Notes under the pieces: generated by a model
Databases searched by the model: none
The model's input: only the letters and a program-made list of their open reading frames with translations
Told to the model about the DNA's origin: nothing
NCBI RefSeq assembly: GCF_010091925.1
Contig: NZ_WVID01000008.1
Location: forward strand, 124,001-188,000
Length of the DNA stretch: 64,000 bases
Source: Nostoc sp. B(2019)
GTDB lineage: Bacteria > Cyanobacteriota > Cyanobacteriia > Cyanobacteriales > Nostocaceae
Direction: 5' to 3'
In this document: positions 1 to 64,000 of the stretch, in pieces
Layout of the letters: every line of letters begins with the position of its first letter
Position numbering within the stretch: position 1 is the first letter of the stretch
Program-made: the position numbers and the translations under genes

Positions 1-1910
1 GTACAGTAGTTCTTCCCTTTGATGATACAACTGCACCACTATCTGAAGAACCAAATAACAAATCTAAAGGAACATCTAATCAGGGCAAAGCGATCGCTGA
101 TTCATTAGTTGAAGAACTTCATAGAATTAGTCATATATACACTATTCTGTCCCCGACTATAAAGCCAGGAGAAGAAAAGATTGAGTTACAGAGATTGAGA
201 AAGTTAAACTTTCCTCCATTAACTTCCAGCCAAGAAAATATAGAGAGTAATCTTACTGATGTTGCGACTTTTGAAGCTGGTAAAACCAGTTTTTCGCTTG
301 GAAGAATAATTCTAACTATCAAATTGCTGTGGCCTTTTGGAGGTGTGAATAGGGTAATCTCTGGAAGTCTACAAACCTACGGCTCGACAACTCGTTTGGT
401 TGTCAGATTAGACTATCAAAGTGAAGTAAAAGCTTGGGAGGTGACGTGGGAAAATTATCAGAAAGAGCCAATGACTGAGAAAATTAAGGATCTAGCTTAT
501 AAGGTTGCTATGTATTTAGCACCCGATATTACTGCTCAAACATGGTATGGTTTCAAGTTTTATACTGAAGCAATTTCTGACTACTACCAATATCAGCAAA
601 CTAGCTCGTTAGAACATCTTAATAATGCCGAAGACAAGTGTAAAAAAGCGTACCAAGAAGAAAGAAAATATGAGAAGCTTGATGACCTATTCTATAAAAT
701 AGGCAGGGCTTATTTGGAGGAAAAACTATATTATCCGGCGGAGAGAGCTTTTCGGTCATCCTTAAAAATTAATCCTAAAAGTGAATATTCCTATACTGGG
801 CTGGGAAATGTCTATTACGCACAGGAAAAATTAGATAATGCTATCAATAAATATGAACTTGCTAAGAGGGTAAATAAAGATTTTCCCTATTCTTATAATG
901 GTCTTGGTAATGTATATTTTCAGCAAGGAGATTATGAAAAGGCGCTTGAACAGTATAAAGATGCTTGTGACAAAAATGAAAAATACTGGCATGATCATTT
1001 CTGGAAACCTTACCATAATCTTGGGCTTATATTCTTATACGGAGATGAAGAGAAATTAACAGACTATGAAAAGGCTAAAGAAAAATTTCAAAAAGCCAGA
1101 TGTGTTAACAAACATTTAAAAGATGCCCAGGAATTGCATCCAGTTCATAGTGGACTAGCTTTAGCCTACCTTTTTCAAGCTAATGAAGACTTTATTAAAC
1201 AGCAGAAATCTAAAAAAACATTATTATTTCTAATAAAAATTATACTGTTTTTAACGCGATGCTCAATAATATCATTTCTCTACTTTTATATTTTGCAAAT
1301 ATATTCTCTAAAGTTTTCAGACTACACGGTCATTGACCACATATTACTAAGTATAAGTGTACAGCAAATTGATAGACCTAATTTGATGGTATTAACATTA
1401 TGGATAAATGTTTACCAAGTTTGGCAGGAAATAAAATTAGAACAATATGAATTAGAAAAAGAGATCAAGAGTAACCTGAAACACTCGACAGAAAATATAC
1501 AAAAAGCTACTGATATTGCATTAGAGAGTCAGGCTTATATTTACTGGAATCTTGGTTTAATCACCCTTGCTCAAGGCAAAATAGCTGAAAACAAGATAAA
1601 GGTAGATGAAGTATGCGATGCTTGGGAAAAAGCATTAAAAGTTTCGCTTAATCAAAGTGAGCAAAGTGAGCAGATGTGCATTGAAATCTATAAATATGCA
1701 ATTAATGCTCTCAACAAACCAAATTTTGCATCTAAATTTGCTCTTTCAAAATGCATTAATCATCCTCTACATTGCGTGAAAAAAGGATGGTTAAAAGTTA
1801 TGTTGAAAGATGTAACAATTATCTCAAAATTTCTAGATGAAAACAATAAGTCTATAAATGATTTAATTTCAATACTAAAGGAAACAATTGAAAAAAAAGA
1901 TAAGCAATAA
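1..1910 (+). CDS. TPR-repeat protein, 5'-truncated by window edge
   Basis: The reading frame is open from base 3 of the window and ends at TAA 1908-1910, so the gene starts outside the window; the TTG at 195 is not a convincing start because good coding sequence precedes it (reading VVLPFDDTTAP and KAIADSLVEELHRISHIY). The middle part (about 660-1190) carries tetratricopeptide helices with the usual spaced G/A/Y and P residues, such as GLGNVYYAQEKLDNAINKYE. A strongly hydrophobic stretch near 1215-1300 could be one membrane segment. The sequence is AT-rich compared with hoxF next door. TPR arrays bind proteins; no enzymatic domain is visible and the partner is unknown. The start of the gene and any N-terminal effector domain are missing, so no function is assigned. 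Confidence 0.8.
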   Translation, partial: TVVLPFDDTTAPLSEEPNNKSKGTSNQGKAIADSLVEELHRISHIYTILSPTIKPGEEKIELQRLRKLNFPPLTSSQENIESNLTDVATFEAGKTSFSLGRIILTIKLLWPFGGVNRVISGSLQTYGSTTRLVVRLDYQSEVKAWEVTWENYQKEPMTEKIKDLAYKVAMYLAPDITAQTWYGFKFYTEAISDYYQYQQTSSLEHLNNAEDKCKKAYQEERKYEKLDDLFYKIGRAYLEEKLYYPAERAFRSSLKINPKSEYSYTGLGNVYYAQEKLDNAINKYELAKRVNKDFPYSYNGLGNVYFQQGDYEKALEQYKDACDKNEKYWHDHFWKPYHNLGLIFLYGDEEKLTDYEKAKEKFQKARCVNKHLKDAQELHPVHSGLALAYLFQANEDFIKQQKSKKTLLFLIKIILFLTRCSIISFLYFYILQIYSLKFSDYTVIDHILLSISVQQIDRPNLMVLTLWINVYQVWQEIKLEQYELEKEIKSNLKHSTENIQKATDIALESQAYIYWNLGLITLAQGKIAENKIKVDEVCDAWEKALKVSLNQSEQSEQMCIEIYKYAINALNKPNFASKFALSKCINHPLHCVKKGWLKVMLKDVTIISKFLDENNKSINDLISILKETIEKKDKQ

Positions 1911-1960
1911 AATTAACACAGAACTTACGCAACTACTCTTTTTTCCTTACCAATTAATTT

Positions 1961-2001
1961 CCTCACAATTTCCTCAATATTTTCCCCTAACCTCAGAATA
2001 G
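1961..2001 (+). promoter_or_regulatory. Three-box direct repeat upstream of hoxF (site A)
   Basis: CCTCA boxes start at 1961, 1972 and 1991, that is 11 and 19 bp apart, and are followed by GAATAG. The first two boxes read CCTCACAATTTCCTCA. The last box ends 44 bp before the hoxF start. The same arrangement recurs upstream of five other genes in the window. Binding by a regulator is inference. Confidence 0.55.
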
Positions 2002-2038
2002 AAGCCAAAGTAATGATGGAAGAAGAGGCGGCTAGAAG

Positions 2039-3667
2039 ATGGATGTGACTGAACTACTGGAGATAGCACAACAGGAGCGTCAATCCCAGAAACCTGTGCA
2101 AATTCGCTGTTGTGTTGCAGCTGGTTGTCTCTCTGCAAATTCACAAGCCGTCAAACAGCGTTTGGAAGAAACTGTCACAGCAGAAAATTTGGTAGAAAAA
2201 GTAGAAGTTCGTGGCGTTGGCTGTATGCGCTTGTGCTGTCAAGGACCATTAGTACAAGTTGAAAAAAACACTGAACCAGAAAGTCTAGGTACACTCTACG
2301 AGAAAGTCACACCTGATGATGCACCTGCAATTATTGCTGCTCTTAATGGGGGAGAGACAACAGTCCAACAGGGTGATTTAACGCATCCATTTTTTACATC
2401 CCAGATGCCGATTGTTTTGGAAAACAGCGGCAAAATCGATCCAGAACGCATTCAATCTTATATTGCGGCCGAAGGTTATCAAGCGCTTTACCATGTTTTG
2501 CGGGAGATGACTCCTAGCGAGGTAGTAGATGCTATTACCCGCAGTGGTTTACGGGGACGTGGTGGTGCTGGTTATCCTACAGGTTTGAAATGGGCAACAG
2601 TTGCTAAAGCAAAAGGTGATGAGCAAAGCGATCGCAAGTTCGTGATCTGCAATGCTGATGAAGGCGATCCAGGGGCGTTTATGGATCGCAGTGTCCTAGA
2701 AAGTGACCCCCATCGCGTTTTGGAAGGAATGGCGATCGCAGCCTACGCCGTAGGCGCAAATCAAGGCTACATCTACATCCGGGCAGAATATCCCGTTGCT
2801 ATCAATCGTCTGCAAACTGCCATTCGCCAAGCTCAACGCCTTGGCATCTTGGGTACTCAAATTTTCGACTCTCGCTTTGATTTCAAAATTGATATTCGTA
2901 TCGGTGCGGGAGCTTATGTATGTGGTGAAGAAACCGCTTTAATGGCTTCTATTGAGGGTAAACGCGGTACTCCTCATCCCCGTCCACCCTACCCCGCCGA
3001 GTCTGGTTTATGGGGGCATCCTACTTTAATTAATAACGTTGAAACTTACGCCAATGTTGCACCCATTATCCGCAAAGGTGCTGACTGGTTTGCTAGTATT
3101 GGCACTTCTAAAAGCAAAGGCACAAAGGTTTTTGCATTAGCAGGCAAAATCTGTAACACAGGTTTGATAGAAGTACCGATGGGAACTTCATTAAAGCAGA
3201 TTGTGGAAGCTATGGGCGGTGGCGTACCAGATGGCGGTGTAGTCAAAGCCGTGCAAACTGGCGGCCCTTCTGGGGGATGTATTCCCGCATCAGCTTTTGA
3301 TAGTCCGGTGGATTATGAATCACTCACTCAACTTGGTTCAATGATGGGTTCCGGCGGCATGATTGTCATGGATGAAACAACCAACATGGTGGATGTCGCT
3401 CGTTTCTTCATGGAGTTTTGCATGGATGAATCTTGCGGTAAGTGCATTCCCTGTCGGGTGGGGACGGTGCAGTTATATAAATTGTTGACGAAAATTAGCG
3501 AAGGTAAAGCATCTTTTGCTGACTTGGAATTGCTAGAAGAACTATGCGACATGGTGAAGCATACCAGCTTGTGCGGTCTTGGTCAGTCTGCACCTAATCC
3601 GGTATTTAGTACTTTGCGTTATTTCCGCGATGAGTATTTGACGTTGATTAGTGGAACAACTCAATAG
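2039..3667 (+). CDS. hoxF: NAD(P)-linked bidirectional hydrogenase, diaphorase subunit HoxF
   Basis: HoxF is the NuoF-like diaphorase subunit of the soluble NiFe hydrogenase; it holds FMN, binds NAD(P)H and passes electrons to HoxU. The 542-residue length fits. An N-terminal thioredoxin-like [2Fe-2S] domain is visible (C25, C30, C62, C66). It is followed by the glycine-rich FMN/NAD segments [13 protein letters not shown] and [11 protein letters not shown], and near the C-terminus by the [4Fe-4S] ligands in [13 protein letters not shown] and SLCGLGQ. The ATG at 2039 follows a purine-rich GGAAGAAGAGG. hoxE normally lies directly upstream but is absent here; a TPR gene ends 128 bp away. Three-box site A lies just upstream. 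Confidence 0.97.
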
Positions 3668-3815
3668 AGAAGAGACATCTAGCCTTACTATTCTCTTGGA
3701 TTTAATTTTTAAGAGAAACCCAAAAATCAGGAAATCCGATTTTGACCGCTTATCTTGGTCGTTAGACCTCAAGCCAATGTGCAGGCATTGGCGGCAAGTT
3801 TGGAGGTAATTGAAA

Positions 3816-5441
3816 ATGTCTAACTTAAATCAATACGATGCAATTGTGATTGGTTCTGGCATGGGTGGTTTAACTACTGCTGCTATACTCTCAAAATTAA
3901 ATCACAAGAAAGTTCTAATTCTAGAACAACATTTCGTTATTGGCGGATACACCCACGAATTTGAACGCAACCATAAATTCAAATGGGATGTAGGACTTCA
4001 TTATGTAGGAAATATGGGCAAAGGTGAATTAGGACGGACGGTATTTGACTATATCACCGACGGCAAATTGCAATGGCGCAAAATGCCCGATCAGTTTGAG
4101 AAATTTGTCTATCCTAATTTTACTTTTGCCCAATCTTCCGACCCGAAAAAATTTCAAGCTGACTTAATCCAAATATTTCCGGACGAGCAGAAAGCAATTA
4201 TCAGGTATTTTACAGATCTGAAAAAAATTGCTATGGCAGACCCTTTGTCTGGTTTATTAGGTTCCTGGGTAAAATTGTTTTTACCCAGAGTCAGCAAAAT
4301 TTCACGATTGACGACCAAGGAATATCTTGACCAGAATTTTCAAAGTCCCACACTCAAAGCGCTGTTGGCTTCCCAATGGGGTGATTATGGTTTACCACCT
4401 TCAGAAAGTTCCTTTGTGACTCACGCCACTTTGGTTTACTACTTTCTCACAGGTGGATTTTATCCTGTAGGTGGTGCTGCGGAAATTGCCAAAAATATTA
4501 TGCCTTTAATTGAAAGAAATGGCGGTCAAGCACTTACTCAAAGTCAAGTAACAGAAATTATTATCGAAGACAGTGTAGCTAAGGGTATAAAAGTCCAAAA
4601 AGCACACCAATCCGATGCGCCAATTACAGAATTTTATGCGCCGATTATTATTTCCGATGCTGGAGCATTCAATACCTACACCAAATTGATTCCCGCCACA
4701 GTCGAAAACGAATTGGTGTCTGCATACCGTAAAGAAATTCAAGAATTTCCCAAACCTCACAGTGCATTTAGCCTGTATTTAGGATTCAAAGAATCTCCCG
4801 CCAAATTGGGTTTTAAAGGTGAAAATCATTGGTTGTACTCATCTTACGACCACGATCGCGCCTTTCAAGAACAAAGCGGTGCGCCCCATCAAGGTATTAA
4901 AGCCTGTTTTATCTCCTTTGCTTCCCTCAAAGACTCCACGCAAACAGCCCACACTGGTGAAATTATTGTCTTTATTGATTACGATTTCTTCGCCAAATGG
5001 CACGACAAAGCTTGGAAGCGACGAGAACAGGAATATTACCAGCTAAAAGAAACAATCACGCACCATCTTCTAGATTTTGTCGAGGCTCACTATCCTGGTT
5101 TTCGAGAATTAATCGAATACTGCGAACTTTCTACGCCCCTCACTTTAGAATACTTTGACCAAAGCTACAGAGGAGCTTTTTACGGTATCCCAGGCGTACC
5201 TGCAAGACTCAACAAAAAATGGATTAGTGCGAAAACTCCGATAAAAAACCTCTATCTCACCGGAGTAGATGCAGCAGTATTTGGCATCATGGGAGCTTTG
5301 ATGGGTGGTGTTTCAACAGCAGCCGCGCTTAACGAACCGTTCGGCTTTCTCAAGATAATGAGCAAGTGCTACCAACAAAGCGCTCAAGCTGAGAAATCCA
5401 AGGATGATGTGATGGATGAGGCAATGCAAGCAAATTCGTAG
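3816..5441 (+). CDS. Retinol-saturase/CrtISO-like FAD oxidoreductase
   Basis: This flavoprotein belongs to the phytoene desaturase / carotene isomerase / all-trans-retinol 13,14-reductase group. The N-terminus has the dinucleotide-binding motif AIVIGSGMGGLTTAA followed by LEQHFVIGGYTHEF. The C-terminus has the FAD-closing segment NLYLTGVDAAVFGIMGALMGG. The length (about 540 residues) is normal. ATG 3816 is preferred to the TTG at 3810 because GGAGGT at 3802-3807 is spaced 8 bases from it. It lies 150 bp downstream of hoxF on the same strand and may be co-transcribed. The substrate is unknown; a polyene or retinoid is likely by family, and no hydrogenase role is established. Confidence 0.85.
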   Translation: MSNLNQYDAIVIGSGMGGLTTAAILSKLNHKKVLILEQHFVIGGYTHEFERNHKFKWDVGLHYVGNMGKGELGRTVFDYITDGKLQWRKMPDQFEKFVYPNFTFAQSSDPKKFQADLIQIFPDEQKAIIRYFTDLKKIAMADPLSGLLGSWVKLFLPRVSKISRLTTKEYLDQNFQSPTLKALLASQWGDYGLPPSESSFVTHATLVYYFLTGGFYPVGGAAEIAKNIMPLIERNGGQALTQSQVTEIIIEDSVAKGIKVQKAHQSDAPITEFYAPIIISDAGAFNTYTKLIPATVENELVSAYRKEIQEFPKPHSAFSLYLGFKESPAKLGFKGENHWLYSSYDHDRAFQEQSGAPHQGIKACFISFASLKDSTQTAHTGEIIVFIDYDFFAKWHDKAWKRREQEYYQLKETITHHLLDFVEAHYPGFRELIEYCELSTPLTLEYFDQSYRGAFYGIPGVPARLNKKWISAKTPIKNLYLTGVDAAVFGIMGALMGGVSTAAALNEPFGFLKIMSKCYQQSAQAEKSKDDVMDEAMQANS

Positions 5442-5526
5442 CAATTGGGGATTTCCATTTGCATAACAACTCTACGAACATACTTATGGAAAGAAAAGAC
5501 CTTTTAGTTATAAGGAGATAAACAAA

Positions 5527-5802
5527 ATGGAAAGTGACGAAAGATACCGCCGTGCCAAGCGTCGAGTAGCTGTAATTAAAAGTTTCTACATTCATTTGTT
5601 TACTTACATCGGAGTAATAACGCTCTTATTTATCATCGATTTCCTCACTCCTGGAGGCTGGTGGTTCTATTGGCCTCTACTAGGATGGGGAATCGCGGTT
5701 GTTGCCCACGCATTTACTGTGTTCGGCATCACAGGTTTCCTCGGTTCAGGCTGGGAAGAGAGAAAAATTAGAGAATTAATGGACAAGAAGGATAGTGAGT
5801 AA
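5527..5802 (+). CDS. 2TM-domain small membrane protein
   Basis: A 91-residue protein with a charged N-terminus (ESDERYRRAKRRV), two hydrophobic helices (about residues 20-38 and 46-68) and a charged C-terminal tail. This matches the bacterial two-transmembrane (2TM) domain family, which occurs alone or fused to histidine kinases. A good ribosome site, AAGGAGATAAACAAA, precedes the ATG. It probably belongs to the hoxF-associated transcription unit. Its function is unknown; a sensory or membrane-anchoring role would be a guess. Confidence 0.8.
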   Translation: MESDERYRRAKRRVAVIKSFYIHLFTYIGVITLLFIIDFLTPGGWWFYWPLLGWGIAVVAHAFTVFGITGFLGSGWEERKIRELMDKKDSE

Positions 5803-5859
5803 AAAACCTAGAGTTAGCAAAAACATTCCAAATTAGAGCATCTTAAAAAAGAGGTTAAG

Positions 5860-6049
5860 ATGAATGCCTTTATTAACAAGAATCAAGGGTTGATCTTCCT
5901 AATTGCGATCGCGTTTTTACGGGATGATTCATGTGTATGCATCTGGCAAAACAAAACCTCCTCTCTTAGATAACCTCACAACTTCCTCAGCATTGCAATG
6001 GTTGCTCATCTCACCATTGTGGTTGAGAAACAAGAATAACGTAGAGTGA
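5860..6049 (+). pseudogene. Frameshifted small membrane protein gene
   Basis: ATG 5860 follows a purine-rich AAAAAAGAGG and encodes MNAFINKNQGLIFLIAIA. The frame then breaks in the run of five T at 5914-5918. Removing one T gives continuous coding in the next frame (FYGMIHVYASGKTKPPLL and onward, ending NNVE) to TGA 6047-6049. The restored product would be about 62 residues with one membrane helix. Either the gene is broken, the T run is a sequencing error, or the run slips. Three-box site B lies inside the second half. Confidence 0.55.
5974..6008 (+). promoter_or_regulatory. Three-box direct repeat (site B) upstream of the DUF6544-like gene
   Basis: CCTCA 5974, CCTCA 5985 and GCTCA 6004 keep the 11 and 19 bp spacing of the other sites; the first part reads TAACCTCACAACTTCCTCAG and differs from site D at one base. 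It overlaps the end of the broken small gene, so part of the similarity could come from coding sequence. Confidence 0.4.
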
Positions 6050-6095
6050 TTTGGTTTAAAGATTCGCGATTGTCAAAAGAAAAAGGGTGAGGAAA

Positions 6096-6926
6096 ATGAT
6101 TGCAAAAATTTTACTCGGCATTGGTGCATTGCTGGCGATCGCATTCATAGCTCTAGTTATTATCCGGGTAAAGAATGAACAAGAAGTTAATCAGATTTGG
6201 CGATCGCTAGAATCTTCACCAGCAGAACATCGTTTCACTAAAGACATGGTTGCAGAATTACCTGCACCTGTGCAGCGCTACTTTTTGCATAGCATTGCAC
6301 CGGGAACTCCTCTTGCTTCCTCTGTCAGCTTGGAAATGAGTGGCAGTTGTAGGATGGCACAGGATAAACCGTGGATACCGATGCGAGCAAAACAGATTAC
6401 CTCAGCACTTAAAGGATTTGTTTGGAAACCAGTTATTGGTAGCGGTTTGTTTAAATTTATGGGAGTAGATTACTATGCAAATAAGTCGGGTCGAATGCGC
6501 TTTGCCCTTTGGGGACTAATTCCGTTAGTAAATGCCCACAGTCCTGATATTACTCGCTCTGCCATTGGACGATTCGCAGGAGAATTTTTTTGGCTACCTT
6601 CTGCTTTGTTACCTCAACGTGACGTAACTTGGAAGGCAATTGATGAGAAGACTATCCAAGCTAGTTTGAAGGTTGATGGTGAACCTATAACACTGACACT
6701 GTTTACAGACTTTGACGGCAAACCGCTGAAGCTTTCTTTACCACGTTGGGGAGAACACAAGGAGGATGGTAGTTATATTTACATCCCCTTTGGCGGAGAA
6801 TTTCAAGAAGAATACACATTTTGCGGATTTACAATACCCTCCCGGATCAGTGCAGGCTGGTGGTTTGGGACAGAGCGTTACTCAGAGTTCTTTCGAGCAA
6901 AGATTGAGCAGGCTGAGTTTCGTTGA
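6096..6926 (+). CDS. Membrane-anchored protein resembling DUF6544/DUF6920
   Basis: The product is about 276 residues with an N-terminal hydrophobic segment (AKILLGIGALLAIAFIALVI) that could be a membrane anchor or signal. The following domain has the motif LPAPVQRYFLHSIAPG, then WIPMRAKQ, and a beta-rich remainder ending in a GWWFGTERY segment. This resembles an uncharacterised bacterial family usually labelled DUF6544 or DUF6920; the match is from memory of the motif order. ATG 6096 is preferred to GTG 6087 because GGGTGAGG sits just before it. It lies between hoxF and hoxU and ends about 100 bp before hoxU. No reaction can be assigned. Confidence 0.7.
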   Translation: MIAKILLGIGALLAIAFIALVIIRVKNEQEVNQIWRSLESSPAEHRFTKDMVAELPAPVQRYFLHSIAPGTPLASSVSLEMSGSCRMAQDKPWIPMRAKQITSALKGFVWKPVIGSGLFKFMGVDYYANKSGRMRFALWGLIPLVNAHSPDITRSAIGRFAGEFFWLPSALLPQRDVTWKAIDEKTIQASLKVDGEPITLTLFTDFDGKPLKLSLPRWGEHKEDGSYIYIPFGGEFQEEYTFCGFTIPSRISAGWWFGTERYSEFFRAKIEQAEFR

Positions 6927-6940
6927 TAATCGTATCTTCT

Positions 6941-6976
6941 CTTCACAAGTTCCTCAAACTATTAGTCTATAACTCA
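6941..6976 (+). promoter_or_regulatory. Three-box direct repeat upstream of hoxU (site C)
   Basis: CTTCA 6941, CCTCA 6952 and ACTCA 6972 give spacings of 11 and 20 bp (one base longer than the others). The first two boxes read CTTCACAAGTTCCTCA. The last box ends 54 bp before the hoxU ATG. Confidence 0.5.
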
Positions 6977-7029
6977 AGGCGCAGGGCATTTCAGAAGCGA
7001 AAGGCTAATTCTGATTGAGGCTAGAGGCA

Positions 7030-7746
7030 ATGTCAGTAAAAACTTTAACAATCAACGACAAACTTATTAGTGCCCGTGAGGAGGAAACCATTCTTCAAGC
7101 GGCGCAGGATGCAGGGATTCATATTCCGACTTTATGTCATCTAGAAGGGGTTACAGATGTTGGGGCTTGTCGCCTTTGTTTAGTAGAAATTGCTGGCAGT
7201 AATAAACTTCAACCTGCTTGTGTGACAGAAGTTGCTGAGGGTATGGAAGTTGAGACAAATAGCGATCGCCTACAAAAATACCGTCGCACAATTATCGAAA
7301 TGCTATTTGCTGAAGGCAATCACATTTGCTCAGTTTGCGTAGCTAATGGTAATTGCGAATTGCAAGACCTAGCGATTGAAATGGGTATGGATCATGTGCG
7401 TTTGGATTACCATTTCCCTGATCGCAAAGTCGATATTTCTCACGATCGCTTTGGCGTTGACCATAACCGTTGTGTTCTTTGCACTCGTTGCATACGTGTT
7501 TGTGACGAAATTGAAGGAGCGCACACCTGGGATATGGCAGGTAGAGGAACAAATTCTCATGTAATCACTGATTTAAATCAGCCTTGGGGAACCTCAGATA
7601 CTTGTACTTCTTGCGGCAAATGCATTAATGCTTGCCCTACAGGTGCGCTTTTTGACAAAGGTTCGAGCGTCGGTGAAATGAAACGCGATCGCGCCAAACT
7701 CGATTTCCTAGTTACAGCACGGGAGAAGCAGCAATGGCTTATTTAG
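7030..7746 (+). CDS. hoxU: Bidirectional hydrogenase, diaphorase subunit HoxU
   Basis: HoxU is the NuoG-N-terminus-like iron-sulfur subunit that wires HoxF to the HoxYH hydrogenase. All cluster ligands are present, counted from the ATG at 7030. [2Fe-2S]: C36, C47, C50, C64. His-Cys3 [4Fe-4S]: H98, C100, C103, C109. Two ferredoxin-type [4Fe-4S]: C148/C151/C154/C158 and C192/C195/C198/C202. The 238-residue length is normal. ATG 7030 ([10 protein letters not shown]) is chosen over the TTG at 7015 because GAGG lies just upstream and the shorter N-terminus fits the family. It begins a hoxU-DUF3122-hoxY unit and has three-box site C in front. Confidence 0.97.
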
Positions 7747-7782
7747 CTACTGTTCATGAATTAGCACAATGAGGTAAACCTA

Positions 7783-8307
7783 ATGTTACGCCGCGTCTTA
7801 AAAAGCTTTTGGTGGCTCCTATTGCTGGGAATATTAACAATATATATATACCTGGGTTTAGCAAGCTTCACATCTCAACAGGTGATTGCTACTGTTATTC
7901 AATTAGAAGAAGCGCCAGGAGAAATCCTTTATCGCTCACAGCAAAAATTAAATGATGAATTGGGAAATTCTTGGCAAGTTGTCTTGTTTCAGCGAGTTCA
8001 TTCTAATAGCAATAAAATATCTTCAATCAATCTCCGATTGGTAGGATTTCCTGGTTCTCAGGAATTGCACCATCCCTTATCCCTGAAGATTACTACCGAT
8101 ACAGGTAAAGTATTAACTGCTCCTGATATTTTCCTAGATGAAGCACCAGCACCAACTATTGGACAGTATGACTTCAAGGATGTTTTGCCTCAATTGCCAA
8201 CTAAAGAATTGTTGATTGGTATACCTGTAGGTAAACAACACTTCATCAATCTTTCAATCCCCCAATATGTCGTCCAGGAATGGCAAGAAGTTGCACTAAA
8301 GTCCTGA
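7783..8307 (+). CDS. DUF3122 family membrane-anchored or exported protein
   Basis: A 174-residue cyanobacterial protein with an N-terminal hydrophobic segment (SFWWLLLLGILTIYIYLGLA) followed by the family-typical LEEAPGEILYRSQQKLND and NSWQVVLF segments, then a beta-rich domain ending VVQEWQEVAL. This matches DUF3122. It lies 36 bp downstream of hoxU and 40 bp upstream of hoxY, so it is almost certainly co-transcribed with them. The hydrophobic N-terminus suggests a location outside the cytoplasm while the hydrogenase is cytoplasmic, so a direct catalytic role is unlikely. Function unknown. Confidence 0.8.
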   Translation: MLRRVLKSFWWLLLLGILTIYIYLGLASFTSQQVIATVIQLEEAPGEILYRSQQKLNDELGNSWQVVLFQRVHSNSNKISSINLRLVGFPGSQELHHPLSLKITTDTGKVLTAPDIFLDEAPAPTIGQYDFKDVLPQLPTKELLIGIPVGKQHFINLSIPQYVVQEWQEVALKS

Positions 8308-8347
8308 GTGCTAAGGTCAAAATTCACCTATCACCCTCAGATAAAAA

Positions 8348-8893
8348 ATGTCTCGTTTAAAATTAGCAACGGTTTGGCTAGGCGGCTGTTCTGGCTGTCA
8401 CATGTCTTTTCTAGATTTGGATGAATGGCTGATTGATTTAGCACAACAAGTGGATCTAGTTTATAGTCCCTTTGCTGATGTTAAGGAATATCCGCAAGGG
8501 GTGGATGTGGTGTTAGTTGAAGGTGCTGTAGCTAATGAGGATCATTTGGAAATGATTCGGAAGGTGAGAGAGCGATCGCAAATTCTTGTGTCTTTTGGCG
8601 ATTGTGCTGTTACTGGTAATGTCACTGCTTTACGCAATCCTTTAGGTAGTGCTGAACCTGTTCTTCAGCGTTGTTACATCGAAGCTGTCGATATTCACGG
8701 CACAATTCCCCATGAACCTGGTATTGTACCAACCTTACTAGATCGGGTGATACCAGTGCATACAGTAGTACCAGTTGATGTGTACTTACCAGGGTGTCCA
8801 CCTGATGCAACTCGGATTAAAGCAGTGTTAGAGCCGCTGTTAAGGGGAGAAAAACCACAGCTAGAAGGACGTGAATTTATCAAGTTTGGTTAA
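8348..8893 (+). CDS. hoxY: NiFe hydrogenase small subunit HoxY
   Basis: HoxY is the small subunit of the bidirectional hydrogenase, holding the proximal [4Fe-4S] cluster next to the NiFe site of HoxH. The ligand cysteines are visible: C14 and C17 in [13 protein letters not shown]86 in FGDCAVTGN and C150 in LPGCPPDA. The 181-residue length is that of HoxY, shorter than membrane-type small subunits and lacking a Tat signal, so the protein is cytoplasmic. The start ATG 8348 gives the expected N-terminus. The stop codon abuts three-box site D, and the next gene follows 72 bp later. Confidence 0.97.
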
Positions 8894-8928
8894 CCTCACA
8901 ACTTACTCAGATTCTTTATCTAAGTTGA
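8894..8928 (+). promoter_or_regulatory. Three-box direct repeat (site D) between hoxY and a membrane-protein gene
   Basis: CCTCA 8894 and ACTCA 8905 are 11 bp apart; the third position (8924, GTTGA) is degenerate but lies at the same distance inside TCTAAGTTGAAGG. It begins at the hoxY stop codon and ends about 37 bp before the next start codon. Confidence 0.4.
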
Positions 8929-8964
8929 AGGTGAGGTAATTACAAAAAGAATGTAGGAGCAATT

Positions 8965-9417
8965 ATGCCAGTTAATTATCGGGAAAGAATCATTGCTCTT
9001 TGGACAGTATTTCTACTAGGAACACTGTTTCATACACAACTAAATTTAATACCGCTTTTTCACGGTTTACCTGTTGTCGAATCTCAACCAGCCACAAGCA
9101 TCAATGATATTTCTGGAATTATGTGGTTGATGTTGGGCTTTTTTGTGCTACCAATGCTAGCAATTATTGCTACTGCTTTTACTGATTCAAAGCGTTATCG
9201 AATCATTCATTTTGGCTTAACTATCTTTTACAGCATTATGAACTCACTACATGTGGTTTTAGATTTATTTGTCCAGCCACTTCTCTGGTATCAGATAGCC
9301 TTGATGGTCTTTTTATTCTTTGTGGGTTTATTATTAAACATTACTGCTTTTCAATGGATGCGGCTGCACAATAGGGCTAATAAATCACAACACAATCTAG
9401 AAAGCTCACGTTCTTAG
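8965..9417 (+). CDS. Small integral membrane protein in hox cluster
   Basis: A 150-residue protein with four predicted membrane helices (roughly residues 8-30, 50-70, 78-100, 107-128) and a polar C-terminal tail. The start is supported by AGGAG 9 bases before ATG 8965. I do not recognise the family. It sits between hoxY and CBS-CP12. An internal HFGLTIFYSIMNSLHVVLD segment contains two histidines within membrane helices, which might bind a cofactor or metal, but nothing proves it. Function unknown. Confidence 0.7.
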   Translation: MPVNYRERIIALWTVFLLGTLFHTQLNLIPLFHGLPVVESQPATSINDISGIMWLMLGFFVLPMLAIIATAFTDSKRYRIIHFGLTIFYSIMNSLHVVLDLFVQPLLWYQIALMVFLFFVGLLLNITAFQWMRLHNRANKSQHNLESSRS

Positions 9418-9526
9418 CTTGAGATGGAATATCTCAAGTATTTTCCAATTATTGATATACAGGATAAGTAGAACGACTTGAAAAAAACAACCTATGTGAA
9501 ATAATGTAAACTTGCCGGAATTTAGT

Positions 9527-9579
9527 TATTAGTAAGGGCTTTAGTCCTTTTTTGAGAACTGAAGTTCTCACTATAAACC
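9527..9579. repeat. Dispersed hairpin repeat, AGTAAGG-TTTAGTCCTT type
   Basis: The sequence contains AGTAAGGGCTTTAGTCCTT followed by GAGAACTGAAGTTCTCAC, two small palindromes in series. Related copies occur at 21465, 28829 and 35380. The 280 bp between 9418 and 9698 otherwise hold only AT-rich sequence with no coding signal. Confidence 0.65.
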
Positions 9580-9698
9580 TTTAATTCTTTACCCTGTTCT
9601 ACTTAAATATTTTTTGCAAAAATTTATTCTCAATATTCAAATTATCAAATTTATTAAACCCATATTGAATCAGCTTCATGAGAAATTCGGAGAACATT

Positions 9699-10319
9699 AT
9701 GTTGAAAGCATCTGACATTATGACTAAAGATGTTGCTACGATTCGCAGTTCAGCAACGGTGGCTGAAGCAGTCAAACTCTTAAGAGCAAGGGACTGGAAA
9801 GCGCTGGTTGTAGATCGTCGCCACGAACAGGATGCCTACGGCATGATTACCGAAAAGGATATTGTGTATAAAGTGATTGCTTATGATAAAGATCCCTGTA
9901 AGGTGCGTGTTTATGAAGTGATGACCAAGCCTTGTATCGTTGTCAATCCTGACCTTGGCTTAGAATATGTGGCACGATTATTTGCCGACCATAATTTGCA
10001 GAGAGCGCCTGTTATTCAGGGCGAACTACTAGGTATCATCTCCCTGGCTGACATTCTAGCTAATAGTAACTTTCTTGAGCAACCCCATACTATCTTACTA
10101 GAACAACAACTTCAGGATGAAATTCAAAAAGCTCGTGCCGTTTGCGCTCAAAAAGGCATCCGTTCAGAAGAATGTGCTGCTGCTTGGGATGTAATCGAGG
10201 AATTACAAGCCGAGATAGCACATCAACGAGCAGAGAAAGTTGTGAAAACAGCCTTGGAAGAATACTGCGAGGAGTATCCAGAAGCAAAGGAAATTTATGA
10301 CACTTGGTGTAGTGGGTAG
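9699..10319 (+). CDS. CBS-domain pair fused to CP12
   Basis: Residues 1-125 are two CBS domains (MLKASDIMTKDVATIRSSAT and YEVMTKPCIVVNPDLGLEYV), which bind adenylates. The C-terminal 75 residues are a CP12 domain with EECAAAWDVIEEL and an LEEYCEEYPEA tail. Classic CP12 bridges GAPDH and phosphoribulokinase under oxidising conditions; the fusion is known from cyanobacteria and could link energy charge and redox state to hydrogenase or Calvin-cycle enzymes. The N-terminal Cys pair is kept. In the C-terminal pair the usual second Cys (nine residues after the first) is Ile here, and a Cys occurs five residues later. ATG 9699 is preferred to 9678 because GGAGA lies six bases upstream. Confidence 0.85.
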   Translation: MLKASDIMTKDVATIRSSATVAEAVKLLRARDWKALVVDRRHEQDAYGMITEKDIVYKVIAYDKDPCKVRVYEVMTKPCIVVNPDLGLEYVARLFADHNLQRAPVIQGELLGIISLADILANSNFLEQPHTILLEQQLQDEIQKARAVCAQKGIRSEECAAAWDVIEELQAEIAHQRAEKVVKTALEEYCEEYPEAKEIYDTWCSG

Positions 10320-10344
10320 AGACGTTGCATTGCAACGTCTCTAC
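10316..10344. repeat. Perfect 14-bp-arm palindrome, GTAGAGACGTTGCA type
   Basis: GTAGAGACGTTGCA and its exact reverse complement flank a single T. The repeat starts at the stop codon of CBS-CP12, so it may have inserted there. Elements of this sequence are common in filamentous cyanobacteria. It could act as a transcript-end hairpin, although no T-run follows. Confidence 0.75.
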
Positions 10345-10393
10345 GTGCTGTATTGCGCTTAAATAGGGAGCAATTGCGGAGAAAGATACAAAT

Positions 10394-10762
10394 ATGACGC
10401 AAGATTTAAAAGATTCAAAAGAGCCAAGAATTTCATCTGAAAAATTGGCAAATTTACAATTAGTAGATGGGCAAATTGGCGAAATATCTTTAATTAATGG
10501 AACGCTATCTGTTCATTTTCAGACTGATGATGCAAAAGATATGACGCTTGTATTTACAGATGTAGCTGGAGTTGAGATGTTCAATATCCAGAATGCTGAA
10601 CTGAGTAAATGGACAGTTAGCTTAAACGATCCTTTCATCGAACGAGCTAGGAAACTTTCAGAAAAGCATACTGAAGGGCTTGTGTGCTATGCCTTTTGGT
10701 CGCCTTGGCTAAAAGAACCACTGATGCGTGTTTTAGCTAGTGATTTTGAGATCAAAACCTAA
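10394..10762 (+). CDS. Hypothetical protein upstream of hoxH
   Basis: A 122-residue soluble protein with no signal peptide or membrane segment. It looks like a mixed alpha/beta fold with polar N-terminus, VDGQIGEISLINGTLSVHF and a terminal CYAFWSPWLKEPLMRVLAS. GGAG lies about 10 bases before the ATG. It ends 42 bp before hoxH on the same strand and is probably in the same transcript. I do not recognise the family; position suggests an accessory or regulatory partner, which is only inference. Confidence 0.65.
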   Translation: MTQDLKDSKEPRISSEKLANLQLVDGQIGEISLINGTLSVHFQTDDAKDMTLVFTDVAGVEMFNIQNAELSKWTVSLNDPFIERARKLSEKHTEGLVCYAFWSPWLKEPLMRVLASDFEIKT

Positions 10763-10804
10763 TATTACTTTGATTTAAACCTATCTCAGCTAGGCAGAAA
10801 AATC

Positions 10805-12256
10805 ATGATCAAAAAAGTAATTATCGACCCAGTTACAAGGATTGAAGGACACGCCAAAATTAGTATTTATCTGGATGATGCAGGACAAGTGAGCGATGCT
10901 CGTTTTCATGTCACAGAATTTCGTGGTTTTGAGAAGTTTTGTGAGGGTCGCCCTCTTTGGGAAATGCCAGGAATTACGGCGCGAATTTGTGGAATTTGTC
11001 CGGTGAGCCATTTGTTAGCTTCTGCTAAAGCAGGCGATCGCATCCTCGCTGTGACAATTCCTTCATCTGCTGAAAAACTGCGTCGTTTGATGAATTTGGG
11101 ACAAATTATCCAATCCCATGCTCTGAGTTTCTTCCACCTCAGCGCCCCAGATTTATTATTAGGAATGGATAGCGACCCCCAAAAACGTAATGTGTTTGGC
11201 TTAATTGCAGCAGAACCCGAATTAGCGCGTGGCGGAATCCGCTTGCGTCAATTTGGACAAGAGATTATTGAACAATTAGGAGGGCGCAAGATACACCCAT
11301 CATGGGCGGTTCCTGGTGGTGTCCGCGAACCTTTATCGATAGAAGGACGCACCCATATTCAGAACCGCATCCTGGAAGTACGTACTACAGTATTAGATGC
11401 GCTTGGTAGATTTAAACGCTTACTCAAGGATTATGAAAAAGAAGCGCAAACCTTCGGGAATTTTACTAGCTTATTTATGGGGTTAGTCACTCCTGACGGT
11501 TTGTGGGAAAACTATGACGGACATATTCGTTTTGTAGATAGCGCTGGGAATATCATTGCTGATAAACTCGATCCAACTCATTATCAAGAATTTATTGGTG
11601 AAGCAGTTCAACCAGATTCATATTTAAAATCTCCCTACTATCGTCCTTTGGGTTATCCTGACCAGAGCGATCATTGCCGTTTAGATAGTGGTATTTATCG
11701 GGTAGGGCCGCTAGCACGTTTGAATATTTGTAGTCACATTGGTACGCCTTTAGCTGATGTGGAATTGCGAGAATTTAGAGACAGAGGTAAAGGCACTGTT
11801 ACCTCATCATTTTTCTATCATTACGCTCGGTTAATTGAAATTCTGGCTTGCATTGAGCGCATAGAAATTATGATAAATGACCCAGATTTAATGTCTACAA
11901 AATTGCGTGCTGATGCTGGTATTAATCAATTAGAAGGAGTGGGTGTAAGTGAAGCACCACGCGGTACATTATTCCATCATTATCAAGTTGATGAAAATGG
12001 GTTACTTCAGAAAGTAAATTTAGTAATTGCTACAGGACAGAATAATTTGGCAATGAATCGCACAGTAGCTCAAATTGCTCGACATTTTATTCACGGTTCA
12101 GAAATTCCTGAAGGAATGTTAAACCGTGTTGAGGCGGGAATCAGAGCTTTTGACCCTTGTTTGAGTTGTTCAACTCATGCAGCAGGACAAATGCCTTTGC
12201 ATATTCAATTAGTTGGGACTGATGGAAATGTTGTAAATGAAATTTGGCGAGATTAG
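10805..12256 (+). CDS. hoxH: NiFe hydrogenase large subunit HoxH
   Basis: HoxH carries the NiFe active site. Both ligand motifs are intact: [10 protein letters not shown] (C62, C65) and DPCLSCSTH (C452, C455, H458). After H458 there is a 25-residue C-terminal extension, the peptide removed by the protease HoxW once nickel is inserted. Length 483 residues is normal. It is the fourth hox structural gene on this strand. hoxW does not follow directly but lies 24 kb away; a short hoxW relic lies 520 bp downstream. Confidence 0.97.
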
Positions 12257-12308
12257 GAAACATCAGCAAGATTATCTGCTCAATCGAGGGATTGTGTAGG
12301 TCGTGCTT

Positions 12309-12698
12309 CTACCCCTCTTTAATCTGCAATCCCACTTGCGCTGGATCAAAATCTTGGGGAAAATGAGTGTTGCGATCGCAATCTGCTTTTTCTAGTTTCG
12401 CTCCCTTGAGATCAGCTTGACGAAGATCGGCTGAAAACAACAAAGCCCCCCGAAGATCAGCATCTTGCAAATTAGCTTGACTGAGATTTGCAAAGCTGAG
12501 GTCACAGCCTCTAAGATTAGCACCATTTAGATTAGCTTCACTCAAGTCAGCGTAGCTGAAGTCAGATCCTTTGAGATCAACACCTTGCAAATCGGCATTA
12601 CCCAAGTTCGCACCACTAAAATTGCGTTTCCCCTCTGCATATCTCTCTACGAGAGTCACGGCAGTATTAATGATCTGTTGAGAATTTGTTTCAGACAT
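12309..12698 (-). CDS. Pentapeptide-repeat protein
   Basis: A 129-residue protein whose central part is a run of A(D/N)LXX pentapeptides (ANLGNADLQGVDLKGSDF and on), expected to fold as a right-handed quadrilateral beta-helix. AAGGCGG precedes the start ATG at 12698. It runs convergent to hoxH, 52 bp apart. Such proteins are numerous in cyanobacteria and mostly of unknown function; no toxin or enzyme domain is attached. Confidence 0.85.
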   Translation of the reverse strand: MSETNSQQIINTAVTLVERYAEGKRNFSGANLGNADLQGVDLKGSDFSYADLSEANLNGANLRGCDLSFANLSQANLQDADLRGALLFSADLRQADLKGAKLEKADCDRNTHFPQDFDPAQVGLQIKEG

Positions 12699-12775
12699 AG
12701 AACCGCCTTACAGCTTGTCTCATGATTATTGTATTAAAGGGAAGTTAGAAAGGGAAGGTTTTAAAAGCTCAAATG

Positions 12776-12828
12776 CCAGGAGTGAAGTTTGAATTAGGCG
12801 CTGATCACCAATTGCCGAAACTGGAGTA
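12776..12828 (+). pseudogene. hoxW: hoxW 3'-end relic downstream of hoxH
   Basis: These ~53 bases align with the 3' part of the intact hoxW (37015-37071): CCAGGAGTGAA, TTTGAATTAGGC and ATCACCAATTGCCGAAACTG are shared, with one 4-base deletion and a few changes. The rest of the gene is gone. The relic has the hoxH orientation, indicating that hoxW once lay right after hoxH or that a copy was left there. Confidence 0.7.
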
Positions 12829-12968
12829 GCATACTGTTTTGTAACCATGTAGCCGTTTGCATGACTCATCAGTCCAGCTACAGGTAAGTTAAGCAGTTGG
12901 ACAGTACTGCTTTGTACTACAGCAATGCCTCCTTTGGCGTCAATCACCGCATTCACCCTATCTAGCAA
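12829..12968 (-). pseudogene. Adenine deaminase C-terminal fragment
   Basis: The minus strand encodes about 45 residues (LDRVNAVIDAKGGIAVVQSS, then LPVAGLMSHANGY) resembling the late part of adenine deaminase, which typically has a GGG-AVV segment and LPLPIAGLMS. The frame then runs antisense through the hoxW relic, so the apparent 80-residue frame is a chimera of two relics. No start, catalytic domain or metal ligands remain. Confidence 0.5.
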
Positions 12969-13098
12969 TATTCAATGAATACTTCCATTATCCTCTTAAT
13001 ATAACCAGATTTCAGTTATTTTTCTTTTGTTTACTAATGCTTATTTACTAATAAATCATATAGGATTACTATTTGATTTTTGAACGAAATTAGGTATT

Positions 13099-13177
13099 GT
13101 AGGGTGTGTTAGAACGGAGTTCGTAACGCACCATTATCGAGGTTTTGGTGCGTTACGCTGTCGCTAACACACCCTAC
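13099..13177. repeat. MITE-like inverted repeat, GTAGGGTGTGTTA ends
   Basis: A 79-bp element with perfect 13-bp terminal inverted repeats (GTAGGGTGTGTTA / TAACACACCCTAC) and inner complementary GTAACGCACC / GGTGCGTTAC arms. Related copies occur at 18515 and 26457. No transposase gene is linked. Confidence 0.75.
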
Positions 13178-13439
13178 TTAAACAATTTAATAAATAAAAT
13201 TTTCATGATAACCATTTTGTTGTGTGGCAGATTTATGATAGTTATTAGCGACTTAAATTTAGTGCTTTTTTAGATAAGCTGGCAAAGATTAGTAATGTAT
13301 ATGCCATAATGTCACGAGCTAGGGGTATATAAACTTATTGTTATACTTCAACACTTAAGTGCGGAAGGTATCAGTGTTGGCTACGAAAAAATACAATACT
13401 ACTAGCTCGAACCGATCGATGAATGATCGCGTTAAAACT

Positions 13440-13490
13440 CCTGCTATATCTGGAATCCAATATTTGGGTCTGGATTTAATCTATAGCAGG
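13440..13490. promoter_or_regulatory. Two-stem hairpin before the GH2 gene
   Basis: Outer arms CCTGCTATA (13440) and TATAGCAGG (ends 13490), inner arms AATCCA (13454) and TGGATT (ends 13476). It lies 20 bp before the Shine-Dalgarno GGGAGG. It could be a 5'-UTR control structure or a small repeat; no terminator T-run is present. Confidence 0.4.
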
Positions 13491-13523
13491 GGTTGATTGA
13501 GTTATGGATAGGGAGGAAATTTG

Positions 13524-15380
13524 ATGAAATTGTTAGATTTGGAGAATCTTGAGGTTAAATTAGCCTCTAAAACTGACAGTAATTTTGTAGACTTAACAGC
13601 AGCACACCCCCGACCATTGTTAAAGCGCTCACACTGGCAAACTTTAAATGGGTTGTGGAAATTCGCATTTGATGACCAGGGAAAATGCGTTGAACCTAGC
13701 GATTTTACCGAATGGCCTGATCATATAGAAGTTCCTTATGCGCCCGAATCTACCAAAAGTGGGATTAGCGATCGCGGTTTTCATCCAAACTGCTGGTACG
13801 AGCGGGAATTTGAAACGCCACCAGGGGACGGCAGATTACTGTTACATTTTGGCGCTGTGGACTATCGCGCTCGTGTGTGGGTAAACGATAAATATATAGC
13901 CGAGCATGAAGGCGGACACACCTCTTTCAGTCTCGATATTACCCATGCCTTAAATGACAGTGGTACAACCAAGGTAACAGTGTGGGCACAAGACGATCCG
14001 CACGACCTCGCTAAACCTCGTGGTAAACAAGATTGGCACTTGAAACCCCATAGTATTTGGTATCCTCGCACGAGTGGTATTTGGCAGACAGTCTGGCTGG
14101 AGCGCGTAGGTGAGACTTATATCGGTCATCTTCGTTGGATTCCCGACTGCGAACGGTGGGAAATTGGGTTTGAAGCTGGGCTGGCTGGTAATTTACCTAC
14201 TTCGGGTGTACAAATTAAAGTAAAACTGAGCGTTGACGGTCGGGTGTTAGCAAGCGATAGTTATGAAGTATTCAACGGGGAAATTAGCCGCCGCATTGTT
14301 CTGAGCGATCCGGGTATTGACGACTGCCGTAATGAATTACTGTGGAGTCCAGAAAAGCCCACACTTATAAATGCTGAAATTCAGCTATGGGATAAAGATC
14401 GTCTTTTAGATGAAGTACAATCTTATACAGCAATGCGAACCGTCAGCATTCAGCGCGATCGCTTTATGCTCAACGGTCGCCCCTACTATCTGCGGCTAGT
14501 TCTTGACCAAGGGTATTGGCCTGATACCTTAATGACTCCACCCAGTGACGAAGCATTACGACGTGATGTAGAACTCGTTAAAGCTATGGGTTTTAACGGA
14601 GTACGCAAACACCAAAAAATTGAAGACCCCCGCTTTTTATATTGGGCAGACGTTTTAGGGTTGTTAGTATGGGAAGAGATGCCCAGTGCTTACCGCTTCA
14701 CACCGAAAGCCGTGGAACGGATGACCCGTGAATGGACAGAAATTATCAAGCGAGATGTTAGCCATCCATGTATTGTGGCGTGGGTGCCGTTTAATGAATC
14801 CTGGGGTGTGCCAAATTTGGTTGAGACGGCAGCTCATCGTAACTACGTGTTAGCAATGTATCATCTAACTAAAACTCTCGATCCGACTCGTCCAGTAATT
14901 GGTAACGATGGTTGGGAAAGTACAGATACCGACATCCTCGCTATTCACGACTATGAACGCCAGCCTGAACGATTAGCCCATCGCTACAGACCGGATATTC
15001 AGATATCAGATTTATTTGAGCGTAGCCGTCCTGGGGGACGCATTCTCACCCTCGATAACTATCCTCATCAGGGACAACCAGTGATGTTGACCGAGTTTGG
15101 TGGCATCGCCTATGCCCCTCTTGATCAACCTAATGCCGAGCAAGCTTGGGGATATGAAAACTGCTCGAATATCTCCGAATTACAAATGAAATACGCTGCT
15201 CTGCTGGAAACCGTTAATAACATTGAGCTATTTAGTGGATTCTGTTACACACAATTAACGGATACCTTTCAAGAAGCTAACGGTTTATTGTATGGCGATC
15301 GCACGCCGAAATTTCCCATTGAGGCAATCCGCGCTGCAACTCTCTCAGGACAAGGTTTATGTACTCCCACAAGCTGTTAA
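13524..15380 (+). CDS. Glycoside hydrolase family 2 (beta-galactosidase/glucuronidase-like)
   Basis: A 618-residue GH2 enzyme with a sugar-binding jelly-roll (to about residue 190), an immunoglobulin-like domain (about 200-300) and a TIM barrel. The acid/base Glu is in VPFNESWG and the nucleophile Glu in LTEFGG. No signal peptide is visible, so it likely acts in the cytoplasm on an imported oligosaccharide. Substrate cannot be fixed from sequence; the overlap with galT and the nearby galK suggest a beta-galactoside. GGGAGG precedes ATG 13524 (the TTG at 13521 is less likely). Its 3' end overlaps the galT start by 22 bp, implying translational coupling. Confidence 0.88.
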   Translation: MKLLDLENLEVKLASKTDSNFVDLTAAHPRPLLKRSHWQTLNGLWKFAFDDQGKCVEPSDFTEWPDHIEVPYAPESTKSGISDRGFHPNCWYEREFETPPGDGRLLLHFGAVDYRARVWVNDKYIAEHEGGHTSFSLDITHALNDSGTTKVTVWAQDDPHDLAKPRGKQDWHLKPHSIWYPRTSGIWQTVWLERVGETYIGHLRWIPDCERWEIGFEAGLAGNLPTSGVQIKVKLSVDGRVLASDSYEVFNGEISRRIVLSDPGIDDCRNELLWSPEKPTLINAEIQLWDKDRLLDEVQSYTAMRTVSIQRDRFMLNGRPYYLRLVLDQGYWPDTLMTPPSDEALRRDVELVKAMGFNGVRKHQKIEDPRFLYWADVLGLLVWEEMPSAYRFTPKAVERMTREWTEIIKRDVSHPCIVAWVPFNESWGVPNLVETAAHRNYVLAMYHLTKTLDPTRPVIGNDGWESTDTDILAIHDYERQPERLAHRYRPDIQISDLFERSRPGGRILTLDNYPHQGQPVMLTEFGGIAYAPLDQPNAEQAWGYENCSNISELQMKYAALLETVNNIELFSGFCYTQLTDTFQEANGLLYGDRTPKFPIEAIRAATLSGQGLCTPTSC

Positions 15381-16459
15381 AGCCCGACGGACGCAAACTA
15401 AAGTTATACAGTCGCTACCCAATTACTAGTCAGTTAGAAGCCCCTAGCCCTAGTAACGAGCCAGTGCAAGCTAATCCCCACCTGCGCTGGCACCCCTTGC
15501 GGGGCGAATGGGTAGCTTATGCTAGTCACCGTCAAGGGCGGACATTCATGCCGCCCCCAGAATATAACCCCCTTGCACCTACCAGCAACCCTGAGTTCCC
15601 AACGGAACTACCCCAAGGTAAGTATGACGTGGCAGTGTTCGATAACCGCTTTCCCTCAATGAGTCCGACAGCCAACAATCCACCTGATACTATCGTGGAA
15701 ACGTTACCAGCTAATGGAGCTTGTGAAGTAGTAGTTTTTACTCAAGATGCCAGCGCCTCCTTGAGTTCCTTAGAGTTGGAACATCTTGATTTGCTATTGG
15801 AAGTGTGGGGCGATCGCACCCGCGAACTAGGAGAAAATCCCCAAATTCAGTATGTCTTGCCCTTTGAAAATAAGGGTGTAGAGGTAGGTGTAACATTGCA
15901 CCATCCCCACGGGCAAATTTACGCTTATCCTTTTATACCGCCCGTTCCGGCGCGGATGCTGTCAATGCAGCAGGAGTATTATGAAAAACATCAGCGGGGT
16001 TTACTGCAAGACTTGATTGAGAACGAGATTGCAGACAATCAACGGATTATTTATCAAGATGAGTATGCGATCGCATTTGTCCCAGTCTGCGCTCGTTACC
16101 CCTATGAAGTTTGGATTGCACCAAAACAGCCAGTTAGCACTTTTATAGAACTTACCCCGGAACAACGTTGGGGACTTGCCAAAGCGTTAAAAACTGTCAC
16201 TCTCAAGTATGATGGTTTGTGGAATCGCCCGTTTCCTTACTTGATGGCTTGGTTCCAAGCACCAACTGACGGTTTAGCCCATTCAGAGGCGCATTTACAC
16301 GCCGAGTTTTTTCCACCATATCGGACAAGCGAAAGGCTGAAATATCTGGCGGGAACTGAACTTGCAGCAGGGATGTTTGCCAATGATGCTTTACCAGAGG
16401 AGAAAGCGAAAGAACTACAAGCTGTGGTGGTAAATATTGAAGAACCAATTTCTGTGTGA
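15359..16459 (+). CDS. galT: Galactose-1-phosphate uridylyltransferase
   Basis: GalT exchanges UMP between UDP-glucose and galactose-1-phosphate (Leloir pathway). The active-site motif is present in VTLHHPHGQIYAYP (HPHGQ), preceded by VFDNRFPSM and followed by the C-terminal HLHAEFFPPYR. The 366-residue length fits the family. The start ATG lies inside the last codons of the GH2 gene, a tight overlap typical of coupled expression. A probable terminator follows at 16549. galK lies 2.7 kb further on, after broken genes. Confidence 0.92.
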   Translation: MYSHKLLKPDGRKLKLYSRYPITSQLEAPSPSNEPVQANPHLRWHPLRGEWVAYASHRQGRTFMPPPEYNPLAPTSNPEFPTELPQGKYDVAVFDNRFPSMSPTANNPPDTIVETLPANGACEVVVFTQDASASLSSLELEHLDLLLEVWGDRTRELGENPQIQYVLPFENKGVEVGVTLHHPHGQIYAYPFIPPVPARMLSMQQEYYEKHQRGLLQDLIENEIADNQRIIYQDEYAIAFVPVCARYPYEVWIAPKQPVSTFIELTPEQRWGLAKALKTVTLKYDGLWNRPFPYLMAWFQAPTDGLAHSEAHLHAEFFPPYRTSERLKYLAGTELAAGMFANDALPEEKAKELQAVVVNIEEPISV

Positions 16460-16487
16460 CAGGGTTTGAAACTGTAAGTTAATTCTT

Positions 16488-16514
16488 GACAACCCTAGGG
16501 ATTTATGGGTTGTC
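16488..16514. repeat. Small hairpin after galT
   Basis: GACAACCC (16488) pairs with GGGTTGTC (ends 16514) over an 11-base loop. No T-run follows. It lies 29 bp after the galT stop codon. Confidence 0.4.
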
Positions 16515-16548
16515 CATCTCTTGAATTAGTGCATCAACAAACTGTCTT

Positions 16549-16578
16549 AACCGTTCCTTCTAATTGGGGACGGTTTTT
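16549..16578 (+). terminator. Probable Rho-independent terminator after galT
   Basis: AACCGTTCC pairs with GGGACGGTT (one G-T wobble) and is followed directly by TTTAACTTTTA. It would end the GH2-galT transcript. The remainder of 16460-16823 is AT-rich with no coding signal. Confidence 0.6.
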
Positions 16579-16823
16579 AACTTTTATTATCAATATTGTT
16601 TGTTTACGTATTTTTGCTAAAATACATTATTTTTAAGTAATTTTTAAATACTTAAAAGATACTGAATTAAAACCCGTACAAAGCTAGTAGCATTTGCCCA
16701 CAAACGTCTACTACTCCTTTAATTAGGTTTATGTGAGAGAGCTTTCGAGTATTTGTACGACTGACATAAATTTACTAATAAGCTATAAAGTATGGTTGTA
16801 TAAAATAATCATTGTATTGACTT

Positions 16824-17929
16824 ATGCGCCTCGAATCCATCTTTATCAGATTTTACAAATCATTTAATGTTGACTATATGAGGCAGCATAACTCTAAGGT
16901 TCAAAAGAAACCTTGGGAGATTATTAAGGCTGATGACACTGAAATGTGGTATCCCTATATCCAAGTACCAATAGATCCTAAAATTACAGCCGTTGTAGGC
17001 GCAAATGAATCAGGCAAATCTCACCTACTAAGTGCAATTGAAAAAGCAATCAAAGGGTCTGATTATAAAGATGAACCAATTGGTTCAAGGGATTTTTGCC
17101 GCTATTCGGAACGTTTCCTTGTGACCTCTGATAAGAATCGATTGCCAGAGTTTGGTACAGAATGGTCTCAAGTATCCCCAATAGAATGTAAGCGAATTAA
17201 ATCACTCTCTGAAATTCCTCAAAGCCGTTCTTTTGACAGATTTTTCCTGTTCAGGCTAAGTGGTAATTCACTCACTATTTATCTTCCTGAAGGTGAAGGT
17301 AAGTATTCTTCTCATCAAGTCAACCCTCAAAAAATAGATGAGTTTAGTGCCATATTGCCAGGGACTCGCAGATTAAAGAGTAACATTGCGCTTCCTGCTA
17401 GTATACCAATTCAAAAGCTTGTTCAAAAGCTAAAGGGAAAAGCTAGTTATACAAGATATGAGATTCTTTCAGTTACTCAACGAAAGAGAATTCGTGGATT
17501 AATGGACGAATTCTATAAAAAATCTGGAAGATTCAGCCAAGCTAGAACACTAAATACTGCTAGTGATTCAGGGTCAGATGAAGTTATAAATGAAATTATC
17601 AGTATCTTGTCAAATCCCGATAGCAATTTAAGTGAAGATGAACTAAGAATTATGAGCAATTCAAGCGCGATGTACAGCGCCTTAAAGATGTAGGCAAGAT
17701 TGAAAGTGAGGAAAAACAAAAACAGGAGCATGATGAGTTTGGCAATGCCAAGAATAGTTTAGCCAGTCCTGTGATTGAAGATCCTGCCACAGTTAGTTCA
17801 TTTTTAACCGAGGAAGTTGAGATCGAGGATAATTCCTCCACAATAAACTTAAAAGCGGTAAGCAGTGATAAAAACGATAGAAAGCCCAAAATCATTAAAA
17901 GCGAAAATCAAGATGGCTCCAAATCTTAA
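16824..17929 (+). pseudogene. AAA-type ATPase gene broken by a frameshift
   Basis: The first frame (289 codons, ending at 17693) begins MRLESIFIRFYKSFN and has a Walker A motif, VVGANESGKSHLLSAIE, of the type found in OLD/SMC-like ATPases. Its last 13 residues look like out-of-frame sequence. From about 17648 a second frame reads NYEQFKRDVQRLKDVGK and continues as charged, coiled-coil-like sequence to TAA at 17927-17929. Restoring one A near 17646-17650 joins the two (EDELR-NYEQFKR). Even joined, no Walker B or signature motif is present, so the protein is probably also internally deleted. Such ATPases often belong to defence or repair systems, but no partner gene is seen. Confidence 0.6.
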
Positions 17930-18263
17930 AAGTAGTTCATCTTTGATTATGCGCCAGCAGCCCAACAACTCTGGTGCAGTGGACTGAAGAAAGTCACCTA
18001 TGGTGTTGAAAGGTTGCTAGGGACCTTTCAACAGACTTATTAAACCGATTTGCTTAAAAACTTTGGGTTTAAAGACTGCTTCTCGCGTGGAATCATCATG
18101 TTAACGTGAGTCTCCAAGGAAGGCGCACCTGCGGGAAATCTATATAACTCCAGACTAGATTTTGATAGTTCTGCTATAAGCCTTTTGATAGTGTATTTCT
18201 CCAAACAAAAGAGTTTAGGCTGGGGGTGTTTAGGTTTAGTTATAAAGATGAGAGGTAATAGTT
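17930..18263. other. Non-coding stretch with hairpin
   Basis: No convincing gene. It holds a perfect 10-bp stem, GTTGAAAGGT (18004) with ACCTTTCAAC (ends 18032), lacking a T-run. A short open frame encodes FDYAPAAQQLW and could be a gene remnant, but it is too short to assign. Ribosome-site-like GAGAGG lies at the end, for the next small gene. Confidence 0.5.
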
Positions 18264-18476
18264 ATGCCTGGTGGAGATGCTAGCCATAAAGGCACTTCTG
18301 ATAAACCCAATGTTAATGCCAATGGAGTAATTGATGATGCTGCGGATAAATCGTTAAACCCTGAAGATATTCTGTCTGAAGAACAAACCAACACAGAGAT
18401 CCATAGAGTCGAAGAAAGCGTTAAGTATCCTCCTGCTACCGAACGTCCAGGTGAAAAATCAAATACTAATACCTGA
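18264..18476 (+). CDS. Small acidic hypothetical protein
   Basis: A 70-residue, highly polar protein rich in Asp, Glu, Asn and Thr, with no hydrophobic core, likely intrinsically disordered (MPGGDASHKGTSDKPNVN and onward). GATGAGAGG lies 10 bases before the ATG. I do not recognise the family. A stress-related disordered protein would fit the composition, but this is speculation. Confidence 0.55.
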   Translation: MPGGDASHKGTSDKPNVNANGVIDDAADKSLNPEDILSEEQTNTEIHRVEESVKYPPATERPGEKSNTNT

Positions 18477-18514
18477 AGTAACTATAGGACTCATATTTGA
18501 TTTTTGAAATAGGC

Positions 18515-18544
18515 GTAGGGTGCGTTACGCTTTGCTAACGCACT
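18515..18544. repeat. Partial copy of the GTAGGGTGCGTTA repeat
   Basis: GTAGGGTGCGTTACGC then TTTGCTAACGCAC forms a short hairpin related to 13099-13177. Both copies are preceded by ATTTGATTTTTGAA, so the mobile unit may extend further left. Confidence 0.6.
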
Positions 18545-18669
18545 TAATATACAATCTCTTTTTTTGGTGAAGGTATTAAATACCGTACCCACGTTTTTTC
18601 AAACCATAGACATACGCATATAAACGCAGATGAATTTGATAATTATCTGTATCTATCTGAGTTTTTCCT

Positions 18670-19155
18670 ATGAACGAAGAAGTCTCCAGGAAGCTAGAGT
18701 TAATCAGGCAAGCCTTATCTGAAACAGAAGCAGAGAACGTGCGTTTGCGTGGTACAGACTGGTTTGCTTGGGCGACGACTGGCGCTTCTAACACCGTGCT
18801 GCTGACTGCTGAAACTGGCGTAGCAGAAGTATTAGTAACTACTGAAGATGCTTGGGTATTGACGGATGAAATTGAAGCACAGCGTCTTAAGGATGAAGAA
18901 CTACCCGCTAATTTTAAGGTGCATATCAACCCTTGGGCTGATGGTGCTGCCCGTGAGTCTTTTGTTCGTGATGCAACTGGCGGCGGAAAAATAATTAGCG
19001 ATGTCTGCGACAACCCGAAGCGCGATCGCCCCATCTCCAATTTAGAAAAGCCGTAACCCCCATCTCTGCTAAATCATAAACGGGTAATGATGTCAAGCGA
19101 ATTAGAGCGATATCGCCAAGTTGGGCAAAAAGCCACTGGAGAACAGATTGGCTAG
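18670..19155 (+). pseudogene. M24 (Xaa-Pro) peptidase remnant, N-terminal part
   Basis: The first frame (ATG 18670 to 19056) encodes 115 or so residues typical of the creatinase-type N-terminal domain of M24 peptidases (LRGTDWFAWATTGASNTVLL, and TEDAWVLTDEIEAQRLKDEE). It then leaves frame at about 19005. A second frame reads PPSLLNHKRVMMSSELERYR and QVGQKATG before stopping at 19155. The catalytic metal-binding domain is wholly missing. This is a decayed gene, cut off just before galK. Confidence 0.7.
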
Positions 19156-19206
19156 TGTTGAGGTAGAAGGAAAGTTACGCCCTGTACCTTTGTATAATTA
19201 AAAATT

Positions 19207-20289
19207 ATGGATTTTCAACAAGTATTCGGTAAATCACCTGAAACTCAAGCCAGTGCGCCAGGAAGAGTAAATTTACTAGGTGAACATACCGACTATAACG
19301 ATGGCTTCGTGCTTCCAACTACGATTCCTCAATCTACGACGGTACAGCTAGGTTTGAGTAGCGATCGCCAACATCACTTTTACTCGGAAAATTTCAACGA
19401 GCAAGTGAGCATTTTAGATATCAATCATACTCCGTCTGGATTCGCTAGTTATATTTTTGGCTGTATTGAGGTTTTGCAAAAAGCCGGATACACAATCCCA
19501 TCGCTTTGTGTGTACGTTAAATCATCGGTTCCTATGGGTTCGGGTTTATCTAGTAGCGCAGCTTTGGAAGTGGCAACGCTGCGAGGATTACGCCAACTTC
19601 TGAACCTTCCCATTGATGATGTTGAAATCGCCCAATTCGCCCAGCAAGCAGAAATTCACTATGCTGGTGTGCAATGCGGCATCATGGATCAGATGGCTTC
19701 TAGCTTGGCTGATACTGAGCATATCTTGTTTTTAGATACTCGGACTTTAGAACGCCGGGTGATGCCTTTGCCTGAGAAAGCGGAGATTTTGGTTATTGAT
19801 AGCGGTGTACCCCGTACCCTTGCAAGTAGTGGTTATAACCAGCGCCGGGCTGAGTGTGAGGAGGCGGCGCGATCGCTAGGAGTTAAGGCACTGCGAGATA
19901 TTACTGATGCTGAAGTAATAGAAAAACTACCCGAACCTCTACGGCGGCGTGCGCGTCATGTGGTTACAGAAAATAACCGCGTCTTGGAAGTATTGCAGGG
20001 AGTAACATCTGAGCGCTTTGGCGAATTGATGAACGCATCCCACGCCAGTTTGAGAGACGATTACGAAGTGTCTGTACCTGCGCTAGATACTCTAGTAGAA
20101 CTGTTGCAAAAAACTCCGGGAGTATTTGGTGCAAGACTGACAGGCGCGGGTTTTGGCGGTGCTTGTGTAGCTTTGGTTGCGGCTGATGAAGCAAAAAGTA
20201 TTGCAACCCATATCCTTGAACAATACAAACAAGCAGGTTACACCGGACAAATTTTGGTTCCTTCTTGGGAGTTAAGTGATGCAACCTAA
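19207..20289 (+). CDS. galK: Galactokinase
   Basis: GalK phosphorylates galactose at C1 with ATP, feeding GalT. All GHMP-kinase motifs are present: the galactokinase signature APGRVNLLGEHTDYNDGF, the phosphate loop PMGSGLSSSAALE, and the C-terminal GARLTGAGFGGACVALV. The 360-residue length is slightly shorter than enterobacterial GalK but normal. No strong Shine-Dalgarno is seen before ATG 19207. It follows an M24 gene remnant and overlaps a small cupin-like fragment at its 3' end. With galT and galE in the window the Leloir pathway is complete apart from a mutarotase. Confidence 0.95.
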   Translation: MDFQQVFGKSPETQASAPGRVNLLGEHTDYNDGFVLPTTIPQSTTVQLGLSSDRQHHFYSENFNEQVSILDINHTPSGFASYIFGCIEVLQKAGYTIPSLCVYVKSSVPMGSGLSSSAALEVATLRGLRQLLNLPIDDVEIAQFAQQAEIHYAGVQCGIMDQMASSLADTEHILFLDTRTLERRVMPLPEKAEILVIDSGVPRTLASSGYNQRRAECEEAARSLGVKALRDITDAEVIEKLPEPLRRRARHVVTENNRVLEVLQGVTSERFGELMNASHASLRDDYEVSVPALDTLVELLQKTPGVFGARLTGAGFGGACVALVAADEAKSIATHILEQYKQAGYTGQILVPSWELSDAT

Positions 20290-20428
20290 AGTGGTTTATG
20301 GAAACGCAGCCGTTGAAGGTGTCAATCGTTGGGGATGGTTTATGGGTCACTTTATCACCCCTGAAGACGATCCACGTTCCACGGAAATGCTAGTAGTAGT
20401 TGCATTGCCTAGAGTGTCAAAAAGTTAG
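20279..20428 (+). pseudogene. Cupin-like protein N-terminal fragment
   Basis: A 49-codon frame starts at ATG 20279 inside the last codons of galK and reads VEGVNRWGWFMGHFITPEDD, which resembles the start of small cyanobacterial cupin-like proteins (GWF-GHF followed by a VKWG-H motif). The sequence diverges after STEM and stops, so the metal-binding half is absent. It was probably once translationally coupled to galK. Confidence 0.4.
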
Positions 20429-20593
20429 TTTGTGAAGTAATTGAGCATAATTAATTTTAATTAATTGTTACGGAGAATTGGTATCAGCCACAAATTTTGA
20501 AAATAGTGCGCTACTATCGACAAGCAATTAAAAAATCTCCTAGAAGTCTGATATTAATACGACTCTAGTTATAAGTTGGAGAGGATAAAAAAG

Positions 20594-21427
20594 ATGGTTC
20601 AAAGTATAGGCGGTATAGCGAAATATTCAGCTACCGACCTAGACCGATTTGCTCAAGAACTGAATAAAGACGGAATTTGTTTAATTCCTGGTGTTTTTGA
20701 GCAAAAATTAATTGACGAGTGGACACAAGCTTTTGAAAAGTTATTTTACGAGCGTCACAATCAACCAGGTGGGTTGGCTCCTCGTGAAATTTCTCGCTAC
20801 TATCTGACCTTACCTTGGATTTACCCATTCGCTAATGAATTAGTTTTTGCCAACCCAGTGATTATGGGTGTCTTAGAGCGCGTGTTTTTCCAAGAATATG
20901 TGATGGTTCAGTTAGGGGTTGATGTCCCATTCCAGGGTTCAGATTATCAGGAAATCCATCGGGATTTTCGCCCGTTGTTTAGCGATGGGCTACGCCCCGC
21001 CGTAGGCGATCGCATAGTTACACCACTTTACGCCCTAGCAGTCAACTTTCCCCTTGTGGAAGTAACCGCAGAAAACGGCCCATTCCAAATGGCACGCGGT
21101 ACTCATGTATTACCGCGTGAAGAAGGATTAAAGAAGGTTGCCAGTGGTGAAATTCAGATGGAATCTTTTTATATGCAGCCTGGTGACGTGATGGTGCGAT
21201 CGCCTTTAGCACTGCATCGGGGTTCCCCAAATCGGACAAACCAGCCAAGACCTATGGTAGTCATGGGTTATGCCATGCATTGGTTGCACACACCAAAGGT
21301 AGATTTGACTCTCCCACAAGACTATTATGAAAGCCTCCCAGAAAAACTAAAGCAGATGCTACGGTGTCAGCTGGTAGAAAGCTTACCTAAAAACAAAGTC
21401 GAAACTTACGTGAATTTCAAATACTAG
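20594..21427 (+). CDS. Phytanoyl-CoA dioxygenase (PhyH) family protein
   Basis: An Fe(II)/2-oxoglutarate oxygenase of about 277 residues. The iron ligands are visible as HRD in YQEIHRDFRPLF and the distal His with the 2-oxoglutarate Arg in LALHRGSPNR. ATG 20594 is preferred to TTG 20576 since GGAGAGG lies nine bases upstream. Between FRPLFS and VTPLYALAVNFPLVE there are about ten extra residues (DGLRPAVGDR) encoded by a palindromic repeat insertion. The substrate is unknown; members hydroxylate lipids, sugars or secondary metabolites. It sits between galK and a GH43 gene. Confidence 0.85.
   Translation: MVQSIGGIAKYSATDLDRFAQELNKDGICLIPGVFEQKLIDEWTQAFEKLFYERHNQPGGLAPREISRYYLTLPWIYPFANELVFANPVIMGVLERVFFQEYVMVQLGVDVPFQGSDYQEIHRDFRPLFSDGLRPAVGDRIVTPLYALAVNFPLVEVTAENGPFQMARGTHVLPREEGLKKVASGEIQMESFYMQPGDVMVRSPLALHRGSPNRTNQPRPMVVMGYAMHWLHTPKVDLTLPQDYYESLPEKLKQMLRCQLVESLPKNKVETYVNFKY
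20982..21013. repeat. Small palindromic repeat inside the PhyH gene
   Basis: GCGATGGGCTACGCC followed by CGCCGTAGGCGATCGC forms an imperfect palindrome ending in the GCGATCGC octamer. It is an in-frame addition to the coding sequence and appears to have spread as a small repeat. Confidence 0.6.
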
Positions 21428-21464
21428 TAGTCTTTCAAGACAACAATGCTTGGTAAATAAGTTT

Positions 21465-21511
21465 GTAGTAAGGACTTTAGTCCTTGTGTTAAGCACTGAA
21501 GTGCTTACTAC
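21465..21511. repeat. Dispersed hairpin repeat, GTAGTAAGGACTTTAGTCCTT type
   Basis: GTAGTAAGGACTTTAGTCCTT, then AAGCACTGAAGTGCTTACTAC. The outer ends GTAGTAAG and CTTACTAC are complementary, and each half forms its own stem. A copy related to those at 9527, 28829 and 35380. Confidence 0.7.
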
Positions 21512-21584
21512 ATAACAAGCTTTCGTTAACTTGACAAACCACTAATGAAAGAAGGATTTTTGTCATTCCATAGATAATATTAAG

Positions 21585-22601
21585 ATGCAAACCTATACTA
21601 ATCCGGTCTACAAAGGTTATTTTGCCGATCCCTTTGTTTGGCAACACGAAGGAGTATATTATGCAATCGGCACTGGTGCAGCAGAAGCAGAAGGAACGGT
21701 AGATGAAATAGTGGACGCACCAAATGTTAACTCCAATAATAAATCGTGTGTCTTTCCTCTATTACGCTCCTTCGACTTTATAAATTGGGATTTTGTTGGT
21801 AACGCATTACAGCGGCCAGATCCAGCCCTTGGCGATAATTTTTGGGCCCCCGAAGTCGCTTACTGCGATCGCCAGTTTTATCTCTACTACTCTGTGGGAC
21901 ACGAGGACAAGAATCATCAGTTACGTGTGGCTACAAGCGATACTCCGTTAGGCCCTTATCAAGATGTTGGTGAGCCACTTGTAGATCCAAAGTCCTGTCC
22001 TTTTGCGATCGATCCGCACCCATTCCGGGATGAGGATGGACAGTGGTATTTGTTTTACGCCCGCGACTTTCTGGATACATCGGATGGAGTACGTGTTGGT
22101 ACAGCGTTGTTTGTAGACAAACTCCAAACCATGACTAAGCTTGCTGGTGAAGGGGAAGTGGTTTTACGTGCGCGATCCGATTGGCAACGGTTTTTAGCCA
22201 ACCGTTTGATGTACGGTGAAATCTATGATTGGCATACTTTAGAAGGCCCCTGTGTTCGTAAGCATGAAGGGAAATACTACTGCTTTTATAGTGGTGGACG
22301 CTGGGAAACTGAGAACTACGGTGTAGATTATGGCGTTGCTGACAATGTGATGGGGCCTTACTCTGATGCAGGCAACGAAAACGGGCCACGAGTGCTAAAG
22401 TCTGTTCCTAATTTTGTTAGAGGGCCGGGACATAACTCTATCGTTATTGGGCCGGATGGTCACACCGAGTATCTTGTCTATCATGCTTGGACGGAAAACA
22501 TGGATAAGCGGCAAATCTGCTTAGATATGCTGATCTGGAAACCAGAAGGGCCTCTTTGCCAAGGCCCTACCTGGATGCCGCAGATTATCACCAACGATTG
22601 A
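21585..22601 (+). CDS. Glycoside hydrolase family 43-like enzyme
   Basis: A five-bladed beta-propeller glycosidase of 338 residues. The three catalytic acids of GH43 can be placed: Asp in GYFADPFVW (general base), Asp in FAIDPHPF (pKa modulator) and Glu in TLEGPCV (acid). GH43 enzymes mostly cut arabinans and xylans; some act on galactans. No signal peptide is visible, so it is probably cytoplasmic. It belongs to the sugar island, 160 bp after the PhyH gene with a hairpin repeat between. The exact substrate is unknown. Confidence 0.85.
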   Translation: MQTYTNPVYKGYFADPFVWQHEGVYYAIGTGAAEAEGTVDEIVDAPNVNSNNKSCVFPLLRSFDFINWDFVGNALQRPDPALGDNFWAPEVAYCDRQFYLYYSVGHEDKNHQLRVATSDTPLGPYQDVGEPLVDPKSCPFAIDPHPFRDEDGQWYLFYARDFLDTSDGVRVGTALFVDKLQTMTKLAGEGEVVLRARSDWQRFLANRLMYGEIYDWHTLEGPCVRKHEGKYYCFYSGGRWETENYGVDYGVADNVMGPYSDAGNENGPRVLKSVPNFVRGPGHNSIVIGPDGHTEYLVYHAWTENMDKRQICLDMLIWKPEGPLCQGPTWMPQIITND

Positions 22602-22603
22602 AT

Positions 22604-23083
22604 TTAAAGATTTTGCGATACATTAACACCGCTTACTTTGGCTGCTATAACAACGCTATAGTAGCCAGCTGCGATCGCTGCTAATGCATTAAGTAAAACA
22701 TTAGCGCCGAACAATGGCATTAAGCCGAAAAATGTCTTACCCAAAGGCAACAATCCAATGATAGCCAGCAAAGCATAAGAAACTGCAAAACTACGATTGA
22801 ATAAACGCGCAGTGGTAGTATTGTTGTAAGAAGCAATTCCTAACAATCCTACGGCGCAACGTACAATATTATGCAAAAAATTGGTGGGAATTGCACCAAA
22901 GATATAACCAAAGCCCGCAGAATAAGCACCAGCAGATTCATCAAGTGGAACAAAAGATTCGCTTGTCCCTGGTAATGAAACCAAAGCTGGTACAAATCCA
23001 GCTAAACCTAAAAGTAAATAAATGATTCCGATAGCCAAAGCAATGTAACGCTCGATCATTTTTGCCTGGTTAATGTTTTCCAT
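22604..23083 (-). CDS. DUF4383-like membrane protein
   Basis: A 159-residue protein with four hydrophobic helices and a LHNIVRCAVGLLGIA segment typical of DUF4383. AAGAG precedes the ATG at 23083. It runs convergent to the GH43 gene with 2 bp between the stop codons. The gene is monocistronic with a long AT-rich upstream region. Related proteins are often stress-linked in cyanobacteria, but the function is not known. Confidence 0.8.
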   Translation of the reverse strand: MENINQAKMIERYIALAIGIIYLLLGLAGFVPALVSLPGTSESFVPLDESAGAYSAGFGYIFGAIPTNFLHNIVRCAVGLLGIASYNNTTTARLFNRSFAVSYALLAIIGLLPLGKTFFGLMPLFGANVLLNALAAIAAGYYSVVIAAKVSGVNVSQNL

Positions 23084-23974
23084 TTTTTTTCTCTTGATAA
23101 GTATGTAGATGTTTACGAAATAGTAACCGCTAGCTGAAAAGTCATTAGAATCTAATTTTTTAATGTCTATAAATAGATGGACTTTTCAATATCAATGCCT
23201 ACACTAACTGCACTACCTATTTCATTTGAGAAATACTGAGATAGAGAAAGGCGATCGCTTATAATGATGCAGCGATCGCGTGAGATTTATGAATTGAATT
23301 AGTACCAATATTACACACAGTCAAAAAGCTTTTAACCTATCTTAAGATTGAGAGAACATATATCTCATCAGGGTGAAATTTATAATACTTGTTTCCAAGA
23401 AACCAACAATAAGAGAAATTACTTCATTTACTATGGTTTATAAAATAATTGTTACAACAATATGTATTCGAGGTAACAAACTAACATTTCTCTTGTAAAA
23501 AAAAGTACTATTTTAATACTTGACAATAAGTAGTTTATATATAGTATTAGGCTGAAGCATTTAGTATGAGTAATCAAATAAGGTAATAAATAAGCTTATT
23601 TTATTAATCAGACTACTGATAATTATTTTAATAATGTACGAAACCGAACAGACAAAAACAACTATATTTGTATGGGTTTGTAAATCTAAAAAGCCGTGTT
23701 ACATAAATTAATATTTACTTTTAAAGTTTAGATATTGATAAAAATATAGTGCTTAAGACTTAATAAAGAAAGTAATCTTATATTTATTTTGGTAGATGAA
23801 AAAATCAGACAGAAAACAGTATTTTGTTAGTAATACAACCAAGTATTGATTATACCAATTCGATATTGAAAAGCAGCAAAATATGTTGCAAGCTTTTGCC
23901 TGAAACTAATCTTGGTGCTACCTTGCAAAGAAAAGGTATTAGCGTTTGGTTAGTCAAAATTAATAATTTAAATA
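23084..23974. other. Long AT-rich intergenic region between divergent genes
   Basis: About 890 bp separate the DUF4383 gene and the glycosyltransferase/UGM fusion, which diverge. No reading frame of coding character was found on either strand. Two GCGATCGC octamers flank TTATAATGATGCA near 23250-23280. The size and AT content suggest promoters for both genes and long leaders, but no specific operator could be identified. Confidence 0.5.
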
Positions 23975-26425
23975 ATGAGACGAGCTATGACAAGTGACAA
24001 ATCTCAAGTCAAAAACAACGGTGTCAGCAATGTTATTTCGTCGAAGCAGCGTAAAACAAAGCGATCGCAGCTAGCTGAAACGCAATCATCGAGTACATCA
24101 CTGTTGAATTTAACTTCGTCTAATAAAAAAGTTCAATCAACAGAAAACTTTAAAGACACACCTGATATAGTTTGCTTATCTCATTTGCGTTGGAATTTCG
24201 TTTATCAAAGGCCACAACATCTTCTTAGTCGCTGCGCTCAAGGGAAGCGAGTGTTCTTTATTGAGGAGCCAATTTTCTCTGAAGAACCCTTAGCAAGGTT
24301 AGATATAAACAAAGATTCTAATGGAGTAGTTGTGGTTGTGCCACACCTACCACAAGGTTTAAGCGAAGAAGCGAGAAACGCAGATTTACAAGTATTAATC
24401 GATGGTTTGTTTGCAGAGCATAACATCAACAAGTACATTTGTTGGTATTACACACCAATGGCGATCGCTTTTACCCGCCACTTGCAACCCCAAGCTGTGG
24501 TGTACGATTGCATGGATGAATTGTCTGCATTCCAGGGAGCATCACCCACTTTAAAGAATTACGAAGCTGAACTATTCAGCCGTGCAGACTTAGTATTTAC
24601 AGGCGGGCAAAGCCTTTACGAAAGTAAGGTGAACCAGCATCCCAACGTCTATGCATTTCCCAGCAGTGTAGATGTGGCCCACTTTGGCCAGGCCAGAAAT
24701 CTTCAAGAACCAGCAGATCAAGCTCATATTCCCCATCCTCGTCTTGGTTTCTTTGGCGTAATTGATGAACGGATGGATATCGAACTGCTTGCAGGTATTG
24801 CCCAAGCACGTCCCGACTGGCATTTAGTAATTATTGGCCCAGTTGTCAAAATCGATCCAGCAACTCTGCCACAGCATGAAAATATCCATTATCTCGGTGG
24901 CAGAGACTATAAACAGCTACCTGCCTATTTAGCAGGGTGGGATTTAGCAATGTTGCCATTTGCGCGTAATGAGTCAACACGCTTTATTAGTCCTACCAAA
25001 ACTCCAGAGTATCTTGCCGCAGGTAGGCCTGTAGTATCTACCTCAATTCGAGATGTGGTTCGTCCTTACGGAGAATCGAAGCTGGTGCGAATTGCAGATA
25101 CAGTTGATGAGTTCGTCAACGCCGCAGAACAAGCAATGCAAGAAGACACCCAAGCTTCAGAATGGTTGAGTCGAGTAGATGTCTTTTTAGAAAAGATTTC
25201 TTGGGATCGGACTTGGGCATCAATGATGAAGCTGATTGACTCTGCCATTGCAGCCCGTGATAGTGAAGACAAAGCTAACTCCACAGGTGCGGCTGGTAAA
25301 CAAGCACCAAATATCATTACCAGAGATTTTGTCTTCGATTATTTAGTCGTCGGTGCTGGTTTTTCTGGTAGCGTCATTGCTGAACGTTTGGCAACTCAGT
25401 CTGGTAAAAAAGTGCTGGTTGTAGACAAGCGCAACCACATCGGTGGCAACGCCTACGATCATTATGACGAACATGGCGTTCTCGTCCACAAATATGGCCC
25501 CCACATCTTTCACACCAACTCCCGCGAAATTTTTGAATACCTCTCGCGCTTTACTAAGTGGCGGTCTTACGAACATCGTGTCCTTGCAAGTGTAGATGGG
25601 CAACTTGTTCCTATTCCGATCAACCTCGACACCATCAACAAGCTGTATGGCATGAATCTCAATTCATTTGAGGTGAAGAAATTTTACGAATCACTTGCTG
25701 AACCAATAGAATACATCCGCACTAGTGAGGATGTGGTGGTAAGCAAAGTTGGGCGAGAACTGTATGAAAAGTTTTTCCGGGGTTACACGCGCAAGCAATG
25801 GGGACTTGACCCATCAGAACTTGATAAATCAGTAATTGCCAGAATTCCCACACGGACTAATCGGGACGATCGCTATTTTACCGATACTTACCAGGCAATG
25901 CCACTGCACGGCTTTACCCGGATGTTCGAGAATATGCTCAATCATCCGAACATCAAGGTAATGCTCAACACTGATTATCAGGAAATCCAAAAAGCGATAC
26001 CTTGCCGCGAGATGGTTTATAGCGGGCCTGTTGACGAATTCTTTGATTATCGTTACGGCAAATTACCATATCGCTCGCTTGATTTCAAGCATGAGACGCA
26101 CAACACGAGTGTGTTTCAAGCAGCGCCAGTCATTAACTATCCCAATGAACAGCTTTATACTCGTGTGACGGAGTTTAAATACTTAACTGGTCAGGAACAC
26201 TCCAAAACTAGTATTGTTTACGAGTTTCCCAAAGCTGAAGGAGACCCTTATTATCCTGTACCGCGTTCTGAAAATCAGGAAATTTACAAGCAGTATAAGG
26301 CGCTATCTGATACAACACCAGGAGTATATTTTGTGGGACGATTAGCGACATACAAATACTACAACATGGATCAATGTGTCGCTCAGGCTCTATCTGTGTA
26401 CAAACAAATTGCGGTTAAGGCTTAA
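23975..26425 (+). CDS. Glycosyltransferase / UDP-galactopyranose mutase fusion
   Basis: An 816-residue two-domain protein. After a polar leader of about 60 residues, residues 62-430 form a GT-B glycosyltransferase (LRWNFVYQRPQHLLSR near the start, SPTKTPEYLAAGRPVVST as donor-site region). From about residue 450 a complete UDP-galactopyranose mutase follows (FAD motif VVGAGFSGSVIAERLA, NHIGGNAYDHYDEHG, KYGPHIFHT, and FVGRLATYKYYNMDQ with the conserved Arg). The mutase makes UDP-galactofuranose, and the fused transferase may use it directly. ATG 23975 is used; ATG 23987 is an equal alternative because neither has a clear ribosome site. A second, free mutase lies at 52198. Fusions of this kind are known in some bacteria. 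Confidence 0.88.
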   Translation: MRRAMTSDKSQVKNNGVSNVISSKQRKTKRSQLAETQSSSTSLLNLTSSNKKVQSTENFKDTPDIVCLSHLRWNFVYQRPQHLLSRCAQGKRVFFIEEPIFSEEPLARLDINKDSNGVVVVVPHLPQGLSEEARNADLQVLIDGLFAEHNINKYICWYYTPMAIAFTRHLQPQAVVYDCMDELSAFQGASPTLKNYEAELFSRADLVFTGGQSLYESKVNQHPNVYAFPSSVDVAHFGQARNLQEPADQAHIPHPRLGFFGVIDERMDIELLAGIAQARPDWHLVIIGPVVKIDPATLPQHENIHYLGGRDYKQLPAYLAGWDLAMLPFARNESTRFISPTKTPEYLAAGRPVVSTSIRDVVRPYGESKLVRIADTVDEFVNAAEQAMQEDTQASEWLSRVDVFLEKISWDRTWASMMKLIDSAIAARDSEDKANSTGAAGKQAPNIITRDFVFDYLVVGAGFSGSVIAERLATQSGKKVLVVDKRNHIGGNAYDHYDEHGVLVHKYGPHIFHTNSREIFEYLSRFTKWRSYEHRVLASVDGQLVPIPINLDTINKLYGMNLNSFEVKKFYESLAEPIEYIRTSEDVVVSKVGRELYEKFFRGYTRKQWGLDPSELDKSVIARIPTRTNRDDRYFTDTYQAMPLHGFTRMFENMLNHPNIKVMLNTDYQEIQKAIPCREMVYSGPVDEFFDYRYGKLPYRSLDFKHETHNTSVFQAAPVINYPNEQLYTRVTEFKYLTGQEHSKTSIVYEFPKAEGDPYYPVPRSENQEIYKQYKALSDTTPGVYFVGRLATYKYYNMDQCVAQALSVYKQIAVKA

Positions 26426-26456
26426 GTAATTCGTAATTAGGACTGCTTTGTATTTA

Positions 26457-26536
26457 GTAGGGTGCGTTACGGACATTAGTCCTAATGCACCATCCTAGAT
26501 TTTTGGTGCGTTAGCCTACGGCATAACACACTCTAC
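26457..26536. repeat. MITE-like inverted repeat, GTAGGGTGCGTTA type
   Basis: Starts GTAGGGTGCGTTACGGA and ends TAACACACTCTAC, with GGTGCGTTAG inside. It is a diverged copy of the 13099-13177 element, in the 160 bp gap between the two fusion genes. A TAATTCG heptamer repeat (26427-26437) lies just before. Confidence 0.7.
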
Positions 26537-26586
26537 AAAACTCGAAAATAACCCATCAAATAAAATATCAGCTTGAGTTGTAAATT

Positions 26587-28791
26587 ATGATTTCTGCTTT
26601 CAACTCGACGCTCAACAGTAACAAAGCACAACTTCCTCTAGAAGTTTGGGCTGGTGTCGAGTGTACGGTTAATCGTGTGGGTGAAGAGTATTTTGATCAG
26701 TTAGAACGCAATGGTCATGCAACCCGCTTGGATGACCTAGATTTATTCGCTGAACTTGGGATACACGCCATCCGCTATCCAGTGCTTTGGGAGAGGATAG
26801 CGCCCAATGGTTTGGAGAATGCTGATTGGTCGTGGGCAGATGAACGCCTGGGGCGCTTGCGCGAACTCGGCATCCGTCCAATTGTGGGATTAGTGCATCA
26901 TGGCAGTGGCCCACGTGATACCAGCTTGGTAGATCCAGAATTTCCTGAAAAACTAGCGGTGTTCGCCCATGCGGTTGCAGAACGCTATCCTTGGGTTATG
27001 CATTACACACCCATCAACGAGCCACTGACAACAGCGCGATTCAGTGGGATGTACGGTCACTGGTATCCTCACGGACGGGACGATTTAACTTTCGCTCGTG
27101 CTTTGTTAGGAGAGTGTAAAGCGATCGCTCTTTCGATGCTGGCAATCCGCGAAGTCAACCCCAATGCCCAACTCGTACAAACTGAGGATTTGGGTAAAAT
27201 TTACAGTACACCAAAACTGGCTTATCAAGCAGAATTTGAGAACGAACGTCGCTGGTTAAGTTTTGATTTATTGTGCGGTCGAATCAACCCAACTCATTCA
27301 ATGTGGGGTTACTTGCGCGACTGTGGTGTAAGTGAGTCTGAACTTGAAGAATCTTTGCAATATATTTGTCCGCCTGACATTATCGGCATTAACCATTACC
27401 TGACGAGCGATCGCTTTTTAGATGAAAACCTAGAAAATTATCCAGCTTGGACGCATGGAGGTAACGGACGGGACAAGTATGCAGATGTAGAGGCAGTGCG
27501 AGTTTGCGCTGAGGGTTTGGCAGGGCCTCGGACATTGCTCAAAGAGACATGGGAACGTTATAAACTGCCCCTTGCTATCACTGAAGTTCACCTGAGTTGC
27601 ACCCGCGAGGAACAGCTACGCTGGCTCAATGAAGTGTGGAATGCAGCGCAAGAATTACGAAATCAGGGTGCAGATGTTCGCGCTGTGACTGCTTGGGCGC
27701 TTCTCGGCAGCTACGATTGGAATAGTTTAGTGACTCGCTCCGCAGGATACTACGAGTCTGGCGTGTTCGATTTGCGCTCATCACGTCCCAGACAAACAGC
27801 GATCGCCAAGATGGTACGAGATTTAGCCACTGGGCATAAACCCAATCATCCACTACTTGATACACCAGGATGGTGGCATCGAGAAGAGCGCCTATTATAC
27901 CCAGCCGTCAGTTGTCGCGTATCTCCCTCATCTCCCCCGCTTTCCTCCCCTTCCAATCGTCCCCTGGCGATCGTCGGAGCCACAGGAACTCTTGGCAAGG
28001 CTTTTGCTCGGTTGTGTCAACTGCGAGGAATTTCATATTGCCTGCTAAGACGCCAAGATATGGACATTGCCAACCCTGCTTCCGTCGAAAAACTACTTGC
28101 CGAATTGCAACCGTGGGCAGTTGTGAACGCTGCGGGATATGTGCGAGTGGACGATGCTGAACGTGAACCCCATGTTTGTTTAAAGGTAAACGCTGAAGGG
28201 CCAGCGATTTTAGCTGCTGCTTGCGCTCAACATCATGTAGCACTGCTAACTTTTTCTTCAGATTTGGTATTCGATGGTACTGAGTCTAATCCTTATGTCG
28301 AAACTGATACCGTTGCGCCCCTCAATGTATATGGATGCAGTAAAGTTTTGGCAGAAAAGTTGGTATTGCAAGCTTATCCTGCATCTTTGGTGATTCGCAC
28401 CAGCGCATTTTTCGGGCCGTGGGATGAATACAACTTTGTCACGATCGCCTTACGGCAATTAGCTGCTGGTAATACTTTTGTAGCAGCAGAAGATGCGATC
28501 GTTTCGCCTACATACATACCCGATCTTGTCCATGCCAGCCTTGATTTATTGATTGATGGCGAGAAAGGTTTATGGCACTTGGCTAACAAAAGTGCTGTTG
28601 CTTGGGCTGACTTGGCACGACTAGCGGCGAAAAAAGCAGGTGTAAGTGTCAGTAGTCTAATTGCTCGTCCTACACAAGAACTTGGTTTAATTGCTCCCCG
28701 CCCAGCTTACAGCGTTCTTGGTAGCAATCGAGGTGAATTAATGCCACACCTTGACAGTGCAATTTCTCGCTATTTGGAAGAAAGAAGCTAG
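26587..28791 (+). CDS. GH1 glycosidase / RmlD-type NDP-sugar reductase fusion
   Basis: A 734-residue fusion. Residues 1-430 are a family 1 glycoside hydrolase-like barrel with the acid/base Glu in PINEPLTTARF (about residue 144) and a nucleophile Glu in AITEVHLSC (about residue 331; TEVH instead of the common TENG). Residues 458-734 are an RmlD-type short-chain reductase with LAIVGATGTLGKAFARL and the NVYGCSKVLAEKL catalytic YxxxK. The linker (VSPSSPPLSSPSNRPL) is encoded by pyrimidine-rich repeat-like DNA. RmlD reduces dTDP-4-dehydrorhamnose; the present sugar is unknown. It could couple modification of a sugar with trimming of its glycoside. It follows the GT/UGM fusion on the same strand. 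Confidence 0.85.
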   Translation: MISAFNSTLNSNKAQLPLEVWAGVECTVNRVGEEYFDQLERNGHATRLDDLDLFAELGIHAIRYPVLWERIAPNGLENADWSWADERLGRLRELGIRPIVGLVHHGSGPRDTSLVDPEFPEKLAVFAHAVAERYPWVMHYTPINEPLTTARFSGMYGHWYPHGRDDLTFARALLGECKAIALSMLAIREVNPNAQLVQTEDLGKIYSTPKLAYQAEFENERRWLSFDLLCGRINPTHSMWGYLRDCGVSESELEESLQYICPPDIIGINHYLTSDRFLDENLENYPAWTHGGNGRDKYADVEAVRVCAEGLAGPRTLLKETWERYKLPLAITEVHLSCTREEQLRWLNEVWNAAQELRNQGADVRAVTAWALLGSYDWNSLVTRSAGYYESGVFDLRSSRPRQTAIAKMVRDLATGHKPNHPLLDTPGWWHREERLLYPAVSCRVSPSSPPLSSPSNRPLAIVGATGTLGKAFARLCQLRGISYCLLRRQDMDIANPASVEKLLAELQPWAVVNAAGYVRVDDAEREPHVCLKVNAEGPAILAAACAQHHVALLTFSSDLVFDGTESNPYVETDTVAPLNVYGCSKVLAEKLVLQAYPASLVIRTSAFFGPWDEYNFVTIALRQLAAGNTFVAAEDAIVSPTYIPDLVHASLDLLIDGEKGLWHLANKSAVAWADLARLAAKKAGVSVSSLIARPTQELGLIAPRPAYSVLGSNRGELMPHLDSAISRYLEERS

Positions 28792-28828
28792 TACTTTCTC
28801 AAGTTTAAATTGATAAATAAGCAAGTTC

Positions 28829-28877
28829 GTAGTAAGGACTTTAGTCCTTATTTTTTCAGCACTAAAGTACTTACTGC
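28829..28877. repeat. Dispersed hairpin repeat, GTAGTAAGGACTTTAGTCCTT type
   Basis: GTAGTAAGGACTTTAGTCCTT then AGCACTAAAGTACTTACTGC, a close relative of 21465-21511. It lies between the GH1/RmlD gene and galE. Confidence 0.7.
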
Positions 28878-28920
28878 AAACCTCCAAAACTAGCTAGTCC
28901 TCACTACTAAATCCCCAATT

Positions 28921-29907
28921 ATGTCAACTATTTTAGTAACGGGAGGAGCCGGATATATTGGTTCCCATGCTGTATTAGCTCTGAAAAACGCAGGTTATGA
29001 AGTAATCGTTTTAGATAATCTGTCGAACGGACATCGAGAACTTGTAGAAGAAGTTTTACAGGTAAAGTTGATTGTTGGAGATATGAGCGATCGCGCCCTA
29101 CTTGATAACATATTTTCAACTCACAACATAACTGCGGTTATGCATTTTGCTGCTTACATTGCTGTGGGTGAATCTGTCACCGATCCAGCCAAATATTATC
29201 ATAATAATGTTGCAGGGACTCTGACGCTTTTAGAAGCAATGCTTGCTGCATCTATTAACAAATTTATCTTTTCTTCTACTTGCGCTCTTTATGGTGTACC
29301 TCAGTTCATTCCTCTGACTGAAGAACATCCGCAAGACCCAATTAGCCCTTATGCTACTAGCAAATGGATGGTAGAAAGAATTCTATCTGATTTTGATACA
29401 GCCTATAATTTAAAATCTGTACGGTTCCGCTATTTTAATGCCGCTGGTGCTGATCCTAATGGGTTGCTGGGTGAAGACCACGAACCTGAAACTCATCTCA
29501 TCCCACTAGTACTACTAACTGCTTTTGGTAAGCGCGAATCTATTTTGATTTTCGGTACTGATTACCCTACCACAGATGGTACTTGTATCCGAGATTATAT
29601 TCATGTTACTGACTTAGCGCAAGCCCATATTTTAGGTTTAGAATATCTGCTCAAAGGTGGAGAAAGCGAAGTATTTAATCTAGGAAATGGTAGTGGTTTT
29701 TCAGTCAGAGAAGTAATAGAAACTGCTAAGGAAGTAACAGGTAAAGAAATTAAAATAGAAGAACGCGATCGCAGACCAGGCGACCCTCCTATTTTAGTTG
29801 GCAGCAGCGACAAAGCAACTAAAATCCTGGGCTGGCGTCCAGAATATCCTAATTTGAAGGAAATTATCAGCCATGCTTGGCAGTGGCATCAACGAAGACA
29901 TAGGTAA
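28921..29907 (+). CDS. galE: UDP-glucose 4-epimerase
   Basis: GalE interconverts UDP-glucose and UDP-galactose, supplying the substrate for the galactopyranose mutases. It has the NAD-binding GGAGYIGSHA, the SSTCALYG serine region, the catalytic Tyr/Lys in SPYATSKWMVE, and the C-terminal RPGDPPILVGSSDKA. The 328-residue length is standard. No Shine-Dalgarno is obvious before ATG 28921. It ends the sugar island; the stop codon overlaps a TAATTCG tandem repeat. Confidence 0.95.
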   Translation: MSTILVTGGAGYIGSHAVLALKNAGYEVIVLDNLSNGHRELVEEVLQVKLIVGDMSDRALLDNIFSTHNITAVMHFAAYIAVGESVTDPAKYYHNNVAGTLTLLEAMLAASINKFIFSSTCALYGVPQFIPLTEEHPQDPISPYATSKWMVERILSDFDTAYNLKSVRFRYFNAAGADPNGLLGEDHEPETHLIPLVLLTAFGKRESILIFGTDYPTTDGTCIRDYIHVTDLAQAHILGLEYLLKGGESEVFNLGNGSGFSVREVIETAKEVTGKEIKIEERDRRPGDPPILVGSSDKATKILGWRPEYPNLKEIISHAWQWHQRRHR

Positions 29908-29924
29908 TTCGTAATTCGTAATTA
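29905..29924. repeat. Short tandem heptamer repeat (TAATTCG)
   Basis: TAATTCGTAATTCGTAATTA, nearly three heptamer units starting at the galE stop codon. This is the short-tandem-repeat class common in heterocystous cyanobacteria. The rest of 29925-30126 shows nothing distinctive. Confidence 0.7.
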
Positions 29925-30126
29925 ATAAATTCAGATTTCATCTGGATTTCTAGAGAAGGTATCTGTAGCCTTTTTTTAACTTGCTATAAGTGCAAAAATT
30001 TTAAAAAGGTAAATAGGCATTATGGAAAAGCTAATGTGCTTATTTCGCTTGGTAGATTAAATCGAAAGAAAAAGCAGGAAAATATAAAGTATAAGGTTAA
30101 AAAATTAGACTTTGAATTATTAGTTT

Positions 30127-31815
30127 ATGCAAAATATTTATGGCAGCATTCAAGGCATAAAAACTAGCCAAATCAAACAATTACAACGGCTTTACGAGCA
30201 ACGGCAACCAGGAGATAGATTGATTACGCCGGAATTTGCCCAAGTCTTAGCCAAGATTAGTACAGACATCCATCACCCAATTTGTTGTTATATCAATCGG
30301 CGTGGGCAAGTTATTCGAGTTGCTGTAGGAACACCCAGTCAAACTCAAATTCCACCTGAAGAATTACCCCGCCGCAGTGCAGAACGCTTGAGCGGAATCC
30401 GTTGTGTTGCTACTCAATTTAAATCAGAGTCACCTGATGAAGCCGCTTTGATTGCAATGATGCGTCAGCGCTTAGATGCTCTTGTAATGTTAACTGCAAT
30501 TGATAGCGAAGTAAAAGAAGCTTTCCTAACTTACCTTTTCCCTGATTCAGAAAGTCCTTGGGTAATTTCACCTCCTCTAAGTTTGGATGACCTAACCGAA
30601 CAGGAATTTGATGAACTAGTAGAGGAGTGGGAAAGAGAAATTGTTGACGCAGGGGATGGAATATTCCTATCTCAAGAACTTGTTTCTGATCAAGACAGGG
30701 TGTTGCTGGTAGGAGTACAGACAGAAGATGTTTCTGTTCAGCGATTTGAAGATGGACTTGCAGAACTAGTGCGTTTGGTTGAAAGTGCTGGAGGAATTGT
30801 ACTCGATACAATGCGGCAAAAACGCGCTCGCCCCCATCCTCAAACAGTAGTTGGTAAGGGGAAAATTGAAGAAATCACCCTTTTGGCTCAAAAACTAAGA
30901 GCTAATCTAATCGTTTTTGACCGAGATATTTCTGCATCTCAAGCCCGTAATTTAGAACAAGAGATTGGCATCCGAGTTGTAGACCGCACAGAAGTAATTC
31001 TAGATATTTTCGCTCAACGCGCTCGCACTCAAGAGGGTAAATTACAAGTAGAACTGGCGCAACTCGAATATATGTTACCTCGGCTGCGCGATCGCGGCCA
31101 GGAGATGTCTCGATTAGGTGCGGGGATTGGTACGCGAGGGCCTGGTGAAACAAAATTAGAGACGGAACGGCGAACAATTCAGCGCCGAATAAACCAGTTA
31201 CAGCAGGAAGTAAAGGAATTACAAGCACATCGTGCCCGTATTAGACAACAACGACAACAGCAAGAAATTCCGGTTCTGGCATTAGTGGGCTATACCAATG
31301 CTGGTAAATCTACTTTGTTGAACGTGTTAACTAATGCAGAGGTTTTCACAGCAGATCAACTATTTGCTACCCTCGACCCAACAACCCGTAAGGTAGTAAT
31401 TACAGAACCAGAAACACAAGAACGTCGCTCAATTTTGCTCACTGATACTGTAGGGTTTATTCACGAACTCCCACCACCACTGATGGATGCGTTTCGCGCC
31501 ACATTGGAGGAAGTAGTTGAGGCAGATGCCATGATTCATGTTGTGGATTTGTCCCATCCAGCTTGGGAAAGTCACATTGCAAGTGTGCTGGAAATACTCG
31601 AAGAAATGCCTGAGATTCCAGAAAAAAGTTTGATTGCTTTTAACAAGGTTGATCAAGTAGATAGCGAAACCTTGGCTAGAGTTCAACAAGATTATCCCGA
31701 AGCTGTATTTATTTCAGCAACCCAGCGCTTGGGTTTAGAGACTTTAAAGGTGCGATCGCTGCAATTAATTGACGAACCCGTGAAGGCAATCGCAGTCCCA
31801 CAAAATTCATACTAA
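30127..31815 (+). CDS. hflX: GTPase HflX
   Basis: HflX is a ribosome-associated GTPase that splits or rescues stalled 70S ribosomes. The 562-residue protein has the glycine-rich N-terminal domain segment KARPHPQTVVGKGK-like (here RPHPQTVVGKGKIEE) and GAGIGTRGPGETKLETERR. The G domain has G1 GYTNAGKSTLLN, G3 DTVGFIHELP and G4 FNKVDQ. The N-terminal extension of about 190 residues is longer than in E. coli HflX, as in other cyanobacteria. It is followed 14 bp later by the isoaspartyl peptidase gene, so the two are likely co-transcribed. Confidence 0.95.
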   Translation: MQNIYGSIQGIKTSQIKQLQRLYEQRQPGDRLITPEFAQVLAKISTDIHHPICCYINRRGQVIRVAVGTPSQTQIPPEELPRRSAERLSGIRCVATQFKSESPDEAALIAMMRQRLDALVMLTAIDSEVKEAFLTYLFPDSESPWVISPPLSLDDLTEQEFDELVEEWEREIVDAGDGIFLSQELVSDQDRVLLVGVQTEDVSVQRFEDGLAELVRLVESAGGIVLDTMRQKRARPHPQTVVGKGKIEEITLLAQKLRANLIVFDRDISASQARNLEQEIGIRVVDRTEVILDIFAQRARTQEGKLQVELAQLEYMLPRLRDRGQEMSRLGAGIGTRGPGETKLETERRTIQRRINQLQQEVKELQAHRARIRQQRQQQEIPVLALVGYTNAGKSTLLNVLTNAEVFTADQLFATLDPTTRKVVITEPETQERRSILLTDTVGFIHELPPPLMDAFRATLEEVVEADAMIHVVDLSHPAWESHIASVLEILEEMPEIPEKSLIAFNKVDQVDSETLARVQQDYPEAVFISATQRLGLETLKVRSLQLIDEPVKAIAVPQNSY

Positions 31816-31829
31816 CAACAAGGAATTAT

Positions 31830-32726
31830 ATGATACCAACTATCATTGTTCACGGTGGAGCAAAAACCATCACAGACGACAAAATTGCAGCCAACAATGT
31901 CGGCTGTACAGCAGCAGTAGAAGCTGGTTGGGCAGTGCTAATCAGTGGAGGTACAGCCGCGGAAGCTGTTGAAGCAGCTACCCGCGTTTTGGAAGCTGAC
32001 CCGACATTTAACGCTGGTCTTGGTGCAACTCTCAACAGCGACGGAGAGGTAGAGTTAGACGCGGCGATCATGGAAGGCTCATTAAGTTGGGGAGCGATGG
32101 CTCCGCCAACGCCAGGGGCGAACGCAGCAGTTCAAGGCATCCGTCATCCAATCTCGGTTGCACGAAAAATTATGGATGAAAAACCCAGGCTGCTAGTAGC
32201 GCGGGGTGGAGAACGCTTCGCCGTAGATTGCGGTGCGGAAATGTGTAAAAAAGAAGACTTAATAGCCGAGGAACAATGGCAGCAGTGGAAGGAAGATCAG
32301 GAAGTGATTGATCGTCCCAACACTATAGGTTGTGTAGCTTTGGATGCTAGCGGTGTCTTAGCTGCTGGTACTTCAACTGGCGGGACTACGAAGCAGCAAC
32401 AAGGCCGCGTCGGTGATACTGCGATCGTTGGCTGTGGCTTGTACGCTGATAATAAAATCGGCGGTTGCTCAACAACGGGTGATGGCGAGTCGATTATCCC
32501 GGTGGTTTTGGCTAAAACTGCGATCGATTTTTTGACTGGAGACAGACACCCAGACGAAGCCGCACAGATGGCAATTGACGCTTTGGCTTCTAAGGTTAAA
32601 GGTGAAGCTGGGTGCATTCTCATAGACCGTCAAGGACGCGTTGGTTGGGCATATAACTCATCACACATGGCTTGTGCTTATATGACCGTAGGACAAGACA
32701 AGGTGGCTGCCTTTACCAAGAAATAA
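31830..32726 (+). CDS. Isoaspartyl peptidase / L-asparaginase (Ntn hydrolase)
   Basis: A 298-residue plant-type asparaginase that self-cleaves to expose an N-terminal Thr. The precursor begins TIIVHGGAKTI; the cleavage site is PNTIGCVALD, making T165 the nucleophile. GGCSTTGDGESIIPV follows, containing the substrate-binding TGDGE. It removes isoaspartyl dipeptides and may help degrade cyanophycin-derived beta-aspartyl-arginine, as in other cyanobacteria. AAGGAA lies before ATG 31830. A hairpin (32731-32770) follows the stop codon. Confidence 0.92.
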   Translation: MIPTIIVHGGAKTITDDKIAANNVGCTAAVEAGWAVLISGGTAAEAVEAATRVLEADPTFNAGLGATLNSDGEVELDAAIMEGSLSWGAMAPPTPGANAAVQGIRHPISVARKIMDEKPRLLVARGGERFAVDCGAEMCKKEDLIAEEQWQQWKEDQEVIDRPNTIGCVALDASGVLAAGTSTGGTTKQQQGRVGDTAIVGCGLYADNKIGGCSTTGDGESIIPVVLAKTAIDFLTGDRHPDEAAQMAIDALASKVKGEAGCILIDRQGRVGWAYNSSHMACAYMTVGQDKVAAFTKK

Positions 32727-32730
32727 CTCA

Positions 32731-32770
32731 TACCAATTCGTAATGGGCTACCTCTCGCTACGAATTGGTA
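32731..32770. repeat. Hairpin with perfect 12-bp arms after the asparaginase gene
   Basis: TACCAATTCGTA and TACGAATTGGTA are exact reverse complements around a 16-base loop. It could end transcription of hflX-asparaginase, but no T-run follows; the TAATTCG unit inside relates it to the heptamer repeats. Confidence 0.55.
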
Positions 32771-32880
32771 ATGCCTAATTAATGAAACCAAATTAAATCT
32801 GAGTTTTCAAGTTGGAATATATAGCCTTATTTTTTCAAGTTGGTGTTACTTAAAAATCCAAAAACCTCATTTTTATAAAC

Positions 32881-32906
32881 AACCGCATCCATTTATGGAT
32901 GCGGTT
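32881..32906. promoter_or_regulatory. Strong hairpin just before the ATP-grasp gene
   Basis: AACCGCATCCAT and ATGGATGCGGTT form a perfect 12-bp stem with a two-base loop. It ends five bases before the Shine-Dalgarno GGAGGAG of the next gene. A short TTT follows. It could be a terminator for upstream transcripts or a leader structure affecting the ATP-grasp gene. Confidence 0.55.
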
Positions 32907-32920
32907 TCTCGGAGGAGTAG

Positions 32921-34189
32921 ATGTCAAAATACGACTTTCATTATTTTCAAGGGAGTACTCTTTCTGATTTGTTTGCTGAAGATATCACAGATACATCTTA
33001 TGGGTTTATTTTAAATTACCCTGCAACTGCCAGTTGGGCTGCTTATCCCAACCGGAAAAAATATTTTATTCAAGATGGCAGTAGTGAAGCCAGCAAAACC
33101 TCCTTTGACAAGATTTGTCAGAAGGAACCTTGGAAAAATCTGGCTGTGTTAGGCGATCGCATTTCTGGAATTGTGATTATTCCGCCGCCAAAATCCCTAA
33201 TTGATTACTGGCAAGAGCATTTTAGCTTCAAGCACTCCAATATTGAAATGATGGATTGCTCGACTTATTTGGATAATCTTAGCCACAGCGAACGCTTTGA
33301 TAAACTCATCACTCTATTTCCCTTTGATCACCTAAATTCTGAAAAACACGCTATTAATTCAGACACCCATTACCGGTTACTTAGCAAAGTAACTCTAGCC
33401 GAATTAGGGGTGCAATGTCCAAAATACGAGAGCTACAATCTGCACCAAGTCAATCTCGAAGAGATTCAATTACCACAATTCCCCTATTTAATTAAAACAT
33501 CCCACGGACTCTCAGGAGAAGGCACTTATATCATCAAAAGTTCCAGCGATTTGAACTACTGCCTTGAAGAAATCAGAAAATATCTCAATATTAAGTTGCT
33601 GGATACGATTATTGTCTCAGAGTTCGTCAAAAATGAGGTGCAGAATTACTGCGTACAGTTCTATGTTAACAAAGCGGGAGAGATAACCCTCATCGGCACT
33701 ACCATCCAACTTGTCACTCCAGAAGGCAATTATTTAGGCGGACTGATTGACTACCGCAACACTGACATGAGCAAGTTCTTTGAGATGATTGCTGCCATTG
33801 GTCAATATGCTCACAAACAGGGATATTTCGGCGTGATTGGCTTTGATGTGCTGGAAGACCAAGACGGACAATTTTATGCGATCGATGCTAATTTTCGAGT
33901 CAATGGCTCGACTCCGTTGTGCTTGCAGCGTAATACCCTAATGGAACTAGGAAAGGAAGTGGCTAAATATTCCAGCGACTATCGAATGGAAGGAACGTTA
34001 GATTCAATTTTAGTGACTTTAAAACCAGAACTAGATCGCAAAGACTTGATTATTCTGTCGGCTTTAGAGAAGGTTAAATACGGAAAAATCTATACCGAAA
34101 TTTATGCGATCGCTACTGGAGAAACTATCCATCAAATGCAACATATCGAGCAGAAATTACAGGATAAGGGATTACAATGGCTCCCTTAA
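32921..34189 (+). CDS. ATP-grasp family ligase
   Basis: A 422-residue protein with an ATP-grasp core. The ATP-binding Lys/Gly loop is in YLIKTSHGLSGEGTYIIKSS, and the Mg-binding acid/Asn set in FYAIDANFRVNGSTP. The N-terminal 150 residues do not resemble a known partner domain. ATP-grasp enzymes join a carboxylate to an amine via an acyl phosphate, so a peptide-like product is likely by family. It has an excellent ribosome site (GGAGGAG). A UbiG-like methyltransferase follows 74 bp downstream, suggesting a small two-gene pathway; the substrate is unknown. Confidence 0.82.
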   Translation: MSKYDFHYFQGSTLSDLFAEDITDTSYGFILNYPATASWAAYPNRKKYFIQDGSSEASKTSFDKICQKEPWKNLAVLGDRISGIVIIPPPKSLIDYWQEHFSFKHSNIEMMDCSTYLDNLSHSERFDKLITLFPFDHLNSEKHAINSDTHYRLLSKVTLAELGVQCPKYESYNLHQVNLEEIQLPQFPYLIKTSHGLSGEGTYIIKSSSDLNYCLEEIRKYLNIKLLDTIIVSEFVKNEVQNYCVQFYVNKAGEITLIGTTIQLVTPEGNYLGGLIDYRNTDMSKFFEMIAAIGQYAHKQGYFGVIGFDVLEDQDGQFYAIDANFRVNGSTPLCLQRNTLMELGKEVAKYSSDYRMEGTLDSILVTLKPELDRKDLIILSALEKVKYGKIYTEIYAIATGETIHQMQHIEQKLQDKGLQWLP

Positions 34190-34263
34190 ACAGCGCCACT
34201 GTTGATATCTGGCGTTATCAAGTTCTATAGTAATTAACTTCGTTTTATACAGAAGAGAGAAAA

Positions 34264-35025
34264 ATGAAAAGAAATAACTTAGAATATTACGATTTGAATG
34301 CAGATAAATGGTGGAAGGAAGACGAAACTTTATATCTTTCTAACCATCTTAATCAGTCAAGATTCGAGTTTTTTTCAAAATTTGTGCCAGATTGGCAAGG
34401 ATTGAAAGTTTTAGATATTGGCTGTGGAGGAGGATTAGCTTGTGAATTTGTAGCTAATCTAAACGCTGATGTATCTGGAATAGATTTATCTTTCAATTCA
34501 ATTAAAATAGCCCAAGAGCATGCTAAAAAAAGTAATTTAAAAATTGATTACCAGCGAGCATTAGCTGAAAACGTCCCTTACGAAGAAAATAGCTTTGATG
34601 TTGTCTTGTGCTTTGACGTATTAGAGCATATTGAAAATTGGAAAAAAGTTATTTCAGAAGCTTATAGAGTTTTAAAACCAAATGGATTATTCTTATTCGA
34701 CACAATTAATAGAAATTTTAAGTCTAAATTTATAATGATTTGGCTTTTAGAAGATACCTTAAAGCACATACCGCCTGGGCTTCATGACTGGAAGAAGTTT
34801 ATTAAACCCCAAGAAATGATAGAAGTAATGAAAAGGTCTGGCTTTGCAGATTTTGAAATTAAAGGATTTGATTTGACGGGTGGGAGTAGCTTTAAAACAT
34901 TGAGAAATATCCTAATCAAGGGCTTAAATAATCAAATTCAAGGTAAAAAAGTAGAATTGTTTGAAATTAAAATTAATAATGATACTTCTGTTTGCTACAT
35001 TGGCAAAGCGGTTAAATTAAGCTGA
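34264..35025 (+). CDS. UbiG-like SAM-dependent methyltransferase
   Basis: A 253-residue class I methyltransferase with the SAM motif VLDIGCGGGLACEFV, the acidic strand VSGIDLS, and the post-II motif DVVLCFDVLEHIENW. Overall it is like the UbiG family (starting NLEYYDLNADKWWKEDETL). AGAGAG precedes ATG 34264. Cyanobacteria make plastoquinone rather than ubiquinone, and the pairing with an ATP-grasp ligase points to a small-metabolite O-methylation. The gene is AT-rich relative to its neighbours, which may mean recent transfer. Confidence 0.82.
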   Translation: MKRNNLEYYDLNADKWWKEDETLYLSNHLNQSRFEFFSKFVPDWQGLKVLDIGCGGGLACEFVANLNADVSGIDLSFNSIKIAQEHAKKSNLKIDYQRALAENVPYEENSFDVVLCFDVLEHIENWKKVISEAYRVLKPNGLFLFDTINRNFKSKFIMIWLLEDTLKHIPPGLHDWKKFIKPQEMIEVMKRSGFADFEIKGFDLTGGSSFKTLRNILIKGLNNQIQGKKVELFEIKINNDTSVCYIGKAVKLS

Positions 35026-35145
35026 TAAGACATAAATTTTATTTGTGATACTCTTCCTTTCATAGATGTAAAAATTTTAAAAAAATATAAATATAAAATA
35101 CATAATTCTCACCTCATTTAACTATATTTAACCAGGAGAAGAGAC

Positions 35146-35352
35146 ATGAAATTTCAAATAGAATGTAATACAGGCAAAATTAGCAAAATATGTTTAATTT
35201 GCCAGCAAAACTTTCAGACAGATAAAGCCAGGTTAATTGTATGCAATGACCAAGGTGAAGGTTATGGAGATATATGCCATCAATGTATAGCTAAGGGCGG
35301 TAATTGGGTTCAATTTCAACTCCAAAAATTCAGCCAGAAACTACTAGCTTGA
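35146..35352 (+). CDS. Small CxxC zinc-ribbon-like protein
   Basis: A 68-residue protein with two CxxC pairs, ICLICQQNF and DICHQCIAKGG, which could bind one zinc ion. The ATG has a good ribosome site, AGGAGAAGAGAC. No membrane segment or other domain is present. It may be a third gene of the ATP-grasp/methyltransferase group, though 120 bp separate them. Function unknown. Confidence 0.65.
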   Translation: MKFQIECNTGKISKICLICQQNFQTDKARLIVCNDQGEGYGDICHQCIAKGGNWVQFQLQKFSQKLLA

Positions 35353-35379
35353 AAATTATTTTAAGGATATTAAAGGTTT

Positions 35380-35427
35380 GTAGTAAGCGGCTGTAGCCTT
35401 TAGAATGGGGCTATAGCCGCTTACTAC
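35380..35427. repeat. Dispersed hairpin repeat, GTAGTAAGCGGC type
   Basis: GTAGTAAGCGGCTGTAGCC pairs with GGCTATAGCCGCTTACTAC over a short loop, with a single mismatch. It belongs to the same GTAGTAAG-ended family as 21465 and 28829. Confidence 0.75.
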
Positions 35428-35493
35428 GAGCAAATTTAATTAATTTTACATTGCAAGCAAACATCAGGAGAATAATATAGCTGAGATAACTGA

Positions 35494-35982
35494 ATGAGTA
35501 AGCTAAAAATCGGTACTAGTGGTTGGGTTTATAAGCATTGGATGGACATTTTCTATCCACCACATTTGCCTAGCGATCAGCAACTATTATTTTACGCCCA
35601 ACATTTTGCCACTGTAGAAATTAACTTTTCCTTTTATCGTTTGCCAGAACGGTCTGTCTTTGAAACTTGGCGCAAGCAAACACCATCTAACTTTCTTTTT
35701 GCTGTGAAAGGTAGCCGCTATCTCACCCACATGAAGAAGTTAAAAGACCCGATCGAGCCGCTATCTTGCCTAATGGAACGCGCATCTGGATTGCAAGAAA
35801 AGCTCGGCCCTATTTTATTTCAATTTCCTCATACTTGGCATATTAATATTGAACGTCTTCAGCCCTTTTTAGAATTACTACAAACCTACCCACAACAACG
35901 ATTTACAGTTGAATTCCGTCATTCAAGCTGGTTAATTCCCCAAGTTTATCAACTACTAGAAAGTGCAGGTGTAGCCCTTTGA
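35494..35982 (+). pseudogene. DUF72 family gene, 3'-truncated
   Basis: The frame encodes the N-terminal two thirds of a DUF72 (YecE-like) TIM-barrel protein: KIGTSGWVYKHWMDIFYPP, FATVEINFSFYRLP, FLFAVKGSRYLTHMKKLKDP and VEFRHSSW. The family is usually around 240 residues, and here it stops at 162 after ESAGVAL. The remaining sequence is replaced by the truncated end of a gene on the other strand, so a deletion or rearrangement joined the two. Confidence 0.75.
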
Positions 35983-36391
35983 ATACCGCACGCTCCATAA
36001 ACTTACTGTTGATGGTAAAATTTCCGCTTTGGAAAGGGTCGCCGACATTATTAATGTGGTAGTTGAGGTACGGCTTCAAGTCTTCTTCGTAGTTGAGGCT
36101 TTGGTTGACTTGATAGCCGAGAAAGTAAGTTTTCTGCCTAGACTCATAGTTTTGCAGTTGACCCAGAGCGGTTTTTCGTTGTTCGGCGGTCAAGCCTGTT
36201 GAAGATAGCTCGAAGTTTTTGCAAGTAATACTAGGTGTAGAGCATGGATCTTTCGTGGGAGGTGACACAAAAGCAGCACCACCAACCATAGCCGAATTGC
36301 ACACCGTTTGCTGCAATAATCCGACTTCTAATGTAAAAAACAAAGTATTTTCGGAATTGTTTGAGTTCTTTCCATCACTTATGCTCATCAT
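35970..36391 (-). pseudogene. Probable PLP-dependent (histidine) decarboxylase, N-terminal fragment
   Basis: On the minus strand a frame starting at ATG 36391 (GGAGG just upstream) encodes about 138 residues including GYQVNQSLNYEEDLKPYLNY, HINNVGDPFQSGNF and SKFMERAV. This resembles the N-terminal part of PLP-dependent histidine-decarboxylase-like proteins, with LNYHINNVGDP as the main clue. The PLP-binding Lys domain is missing. Beyond about 35980 the frame continues only as the antisense of the DUF72 gene. Identification is tentative, but the truncation at a shared junction is clear. Confidence 0.45.
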
Positions 36392-36609
36392 CTCCTCCAA
36401 ACAAAAGATTCACAAGACTATAGGGATACTTGCTTATTAATAAAAATCACAATTATTTTCTTGACTGAAGATAATTTGACTATGGGCGATCGCCTGTAGT
36501 CATAATGTTTGCTACAGAGTATTTATCAGTTGTACTGTTGCCTTACAGCTTTAGTTATATGTCAACAATCTGAGGAAACTGTGAAGATTACTTCAAAGCT
36601 TCTCTATCT

Positions 36610-36644
36610 GCTCACAAGTTCTTCAAGTTTTTTGTCTAACTTCA
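36610..36644 (+). promoter_or_regulatory. Three-box direct repeat upstream of hoxW (site E)
   Basis: GCTCA 36610, CTTCA 36621 and CTTCA 36640 (11 and 19 bp apart), followed by AAATAG. The first two boxes read CTCACAAGTTCTTCA. The third box ends 26 bp before the hoxW start codon. Together with site F this is the closest match to site A. Confidence 0.55.
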
Positions 36645-36669
36645 AAATAGGGTTAGACAACTAAAAAGT

Positions 36670-37122
36670 ATGAATTGTAATGCGATGGGCTACGCGATCG
36701 CAATTGGTTATGGTAATGAGTTGCGTGGTGATGATGGTATTGGTCAACGAGTAGCTAAAGCGTTACATCTATCAAACGTGAAATCTATTGCTGTCCACCA
36801 ACTCACCCCTGAACTTGCTGAAGTATTGGCTAATAGTGATTTGGCAATCTTTATCGATGCTTGTTTAATGTCTGAAAGTTCCCAGGTGCAAGTACAATCC
36901 CTTTCACCTGAATCTTCCAACGTCATCGCCGGACATACAGCCGATCCGCGATCGCTCTTAGCTCTGACTCAAGCTATATATGGTTATTGTCCACAAGCTT
37001 GGTGGATAAAAGTACCAGGAGTGAACTTTGAATTAGGCTACAGCTTATCACCAATTGCCGAAACTGGAGTGGTGATCGCTTTACAAAAAATTGCCCAAAT
37101 TACAACACATCACCAAGAATAG
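36670..37122 (+). CDS. hoxW: Hydrogenase maturation protease HoxW
   Basis: HoxW is the endopeptidase that clips the C-terminal extension of HoxH after nickel insertion. The 150-residue protein has the family core IAIGYGNELRGDDGIGQRVA, where the Asp in GDDG is the nickel-sensing ligand, plus IFIDACL (second acid) and AGHTADPRSLL (His). ATG 36670 lacks a strong Shine-Dalgarno. It lies 170 bp upstream of nifJ, each with its own three-box site. A relic of the same gene lies downstream of hoxH at 12776. Confidence 0.92.
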   Translation: MNCNAMGYAIAIGYGNELRGDDGIGQRVAKALHLSNVKSIAVHQLTPELAEVLANSDLAIFIDACLMSESSQVQVQSLSPESSNVIAGHTADPRSLLALTQAIYGYCPQAWWIKVPGVNFELGYSLSPIAETGVVIALQKIAQITTHHQE

Positions 37123-37206
37123 CGACAGGAAATCTCCATCCAATCGCTTGTAACCGTATTTAATGACAATGAATGTTATTGAAGTTTCAAGACAAACCTT
37201 TCAAGT

Positions 37207-37241
37207 CTTCACAAGTTTCTCAACTTCTTATCCTAATCTCA
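37207..37241 (+). promoter_or_regulatory. Three-box direct repeat upstream of nifJ (site F)
   Basis: CTTCA 37207, TCTCA 37218 and TCTCA 37237 (11 and 19 bp apart), followed by AAAGTAG. The third box ends 54 bp before the nifJ ATG, similar to sites A and C. Confidence 0.55.
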
Positions 37242-37294
37242 AAAGTAGATCCAGCTGAGTCATTAATAGCCCTTGGAAATACAGGTGCAAGAAG

Positions 37295-40200
37295 ATGAAC
37301 AAGAAAAGCTTTGCAACCATAGACGGCAATGAGGCTGTTGCCCAAGTTGTCTATCGACTCAATGAAGTCATTGCTATTTATCCAATTACTCCTTCTTCAC
37401 CAATGGCTGAGTGGGCAGATGCTTGGGCTAGTGAAGTCAAAGCCAATATTTGGGGTACTGTTCCCTCAGTGGTACAGATGCAGAGTGAAGCAGGTGTTGC
37501 GGGTGCTGTACATGGGGCTTTGCAAACTGGTTCACTGACAACTACATTTACAGCATCACAGGGATTATTGTTGATGATCCCTAATATGTACAAAATTGCC
37601 GGGGAATTAACACCTACAGTATTTCATATTGCCGCGCGATCGCTAGCCTCACAAGCTCTCTCCATTTTCGGCGACCACGGTGATGTCATGGCAGCGCGTG
37701 GTACTGGTTTCGCCATGCTATGTGCTGCATCAGTGCAAGAAGCACAAGACTTTGCTTTAATCGCAACACGAGCAACCCTAGAATCACGAATACCCTTTCT
37801 ACACTTTTTTGATGGCTTTCGTACCTCCCACGAAATTAACAAAGTAGAAACTTTAACAGAAGATGACTTGCGAGCATTCATTCCCGATGAATTAGTATTC
37901 GCCCATCGTTCACGCGCCCTCACCCCCGACAAACCAGTTTTGCGCGGTACAACACAAAACCCTGATGTCTACTTCCAAGCCAGGGAAACTGTCAATCTTT
38001 ACTATCTAGCTTGTGCAGACATCACCCAGAAAGTCATGGATGAATTTGCCGAGATGACTGGGCGACAGTATCAACTATTTGAATACCACGGCGACCCAGC
38101 AGCCGAAAGAGTTATTGTGCTGATGGGTTCTGGTTGCGAGGCTGTACATGAAACAGTAGATTACCTCAACGCCCTTGGTGAAAAAGTGGGCGTTTTAAAA
38201 GTAAGACTATATCGCCCATTTGATGCTGTGCGGTTTGTCGCCGCTTTGCCAGAAACTACCCGTAGCATTGCAGTTTTAGACCGCACCAAAGAACCCGGTG
38301 CATCTGGTGAGCCTCTCTATTTAGATGTGGTAAATGCAATTCATGAAACATGGGAAGCAGGGGAGAAATTAGGGTTAGATTCTCCCATGTCCCTCCGCCC
38401 CTCTGCCCCTCTGCCCAAAATTATTGGTGGTCGTTACGGTTTATCTTCTAAAGAATTCACGCCCGCGATGATTAAAGCCGTCTTTGATAACCTTGCTGCG
38501 GCTGATCCAAAAAATCATTTTACTTTGGGAATAAATGATGATGTCACCCACACCAGCTTAAATTATGACCCCGAATTTAGCATCGAACCGGACAACATAA
38601 TAAGAGCCATTTTTTATGGTTTGGGTGCAGATGGTACAGTGGGCGCTAATAAAAACTCAATCAAAATTATTGGAGAAGAAACAAACAATTATGCTCAAGG
38701 CTATTTTGTCTACGACTCTAAGAAATCAGGCTCAGTCACAGTTTCTCATTTACGCTTTGGTTCACAATTAATTCGCTCGACCTATTTAATCAGCCAAGCT
38801 AACTTTGTCGCCTGTCATCAATGGGAATTTATCGAAAAATTTCCCATTCTTAAAGATATCATACCAGGCGGTACATTCTTAGTTAATTCTCCTTATGAAA
38901 ATGATGAAGTTTGGGATCATCTCCCACCATCAATACAAGAGCAAATTACTCAAAAGCGTCTGAAATTTTATGTAATTAATGCTTATAAAGTCGCTCGTAA
39001 AGCAGGCATGGCTGGCAGAATCAACACGGTAATGCAGGTTTGTTTCTTTGCCTTATCGGGTGTACTGCCACGAGAAGAAGCGATCGCCTCCATCAAAAAG
39101 TCCATCCGCAAGACTTACGGCAAAAAAGGCGACGAAATTGTGCAGATGAACATCAACGCGGTGGATACTACATTAGAGAATTTGTTTGAAGTGGAGAATA
39201 GGGAATTAGGAATAGGGAATGGGAAAGAAAAACAATCCCCAATTCCTGATGCTGCACCTGCTTTCGTCCGCGATGTTTTAGGTAAAATGATTGCCCGTGA
39301 AGGGGATGAACTACCAGTTAGTGCTTTACCAGTAGACGGTACTTATCCCACTGGGACAGCGAAATGGGAAAAGCGTAACATTGCCCAAGAAATACCCGTT
39401 TGGGATACAGATGTCTGCATTCAGTGTGGCAAGTGCGTCATGGTGTGCCCTCATAGCGTCATCCGCAGTAAGGTTTACGAACCGCAGCAGTTAGAAAATG
39501 CACCTTCAACGTTTAAGAGTGCCAATGCCAAAGACCACGATTGGCAAGGTTTGAAATATACTATTCAAGTGGCAGCAGAAGATTGTACTGGCTGCGGTAT
39601 TTGCGTAGATGTTTGTCCGGCGAAGAATAAATCAGAACTACGCCGCAAAGCCATTAACATGGAACCGCAAAGACCATTACGCGAACAAGAACGCGAAAAT
39701 TGGGATTTCTTTTTGAACATTCCTAATCCAGATAGAAGTCATCTGAAACTGACTCATATTAATCAACAGCAGATGCAGGAGCCATTGTTTGAGTTTTCTG
39801 GAGCTTGTGCGGGTTGTGGTGAGACACCTTATATTAAATTAGCAACGCAGTTGTTTGGCGATCGCATGATTGTTGCCAACGCAACTGGTTGTTCTTCTAT
39901 TTATGGCGGTAATTTACCCACCACACCTTGGACACATAATACCGCAGGACTTGGGCCAGCTTGGTCAAACTCGTTATTTGAAGATAACGCCGAATTTGGA
40001 CTTGGTTTTCGCATTTCGATTGATAAACAAGCAGAATTTGCCGCTGAATTACTCAAACAACTGGCAACAGATGTAGGTGAAGAACTGGTAAATAGTATCC
40101 TCAATGCCGAACAAAAAGATGAAGCTGATATTTGGGAACAACGAGAACGAATTGCTATCCTGAAGCAACAGTTAGAAACAATTGTTAGCAGTCAATCGCC

Positions 40201-40900
40201 ACTGACAAACAAAGCCAAGCAACTGTTGAGTATTGCTGATTACTTAGTGAAAAAGAGCGTCTGGATTATCGGTGGTGATGGCTGGGGTTACGATATCGGC
40301 TTTGGAGGATTGGATCACGTCTTAGCCAGTGGACACAACGTTAATATTCTCATTCTCGATACTGAAGTTTATTCCAATACAGGTGGACAAATGTCTAAAG
40401 CTACTCCCAAAGCAGCTGTAGCCAAATTTGCATATGGGGGTAAAGTTGCACCTAAAAAAGACTTGGGTTTAATGGCGATGACTTACGGTAATGTCTATAT
40501 TGCCAGCGTCGCAATGGGCGCACGAGATGAACACACCCTCAAGGCTTTCCTGGAAGCTGAAGCTTATCAAGGCCCATCGCTAATTATTGCTTACAGCCAT
40601 TGCATTGCCCACGGGATCAACATGAGTACAGCAATGCAGAATCAAAAAGCTGCTGTCGATTCAGGTCAATGGTTACTGTATCGGTTTAATCCAGACCGCA
40701 TCAAGCAAGGAGAAAACCCACTACAACTTGATTCACGCACACCAAAGTTACCGCTAGAACAATATATGTATCTAGAAAACCGCTTCAAAATGTTGACTAA
40801 GAGTAACGAAGAAGCGGCACAGCAATTACTTAAAGAAGCTCAAGCAGATGTAAAAACTCGTTGGCAAATGTATCAGTATTTGGCTGCCAGAAATTATTGA
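37295..40900 (+). CDS. nifJ: Pyruvate:ferredoxin (flavodoxin) oxidoreductase
   Basis: NifJ oxidises pyruvate to acetyl-CoA and CO2 and reduces ferredoxin or flavodoxin. The single-chain 1201-residue protein has the N-terminal pyrimidine-binding domain (NEVIAIYPITPSSPMAEWAD), the CoA/gamma domains, two ferredoxin-type [4Fe-4S] motifs (CIQCGKCVMVCPHS and CTGCGICVDVCPAKN), the CAGCGETPY cluster Cys, and the thiamine diphosphate site GDGWGYDIGFGGLDHV. Two linkers are lengthened by repeat-like DNA (about 38381-38416 and 39195-39235). Linked to hoxW and a DHOD-like gene, it could feed low-potential electrons to hydrogen production in the dark or to nitrogenase. Confidence 0.97.
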   Translation: MNKKSFATIDGNEAVAQVVYRLNEVIAIYPITPSSPMAEWADAWASEVKANIWGTVPSVVQMQSEAGVAGAVHGALQTGSLTTTFTASQGLLLMIPNMYKIAGELTPTVFHIAARSLASQALSIFGDHGDVMAARGTGFAMLCAASVQEAQDFALIATRATLESRIPFLHFFDGFRTSHEINKVETLTEDDLRAFIPDELVFAHRSRALTPDKPVLRGTTQNPDVYFQARETVNLYYLACADITQKVMDEFAEMTGRQYQLFEYHGDPAAERVIVLMGSGCEAVHETVDYLNALGEKVGVLKVRLYRPFDAVRFVAALPETTRSIAVLDRTKEPGASGEPLYLDVVNAIHETWEAGEKLGLDSPMSLRPSAPLPKIIGGRYGLSSKEFTPAMIKAVFDNLAAADPKNHFTLGINDDVTHTSLNYDPEFSIEPDNIIRAIFYGLGADGTVGANKNSIKIIGEETNNYAQGYFVYDSKKSGSVTVSHLRFGSQLIRSTYLISQANFVACHQWEFIEKFPILKDIIPGGTFLVNSPYENDEVWDHLPPSIQEQITQKRLKFYVINAYKVARKAGMAGRINTVMQVCFFALSGVLPREEAIASIKKSIRKTYGKKGDEIVQMNINAVDTTLENLFEVENRELGIGNGKEKQSPIPDAAPAFVRDVLGKMIAREGDELPVSALPVDGTYPTGTAKWEKRNIAQEIPVWDTDVCIQCGKCVMVCPHSVIRSKVYEPQQLENAPSTFKSANAKDHDWQGLKYTIQVAAEDCTGCGICVDVCPAKNKSELRRKAINMEPQRPLREQERENWDFFLNIPNPDRSHLKLTHINQQQMQEPLFEFSGACAGCGETPYIKLATQLFGDRMIVANATGCSSIYGGNLPTTPWTHNTAGLGPAWSNSLFEDNAEFGLGFRISIDKQAEFAAELLKQLATDVGEELVNSILNAEQKDEADIWEQRERIAILKQQLETIVSSQSPLTNKAKQLLSIADYLVKKSVWIIGGDGWGYDIGFGGLDHVLASGHNVNILILDTEVYSNTGGQMSKATPKAAVAKFAYGGKVAPKKDLGLMAMTYGNVYIASVAMGARDEHTLKAFLEAEAYQGPSLIIAYSHCIAHGINMSTAMQNQKAAVDSGQWLLYRFNPDRIKQGENPLQLDSRTPKLPLEQYMYLENRFKMLTKSNEEAAQQLLKEAQADVKTRWQMYQYLAARNY
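38381..38416. repeat. Pyrimidine-rich repeat-like insert in nifJ
   Basis: TCTCCCATGTCCC, then CCCCTCTGCCCCTCTGCCC, encodes the linker SPMSLRPSAPLP. It looks like the CCCCTCTGC tandem repeats seen between genes in these genomes, here carried in frame. Confidence 0.45.
39195..39235. repeat. Heptamer-type repeat insert in nifJ
   Basis: GAGAATAGGGAATTAGG followed by AATAGGGAATGGGAAA encodes ENRELGIGNGKEKQS between two conserved NifJ domains. The GGGAATA(G) units match the short tandem repeats usually found in intergenic DNA. Confidence 0.55.
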
Positions 40901-40917
40901 AAATAGGAGTAATCATC

Positions 40918-41949
40918 ATGGACTTGACTACGACTTATATGGGGATGAAATTGCGATCGCCTCTTGTTCCCTCTGCATCACCTCTGTCTGAGGACATTGA
41001 CAACATTCGGCAGATGGAAGACGCAGGTGCAGCAGCGGTGGTAATGCATTCATTATTTGAGGAACAGTTGCGCCTAGAACGCTATGAACTCCATCATCAC
41101 CTCACCCAAGGGACTGAAAGTTTTTCTGAAGCCTTGACTTACTTCCCTGATTCAATCAATTTTCGGGTAGGGCCAGAAACTTATTTAGAGCATATCTATA
41201 AAGCCAAGCAGAAGGTAAACATTCCAATTATTGCCAGTCTCAATGGCTCATCCGTTGGTGGATGGACAAACTATGCCAAACAAATTCAACAAGCAGGAGC
41301 AGACGCACTAGAATTAAATATTTACTACGTTCCTACCGATATAGAACTAACGAGTAATGAAATTGAGCAGACTTATATTGATATTCTTGGTGCAGTCAAA
41401 GCAGCAGTAACTATCCCCATAGCAGTCAAACTCAGCCCCTATTTTACCAATATGGCAAATATGGCAAAACGTTTGGATGAGGCGGGTGCTGGTGCTTTGG
41501 TACTGTTTAACCGCTTTTACCAGCCGGATATTAATCTCAATCTCCTTGATGTTGAACCCAATGTGCTGTTAAGTACACCGCAATCAATGCGATTACCTCT
41601 GCGCTGGATTGCAATTCTCTATGGTCGCATTCACGCCGATTTGGCTGCAACTAGCGGTATTCATCGGGGAGATGATGCACTAAAAATGCTCATGGCTGGT
41701 GCTAAGATTACGATGCTTTGCTCAGTACTGCTACGACATGGGATCAACCACATTCGAGTCGTTGAGCAGGAAATACGCGAATGGATGCAAAAACACGAAT
41801 ACGAATCAGTACAACAAATGCAAGGGAGTATGAGTCAAAAACATTGCCCAAATCCCAGCGCTTTTGAACGTGCTCAGTATATGCGCTCTCTTGCAACCTA
41901 TAAACCGGAATGGACAGCCACTCACGATACATCGTATTACTTGGGTTAA
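40918..41949 (+). CDS. Dihydroorotate-dehydrogenase-like flavoprotein
   Basis: A 343-residue FMN TIM barrel: LTTTYMGMKLRSPLVPSASP at the start, IPIIASLNGSSVGGW, then KLSPYFTNMANMAKRLDEAG and TSGIHRGDDALKMLMAGA for the phosphate site. It resembles the PyrD/PreA group but lacks the usual catalytic context, so the reaction is uncertain. Adjacent placement after nifJ (17 bp, with TAGGAGT as ribosome site) implies an operon, and this pairing is seen in other cyanobacteria. The ATG at 40918 is chosen rather than an upstream in-frame codon inside nifJ. Confidence 0.88.
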   Translation: MDLTTTYMGMKLRSPLVPSASPLSEDIDNIRQMEDAGAAAVVMHSLFEEQLRLERYELHHHLTQGTESFSEALTYFPDSINFRVGPETYLEHIYKAKQKVNIPIIASLNGSSVGGWTNYAKQIQQAGADALELNIYYVPTDIELTSNEIEQTYIDILGAVKAAVTIPIAVKLSPYFTNMANMAKRLDEAGAGALVLFNRFYQPDINLNLLDVEPNVLLSTPQSMRLPLRWIAILYGRIHADLAATSGIHRGDDALKMLMAGAKITMLCSVLLRHGINHIRVVEQEIREWMQKHEYESVQQMQGSMSQKHCPNPSAFERAQYMRSLATYKPEWTATHDTSYYLG

Positions 41950-41970
41950 AAGTTTTAATTTACCCCAAGT

Positions 41971-44139
41971 CTATTCTCTCCACAATGCCACTTGCTGTTT
42001 GAGTTCAATCACATCTAAATAATCGCTTGCAAAAGCTTTCCTTAAGAGTGGGTGAGGAATAAATTCATCATACTTTTGTATTTCTGGTGCTTCAGATGAA
42101 CTGACTAAATATTCTGGCGTAATTCTTTGCTCGCACAAGGAAACAATTTCATGATAAAGATGTTTAAATTGATCCTTGCCTAGTTTAATTGTTAAATAAT
42201 AAGGATTCACCCCACCAATACTTGTAATTTCCAAAGATTCCCGACAATTAGAATTGATCAATCTTTCTAAAGTACGAAAAGCAACTGTACCCAGCCAAGG
42301 AAAAATGTAGCATTTACCTTTTTCTAACTGCACAATATTCTTCTTATCTAATCCAGTATTTTGTACTAGTTGGCGAACTGTTTGTAAACGTTGCAAAGCA
42401 TTATTTTGCAAGTAGCTATACTCTGCATCCTCAAGCAAGACTTGCCGCATTCTTTGCAACACTTTTGTATGAATATTGCCACCACCACCACGCCAATAAA
42501 TACTAGCTTTCCCCTCAGCTTGCTTAACGGAAACAGTCTTATTTTTGAAGTCAACTTCTACAACTTCCCAAGTTCTCCCTGCTAAGGCAAATTGATTGCC
42601 AACAGGAAGAGGCGTAGCGATACTACCAATTTCTGTTGCTCCTTGTTTAACAATATATTCTTGCTGCTCAGCAAAGACAGCATAAAACTGAAATTTTCTG
42701 ACAACCTTTTCCCCTGCCAAACCCAGGATTAACTTACCTTGTTCAGTTCGCTGGATATGGTCAATATCAATTAAATAGCGTAGCAATAGTAGGAAATCTT
42801 CTTTAGAAATAGTTGTAAACGGTGGCAGATTTAAAACTTGTTTAGCCAGAGTAGCGGGTGAGAGTTCACCTGTTGCAGCTAAAATGCTCATTGTCTGATG
42901 ATAAAGCAAGCTCAAAGGATATTTAATCGGCTTTATCGGTTCAATCCAACGTTCTTCTAAATAAAGTTGAATAATCGCAATACACTGCAAAAGTTGCCAG
43001 GGAATTTGTTCTGGTAAAGATGCTTCTGGTAAAGGTTTATTTTCAGCACAAATAAACCGCATATCAGCCGCTTCACCTCTTCTACCGCTGCGTCCTAACC
43101 GTTGTAAAAAACTTGCTACAGATAGAGGTGATTCTAACTGAATAACTCGCTCTAAATAACCGATATCTATACCTAATTCTAGAGTTAGGGTGGCAGCAGT
43201 AACAGCTGGATTATTAGGTTCACGCATAGCATTTTCAGCCGCTTGCCGTAAGCTAGCAGATATACTACCATGATGCACATGATATATATCTGGTAGTGTT
43301 TGTTCTGCGGCAATTTTTCGTAAAGATGCAATTATAGATTCGGTTTGGGTTCGATTATTAGCGAAAATAAGACATTTACGAAATTTACTGAGATTAAAAA
43401 CATAATGTTCGTAGGCTGTCGTTTCTAATTCATCAACTTCATTTGTATTATAAAAGTGTTCTACAGCTAGTTTGATTTGGCGTTTTACTCCGTCAATTTT
43501 CGGAGTAATTACTGGCTTTTCAGTTCCAGAACGTAACCACTCTTGTGCCATTGAGTAATCACCAAGAGTAGCTGATAAACCAATGCGCCGGGGTTGCGTT
43601 TGGGTCAATTTTGCTAAGCGCTGCAATTGGCAAATAATTTGACAACCACGTTCCGAACCCATAAAAGCATGAATTTCATCGATGATGACAAACCGTAAAT
43701 TACCAAATAAGCGAATTAGCTCATGATTTTTGTTAATTAACAAGCTTTCTAGAGATTCCGGGGTAATTTGCAGAATGCCTTGAGGGTTTTTTAAAAGCTT
43801 GTTTTTTCGACTTTGAGAAACATCACCATGCCAATGCCAAACTAGGATATCGGCTTCTTTAAGCAAGTCGTTGAGACGTTCAAATTGATCATTAATTAAA
43901 GCTTTAATTGGACTAATATACAATACGCCTATGGTGGTAGCAGGGTTTTCGTGTAATAAAGTCAAAACTGGCAGAAATGCTGCTTCTGTTTTACCCGCAG
44001 CAGTTGCAGCAGCAATTAGCAAATGAGCATCAGTTTCAAATATAACTTGACAAGCTGCTATTTGAACTGGTCGTAATTCAGTCCAATTGTGATTATAAAT
44101 ATATTCTTGAATAAAGGGGGCAAGTCTAGAAAAAGTCAT
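41971..44139 (-). CDS. Lhr-like DEAD/DEAH-box helicase
   Basis: A 722-residue superfamily 2 helicase with Walker A AAATAAGKTEAAFLP, motif II IIDEIHAFMG, motif III LSATLGD and motif VI FLQRLGRSGRRGEA. The long C-terminal part resembles the winged-helix and beta domains of short Lhr-type helicases. These enzymes unwind DNA or RNA:DNA hybrids in repair. It is convergent with the DHOD-like gene, 21 bp apart. No nuclease or methyltransferase partner lies nearby, so a defence role is not indicated. Confidence 0.88.
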   Translation of the reverse strand: MTFSRLAPFIQEYIYNHNWTELRPVQIAACQVIFETDAHLLIAAATAAGKTEAAFLPVLTLLHENPATTIGVLYISPIKALINDQFERLNDLLKEADILVWHWHGDVSQSRKNKLLKNPQGILQITPESLESLLINKNHELIRLFGNLRFVIIDEIHAFMGSERGCQIICQLQRLAKLTQTQPRRIGLSATLGDYSMAQEWLRSGTEKPVITPKIDGVKRQIKLAVEHFYNTNEVDELETTAYEHYVFNLSKFRKCLIFANNRTQTESIIASLRKIAAEQTLPDIYHVHHGSISASLRQAAENAMREPNNPAVTAATLTLELGIDIGYLERVIQLESPLSVASFLQRLGRSGRRGEAADMRFICAENKPLPEASLPEQIPWQLLQCIAIIQLYLEERWIEPIKPIKYPLSLLYHQTMSILAATGELSPATLAKQVLNLPPFTTISKEDFLLLLRYLIDIDHIQRTEQGKLILGLAGEKVVRKFQFYAVFAEQQEYIVKQGATEIGSIATPLPVGNQFALAGRTWEVVEVDFKNKTVSVKQAEGKASIYWRGGGGNIHTKVLQRMRQVLLEDAEYSYLQNNALQRLQTVRQLVQNTGLDKKNIVQLEKGKCYIFPWLGTVAFRTLERLINSNCRESLEITSIGGVNPYYLTIKLGKDQFKHLYHEIVSLCEQRITPEYLVSSSEAPEIQKYDEFIPHPLLRKAFASDYLDVIELKQQVALWRE

Positions 44140-44220
44140 ACAAATTGAGAATTTTCTAATTAGAGTATTGATTCGCTGGAACTACTTACTATTTTAAATA
44201 AATTGTGAGACAAAGCAAAA

Positions 44221-44248
44221 TCCCCTCTTGAGATAAGCTCTGAGGGGA
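44221..44248 (-). terminator. Terminator-like hairpin
   Basis: TCCCCTC (44221) pairs with GAGGGGA (ends 44248). On the minus strand the stem is followed by TTTTGCTTTG, so it could end the transcript of the SBBP gene before the helicase gene. Confidence 0.5.
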
Positions 44249-44340
44249 AAATGATTGCTATCTATTCTATCGTTGACAATATCCTCAGAACTATTGGATA
44301 TCAGGAAAATAACTGTATGTCATTAGACTTCTTACAAAAG

Positions 44341-44408
44341 TCAGGGAAAAGGTTAAGGGGTAAAGGGAAAAGGGACTTACAACCCTTCTCCTTTAACCTT
44401 TACCCCTT
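44341..44408. repeat. GGGTAAAGG-type inverted repeat
   Basis: AAGGGGTAAAGG (44355) pairs with CCTTTACCCCTT (ends 44408), with further complementary purine and pyrimidine tracts. This type is common between genes of Nostoc-like genomes. Confidence 0.6.
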
Positions 44409-44693
44409 CGGGTGACGCTCCTACGTCGCTCTAAGCGAAGCCATGCCGAAGGCTTTACGCTTCGCTAACGCCAGTTGCCTGCGGAGGGAAACCCTCCCCG
44501 AAGTTTGGATCGGAGGAAGCCTCCGCTCCAACTTCTCTTCGCAGCACTGGTCTCACCTTTTCCCCAAGGTGCAAAAATATATTTTTGCAGGAGGTCTATT
44601 TACCATATACAAAGTTCTGGGTTATCTTCAAAGTCTTGGACTTGGCATGATGTAACTGTTTATCTCATACCTCTCTAACGCGCCATCCAAAAT

Positions 44694-46955
44694 TTACGAT
44701 TGCAAAAAGTTCAAATCATTACTATTGAGGAAGGGAGCATTACCACTAGCAACTCCCTCAGACAAAACTGTATTGAAAGAGTTTTTAGCATTAGAGTCAA
44801 ACATATCCGCAAGGCCAGAAACGATTTGTCCATAGTTGAGTGTACTGTTAGTGTTAGTGCTAGCACTTCTGGCCGAAGTAGAGTTAGTGCTATTAATACT
44901 AATCCCCGCAGCAGGGTTAATGCGATTATCTCCAGTGGGGAGTTTTTCGTCAGTTACAAGCTCTTTACTGACATCAATAACAGGGATTGCACTCGGATCT
45001 TTAATGCTATTGACATCCTTGGCATTGCCAGTAAATTTTTTTAAGTTTCCTTTCTTCGCATCCAATTCAGCTAACCAACCATCCACACCTGCGCCGTTAG
45101 CTCCCGCACTACTTTTTCCTAGAAAGCCTTCAGTAAATCCAGTTACATAAAGCTTGTCAGAGCCATCAACAACGCTAAGACCTGTAGGGTAATCAAGATT
45201 GTTTTTGCTACCAAACTGTTGAATCCACTTATTGCTACCTTCGGTGTCAAACTTTGCTACCCAGGCATTATAAGATGAATCTTTAGTGCCTTTTCCTAAC
45301 TTATCGTTGGTATATCCCGTCAAGAAGATATTGTCTTGTGAATCGATTTCCATGTCGGATAAAAAGGTGCCATCGTCACCTTTTGAGCCAAACTGTTTAG
45401 CCCACTGTTGAGTCCCATCTGGGCTAAATTTGGTCAACCAAATATCATAAGACTCGGATTTACTACTTTTTTTGTCCTTTGTTCCTAATTCGCCTGTTGT
45501 CCACCCTGTAGTGTAGATATTGCCCTTACTATCAGTGTCAACAGCCCATGAAAAATCAAGACCTTCATTTTTGCTGCCAAACTGTTGAGTCCACTGGACT
45601 TCACCACTAGGATTTACCTTCGCTAACCAGGCATCGTATTTTGAAAGTTGTCGTGATGGGTCTGACTCTTTTACTAAGCCCTGAGTCCATCCTGTAAGGT
45701 AAGAGTTACCTTCATTATCAACGGCTACATCATAACATTCATCAAAGAAGAAACTTCCAACTTCTGTAAACCATTGCTTGTTACCACTGCTGTCGAACTT
45801 CGTCACCCAAGAATCATCTTGAACATTAAAATTGAAGATGTCTTTTCTGGTATTTTCCTTAATTGCTAATCCCGATACATAAACATTGCCTGCATTATCT
45901 ACATCGAGTCCAAAAGCACTATTAGAATAACCTCCAGTCGATTTAACTCCAATCTGCTGACTCCACAAAACATTGCCATTGCTGTCATATTTAGCTACCC
46001 AAGCATCCTGACTTTCTGACTCTCTAGTGGAAAACAAATTGCCTCCAGTGAGTCCTGCGAGGTAGAAATTTCCCTGACTATCTGTAACGACGGCATAAGC
46101 TGAATCAGCACCAGCAGAGCCAATTTGCTTAAGCCATGACTGCTTGCCTTTATTGTCATATTTAGCTACCCAGACATCTGTAGAACCTTTATTAGTTCCT
46201 TGCAAAGATCCACTAGTAGATCCTGTTATGAAAACATTGCCTGAACTATCTGTAGCAGCAGCAAGGCTGAAATCTATACCAGTAGTTCCTAATTGACCAA
46301 CCTTCTTGATACTTGGTTTTGTTTGTGGTTTTTCACCTACAAATCTGAAATATTTGTCATTTATATTTAAATCAACTTCTGGCTTTGAAATCACATAAGC
46401 AACAAGGTCAGGTTTTCCCTGTTGTAGCGAAAAGATAGCTTCTCCAAAAAAAGGTTGTGCGATTCCTTCAACCTTTAATCCATTAATTTCTACTACTCGA
46501 TAGTCTTCCGGTTTCCCATTGAGTTGTATGGTATCTTGAGCAGGGCTGAAATCATAAATTACAGCGAACTCGTTTAAACCAAGAAAATTTTTGGTTATTA
46601 AAGAATCGGAATTACCACTATTATCTGTATAGTAGGGTCGATTTTCATCGCCAAGAACAAATCTGTCTTTTCCTATTGATGGTATATCTCTATCTAGGAT
46701 AAGTAATGGATTCCCACCTTTTTGGTTATTCTGAATATTTACAATAATTTCATACTCTGCTCCTGAATTATCAAATATGTCACCAAAGAGAAAATCAATA
46801 TTTCGTTTTTCATTATTGTTTGCTCCAGGATCGTAAGCGTAAATAACATCATTGCCAGCACGTGCAAAAACGGCTTCAAACTCTGAATTGGGGTCTCCTG
46901 TAGCTAGATCACTGCCAGGAGTAAATAGCGAGACAACAAATTTGAAATCATCCAT
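44694..46955 (-). CDS. Large SBBP beta-propeller-repeat protein
   Basis: A 753-residue protein. From about residue 245 to 640 there are seven or more copies of a unit like DSSGNVFITGSTSG plus DVWVAKYDNKGKQSWLKQIG, the SBBP (seven-bladed beta-propeller) repeat, with calcium-like DxDxDG turns. The N-terminal 240 residues contain GNDVIYAYDPG and SPAQDTIQLNG, like the calcium-rich preamble of cyanobacterial secreted proteins. There is no N-terminal signal peptide, so type I secretion from a C-terminal signal is possible. TAGAGGT precedes the ATG. It is probably a surface or secreted adhesive protein. A separate unit from the cluster upstream is likely. Confidence 0.82.
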   Translation of the reverse strand: MDDFKFVVSLFTPGSDLATGDPNSEFEAVFARAGNDVIYAYDPGANNNEKRNIDFLFGDIFDNSGAEYEIIVNIQNNQKGGNPLLILDRDIPSIGKDRFVLGDENRPYYTDNSGNSDSLITKNFLGLNEFAVIYDFSPAQDTIQLNGKPEDYRVVEINGLKVEGIAQPFFGEAIFSLQQGKPDLVAYVISKPEVDLNINDKYFRFVGEKPQTKPSIKKVGQLGTTGIDFSLAAATDSSGNVFITGSTSGSLQGTNKGSTDVWVAKYDNKGKQSWLKQIGSAGADSAYAVVTDSQGNFYLAGLTGGNLFSTRESESQDAWVAKYDSNGNVLWSQQIGVKSTGGYSNSAFGLDVDNAGNVYVSGLAIKENTRKDIFNFNVQDDSWVTKFDSSGNKQWFTEVGSFFFDECYDVAVDNEGNSYLTGWTQGLVKESDPSRQLSKYDAWLAKVNPSGEVQWTQQFGSKNEGLDFSWAVDTDSKGNIYTTGWTTGELGTKDKKSSKSESYDIWLTKFSPDGTQQWAKQFGSKGDDGTFLSDMEIDSQDNIFLTGYTNDKLGKGTKDSSYNAWVAKFDTEGSNKWIQQFGSKNNLDYPTGLSVVDGSDKLYVTGFTEGFLGKSSAGANGAGVDGWLAELDAKKGNLKKFTGNAKDVNSIKDPSAIPVIDVSKELVTDEKLPTGDNRINPAAGISINSTNSTSARSASTNTNSTLNYGQIVSGLADMFDSNAKNSFNTVLSEGVASGNAPFLNSNDLNFLQS

Positions 46956-47044
46956 GTTGGTTTACCTCTAAGTTTCAATGAGTTTAATTTGGAAATACAA
47001 TTTGCCAACGGGGGCGTAATTTACGTTAGGTGGAAAACATTCAT

Positions 47045-48604
47045 TTAACTTCTCTGTCTTTCTCGTTTTTGAGAATTAGAAGAGTGATTAACAGATTGGT
47101 TAAAAGTCGATGGAACAAAGACCATAATTAATATTGCTCCAACAAAAAGAGCGATACTTGCGACGATTATGGCAGCGTGAAGCCCGGAAACGAAGGCATT
47201 GCCAAATGCTTGATTCCAAGTAAGCAAAGAAATATTAGTTGGGAGGTCAGTGGGAACTTTAGCCCCACCGTGCAAAGCATCAGCGATTAGTTGCTCTTGA
47301 AGGTTAGAAGGTAAGTTCCAAGACATTAGCGATCGCTTCAAATCTGAAGTCAGCCATTGTGTAAGAATCGTTCCTTGTATAGCAATTCCTAAAACCCCAC
47401 CTAATCGAGTACTCATGTTGAGCACTGCTGAGGCAATTCCTGCTTTGCTTGAGGGTGCTGAATTCAAAGCTACTGTTACTAAAGGTGCGAGTGTCAAGCC
47501 ACAGCCGAAGCCTGAAAGCACAAGGCTCAATAATATTGCTCCATACTCGGTATCGACATTGATTTGGATAAATAAAAATGTCGCTATACTTGCCAATATC
47601 AGTCCCGTCGTAATGGCAAAGCGCCACCCAAGGCGAGCCGCAACCCATCCCGAAAAAAGCGATGCGGTCACAAAAGCTGCATTCATTGGCAAGAAGCGTA
47701 TACCTGCTGCCGCTGCTGAATACCCCTGCACTTGCTGCAAGAATAAGCTGAAAATGAACAGCAAACTGATGATGGTGAAAAAGACCAAAATCGAGACGAA
47801 ATTGACTACAGAAAAGGTTGGATTGCGAAATAAAGTTAGTGGCAGCATCGGATGGCTGCTGCGAGACTCAACAAACAAAAATGCTAGAAAACTAAGTCCA
47901 GCAATTGTCAGTAGCAACACAATGAGTGGCGATCGCCATACTCCGTTATTGCCCTCGGTCAGCGCATAGATGAGCGAGCTTAAAAAGATGATACTGAGTA
48001 CCAAACCTGGCAAATCAAGACTTTGCTTTTTCGGATTGATCACTTCTTGAACAACACGGGAAGATATGCCAAAAGCGATCGCACCGAGTGGGACATTCAG
48101 AAAGAAAATACTCTGCCAACCGAAACTATCCACTAACAGTCCGCCCACCACAGGGCCCGCAACCAAGGCAAGCCCTGACACCGCAGACCAGATACCGATG
48201 GCTTTAGCTTGTTCCTTTGGCTTAGGAAATGTATGAGTGAGGATAGACAGAGAAGTTGGAATTAAGGCAGCAGCACCAATTCCCTGAAGAATTCGCCCAG
48301 CAATTAAAATATTTAGATTGGGAGCAAGACCACAAACTATAGAAGCGATCGTGAAAATAACTAATCCTGAAAGGAAAACTCGTTTGCGCCCGTAAATATC
48401 GCCTAATGTCCCACTCGTCAAGACTAGACTAGCGGCAGGCAAGGTGTAGGCGTTGAGAATCCACTGCAATCCCGACACACCAGAACCCAAACTTATCTGA
48501 ATTTTGGGAAGTGCCACATTCATAACCGTGTCGTCGAGATTGGTCATAAACAGTGCAAAACACATTGCCCCCAGCGTGATTGCTTTCACACGACCTTGAT
48601 TCAT
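47045..48604 (-). CDS. MFS exporter, DHA2/EmrB type
   Basis: A 519-residue, 14-helix major facilitator with the DHA2 motifs: LDDTVMNVALPKIQ in helix 1, GTLGDIYGRKRVFLSG after helix 2, and GPVVGGLLVDSFGW in helix 5 (motif C). Such proteins expel drugs and natural products by proton antiport. The start ATG at 48604 follows GAGGTAG and lies 8 bp after the stop codon of the glycosyltransferase upstream, so they are co-transcribed. It is the last gene of the 47-64 kb cluster, fitting export of the product. A copy of its ribosome site and first codons remains at 50004-50020. Confidence 0.9.
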   Translation of the reverse strand: MNQGRVKAITLGAMCFALFMTNLDDTVMNVALPKIQISLGSGVSGLQWILNAYTLPAASLVLTSGTLGDIYGRKRVFLSGLVIFTIASIVCGLAPNLNILIAGRILQGIGAAALIPTSLSILTHTFPKPKEQAKAIGIWSAVSGLALVAGPVVGGLLVDSFGWQSIFFLNVPLGAIAFGISSRVVQEVINPKKQSLDLPGLVLSIIFLSSLIYALTEGNNGVWRSPLIVLLLTIAGLSFLAFLFVESRSSHPMLPLTLFRNPTFSVVNFVSILVFFTIISLLFIFSLFLQQVQGYSAAAAGIRFLPMNAAFVTASLFSGWVAARLGWRFAITTGLILASIATFLFIQINVDTEYGAILLSLVLSGFGCGLTLAPLVTVALNSAPSSKAGIASAVLNMSTRLGGVLGIAIQGTILTQWLTSDLKRSLMSWNLPSNLQEQLIADALHGGAKVPTDLPTNISLLTWNQAFGNAFVSGLHAAIIVASIALFVGAILIMVFVPSTFNQSVNHSSNSQKRERQRS

Positions 48605-48612
48605 CGCTGTTA

Positions 48613-49839
48613 CTACCTCTGCTGGAGTAATTCTGTAGCTGTTGTTTGAGCGTTAGTGAGAATATTCTGCACAATCTCAGGGATTTCAAACACGGCTTGA
48701 TTGTTCACAGCGGCAACATTTGCACGATACTGAGCAAAATTTTCCGGTTGAAGAAACTTTTCAACAGCCTGATCAACATTCCGAAAACTATTAATTACTA
48801 AACCGACCTTTTTCTGTTGAATCCATTCGGTGTTGTATCGTTCATTAATTAATGTAGCTGCATTACGTTGCACAATCATTGGTAATTTCATTGCCAACGC
48901 TTCGCTAATACTAATACCACCTGGTTTACCAATAAAAAAATCGGCAAGGTGCATATAGTAAGGAATGTCCTGAGTAAAGCTGGTGACAAACCTCTTTTGA
49001 ACACCCTGACTTTCACGTAGAGTTACAGCTAGTTGCTCATTGCGTCCGCAAATAAATATTAGTTGTAGTTGTTGTTGAAAACACTCTAGACGCTTGGCAA
49101 TTTCTAGCATTGCTTTCGAGCCAAAACCCCCGAATAATACAATTCCTGTCAGACAGTCTGGATCTAAACCTAAACGTTCTCTTTCAGTGCGGCGTTCGCC
49201 TGAAATCGGTTCATAAAAGCGCGGGTTAATAATCAGTCCAGAAGTTTTGATAATTCGCTCTGGTTGCACTCCCAAAGAATGAGCTTGCTGTACTGCTTTT
49301 TCAGTTGCACAGACAATATAATTTCCGGTTTCTGGTTCTATATAAAAACCAGGCGGCGAATCGGCAAGATCCACACAAACTGTTACTAGAGGGGTGTCTG
49401 GTTTACCCTTCTGTAAACTGTCCCATAGCCCTTTGTTATACAAAGGTAATAAAGATATAACCATATCTGGCTGCTGCTGAAGCCAATATTCAGCAAAGAA
49501 CTCGACACCAGCATCGTAATTCAGCTTAAAAAGTAGTTTATCCAGCCATAAGATTAGCGGGTGAAGCCATGTCCAACCGCTTTTGAGCATCCTGTTATAC
49601 AACTCGCCGCCTGTAACTCCTGATAGGAGCTTATAGATATCTACTATCTTTTGTTGTTGAGCAAGGCTTTCTACTAGTTCGTCTACATCAGTAACCCTGA
49701 TTTCCCAGGGTAATTGTTGCTGCTCAACGATTGCACGTATTGCATGATAGGTGGCGTAATGCGCTCCACCATACCATGCGGTTACAACATTAATCTGAAT
49801 CTTTTTGTTGGGATGCGATCGCGATGAGAATGCTTTCAT
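48613..49839 (-). CDS. MGDG-synthase-like glycosyltransferase, copy 1
   Basis: A 408-residue GT-B transferase related to monogalactosyldiacylglycerol synthase and MurG. The C-terminal donor half has VLFGGFGSKAMLEIAKRL, LIFICGRNEQL and YYMHLADFFIGKPGGISISE, as in that family. The N-terminal family motif (GGGH/GAGH loop) is changed to TAWYGGAHYATYHAI. No membrane helix is present; the family associates peripherally with the membrane. It is nearly identical to the copy at 50015-51244; the two differ mainly in the first 15 residues and scattered sites. AAGAAG precedes the start. The donor could be UDP-galactose or UDP-galactofuranose given the glf gene in the operon. Confidence 0.85.
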   Translation of the reverse strand: MKAFSSRSHPNKKIQINVVTAWYGGAHYATYHAIRAIVEQQQLPWEIRVTDVDELVESLAQQQKIVDIYKLLSGVTGGELYNRMLKSGWTWLHPLILWLDKLLFKLNYDAGVEFFAEYWLQQQPDMVISLLPLYNKGLWDSLQKGKPDTPLVTVCVDLADSPPGFYIEPETGNYIVCATEKAVQQAHSLGVQPERIIKTSGLIINPRFYEPISGERRTERERLGLDPDCLTGIVLFGGFGSKAMLEIAKRLECFQQQLQLIFICGRNEQLAVTLRESQGVQKRFVTSFTQDIPYYMHLADFFIGKPGGISISEALAMKLPMIVQRNAATLINERYNTEWIQQKKVGLVINSFRNVDQAVEKFLQPENFAQYRANVAAVNNQAVFEIPEIVQNILTNAQTTATELLQQR

Positions 49840-50014
49840 TAGTCTTCTTTATGGGGTGTTGTTTAGCAAATGTGATTTTTTTGAATTTATATTGGCTATT
49901 TCTTTCTCAAATAATCCCAGCGCCCAAACCATAGTGACCTTTTCTTTATGAAGAAAAGTCCCTTACTCTAAAACTAAAATTTTATTATTGGCTCGACTGA
50001 ATTCATCGCTGTCA
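49840..50014 (-). pseudogene. Composite scar of glf, GMC and MFS fragments
   Basis: Three relics lie here in minus-strand orientation. About 49891-49938 matches the 3' end of the glf gene (TTGAGAAAGAAATAGCCAAT on the minus strand; residues LFEKEIAN). About 49939-49985 matches the 5' part of the GMC gene (residues KILVLE and GTFL of its FAD motif). About 50000-50014 keeps the ribosome site and ATGAAT start of the MFS gene. The order equals that of the intact block, indicating a partly deleted tandem duplication. Confidence 0.75.
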
Positions 50015-51244
50015 CTACCTCTGCTGGAGTAATTCTGTCGCTGTTGTTTGAGCGTTAGTAGTGAGAATATTCTGCAAAATCCCAGGAATTTCAAACACAG
50101 CTTGATTGTTCACAGCGGCGACATTTGCACGATATTGAGCAAAGTTTTCCGGCTGAAGAAACTTTTCAACTGCCTGATCAATATTCCGAAAACTTTTAAT
50201 AACCAGACCGACCTTTTTCTGTTGAATCCATTCGGTGTTGTATCGTTCTTGTGGTAGTGTAGCAGCATTACGTTCCACTATTACTGGTAATTTCATCGCT
50301 AGTGCCTCGCTGATGGAACCCGGGCCTGGTTTACCAATAAAAAAATCGGCAAGGTGCATATAGTAAGGAATGTCTTGAGTAAAGCTGGTGACAAACCTCT
50401 TTTGAACACCCTGACTTTCGCGTAGAGTTACAGCTAATTGTTCATTGCGTCCGCAAATAAATATTAGTTGTAGTTGTTGTTGAAAACACTCTAGACGCTT
50501 GGCAATTTCTAGCATTGCTTTCGAGCCAAAACCTCCAAATAATACAATTCCTGTCAGACAGTCTGGATCTAAACCTAAACGTTCTCTTTCAGTGCGGCGA
50601 TTGCTCAAAATCGGTTCATAAAAACGCGGGTTAATAATCAGTCCAGAAGTTTTGATAATTCGCTCTGGCTGCACTCCCAAAGAAGTAGCTTGCTCTACTG
50701 CTTTTTCAGTTGGACAAACAATATAGTTTCCGGTTTCTGGTTCTATATAAAAACCTGGAGGCGAATCAGCAAAATCCACACAAATGGTTACTAAAGGGGT
50801 GTCTGGTTTACCCTTCTGTAAGCTTTCACATAGCCCTTTGTTATACAAAGGTAATAAAGATATAACCATATCTGGTTGTTGCTGACGCCAATATTCAGCA
50901 AAGAACTCGACACCAGCATCGTAATTCAGCTTAAAAAGTAGTTTATCTAGCCCTAAGATTAGCGGATAAAGCCATGTCCACCCGCTTTTGAGCATCCTGT
51001 TATACAACTCGCCGCCTGTAAATCCCGTTAGCAGCTTGTAGATATCTACTATCTTTTGTTGTTGGGCAAGGTTTGCTACTAGTTCATCTACATCAGTAAC
51101 CCTGATTTCCCAGGGTAATTGTTGCTGCTCAACTATTGAACGGATTGCATAGTAAATAGCATAATGTGCTCCACCGTACCATGCGGTTACAACATTAATC
51201 AAAAACTTTTTTTCTGAAGATGAGGGTAATTGCGTTGTTTCCAT
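50015..51244 (-). CDS. MGDG-synthase-like glycosyltransferase, copy 2
   Basis: A 409-residue paralogue of the 48613 gene, with the same altered N-terminal loop (TAWYGGAHYAIYYAI) and donor-half motifs. One local difference is FFIGKPGPGSISEALAMKLPV where copy 1 has GKPGGISISE, close to the predicted donor-phosphate site. The surrounding DNA is also duplicated up to the start of the MFS gene. No strong Shine-Dalgarno is seen before ATG 51244. It lies 30 bp downstream of the methyltransferase gene. Whether both copies are active or have split acceptor preference is unknown. Confidence 0.85.
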   Translation of the reverse strand: METTQLPSSSEKKFLINVVTAWYGGAHYAIYYAIRSIVEQQQLPWEIRVTDVDELVANLAQQQKIVDIYKLLTGFTGGELYNRMLKSGWTWLYPLILGLDKLLFKLNYDAGVEFFAEYWRQQQPDMVISLLPLYNKGLCESLQKGKPDTPLVTICVDFADSPPGFYIEPETGNYIVCPTEKAVEQATSLGVQPERIIKTSGLIINPRFYEPILSNRRTERERLGLDPDCLTGIVLFGGFGSKAMLEIAKRLECFQQQLQLIFICGRNEQLAVTLRESQGVQKRFVTSFTQDIPYYMHLADFFIGKPGPGSISEALAMKLPVIVERNAATLPQERYNTEWIQQKKVGLVIKSFRNIDQAVEKFLQPENFAQYRANVAAVNNQAVFEIPGILQNILTTNAQTTATELLQQR

Positions 51245-51274
51245 AAATACAAATAATTTCCGATAAAAATTGGA

Positions 51275-52201
51275 TTAAATACTTTTGCGGAACATGATTG
51301 CCATTCCTGAATGAAAACTGAGCCAATAGCCAAAAATAGCGTAAAAGAGGAATTTAAAAGAGGTTAACGCTTTTCCTAGTTTGAATGGCTCAAAAACAGT
51401 GTCTACTGAGCCGTCAAAAAGACTGACATACGTGCTCATAGCCCGACCATTGAAGCCAAATAAGGGTGTATCGTCAAATCTCCGATCAAAGAAATCTATA
51501 GGCTCCCATCCCTGACAACGCCCTAAATATTCGAGGGATTCACGTGTGTATATATGAAGGTGATAAGGGACATGGACAAAATTATAATCATCAGGTAAGT
51601 CGGGCCGGTTGAGGTTGAGATTAGCGGCGTCGGGTGTACCGATTAAAATATAACCACCAGGGGACAACAGACTGTTTAACTTGCTTAATAAAACATGAGG
51701 ATCTTCAACATGTTCGATGACATCTTGACTCAAGATGTAATCAAATGACCCGCGCTGTAAGGTTGTCGGATCACCAAAACCGTCCTCTGGCGCGTAAGGA
51801 TCATAACCGTAGGAATTAGCAAAGCCGTGTTGTCGTAGATATTCTACAAACAGACCATTAGCACCACACCCATAATCAAGGAATGAGTTAGTTTTGGAAA
51901 ACCCATGCTTTGTCAACTGACGGCATAAACTGCCATAGATAATTTGATATATCCATGTCAATTTAGCTTCAAAAAGAGGGAATTTTGCGTAGTAATGGTC
52001 TAGATCGACGACATCTAGACAATGAATTGTCTGGCAATCGGGACATCGCCAAACCTTGAACTTTTCGTCTATAAAGGCTCTGACATTACAAGGGAATGTA
52101 GAAAATGCAGATTCATCATTTGGATCGACGCGATAATGACAAATCGAACACTCAAGGCGTTGCGTTATTGTACTGCTGTATTTGTCCTTCATTACCTTCA
52201 T
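51275..52201 (-). CDS. Class I methyltransferase with N-terminal zinc ribbon
   Basis: A 308-residue protein. The N-terminus has a four-Cys pair, CSICHYRVD and WRCPDCQTIH, likely binding zinc. It is followed by a methyltransferase domain with FLDYGCGANGLFVEYL (SAM loop), YILSQDVIEHVEDPH and SPGGYILIGTPDA, as in the Methyltransf_23 group that modifies sugars and other small metabolites. Its ATG overlaps the glf stop codon by four bases (ATGA), so translation is coupled to glf. This favours methylation of the sugar or aglycone of the same product. Confidence 0.85.
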   Translation of the reverse strand: MKVMKDKYSSTITQRLECSICHYRVDPNDESAFSTFPCNVRAFIDEKFKVWRCPDCQTIHCLDVVDLDHYYAKFPLFEAKLTWIYQIIYGSLCRQLTKHGFSKTNSFLDYGCGANGLFVEYLRQHGFANSYGYDPYAPEDGFGDPTTLQRGSFDYILSQDVIEHVEDPHVLLSKLNSLLSPGGYILIGTPDAANLNLNRPDLPDDYNFVHVPYHLHIYTRESLEYLGRCQGWEPIDFFDRRFDDTPLFGFNGRAMSTYVSLFDGSVDTVFEPFKLGKALTSFKFLFYAIFGYWLSFHSGMAIMFRKSI

Positions 52202-53328
52202 GAGATTGAATTAGCTATCTCTTTCTCAAACAAACCCAGCGCTCTAGCCACTGCGTGATCCATGTCGTAGTATTTGTAATCTCCAAGTCGCCCTGCAAAC
52301 AGTACAGTTCCGTTGAGTTTCTCTACTTCTTTGAGGTATAAGCTCAGGCGATCGCGGTTATCTTCATTGAGAATAGGATAGTATGGATCGTTTTTTCCTG
52401 GTACATAAGCTTGAGGATATTCCATCACCAAAGTGGTTTTAGGAGAGGTTTGTCCTGACAAATACTTCTGCTCAGTGATGCGGGTAATATCGTAGTCGTT
52501 GGGGTAATTAACTGTACCAACCTCTTGATACGATTCTTGATCTAAAGTCTCAAACTGGAAGCGCAAGCTACGATACGGCAATTCTCCATACATATAATCA
52601 AAGAAAGTATCAATTGACCCAGTACAAAGTATCCGATTAAACTTAACGTCGTTGATAATCTCGCGGTAGTCTGTGTTCAGCAATACTTTAATGTTGGAAT
52701 GAGCCAACATCCGACGGAACATTTCGGTATAACCAAGCTTGGGCATAGCCTGGTAAGGGTCTTGAAAGTAACGGTTATCTCGACTGATGTAAACTGGAAC
52801 ACGTCCTGTGACTCCGCGATCAAGTTCCTCTGGTTTCACACCCCATTGCTTCATGGTGTAGCGGAGAAAGACATTTTCATAAATGTAATCGGCTAGAAAG
52901 GTTAGTTCCCCGCTAGTACTCTCACGCAGTTTCAAAATGGGTACTTTAACACCAAAACCAAAGTTTTCTAAAAGTAAATTTTCTAGCTTCTCTGCATATT
53001 TTGGCGGAAAAAGAGCATAGAGGGAATTTAAATTAAAAGGAATAGGGACTTTCTTACCTTCCACTACTCCAAGCACATGATGATAGTAGTGTCTCCATTC
53101 CGTAAATTCTGAGAGATAATCCCAGACTTTTTTTGACCTAGTATGAAAGATATGCGGCCCGTATTTATGAACTAGGATGCCATGCTCGTTGTAGTAATCG
53201 TAAGCATTTCCGCCAATGTGATCTCGTTGTTCTACAATTAGCACTCTTTGCCCAAGCTGAGTTGCTATGCGTTCAGCCATTACGCAAGCTGAGTATCCCG
53301 CCCCTATGATCAGCCAATCAAATATCAT
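52198..53328 (-). CDS. glf: UDP-galactopyranose mutase (stand-alone)
   Basis: A 376-residue flavoenzyme converting UDP-galactopyranose to UDP-galactofuranose. The FAD motif is WLIIGAGYSACVMAERIA, followed by DHIGGNAYDYYNEHG and KYGPHIFHTRS; the C-terminus has LFAGRLGDYKYYDMDHAV with the conserved Arg. AGGAG lies before ATG 53328. It is a paralogue of the mutase domain at 25320-26420. In a biosynthetic operon with three glycosyltransferases it points to a galactofuranosylated product. The 3' end overlaps the methyltransferase start; a relic of this gene's end lies at 49891. Confidence 0.93.
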   Translation of the reverse strand: MIFDWLIIGAGYSACVMAERIATQLGQRVLIVEQRDHIGGNAYDYYNEHGILVHKYGPHIFHTRSKKVWDYLSEFTEWRHYYHHVLGVVEGKKVPIPFNLNSLYALFPPKYAEKLENLLLENFGFGVKVPILKLRESTSGELTFLADYIYENVFLRYTMKQWGVKPEELDRGVTGRVPVYISRDNRYFQDPYQAMPKLGYTEMFRRMLAHSNIKVLLNTDYREIINDVKFNRILCTGSIDTFFDYMYGELPYRSLRFQFETLDQESYQEVGTVNYPNDYDITRITEQKYLSGQTSPKTTLVMEYPQAYVPGKNDPYYPILNEDNRDRLSLYLKEVEKLNGTVLFAGRLGDYKYYDMDHAVARALGLFEKEIANSIS

Positions 53329-53461
53329 TTATTTCACTCCTATTATTGTTTGGACAACGTATATATCTTTTTGTTTTTATTCGGAAATATTACTATTTAA
53401 AGTTTTGGATTTTAACGATTTTAAAAAGGTAGTTACCTTATGAGATACCCCTATAAATTAG

Positions 53462-55000
53462 TCATCTGAGTCTTTCAAGTAGATGCTCTCCAACTCGCAA
53501 AGCGTTCGCCATAATTGTTAGTGTTGGGTTCAATGCAGCACTAGACGGGAAAAATCCACCATCAACAACGTAAAGGTTATCAACATCATGGGTGCGGCAA
53601 TTTATATCAAGTACAGAAGTTTTAGGGTCTTCACCAAAACGACAAGTTCCACACTGATGTCCAACATCTTTCAAAGACATCTTTGTCGTAATATAAAGTG
53701 AGGATGGGCCAATTCTTTTATCTAAATCAATAGACTTTAAAACTTGCCTCCAGCGTTTGATTAAACGATTAAATGCTTCTTCATTGTTATTTGTATACTC
53801 AAGAAAAATTTTCTGATCTTTGACACGTACGCGATTATTAGGATCTGGCAAATCTTCAGTCATCAGGAACCAACCAAGAGCACGATTCGCCACTGCCTCG
53901 TATATTGCGCTGGGTAGAGGTGGGCCATTAATGGCAGCTCTCTCTTTAGAGATATTGCCAAGTGATTGTACGTGTCCCATTGGGTAAGCAAAATCTTTTT
54001 CTCCCCAATAAAAATCATTAATGGCAAGTGTTTTAGGATAAACTATGGGGTTAGGTTTGATAGTTAAAACCACGATCGCCCCAATTTTATGCGCCATGTA
54101 ATTGCATCCCACAAGATTAGAACTATTTGCTAATCCATTCGGATGTTGGTCATTGGCAGATTTGAGTAACAATACTGCTGAGTTGATTGCACCACAAGCA
54201 ACAATAACTATATTCCCCGAAAACGTCTGGCAGTTGCCTGCGATTTCTGCTTCTACTTTAGTAACCTCTCGACCCGATGCACTGGTATGTAAGCGCAAAA
54301 CTTTTGCTTCGGTCATCAAAGTGAGATTGGGATAAACTTTTGCTGGACGTACACCGTTAACGTCAGCATCAGCTTTGGCATCAATCAAACACGGGAAACC
54401 ATCGCAAGTATCGCAACGAATACAAGCACTTAAAGAACGATTGACTTCATTAAGCTTGATCCCAAGCGGCTGGTAAGAGGGATGAAAGCCTTTATCTTTA
54501 AGAGCATAGTTGATTTGTTGAATGTATGGTTCGTGGCTGATTGGTGGAAAAAGATAGTCTTCATTGCTTGGCGGTTCAGTCGGGTCAAAACCGCGCTGAC
54601 CATGTACTTCGTAAAGTTTTTCAGCCTGAGTGTAGTAGGGAGCAAAGTCTTGGTACTTTAAGGGCCATTCTGGTGAAATACCATCTTGATGAATGACTTT
54701 TTCAAAGTCCCGTTCGCGGAATCTATATAGGGCGCTACCGTAAAATTTGGTGTTACCACCAACGAAATAGTGTGTAAGTGGGTGTATTGCTTTGCCTTGT
54801 TTGTCGTACCACACTTCAGAAGTTCGATAGCGGTCTTTTTGAACGACTTCTTGAGAATCCCAATTGGCTTTTTCTTTAGGAAGAAAAGTCCCTCGCTCTA
54901 AAACTAAAATTTTCTTTCCACTTGGTGCGAGGACATTTGCTAGAGTTCCACCACCTGCACCCGTACCAATAATGATGACATCGTAATGCTCTTTAACCAT
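53462..55000 (-). CDS. GMC-family FAD oxidoreductase
   Basis: A 512-residue glucose-methanol-choline type oxidoreductase. The N-terminal FAD motif is YDVIIIGTGAGGGTLANVLA followed by LVLERG, and the C-terminal GMC signature is VDGGFFPSSAALNPTLTIMA with the active-site His in GHQCGTCRFG. A Cys-rich insertion, ACIRCDTCDGFPCL, occurs in related cyanobacterial members. It would oxidise an alcohol of the product or precursor. No clear Shine-Dalgarno precedes ATG 55000. It is flanked by an SDR upstream and glf downstream; a fragment of its 5' end lies at 49939. Confidence 0.9.
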   Translation of the reverse strand: MVKEHYDVIIIGTGAGGGTLANVLAPSGKKILVLERGTFLPKEKANWDSQEVVQKDRYRTSEVWYDKQGKAIHPLTHYFVGGNTKFYGSALYRFRERDFEKVIHQDGISPEWPLKYQDFAPYYTQAEKLYEVHGQRGFDPTEPPSNEDYLFPPISHEPYIQQINYALKDKGFHPSYQPLGIKLNEVNRSLSACIRCDTCDGFPCLIDAKADADVNGVRPAKVYPNLTLMTEAKVLRLHTSASGREVTKVEAEIAGNCQTFSGNIVIVACGAINSAVLLLKSANDQHPNGLANSSNLVGCNYMAHKIGAIVVLTIKPNPIVYPKTLAINDFYWGEKDFAYPMGHVQSLGNISKERAAINGPPLPSAIYEAVANRALGWFLMTEDLPDPNNRVRVKDQKIFLEYTNNNEEAFNRLIKRWRQVLKSIDLDKRIGPSSLYITTKMSLKDVGHQCGTCRFGEDPKTSVLDINCRTHDVDNLYVVDGGFFPSSAALNPTLTIMANALRVGEHLLERLR

Positions 55001-55057
55001 TTTTGCTGCGTTTTCAAAGAAGTTGCTTATTAGCTAAGTAAGAAGCTTGGACGCAAT

Positions 55058-55891
55058 TTAGTTGTAGACAAGATTCCCCGCTTGCATTTGCTTTTCTGCA
55101 CAGCTTTGGTTCAACTCCACCACGCCAAGTCGCTGAAAAACCATATCGCCAAATTGCGGCGAAAGTTGTGAAATCGCAAATAAGATTTTGGAAGCAGTTC
55201 CATCTAGTACTACTTCCTTTTGATTTTGCTTAATGGATTGAAGTATTGCGTCTGCGACTTCTGTTGGTTGAGCAACGCGGGCTGTACTGGGCACTGTTAT
55301 ATCAAGAGCATGATACATCCCGGCATCGGTACATCCAGGACAAACTATCGAAACCCCGACATTAGTACTAGCTAATTCCTGCTGTATTGCATCCGACCAC
55401 ATTATCAAACCAGCTTTACTAGCCGAATAAATGCTGTTATAAGGCGCTCCCTTTTTACCAGCCGAAGAGGCAATATTGACAATATGACCGCTATTGCGCT
55501 CTAGCATACTTGGCAGTAGCAGACGGGTTAACTCCATCGGTGCTAGAAGATTGGTCGTCAATATAGATTGAAAATCTTCTAAGGTGTAGTTCTGGAAAGG
55601 TCGGTATTTTTCTATTGCAGCATTATTAATCAAAATATCGATTGGGCCTGCAAGTTGATGAATCTGCTGCGTTAGAACTGATAATTTTTCCAATTTGCTG
55701 AGATCAAATGGAATACTTATACCTTTACCGCCCGCAGCTTCGACTTCAGCACATATTTGATCTAGACCTTTTTGAGAACGAGAAACACTAACTATAGTTG
55801 CTTGTTCTTTTGCCAGAGCACGAGCAATAAATGCTCCAATCCCACCTGATGCGCCAGTCAAAACAACTGTTTTACCTGCTATATTTTTCAT
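55058..55891 (-). CDS. Short-chain dehydrogenase/reductase 1
   Basis: A 277-residue SDR with the NADP loop VVLTGASGGIGAFIAR, the NNAA motif (ILINNAAIEKYR) and the catalytic Ser-Tyr-Lys (NIASSAG, YNSIYSASKAGL). A strong AAGGAGG lies before ATG 55891. It resembles DltE/YohF-like SDRs with an extra C-terminal helix around PQFGDMVFQRLGV. It is a clear paralogue of the SDR at 57208, the two flanking a glycosyltransferase. Likely role is reduction of a beta-keto group on the acyl chain or oxidation of a sugar; the sequence alone does not decide. Confidence 0.88.
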   Translation of the reverse strand: MKNIAGKTVVLTGASGGIGAFIARALAKEQATIVSVSRSQKGLDQICAEVEAAGGKGISIPFDLSKLEKLSVLTQQIHQLAGPIDILINNAAIEKYRPFQNYTLEDFQSILTTNLLAPMELTRLLLPSMLERNSGHIVNIASSAGKKGAPYNSIYSASKAGLIMWSDAIQQELASTNVGVSIVCPGCTDAGMYHALDITVPSTARVAQPTEVADAILQSIKQNQKEVVLDGTASKILFAISQLSPQFGDMVFQRLGVVELNQSCAEKQMQAGNLVYN

Positions 55892-55977
55892 CTTCCTCCT
55901 TTATTTGATGTGGAAATTGAAATGCGATCGCCTCTGACAATTTGTCCGATAAAATTTGAGATACACTCGAATTATCT

Positions 55978-57132
55978 TCAAACTGGCAGAGGTTTTTGAG
56001 CAGATTTTAAGTAGGAATTTTCCAGGATTCTTTCCAAATTCTCGACTACTTCAAATACAGCTTGATTATTGTAAGCTTTGACATTCGCCTGATAGCGAGC
56101 AAAATTTTCAGGCTGGATGAGTTCTGTGACAGATTGGTTAATATCACGAAAGTTATTAACTACAATACCGAACCCGTTATCTGCAAGCCAATCAGCGCTA
56201 GCCCGTTCTTGAAACAGTGTCATGGTATTATTACATTCTGTAATCACTGGCAGATTCATTGCTATAGCTTCGCTGACTCCGACACTACCCGGTTTGCCGA
56301 TGAAAAAATCCGACAAATGCATATAGTAGGGAATTTGACTTGTAAAACCTTCAACAAATCTCGGCAAACGACTTTGACTATTTCGCAAATCTCTGGCTAG
56401 TTCTTCATTGCGTCCGCAGATAAATATGAGTTGCAAATTTAGTGATGACTGCTCCAAACGTTGAGCAATTTCAAGCATTTCCTTTGAGCCATGACTGCCA
56501 AATATAACTAAGCCAGTGGGTAAATCTGGCTTTAGTCCTAAACGTTGTCTTTCAATTTGGCGGTCGCTACTCACCGGCTCATAAAATCGAGGATGAATTA
56601 CTATGCCTGAAGTCCGATAAATTCTTTCATTTGGATAACCACAAGATTGCGCCTGCTTAACTGTTTGTTGGGAAGGACAAATCAGAAATTGCTTTTGAGC
56701 TTCTATCCAAAAGTTAGGAGGACAATCAGCAAAATCCGTGATTGAAGTAACAAAGGGAATATCTGGTAGTTCCGCCTGTAAGCTTTCGTAAAGCACTCGG
56801 TTTACCAGTGGGAGCAATGAAACTACTAAATCAGGCTGTTGCTCGCGCCAATATTTTCTCAAAAGGTTTCGCCAAGCAGAATGACGTAAGCGAATTTGCA
56901 GCTTGAACAAAGGAACTGACAAGGGATCGTTGATAATTTTTGCCCACTTTTTTTTCAGGACAAAATTGTTATATATGTACTGGGGCTGAGTTGTTTCAAA
57001 TACTTCTTTAAAAACTTCGACTATTTGAACTTCCCAAGGCAATTTTCGCCTTTTAATAACTTCTACTAAAGCATTGGCAGTGCTGCGGTGTCCTGCGCCC
57101 ATATCGTAGATCATGAAACATACTTTTTTCAT
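55978..57132 (-). CDS. MGDG-synthase-like glycosyltransferase, divergent third copy
   Basis: A 384-residue GT-B transferase with the family's N-terminal loop intact (MIYDMGAGHRSTANALVEVI), unlike the two copies downstream. The C-terminal half shows VIFGSHGSKEMLEIAQRLE, LIFICGRNEELA and YYMHLSDFFIGKPGSVGVSE. AGAGGAG precedes ATG 57132. It lies between two paralogous SDRs. By family it would glycosylate a lipid-like or acyl acceptor at the membrane. It may add the first sugar, and copies 1 and 2 later ones, but this is inference. Confidence 0.87.
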   Translation of the reverse strand: MKKVCFMIYDMGAGHRSTANALVEVIKRRKLPWEVQIVEVFKEVFETTQPQYIYNNFVLKKKWAKIINDPLSVPLFKLQIRLRHSAWRNLLRKYWREQQPDLVVSLLPLVNRVLYESLQAELPDIPFVTSITDFADCPPNFWIEAQKQFLICPSQQTVKQAQSCGYPNERIYRTSGIVIHPRFYEPVSSDRQIERQRLGLKPDLPTGLVIFGSHGSKEMLEIAQRLEQSSLNLQLIFICGRNEELARDLRNSQSRLPRFVEGFTSQIPYYMHLSDFFIGKPGSVGVSEAIAMNLPVITECNNTMTLFQERASADWLADNGFGIVVNNFRDINQSVTELIQPENFARYQANVKAYNNQAVFEVVENLERILENSYLKSAQKPLPV

Positions 57133-57207
57133 TTAATTCAATCTCCTCTATATATTGTTTTTATTGTTTATTTCTATCTAGTGATTATTTTTGATTGTTC
57201 TAAATGC

Positions 57208-58074
57208 TTATTTAACTAAACTCGATTTCTTTCGAGAATTTTCGGCGCGGATCTGATTTTCTATCCGCATTTGATTTAGCTTCGGTACGCCAATCCACTG
57301 ATTAACTACATCTCCAAATCGGGGAAAAAATTGTTCAACTGCAAATAACAGCTTTGTCAGATTTTTTGTGACGGGATTGCCATTAACAATTACTTCTGCC
57401 TGATTTTGCTCTATCGCTCTAACTACTGCTCTCGCTACATCTGCTGGTGTTGACACACCTCCAACACTTGGTACAGGTACGCCAGTATCAGCGAGCATTC
57501 CCTGTTGAGAAACATATCCTGGACAAATTGAAGAAATTCCTACGCCAGTACCAGCCAACTCTTGTCTAATCGCATCAGACCACATTAACAAACCAGCTTT
57601 ACTTGCAGAATAAACACTGTCGTAAGGATGTCCCTTTTTGCTAGATAGAGAGGCCATATTAACAATGTGACCGCTACTTTGATGTAACATTTTCGGTAAT
57701 ACCAAGCGAGTTAACTCCATAGCAGCAAGTAAATTGACTGACAAAACTGACTGAAGATCTGCAAGAGAGTAATCAGGGAAGGCTCGATATATTTCTATGC
57801 CAGCATTGTTAACTAAAATGTCAACTGAACCTGCAAGCTGCTCAATTTTTCGTAGCAAGATTGGGAGTTCTTCCACGTTGCTAATATCGAAGCGAATGCC
57901 TATTCCTTTCCCGCCCAAAGCATTAACTTCTGCACATACTTTATCTAGCCCTTCCTGCGAACGAGAAACACCAACTATAGTTGCTTGTTTTTCTGCCAAC
58001 ACGCGAGCAATAAATACACCAATACCTCGTGAGGCTCCTGTTAAAACTACTGTTTTACCTGCTATAGTTGTCAT
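57208..58074 (-). CDS. Short-chain dehydrogenase/reductase 2
   Basis: A 288-residue SDR, paralogous to the 55058 gene: VVLTGASRGIGVFIARVLA, ILVNNAGIEIYR, NMASLSSKKGHPYDSVYSA and SKAGLLMWSDAIRQE. The catalytic Ser-Tyr-Lys are all in place. The start at ATG 58074 lies 10 bp after the stop of the docking-domain gene, with no Shine-Dalgarno, so translation is probably coupled. The pair may carry out two successive redox steps on the same substrate. Confidence 0.88.
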   Translation of the reverse strand: MTTIAGKTVVLTGASRGIGVFIARVLAEKQATIVGVSRSQEGLDKVCAEVNALGGKGIGIRFDISNVEELPILLRKIEQLAGSVDILVNNAGIEIYRAFPDYSLADLQSVLSVNLLAAMELTRLVLPKMLHQSSGHIVNMASLSSKKGHPYDSVYSASKAGLLMWSDAIRQELAGTGVGISSICPGYVSQQGMLADTGVPVPSVGGVSTPADVARAVVRAIEQNQAEVIVNGNPVTKNLTKLLFAVEQFFPRFGDVVNQWIGVPKLNQMRIENQIRAENSRKKSSLVK

Positions 58075-58084
58075 ATTTCAGTTA

Positions 58085-59947
58085 TCAGTTATTAACTAGT
58101 TCGGTAAAAGAAGCAAAATGCTTGCCGCCTAATTCGATTTGTCCCTGTTTAATTCCGGTTTCTAATCTGGCTAATAGATACTCCAAATCACTAGTGATAA
58201 TGTTTGTTCCGTGATCTGGTTCGATCAAACTAGCTAAAGTAATGTTGTCATTTTTGCTTGCTAAGGTATGAATGCCAAGAAAGTTGAAAACTCCTGATTC
58301 ATAAGTTCCACAAGGTACAGAAGGATTATCGACTCCAGTGCAATACTCGTTTTGCTGCAACCAATCCCTTGAAGGATATCCATGAAAATGAATCATTGGT
58401 GCGCCGTCTTTAATTAGTTCGGGTGTGTATAAAGCTGCTGCAAGAGCAATCCCAACCAAAACATAGAGATCGTAAGAAGGTTTAATATCTACTACTGCGG
58501 GATCGATTCCTTCCGGTATTTGCAGACATAATTTGTTTTTTAAACCAATTCTGAGAATATCGCGCTCAAGGCTTAAATCTGTTTTATTTGAGCCAGAACG
58601 AGAACTTACTAGCCAGATATCAGGAATTTGCTTATAAAAGTATTGATTTCCTATTTTTGTTTTTACATATCGCCTACCTATATCATTTTGACGGACTTCA
58701 TTGTTACTCAATCCTTCTACAGCTAATAAATTTTCCCATTCGTTCTCAGATATTTCGCGATCGCCAACATATTGTGGTGCTTCTGCATAAGCGACAAAAC
58801 CGTAAGAAACACCTGTTCTGCCGTTAACAATCGAGTCTACAATATCTCTATGAGATTTCCTTTTAATAATTTCACCTAGCTTAAAGCCAGAAGGAAATAA
58901 ACCTGTTGCTGCTAATTTTTCACTCAATTTTACTAATTTAGCAGCATAAATAGATTCTTTAGGATCATATTTACCTACCTCAAATCGGCTCATTGGTAAA
59001 GGCGCGATCGGTACGTAAATTTTGGGAATTAATGATTTAAAAACAAAATTATCAAATTTTTCTCTAGAAAAGAGCGAATCGGAAAGATTCATATTTAATA
59101 TGGAAATATTGCTATCAGATACGCCAATAACAATCTCCGAAAACGTCTTCACCAGAGTATTTACACCAATGGCTATTTTTTGTTGATATGGAACTTGTGA
59201 ATCAACAAAATTCTGATCTAGTTCTGCAATTAAAATTACCAAGGTAGATGTAGGATCTTCAAGACGTTGCATTGCATGGTCTTCAGCCCACCCAATTAAC
59301 TTAGCAATTGTTGAAACCGACATTTTGCGGTTTTTTAAGATGAAACGACAATAAAATTGATAAAATTTCTCTGCTACAAGGCTTTTAATTTTGTCTTTTA
59401 AATAAACAGGTCTTTCAACATCAATTACTCCATTAATATCCGCTTTAACAAACCTCATTTTAATAGTTTTTTTCCACTTAGTCAGAGGAATATCGATTTC
59501 ATAGTTAAACTCTCTTGTTGCGTCTTCCCAAGAGACAATTTGCGCCCCATAGTTTTGCAGTTTCAGTTCTAATTCTTCTCTAAACTTGGAGATAATTTTA
59601 TTTTTAAAGCCTTTTGGCAATGGTCTAAAAGTGACTTTAATCTGTTTCGCCATCACGTTGGGGTCGATAATCGGCGACTTGAATTGTATAGGTGATGTCT
59701 GGCAGAACCCACCAAGTAAACGGCCAATTGTCTGGAGGCTAAGTCCCGGCCCATCGGGGATAAAAGTGTCGCACTCATCGTTATTTTCACGCAAAAAAGA
59801 GAGAATTTCTGTTTTACGTGCGGTTATGTCTGCCTGAAGTTGTGGTGTCAGTATACCCTTGGGAGAATTAACCCTGAGCTTGTCATTATCAGCCCACAAC
59901 TGAACACCTTGCTGAGTAAGATTTGTCAAAAGTTCTGATACGTTCAT
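58085..59947 (-). CDS. TubC-type docking domain fused to an unrecognised ~560-residue region
   Basis: The first 55 residues (MNVSELLTNLTQQGVQLWAD, then GILTPQLQADITARKTEIL) match TubC N-terminal docking domains, which join NRPS and PKS subunits. The remaining 560 residues resemble nothing I know: no condensation, adenylation, methyltransferase or hydrolase motif is visible. Segments of interest are MIHFHGYPSRDWL, CTGVDNPSVPCGTYESG and PSYDLYVLVGIALAAALY. There is no signal peptide. ATG 59947 is preferred to the upstream TTG. It is 67 bp downstream of the acyl carrier protein gene. The docking domain suggests that it acts on carrier-bound intermediates. Function unknown. Confidence 0.8.
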   Translation of the reverse strand: MNVSELLTNLTQQGVQLWADNDKLRVNSPKGILTPQLQADITARKTEILSFLRENNDECDTFIPDGPGLSLQTIGRLLGGFCQTSPIQFKSPIIDPNVMAKQIKVTFRPLPKGFKNKIISKFREELELKLQNYGAQIVSWEDATREFNYEIDIPLTKWKKTIKMRFVKADINGVIDVERPVYLKDKIKSLVAEKFYQFYCRFILKNRKMSVSTIAKLIGWAEDHAMQRLEDPTSTLVILIAELDQNFVDSQVPYQQKIAIGVNTLVKTFSEIVIGVSDSNISILNMNLSDSLFSREKFDNFVFKSLIPKIYVPIAPLPMSRFEVGKYDPKESIYAAKLVKLSEKLAATGLFPSGFKLGEIIKRKSHRDIVDSIVNGRTGVSYGFVAYAEAPQYVGDREISENEWENLLAVEGLSNNEVRQNDIGRRYVKTKIGNQYFYKQIPDIWLVSSRSGSNKTDLSLERDILRIGLKNKLCLQIPEGIDPAVVDIKPSYDLYVLVGIALAAALYTPELIKDGAPMIHFHGYPSRDWLQQNEYCTGVDNPSVPCGTYESGVFNFLGIHTLASKNDNITLASLIEPDHGTNIITSDLEYLLARLETGIKQGQIELGGKHFASFTELVNN

Positions 59948-60014
59948 AAATAAACTCAAAATTCAAAAATGGTTTTTACAACTCTGTAAATAAATTTCCC
60001 AGCGGCTAAAATAT

Positions 60015-60326
60015 TCAAATTTCAAACATTTCTAATTCCGAAGCTTTTAATTCTTCAGCTAAGTATTGAGATAGTGATTCAACATTAGGATAATTCCAAA
60101 TTATCAGCGGAGATAGCTGTAATCCAAAATATTGTTTTCCTAGATTCGCAATGTTCATTGTTTGTACAGAATCTAAACCGTAGCTGTCGAAAGGTGCTCG
60201 GATATCGATTTCATCAGGATCAGTTCCTACCTGTTCGGCAATTTGACAAGTCAGCCAATCTTGCATATCTTCTGTTGACATCGATTTAGTACTGATTTGT
60301 TGATTTTCCAAAGTTTGTTCTCCCAT
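60015..60326 (-). CDS. Acyl carrier protein
   Basis: A 103-residue free-standing carrier protein with the phosphopantetheine site SYGLDSVQTMN (Ser 53) and typical helices. The N-terminal 20 residues are a polar extension. AAGGGAG lies before ATG 60326. It lies 14 bp downstream of the ketosynthase gene, so the pair work together. The context suggests that an acyl or polyketide chain is built on or transferred through it. Confidence 0.92.
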   Translation of the reverse strand: MGEQTLENQQISTKSMSTEDMQDWLTCQIAEQVGTDPDEIDIRAPFDSYGLDSVQTMNIANLGKQYFGLQLSPLIIWNYPNVESLSQYLAEELKASELEMFEI

Positions 60327-60340
60327 TAATATTTACTCCC

Positions 60341-62905
60341 TTATTTCAACAAATGTTGAGCTAACACTTCTAATAGTTCTGGCATTAATTTCATTTGGGC
60401 TTCTGAAAAATTACCTGTCTCCCTTAAAAGTTGAGCTATCTGTTGGGTTTCTCCTAAGTGGAAAAAGGTAGCAAATTCAGCTTGACTATTGTGTTCTAAT
60501 GTGGTTATTTCTTTTTGTCCATTTTCAGTCGTTTTAAACCAGTAACGCTGTCTCTGAAAAGGATAAGTTGGCAATTGGAGGCGAGAATGAGGATAATGCC
60601 TGTGAAAGCTAGACCAGTCTATTACTGCTCCACGAATAAATAATTCTCCTAAACTGTGGAGTATTTCTAGCCAATCCTCTTGTCCTTGATGCAAGCTAGA
60701 TAAGCAAACTCCCACTTCCTCTGGTATGGAAGTTAATTTTGAAGCGATCGCTAAAAATATATGATCACCTGCTAAAGTCTCTATACCAGCAGTCAATTTC
60801 CCTGGCTGCTGCAAGTGACAACACCAATATTCAGCAGTAGCTATTTCTTTTGTCGTCAGTTCTCCAGGAAGACTGGAAATTAGCGGAATTTGTGGTTGAG
60901 AGTAGCTAACTTCTTTGGCGATTTCTGCAAAAGCTTCCACCATCTTTTCCGGCTGGAGAGAAGATTGCATTAAACGACTTCGTTGTGTAACCAACTTTAG
61001 AGCATCTTCGAGATCAAACACGCCAGCTACGCAAGCAGCAACATATTCTCCTACGCCATAACCCGTAACTACTTTGGGTTTGATGCCCCAAGATTGCCAT
61101 AATTTGGCTAGGGCATACTCTACAGCAAAGAGGGCAGCTTGATCTAATACAGAACTCTCTTTGGTGGCTGGATACAGAATCTCAAGGAGAGGCTTTTCTA
61201 AGTAAGGTTGGAGAATTTGAGCGCAGCGATCAATAGCTCTACGAAAGGTAGGCTGAGTATTATAGAGTTGCCATCCCGTGGAGCGAGATTCTGTTCCCTC
61301 GCCAGGGAAGAAGAAGGCAATTTTTGGCCGCTTTCTGCCCTTTACCTTGCCCTGCAACAGTCCAGTAGTTTCCTTTTGAGCGATAAAAGCGCTTAACTGC
61401 TGGCGTAATTGCCCAACTGATTCAGTCACGATACAAAGACGATGGTCAAAATGTGTCCGTCCTGTATTGGCACTAAAGCAGACATCTGCTAGCGATACAT
61501 CAGGATTAGACTCTAAAAAGTCTTGATAACTTTGTGCCAGTTCTCCCAGAGCCAAATCAGTTTTTGCTGAGAGTGTGATTAAATGGCCGCAACGTTGAAC
61601 ATCTCTGGGCACTGGCGCTGATACTGGTGCTTCTTCTAAGATAACGTGAGCATTGGTGCCTCCGAAACCAAATGCACTTACACCAGCCAAACGACTTTGT
61701 TCCCCACGATACCATTTCTGAAGCTCCGTTGGAATTGAAAATGTAGTATTTTCTAGAGAAATATAGGGATTAAGCTGCGTCAAATGCAGGTGAGGAGGGA
61801 TTTCCTCATGTTGCAGCGACAGAACTACTTTGATCAAAGCAGAAATCCCCGCAGCAGCTTCCAAATGACCAATATTTGTCTTGACTGAGCCAATCCAACA
61901 GGGTCTATCTGGCTCACGACCCTCCATGAGTGCGGCTTTTAAAGCTTTAAACTCGATGGCGTCTCCGATGGATGTGCCAACGGCGTGAGCGTCAATGTAG
62001 CTAATCTTTGCCGGTTGAACTTTGCCATTTTCCAAGGCTTGGCGAATCACCGCCTGTTGAGCGAGTCCATTAGGTGCAGTAAGACTATTACTCAACCCAT
62101 CTTGGTTAACTGCTGAACCTCTGATGAGTGCGAGAATGTTGTCTTTGTCTCTTACAGCATCACTGAGGCGCTTGAGCACAACTACGCCGCAGCCTTCTCC
62201 CCTAACATAACCATCAGCGTTGGCATCAAAAGACTTACACTGACCAGCAGATGACAGCAGGCGTGTCTGAGACGAGGAGATAGTCGAATCCGGCGATAAA
62301 ATTAAGTTTACTCCTCCAGCTAGGCATAAATTCGATTCTCCGTTTCGTAAACTCTGGCAGGCTAAGTGGACTGTCACCAGAGACGAAGAACAAGCAGTAT
62401 CTATTGCCATACTGGGGCCACGCAAATCTAGCAAATAAGATAAGCGATTAGCTGTAATGCAGGGAGTTGTTCCCGTGCCACTATGTAATCCAATGCAAGA
62501 GAAATTTTTATAAAGAAGTCTATGGTAATCGATGGTACATAGACCGATAAATACTCCTGTCTGACTGCTAGCTAGACTAGTTGGTACTATTCCAGCATTT
62601 TCTAAAGCTTCCCAAGCTACCTCTAAAAATAGTCTTTGTTGGGGGTCTGTATGCTCGACTTCATCACGAGAAATTCCAAAAAAGTCAGCGTCGAACAAAT
62701 CCACCTGCTCTAGAAAACCACCCCAACGGGTGCTCATTTTCCCTGGTGTATTGGGATTGGGATCGTAGAAGGCATCAATATCCCAGCGTTCTTTTGGTAC
62801 TTGCGCGATCGCATCCTTACCATTACGCAATAGCTTCCAGAAGGATTCGGGATTTTTCGCTTTGGGAAAACGGCAACCAATGCCAATAATTGCTATGGGT
62901 TCCAT
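60341..62905 (-). CDS. Modular-type ketosynthase with degenerate acyltransferase
   Basis: An 854-residue type I PKS protein. The ketosynthase (1-430) keeps its Cys172 ([10 protein letters not shown]), His307 and His347 ([12 protein letters not shown]), although the usual HGTGT reads HAVGT. A KS-AT linker follows. The acyltransferase (about 526-790) has lost its function: FPGQGSQ is [10 protein letters not shown], the GHSxGE nucleophile motif is GYGVGE (Ser617 position is Gly), and about 110 residues including the active-site His region are missing between RSRLMQ and the [15 protein letters not shown] segment. The tail [19 protein letters not shown] is of a type seen after AT domains in cyanobacterial PKS. 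No KR, DH or ACP is in the chain; the ACP is encoded next door. Extender loading must come from elsewhere or is not needed. Confidence 0.9.
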
Positions 62906-62985
62906 CTAAATTGTTTGCCCAATAGTATTGATCTATGCTGACTAGCGAGATATCAACTCGCTAGTCTAGTCATGAAAGTCGTACT

Positions 62986-64000
62986 CTAGCTCTCCTGCTC
63001 CATAACCGATTTGGAGAACTCTTTAAAAGTCTGAGTATTCTTTTGGAGTGCTTTGCTAATCGAGCCTCCAGCAGCCATAATGCCCATTTCGCGGTTAATT
63101 TTCCATTGATAGTCTAGGCGACTAAATAGTCTTTGCATTAATTCCAGGAGGCTTTGATGATATTTGAGTCCGACATGATAGCCTTCGTGTTCTTGACAGA
63201 AGCACTTTTCCATCCAATCGAGGGCTTCTTTGGTTTCCATCCCAAATAGAGGAGATTTCAAGAGTTTGTAGTAAAAGACCATTAGCATGGGGTCATCGTA
63301 GACGCAGCGACCAGGTAACACTCCAGAAAGACCGCTCAGAAGGTTGCGTTGCGCCATATAAATCGCCAAACCAGATACAAATTTCTCGTAAGCAGTTGGC
63401 TTCGGGAAATCCTTATACATATCTTTGGCAATGGTTTGAGAAATCGTGGTGTGGAAAGCTTCGTCTAATAAATGGTAATAGGAGACAGCTGTTGGGGTCG
63501 GGATATACTCGCTTTTTTGCTCTAACTCTCGGAAATATCTGACATAAGGATATTCTTGGTTCTTGAGAATCGCATTAGCCGTATAGCGCAAGGAATAATA
63601 CTGACACGCCATAAACGGCGACATTCCCCAGTGAATGGTGAAAAACCGTAACCAATGACGTGGTGCGATTCGCCCTCCTAGACCATCAGCTGGTGCGGGA
63701 ATTGGCTCGCCTCTTTGCTCTAACTCTTGCAAATACCGAGAGTAATACTGTTTTTTATCACTAAGCATCGTCTTAGCGATCGCATTTAAGGCGTTGTCTC
63801 GGTATTCTGAAAATGTTGAGTCCCCATTACCTGATGAGGTGAAGAAATTCTGCACAGGCTGAGGAATTAAGGATCGAAGCCAGTTATTATTCTCTTTATC
63901 TGATTTGCCATAAAGGGAATTTCCCAATATGGTTTTACCAACTATGGCCATTTTCGTTTTGTAGCCGATCTTTTGAAAGGTACGAATGTGATAACTTTCT
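62986..64000 (-). CDS. Ferritin-like di-iron protein, 5' end beyond window
   Basis: The frame is still open at base 64000 (reading YHIRTFQKIGYKTK before the first Met at 63951), and that Met has no ribosome site, so the gene very likely starts outside the window. The protein has two ExxH motifs, DEAFHTT and HEGYHVG, typical of ferritin-like di-iron carboxylate oxygenases such as the AurF group. A repeated unit precedes them: NAIAKTMLSDKK with YLQELEQRGEPIPAP, then NAILKNQEY with YFRELEQKSEYIPTP. It lies 80 bp upstream of the ketosynthase on the same strand and probably oxidises the carrier-bound chain or its starter. Family assignment is tentative. Confidence 0.65.
   Translation of the reverse strand, partial: ESYHIRTFQKIGYKTKMAIVGKTILGNSLYGKSDKENNNWLRSLIPQPVQNFFTSSGNGDSTFSEYRDNALNAIAKTMLSDKKQYYSRYLQELEQRGEPIPAPADGLGGRIAPRHWLRFFTIHWGMSPFMACQYYSLRYTANAILKNQEYPYVRYFRELEQKSEYIPTPTAVSYYHLLDEAFHTTISQTIAKDMYKDFPKPTAYEKFVSGLAIYMAQRNLLSGLSGVLPGRCVYDDPMLMVFYYKLLKSPLFGMETKEALDWMEKCFCQEHEGYHVGLKYHQSLLELMQRLFSRLDYQWKINREMGIMAAGGSISKALQKNTQTFKEFSKSVMEQES

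Follow-up and report, generated by a model that had tools for sequence, protein, structure and literature searches.

The window analysed here, a stretch of 64,000 nucleotides, raises the question of what a run of minus-strand biosynthetic genes at its right end makes, and whether the pathway is already known. An earlier note had read the run as a single operon for a glycosylated acyl product, bounded at 47045-64000, with a galactofuranosyl lipid or polyketide as the simplest prediction and no described cyanobacterial pathway with the same gene set. Judged from sequence, we find that the cluster is most likely a re-equipped variant of one known pathway, that of the nostochlorosides (ngl).

Extent and layout of the run

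The genes named in the earlier note were all minus-strand open reading frames, and their families agreed with Pfam, except for a "di-iron protein" that gave no Pfam match at E 0.001. Intergenic gaps from the KS gene through the MFS gene ranged from -4 to 175 bp, with the glf and methyltransferase genes overlapping by 4 bases at the ATGA already pointed out, and a count of terminator-like sites showed no excess (17, compared to 15.4 in shuffles). Both proposed bounds proved to be wrong. To the left of the MFS gene, a CylK homologue follows on the same strand after a gap of 89 bp. Reading to the right of the window, as the note had advised, completed the di-iron ORF, which starts 407 bases beyond the window end (the full ORF was read across the edge), and revealed that the same run goes on with an ACP (ACP1), a desaturase, and a fatty acyl-AMP ligase (FAAL). 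Gene content and spacing agree with a glycosylated acyl cluster that is probably one operon, extending further at both ends than had been named. These omitted ends, with CylK on one side and FAAL on the other, make the logic of the cluster clear.

Halogenase, assembly line, and CylK homologue

Based on its motifs, the di-iron protein (473 aa; 62986-64000, minus strand, cut by the window end) is a CylC-type halogenase, an identity that had been missed. CylC dimetal halogenases carry QExxH and HxxDExxH, as described in PMC12101540, and we found both in the window protein (QESYH at 136 and HLLDEAFH at 312), which is one of 29 distinct homologue ORFs (400 aa or longer) in the fetched loci, all of which carry the pair. 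A match to AurF fell below the cut-off (23.7 vs 29.6 bits), and the sequence search of the PDB returned no relative (best E 0.5). CylC relatives in the compared loci split into one group with 74-99% identity to the window protein and another with 50-54%; since G387 and G340, both of ngl type, have the second, the chlorination site may differ between them and the window.

The KS-AT protein (60341-62905, minus strand; Pfam and catalytic residues) retained C172, H307, and H347 in its KS. The active-site motif of an AT is GHSxGE. Here it reads GYGVGE, with Gly617 where Ser should stand, and the Pfam AT model matched only over positions 2-129 of 319, which bears out the claim that this domain has decayed. 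Across the run, Pfam found a single KS and no PKS-type KR, DH, or ER module, just free-standing SDRs. When 14 segments were compared with both KS candidates in five relatives, the KS was nearer the first module in nearly every segment, and the AT region was nearer the first module in three of the five (G265, G229, and G379, with ties) and mixed in G440 and G416. The idea that KS-AT is a chimaera, with its KS from the first module and its dead AT from the terminal KS*, was dropped as unsupported.

Next to KS-AT lie a free-standing ACP, ACP2 (60015-60326, minus strand; Pfam PP-binding, E 7.2e-14), and TubX (58085-59959, minus strand; Pfam TubC_N only), which consists of a TubC_N docking domain followed by about 560 residues with no relative in the libraries searched (Pfam, NCBIfam, and PDB). 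Pfam searches of nine members at E up to 5 gave nothing credible past the docking domain (the weak matches were DUF1539 at 0.022 and Spo16_N at 0.12, each in one member), all credible matches in the PDB, searched with the sequence and with a 20-sequence profile, fell on the docking domain, and an AlphaFold2 model from nine sequences had a mean pLDDT of 48.8. Of 217 genomes from the host's family, Nostocaceae, 110 gave a near full-length TubX match. We infer its role from gene position alone. TubX also adjoins the same ACP type in five loci without CylC or CylK matches (G293, the C33 locus of G000, G058, G235, and G142). The neighboring SDR1 (57208-58074, minus strand; Pfam) was present in all but one of the 28 compared loci, G325 being the exception.

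The alkyl-chloride-using CylK homologue that closes the run (753 aa; 44694-46955, minus strand), which had been overlooked, matched CylK in the PDB by phmmer with E 4.2e-105 (residues 22-644 against 95-663 of the CylK chain). Its R32, E406, and Y440 align with CylK R105, D440, and Y473, so that the alkyl-chloride residues (R32 and Y440) and the base (E406) are retained, the acidic residue at the Asp440 site being Glu. Ser stands at the site of CylK Glu374; according to the relevant part of the eLife text (PMC8916777), this position is Glu in CylK and Arg in BrtB, and BrtB, whose base residue is Glu, forms esters. In a CylK tree of 32 rows, window-type and ngl-type enzymes made up one 19-row clade (support 100/99), with two ngl-type stand-ins in place of NglO itself, and the cyl- and brt-signature rows fell outside it. 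A CylK alignment scan of genome contigs gave at least 77 loci, with no N. punctiforme record among the matches listed. Together, the residues and the clade predict that this enzyme couples an alkyl chloride to a nucleophile.

Comparison with nostochlorosides and other systems

The ngl (pks3) locus of Nostoc punctiforme ATCC 29133 is the nostochloroside cluster (Nat Chem 2024, PMC10849952), for which that paper describes experiments showing both that chlorinated glycolipids are made and that NglO couples them, the product being a chlorinated 6-O-methylgulose glycolipid. We judged kinship through a stand-in, G387 (Desmonostoc geniculatum HA4340-LM1), together with the text of PMC10849952, which in the relevant sections gives NglO residues R84, E428, and Y460, a C-terminal RTX domain on this CylK homologue, and a PKS that has KS/KR/AT/DH/ER reducing modules along with an inactivated KS*. 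The G387 CylK homologue has the NglO spacings (344 from R to E and 32 from E to Y) and a glycine-rich RTX-like tail, and its PKS proteins read KS-AT-KR-ACP, KS-AT-DH-ER-KR-ACP, and KS-ACP, with the first KS His replaced by Gln in the last. Because CylK spacing, tail, PKS domains, and KS* all agree with the published description, G387 was accepted as the stand-in.

G387 and the window have FAAL, ACP1, CylC, KS, ACP2, TubX, SDR1, the methyltransferase, and CylK in common. As for ngl itself, FAAL, ACP, CylC, a type I KS, a glycosyltransferase, and a CylK homologue with Arg, Glu, and Tyr likewise lie in one locus, so the statement that no described cyanobacterial pathway has this set was too strong; the methylated hexose of the ngl product also finds a counterpart in the window's methyltransferase gene. 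On the other hand, the window has one KS (Cys/His/His intact) with a dead AT and lacks the ngl-type reducing modules and inactivated KS*, places an MGDG-synthase-like transferase (GT1) after SDR1 where G387 has a GT4, and adds Glf, the GMC/SDR2 pair, and MFS, while its CylK homologue has no RTX tail (the glycine-rich repeats of G387 are missing from it, as judged by eye). No gene in the run was recognised as the "sugar epimerase" NglK, and our searches of open-access papers brought up no described cluster with Glf.

The window resembles the cylindrocyclophane cluster (cyl) in pairing a halogenase with an alkyl-chloride-using beta-propeller enzyme, but type III PKS was absent among the scanned cluster proteins, the window's CylK differs in its Glu at the Asp440 site and Ser at the Glu374 site, and row L080, with CylK's own residue spacing, lies outside the window's clade. 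Bartolosides (brt) are glycosylated lipids, and BrtB is likewise a CylK-family enzyme with a Glu base and an alkyl-chloride substrate; unlike brt, the cluster proteins scanned here include no member of a dialkylresorcinol family, and Ser stands where BrtB has Arg. Finally, type I PKS CylC clusters of the chlorosphaerolactylate, columbamide, microginin, and puwainaphycin type, as described in the relevant section of PMC8406957, have FAAL and ACP upstream and PKS downstream of CylC, an order that the window shares. That section describes neither CylK nor Glf for these clusters, and the window adds CylK as well as sugar genes.

Sugar genes, proposed pathway, and alternatives

To gauge co-occurrence, we compared 28 loci (window included) having CylC, the ngl-type KS, TubX, and a CylK homologue, which were picked for matching CylK or TubX well and are related by descent. 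Presence was called from a tblastn match that covered 70% or more of the window protein; the identity floors, fixed after the values were seen, were 55% for GT2/3 (44-48% being GT1), 60% for GT1, 70% for SDR2 (lower being SDR1), and 85% for Glf. Loci with an incomplete core were left out (G187, G162, G233, G259, G242, G324, G328, G294, G442, G293, the C33 locus of G000, G058, G235, and G142); since their fetched stretches held no Glf match, the Glf count below is unaffected.

Glf, a UDP-galactopyranose mutase (52198-53328, minus strand), is full-length, with 434.7 bits against NCBIfam TIGR00031 (curated cut-off 303.75) and E 6.8e-113 against the solved UGM 3hdq. Three MGDG-synthase-like transferases accompany it on the same strand: GT2 (50015-51244; Pfam), a candidate Galf transferase; GT3 (48613-49839; Pfam Glyco_tran_28_C and MGDG_synth), its 91% identical tandem copy; and GT1 (55978-57132; Pfam), 48% identical to GT2 and a candidate for the first glycosylation. 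Every locus with intact Glf also had GT2/3-type transferases (20 of 20; Fisher p 5.7e-4, descent ignored), which makes a galactofuranosyl branch plausible. This part of the earlier prediction stays plausible, but the branch is not the pathway core, since six loci (G416, G387, G340, G372, G352, and G384) lack an intact Glf yet have GT1, the methyltransferase, or both. The SAM methyltransferase (51275-52201, minus strand; Pfam Methyltransf_23) is a candidate sugar O-methyltransferase; G387 and G340, both ngl-type, encode homologues 65% identical to it. A GMC oxidoreductase (53462-55000, minus strand; Pfam) occurred in 9 of the 28 loci, always with SDR2 (55058-55891, minus strand; Pfam adh_short), and the MFS transporter (47045-48604, minus strand; Pfam MFS_1, E 9.8e-56) is presumed to be an exporter. 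In G440 and G067, extra ORFs among these genes resemble glycosyltransferases and a flippase by eye.

Gene identities, motifs, catalytic residues, clade, and co-occurrence form the basis of our reading, in which the product of an ngl-like cluster is probably a chlorinated glycolipid whose molecules are subsequently joined at the carbon that bears the chlorine. From these we infer substrates, step order, chain length, sugar identity, export, ether bond, and product as follows. FAAL would load a fatty acid onto ACP1, where the desaturase may unsaturate the chain and the halogenase would place chlorine on one of its carbons, before the KS passes or extends it to ACP2; since the AT is dead, any extender unit would have to arrive in trans. 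At ACP2, TubX and SDR1 would complete the chain and free a hydroxylated lipid, to which GT1 would add a first sugar for the methyltransferase to methylate. Glf would supply UDP-galactofuranose to GT2 and GT3, the GMC/SDR2 pair might oxidise one alcohol and reduce it again, and MFS would export the product. In the CylK step, a hydroxyl would displace chloride to give ether-linked oligomers. For ngl, PMC10849952 favours a mid-chain hydroxyl as nucleophile and leaves a 2-OH alternative standing; since the window has no KR module, that mid-chain hydroxyl may be missing and the nucleophile may differ. A bolder extension, which we hold only tentatively, is that these loci represent a branch of ngl-like clusters, widespread in this cyanobacterial family, making galactofuranosylated chlorolipids that are ether-polymerised and exported, with TubX as a new chain-releasing, possibly one-carbon-adding, enzyme in a KS/dead-AT/ACP/TubX terminal unit and GMC/SDR2 inverting an alcohol.

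It is possible, if rather doubtful, that the chlorolipid core is unchanged and that Glf, GT2/GT3, and MFS just build or export a surface glycan, leaving the coupled lipid with the GT1 sugar only. The six loci with GT1 or the methyltransferase but no intact Glf would fit this, as would the glycosyltransferase- and flippase-like ORFs interspersed in G440 and G067, but Glf and GT2/3 sit within the same closely spaced run and the 20 of 20 association, descent ignored, ties them to one another. CylK-family nucleophiles fall into three classes, resorcinol, carboxylate, and hydroxyl, as set out in PMC10849952, and a carboxylate or carbon nucleophile, giving an ester or C-C bond, seems to us unlikely here: while ester-forming BrtB also has a Glu base, such that these residues alone do not tell the nucleophile, the tree groups the window enzyme with ngl-type enzymes, scanning the cluster proteins turned up neither type III PKS nor another resorcinol-forming family, and the Ser that replaces CylK Glu374 matches neither CylK nor BrtB. 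Far less probable still is a non-halogenated glycolipid of the heterocyst-glycolipid (hgl) kind, whose island PMC11804610 describes as at least 7 of 19 hgl-island homologues together, with the di-iron protein as a hydroxylase or desaturase. The five loci in which TubX adjoins this ACP type would speak for it. Against it, neither halogenase motif is broken, and the same run includes a CylK homologue that has retained the Arg and Tyr for chloride binding.

The compared loci retain the halogenase/CylK pair while exchanging sugar genes and shortening the assembly line. TubX is singled out at the last stage of the pathway, which is where PMC10849952 reports for ngl an odd-numbered carbon chain that its relevant sections leave unexplained. 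Altogether, comparing products across such strains could reveal what determines the chain length, the sugar, and the nucleophile.

The cluster, its edges and its two terminal enzymes

The window (G000:C98:124001-188000) lies in a 7.43-Mb genome of 109 contigs, and its contig extends past the right edge. We found that the genes named in the earlier note are minus-strand ORFs of the families it stated; its cluster boundaries, 47045-64000, were wrong, as a CylK homologue lies to the left and the run extends past the right window edge. Reading across that edge completed the di-iron ORF (473 aa), beyond which lie ACP1 (108 aa, gap of 79 bp), a fatty acid desaturase (342 aa, gap of 316 bp), a fatty acyl-AMP ligase, FAAL (620 aa, gap of 34 bp), and, 768 bp past the ligase, a response regulator with an AraC-type domain. 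The desaturase ORF is intact to the right of the window (L005:2131-3159). Only fragments of it were found in two close relatives, G367 and G366, so the desaturase may be dispensable; the G368 contig (Aff. Roholtiella sp. LEGE 12411) starts within the desaturase region.

The active-site motifs of dimetal halogenases are given as QExxH and HxxDExxH in a 2025 study (PMC12101540). The window's di-iron protein matches the first with QESYH (136) and the second with HLLDEAFH (312). The fetched loci contain 29 distinct homologue ORFs that reach 400 aa or more, the window's included, and every one of them has both motifs. The Pfam AurF model scored below its cut-off on this protein (23.7 against 29.6 bits). 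Judged by its sequence, the di-iron protein is predicted to be a CylC-type halogenase.

At the left end, 89 bp past the MFS gene, lies a 753-aa protein on which Pfam finds beta-propeller repeats only, and which matched the solved CylK over both domains (E 4.2e-105). Its R32 and Y440 align with CylK Arg105 and Tyr473, described as binding the alkyl chloride, and its E406 with the CylK base Asp440, a position where Glu is also reported for NglO and BrtB. E406 and Y440 are invariant in an alignment of 15 sequences, and the position of CylK Glu374 is occupied by Ser346. Among the matches listed for this gene, from which the window's own record is perhaps missing, the best named were those of Nostoc sp. 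MG11 (95%) and, at 92%, Aff. Roholtiella sp. LEGE 12411. Of 217 family genomes, 46 have a match to the CylK protein at E ≤1e-60; a sample of 291 genomes from the order has 55 with a match at E ≤1e-30, and there many weaker rows span the propeller part only. The CylK homologues of five strains (L141, L142, L143, L144 and L145) are listed as containing one or two in-frame stops.

The nostochloroside precedent and the acyl chain

The ngl cluster of Nostoc punctiforme is described as encoding CylC and CylK homologues, a FAAL, a glycosyltransferase and PKS modules, and its deletion identified its products as chlorinated glycolipids, the nostochlorosides, with 6-O-methylgulose (PMC10849952). In the same account, the purified CylK homologue NglO, with R84, E428, Y460 and an RTX domain at its C-terminal end, oligomerises nostochlorosides, the evidence for the ether bond being mass spectra (PMC10849952). 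Among the tabulated CylK homologues, that of Desmonostoc geniculatum (G387), our stand-in for ngl, has R54, E398 and Y430, the same spacing as reported for NglO, and an RTX-like glycine-rich tail. The G387 PKS proteins are KS-AT-KR-ACP, KS-AT-DH-ER-KR-ACP and a KS-ACP in which the first KS His is replaced by Gln, a set that agrees with the ngl figure legend, KS* included (PMC10849952). In a tree of 32 CylK homologues, 17 window-kind and 2 ngl-type rows form one clade (100/99), while rows with cyl-like or brt-like residues fall outside it. One outside row, L080, has CylK's own residue spacing, and its 373-aa upstream gene resembles a type III PKS by eye. The window cluster is most likely a variant of the nostochloroside kind, and the claim that no such cyanobacterial pathway had been described is weaker than stated.

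Palmitate C7 is reported to become C12 of nostochloroside A (PMC10849952); palmitate C1 is therefore C6, the hydroxyl-bearing carbon. A KR-only module together with a fully reducing one would then account for the C6 hydroxyl and for saturated carbons down to C3, with C2 as the last thioester carbon and C1 as an extra carbon. This scheme agrees with the G387 module order and would assign C1 to the KS*/ACP/TubX end. The ngl authors propose instead that a larger product is cleaved (PMC10849952), which may also be the case. Under the modular scheme, since the window cluster lacks a KR module, its product should have a shorter chain than nostochloroside and may lack the mid-chain hydroxyl.

Across the 28 compared loci, 12 have one KS hit (the window among them), 11 have two and 5 have three. 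In the 9 of 12 one-KS loci where the KS was read, Cys/His/His is kept and the AT Ser is lost. In the remaining loci the last KS was read in 10 of 16, with Gln replacing the first His; the first module of 9 of these 10 has an intact GHSVGE, and in the tenth, the ngl-type locus G340, the first-module ORF stops before the AT.

TubX

We found no credible relative of TubX (58085-59959) beyond its docking domain in Pfam, NCBIfam or PDB. Near full-length matches (E <1e-230) are present in 110 of 217 family genomes, with the docking domain only in 10 more, and 30 of the 32 genomes with core matches, among 386 sampled across the phylum, belong to the same family. Five of the loci opened gave no CylC or CylK match, and in these TubX still adjoins the same ACP type. 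One of the five is a second TubX locus in the window's own genome (L220, G000:C33:46700-66694; TubX at 14666-16543), with an ACP, a PapA-type acyltransferase, an epimerase-family gene, a methyltransferase, a GT4 and an SDR; CylC and CylK matches are absent within that stretch, which is possibly an unhalogenated glycolipid cluster.

Sugar genes and a possible UDP-Galf branch

SDR1 is followed by GT1 in the window and by a GT4 (Pfam) in G387, with similar sequence there by eye in G340 and G145; other relatives (G229, G440) perhaps have further genes in between. GMC and SDR2 occur together in 9 of 28 loci and are both missing in 18, G372 being the sole locus with SDR2 but not GMC, alongside a Glf remnant. 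The cluster copy of Aff. Roholtiella sp. LEGE 12411 (L242, G368:C30) has two tandem GMC matches and no methyltransferase match. GT2 and GT3 (48613-51244) are 91% identical neighbours, which by sequence points to a recent tandem duplication or conversion.

Some 18 kb to the left of the CylK gene, a plus-strand galactose region (13521-29907) encodes GH2, galactose-1-phosphate uridylyltransferase, galactokinase, GH43, a glycosyltransferase-Glf fusion (48% identity to the cluster's Glf), a GH1-RmlD fusion and an epimerase, and is a possible second UDP-Galf source.

Intact Glf is present in 20 of 28 loci, all 20 with a GT2/3-type transferase. This transferase is present in three of the eight loci without intact Glf (G145, G352, G384) and absent from five (G416, G387, G340, G325, G372), an association with p = 5.7e-4, kinship among loci not being taken into account. 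Among the loci without intact Glf, those with GT1 are G416, G372, G352 and G384, whilst those with the methyltransferase are G416, G387, G340 and G384; several Glf-bearing loci lack the methyltransferase (G457, G432, G361, G405, G381, G368). Together, these co-occurrence patterns suggest that neither GT1 nor the methyltransferase necessarily relies on Glf, and that UDP-Galf is more likely used by GT2 and GT3. The galactofuranosyl product predicted earlier survives as a testable branch of the pathway.
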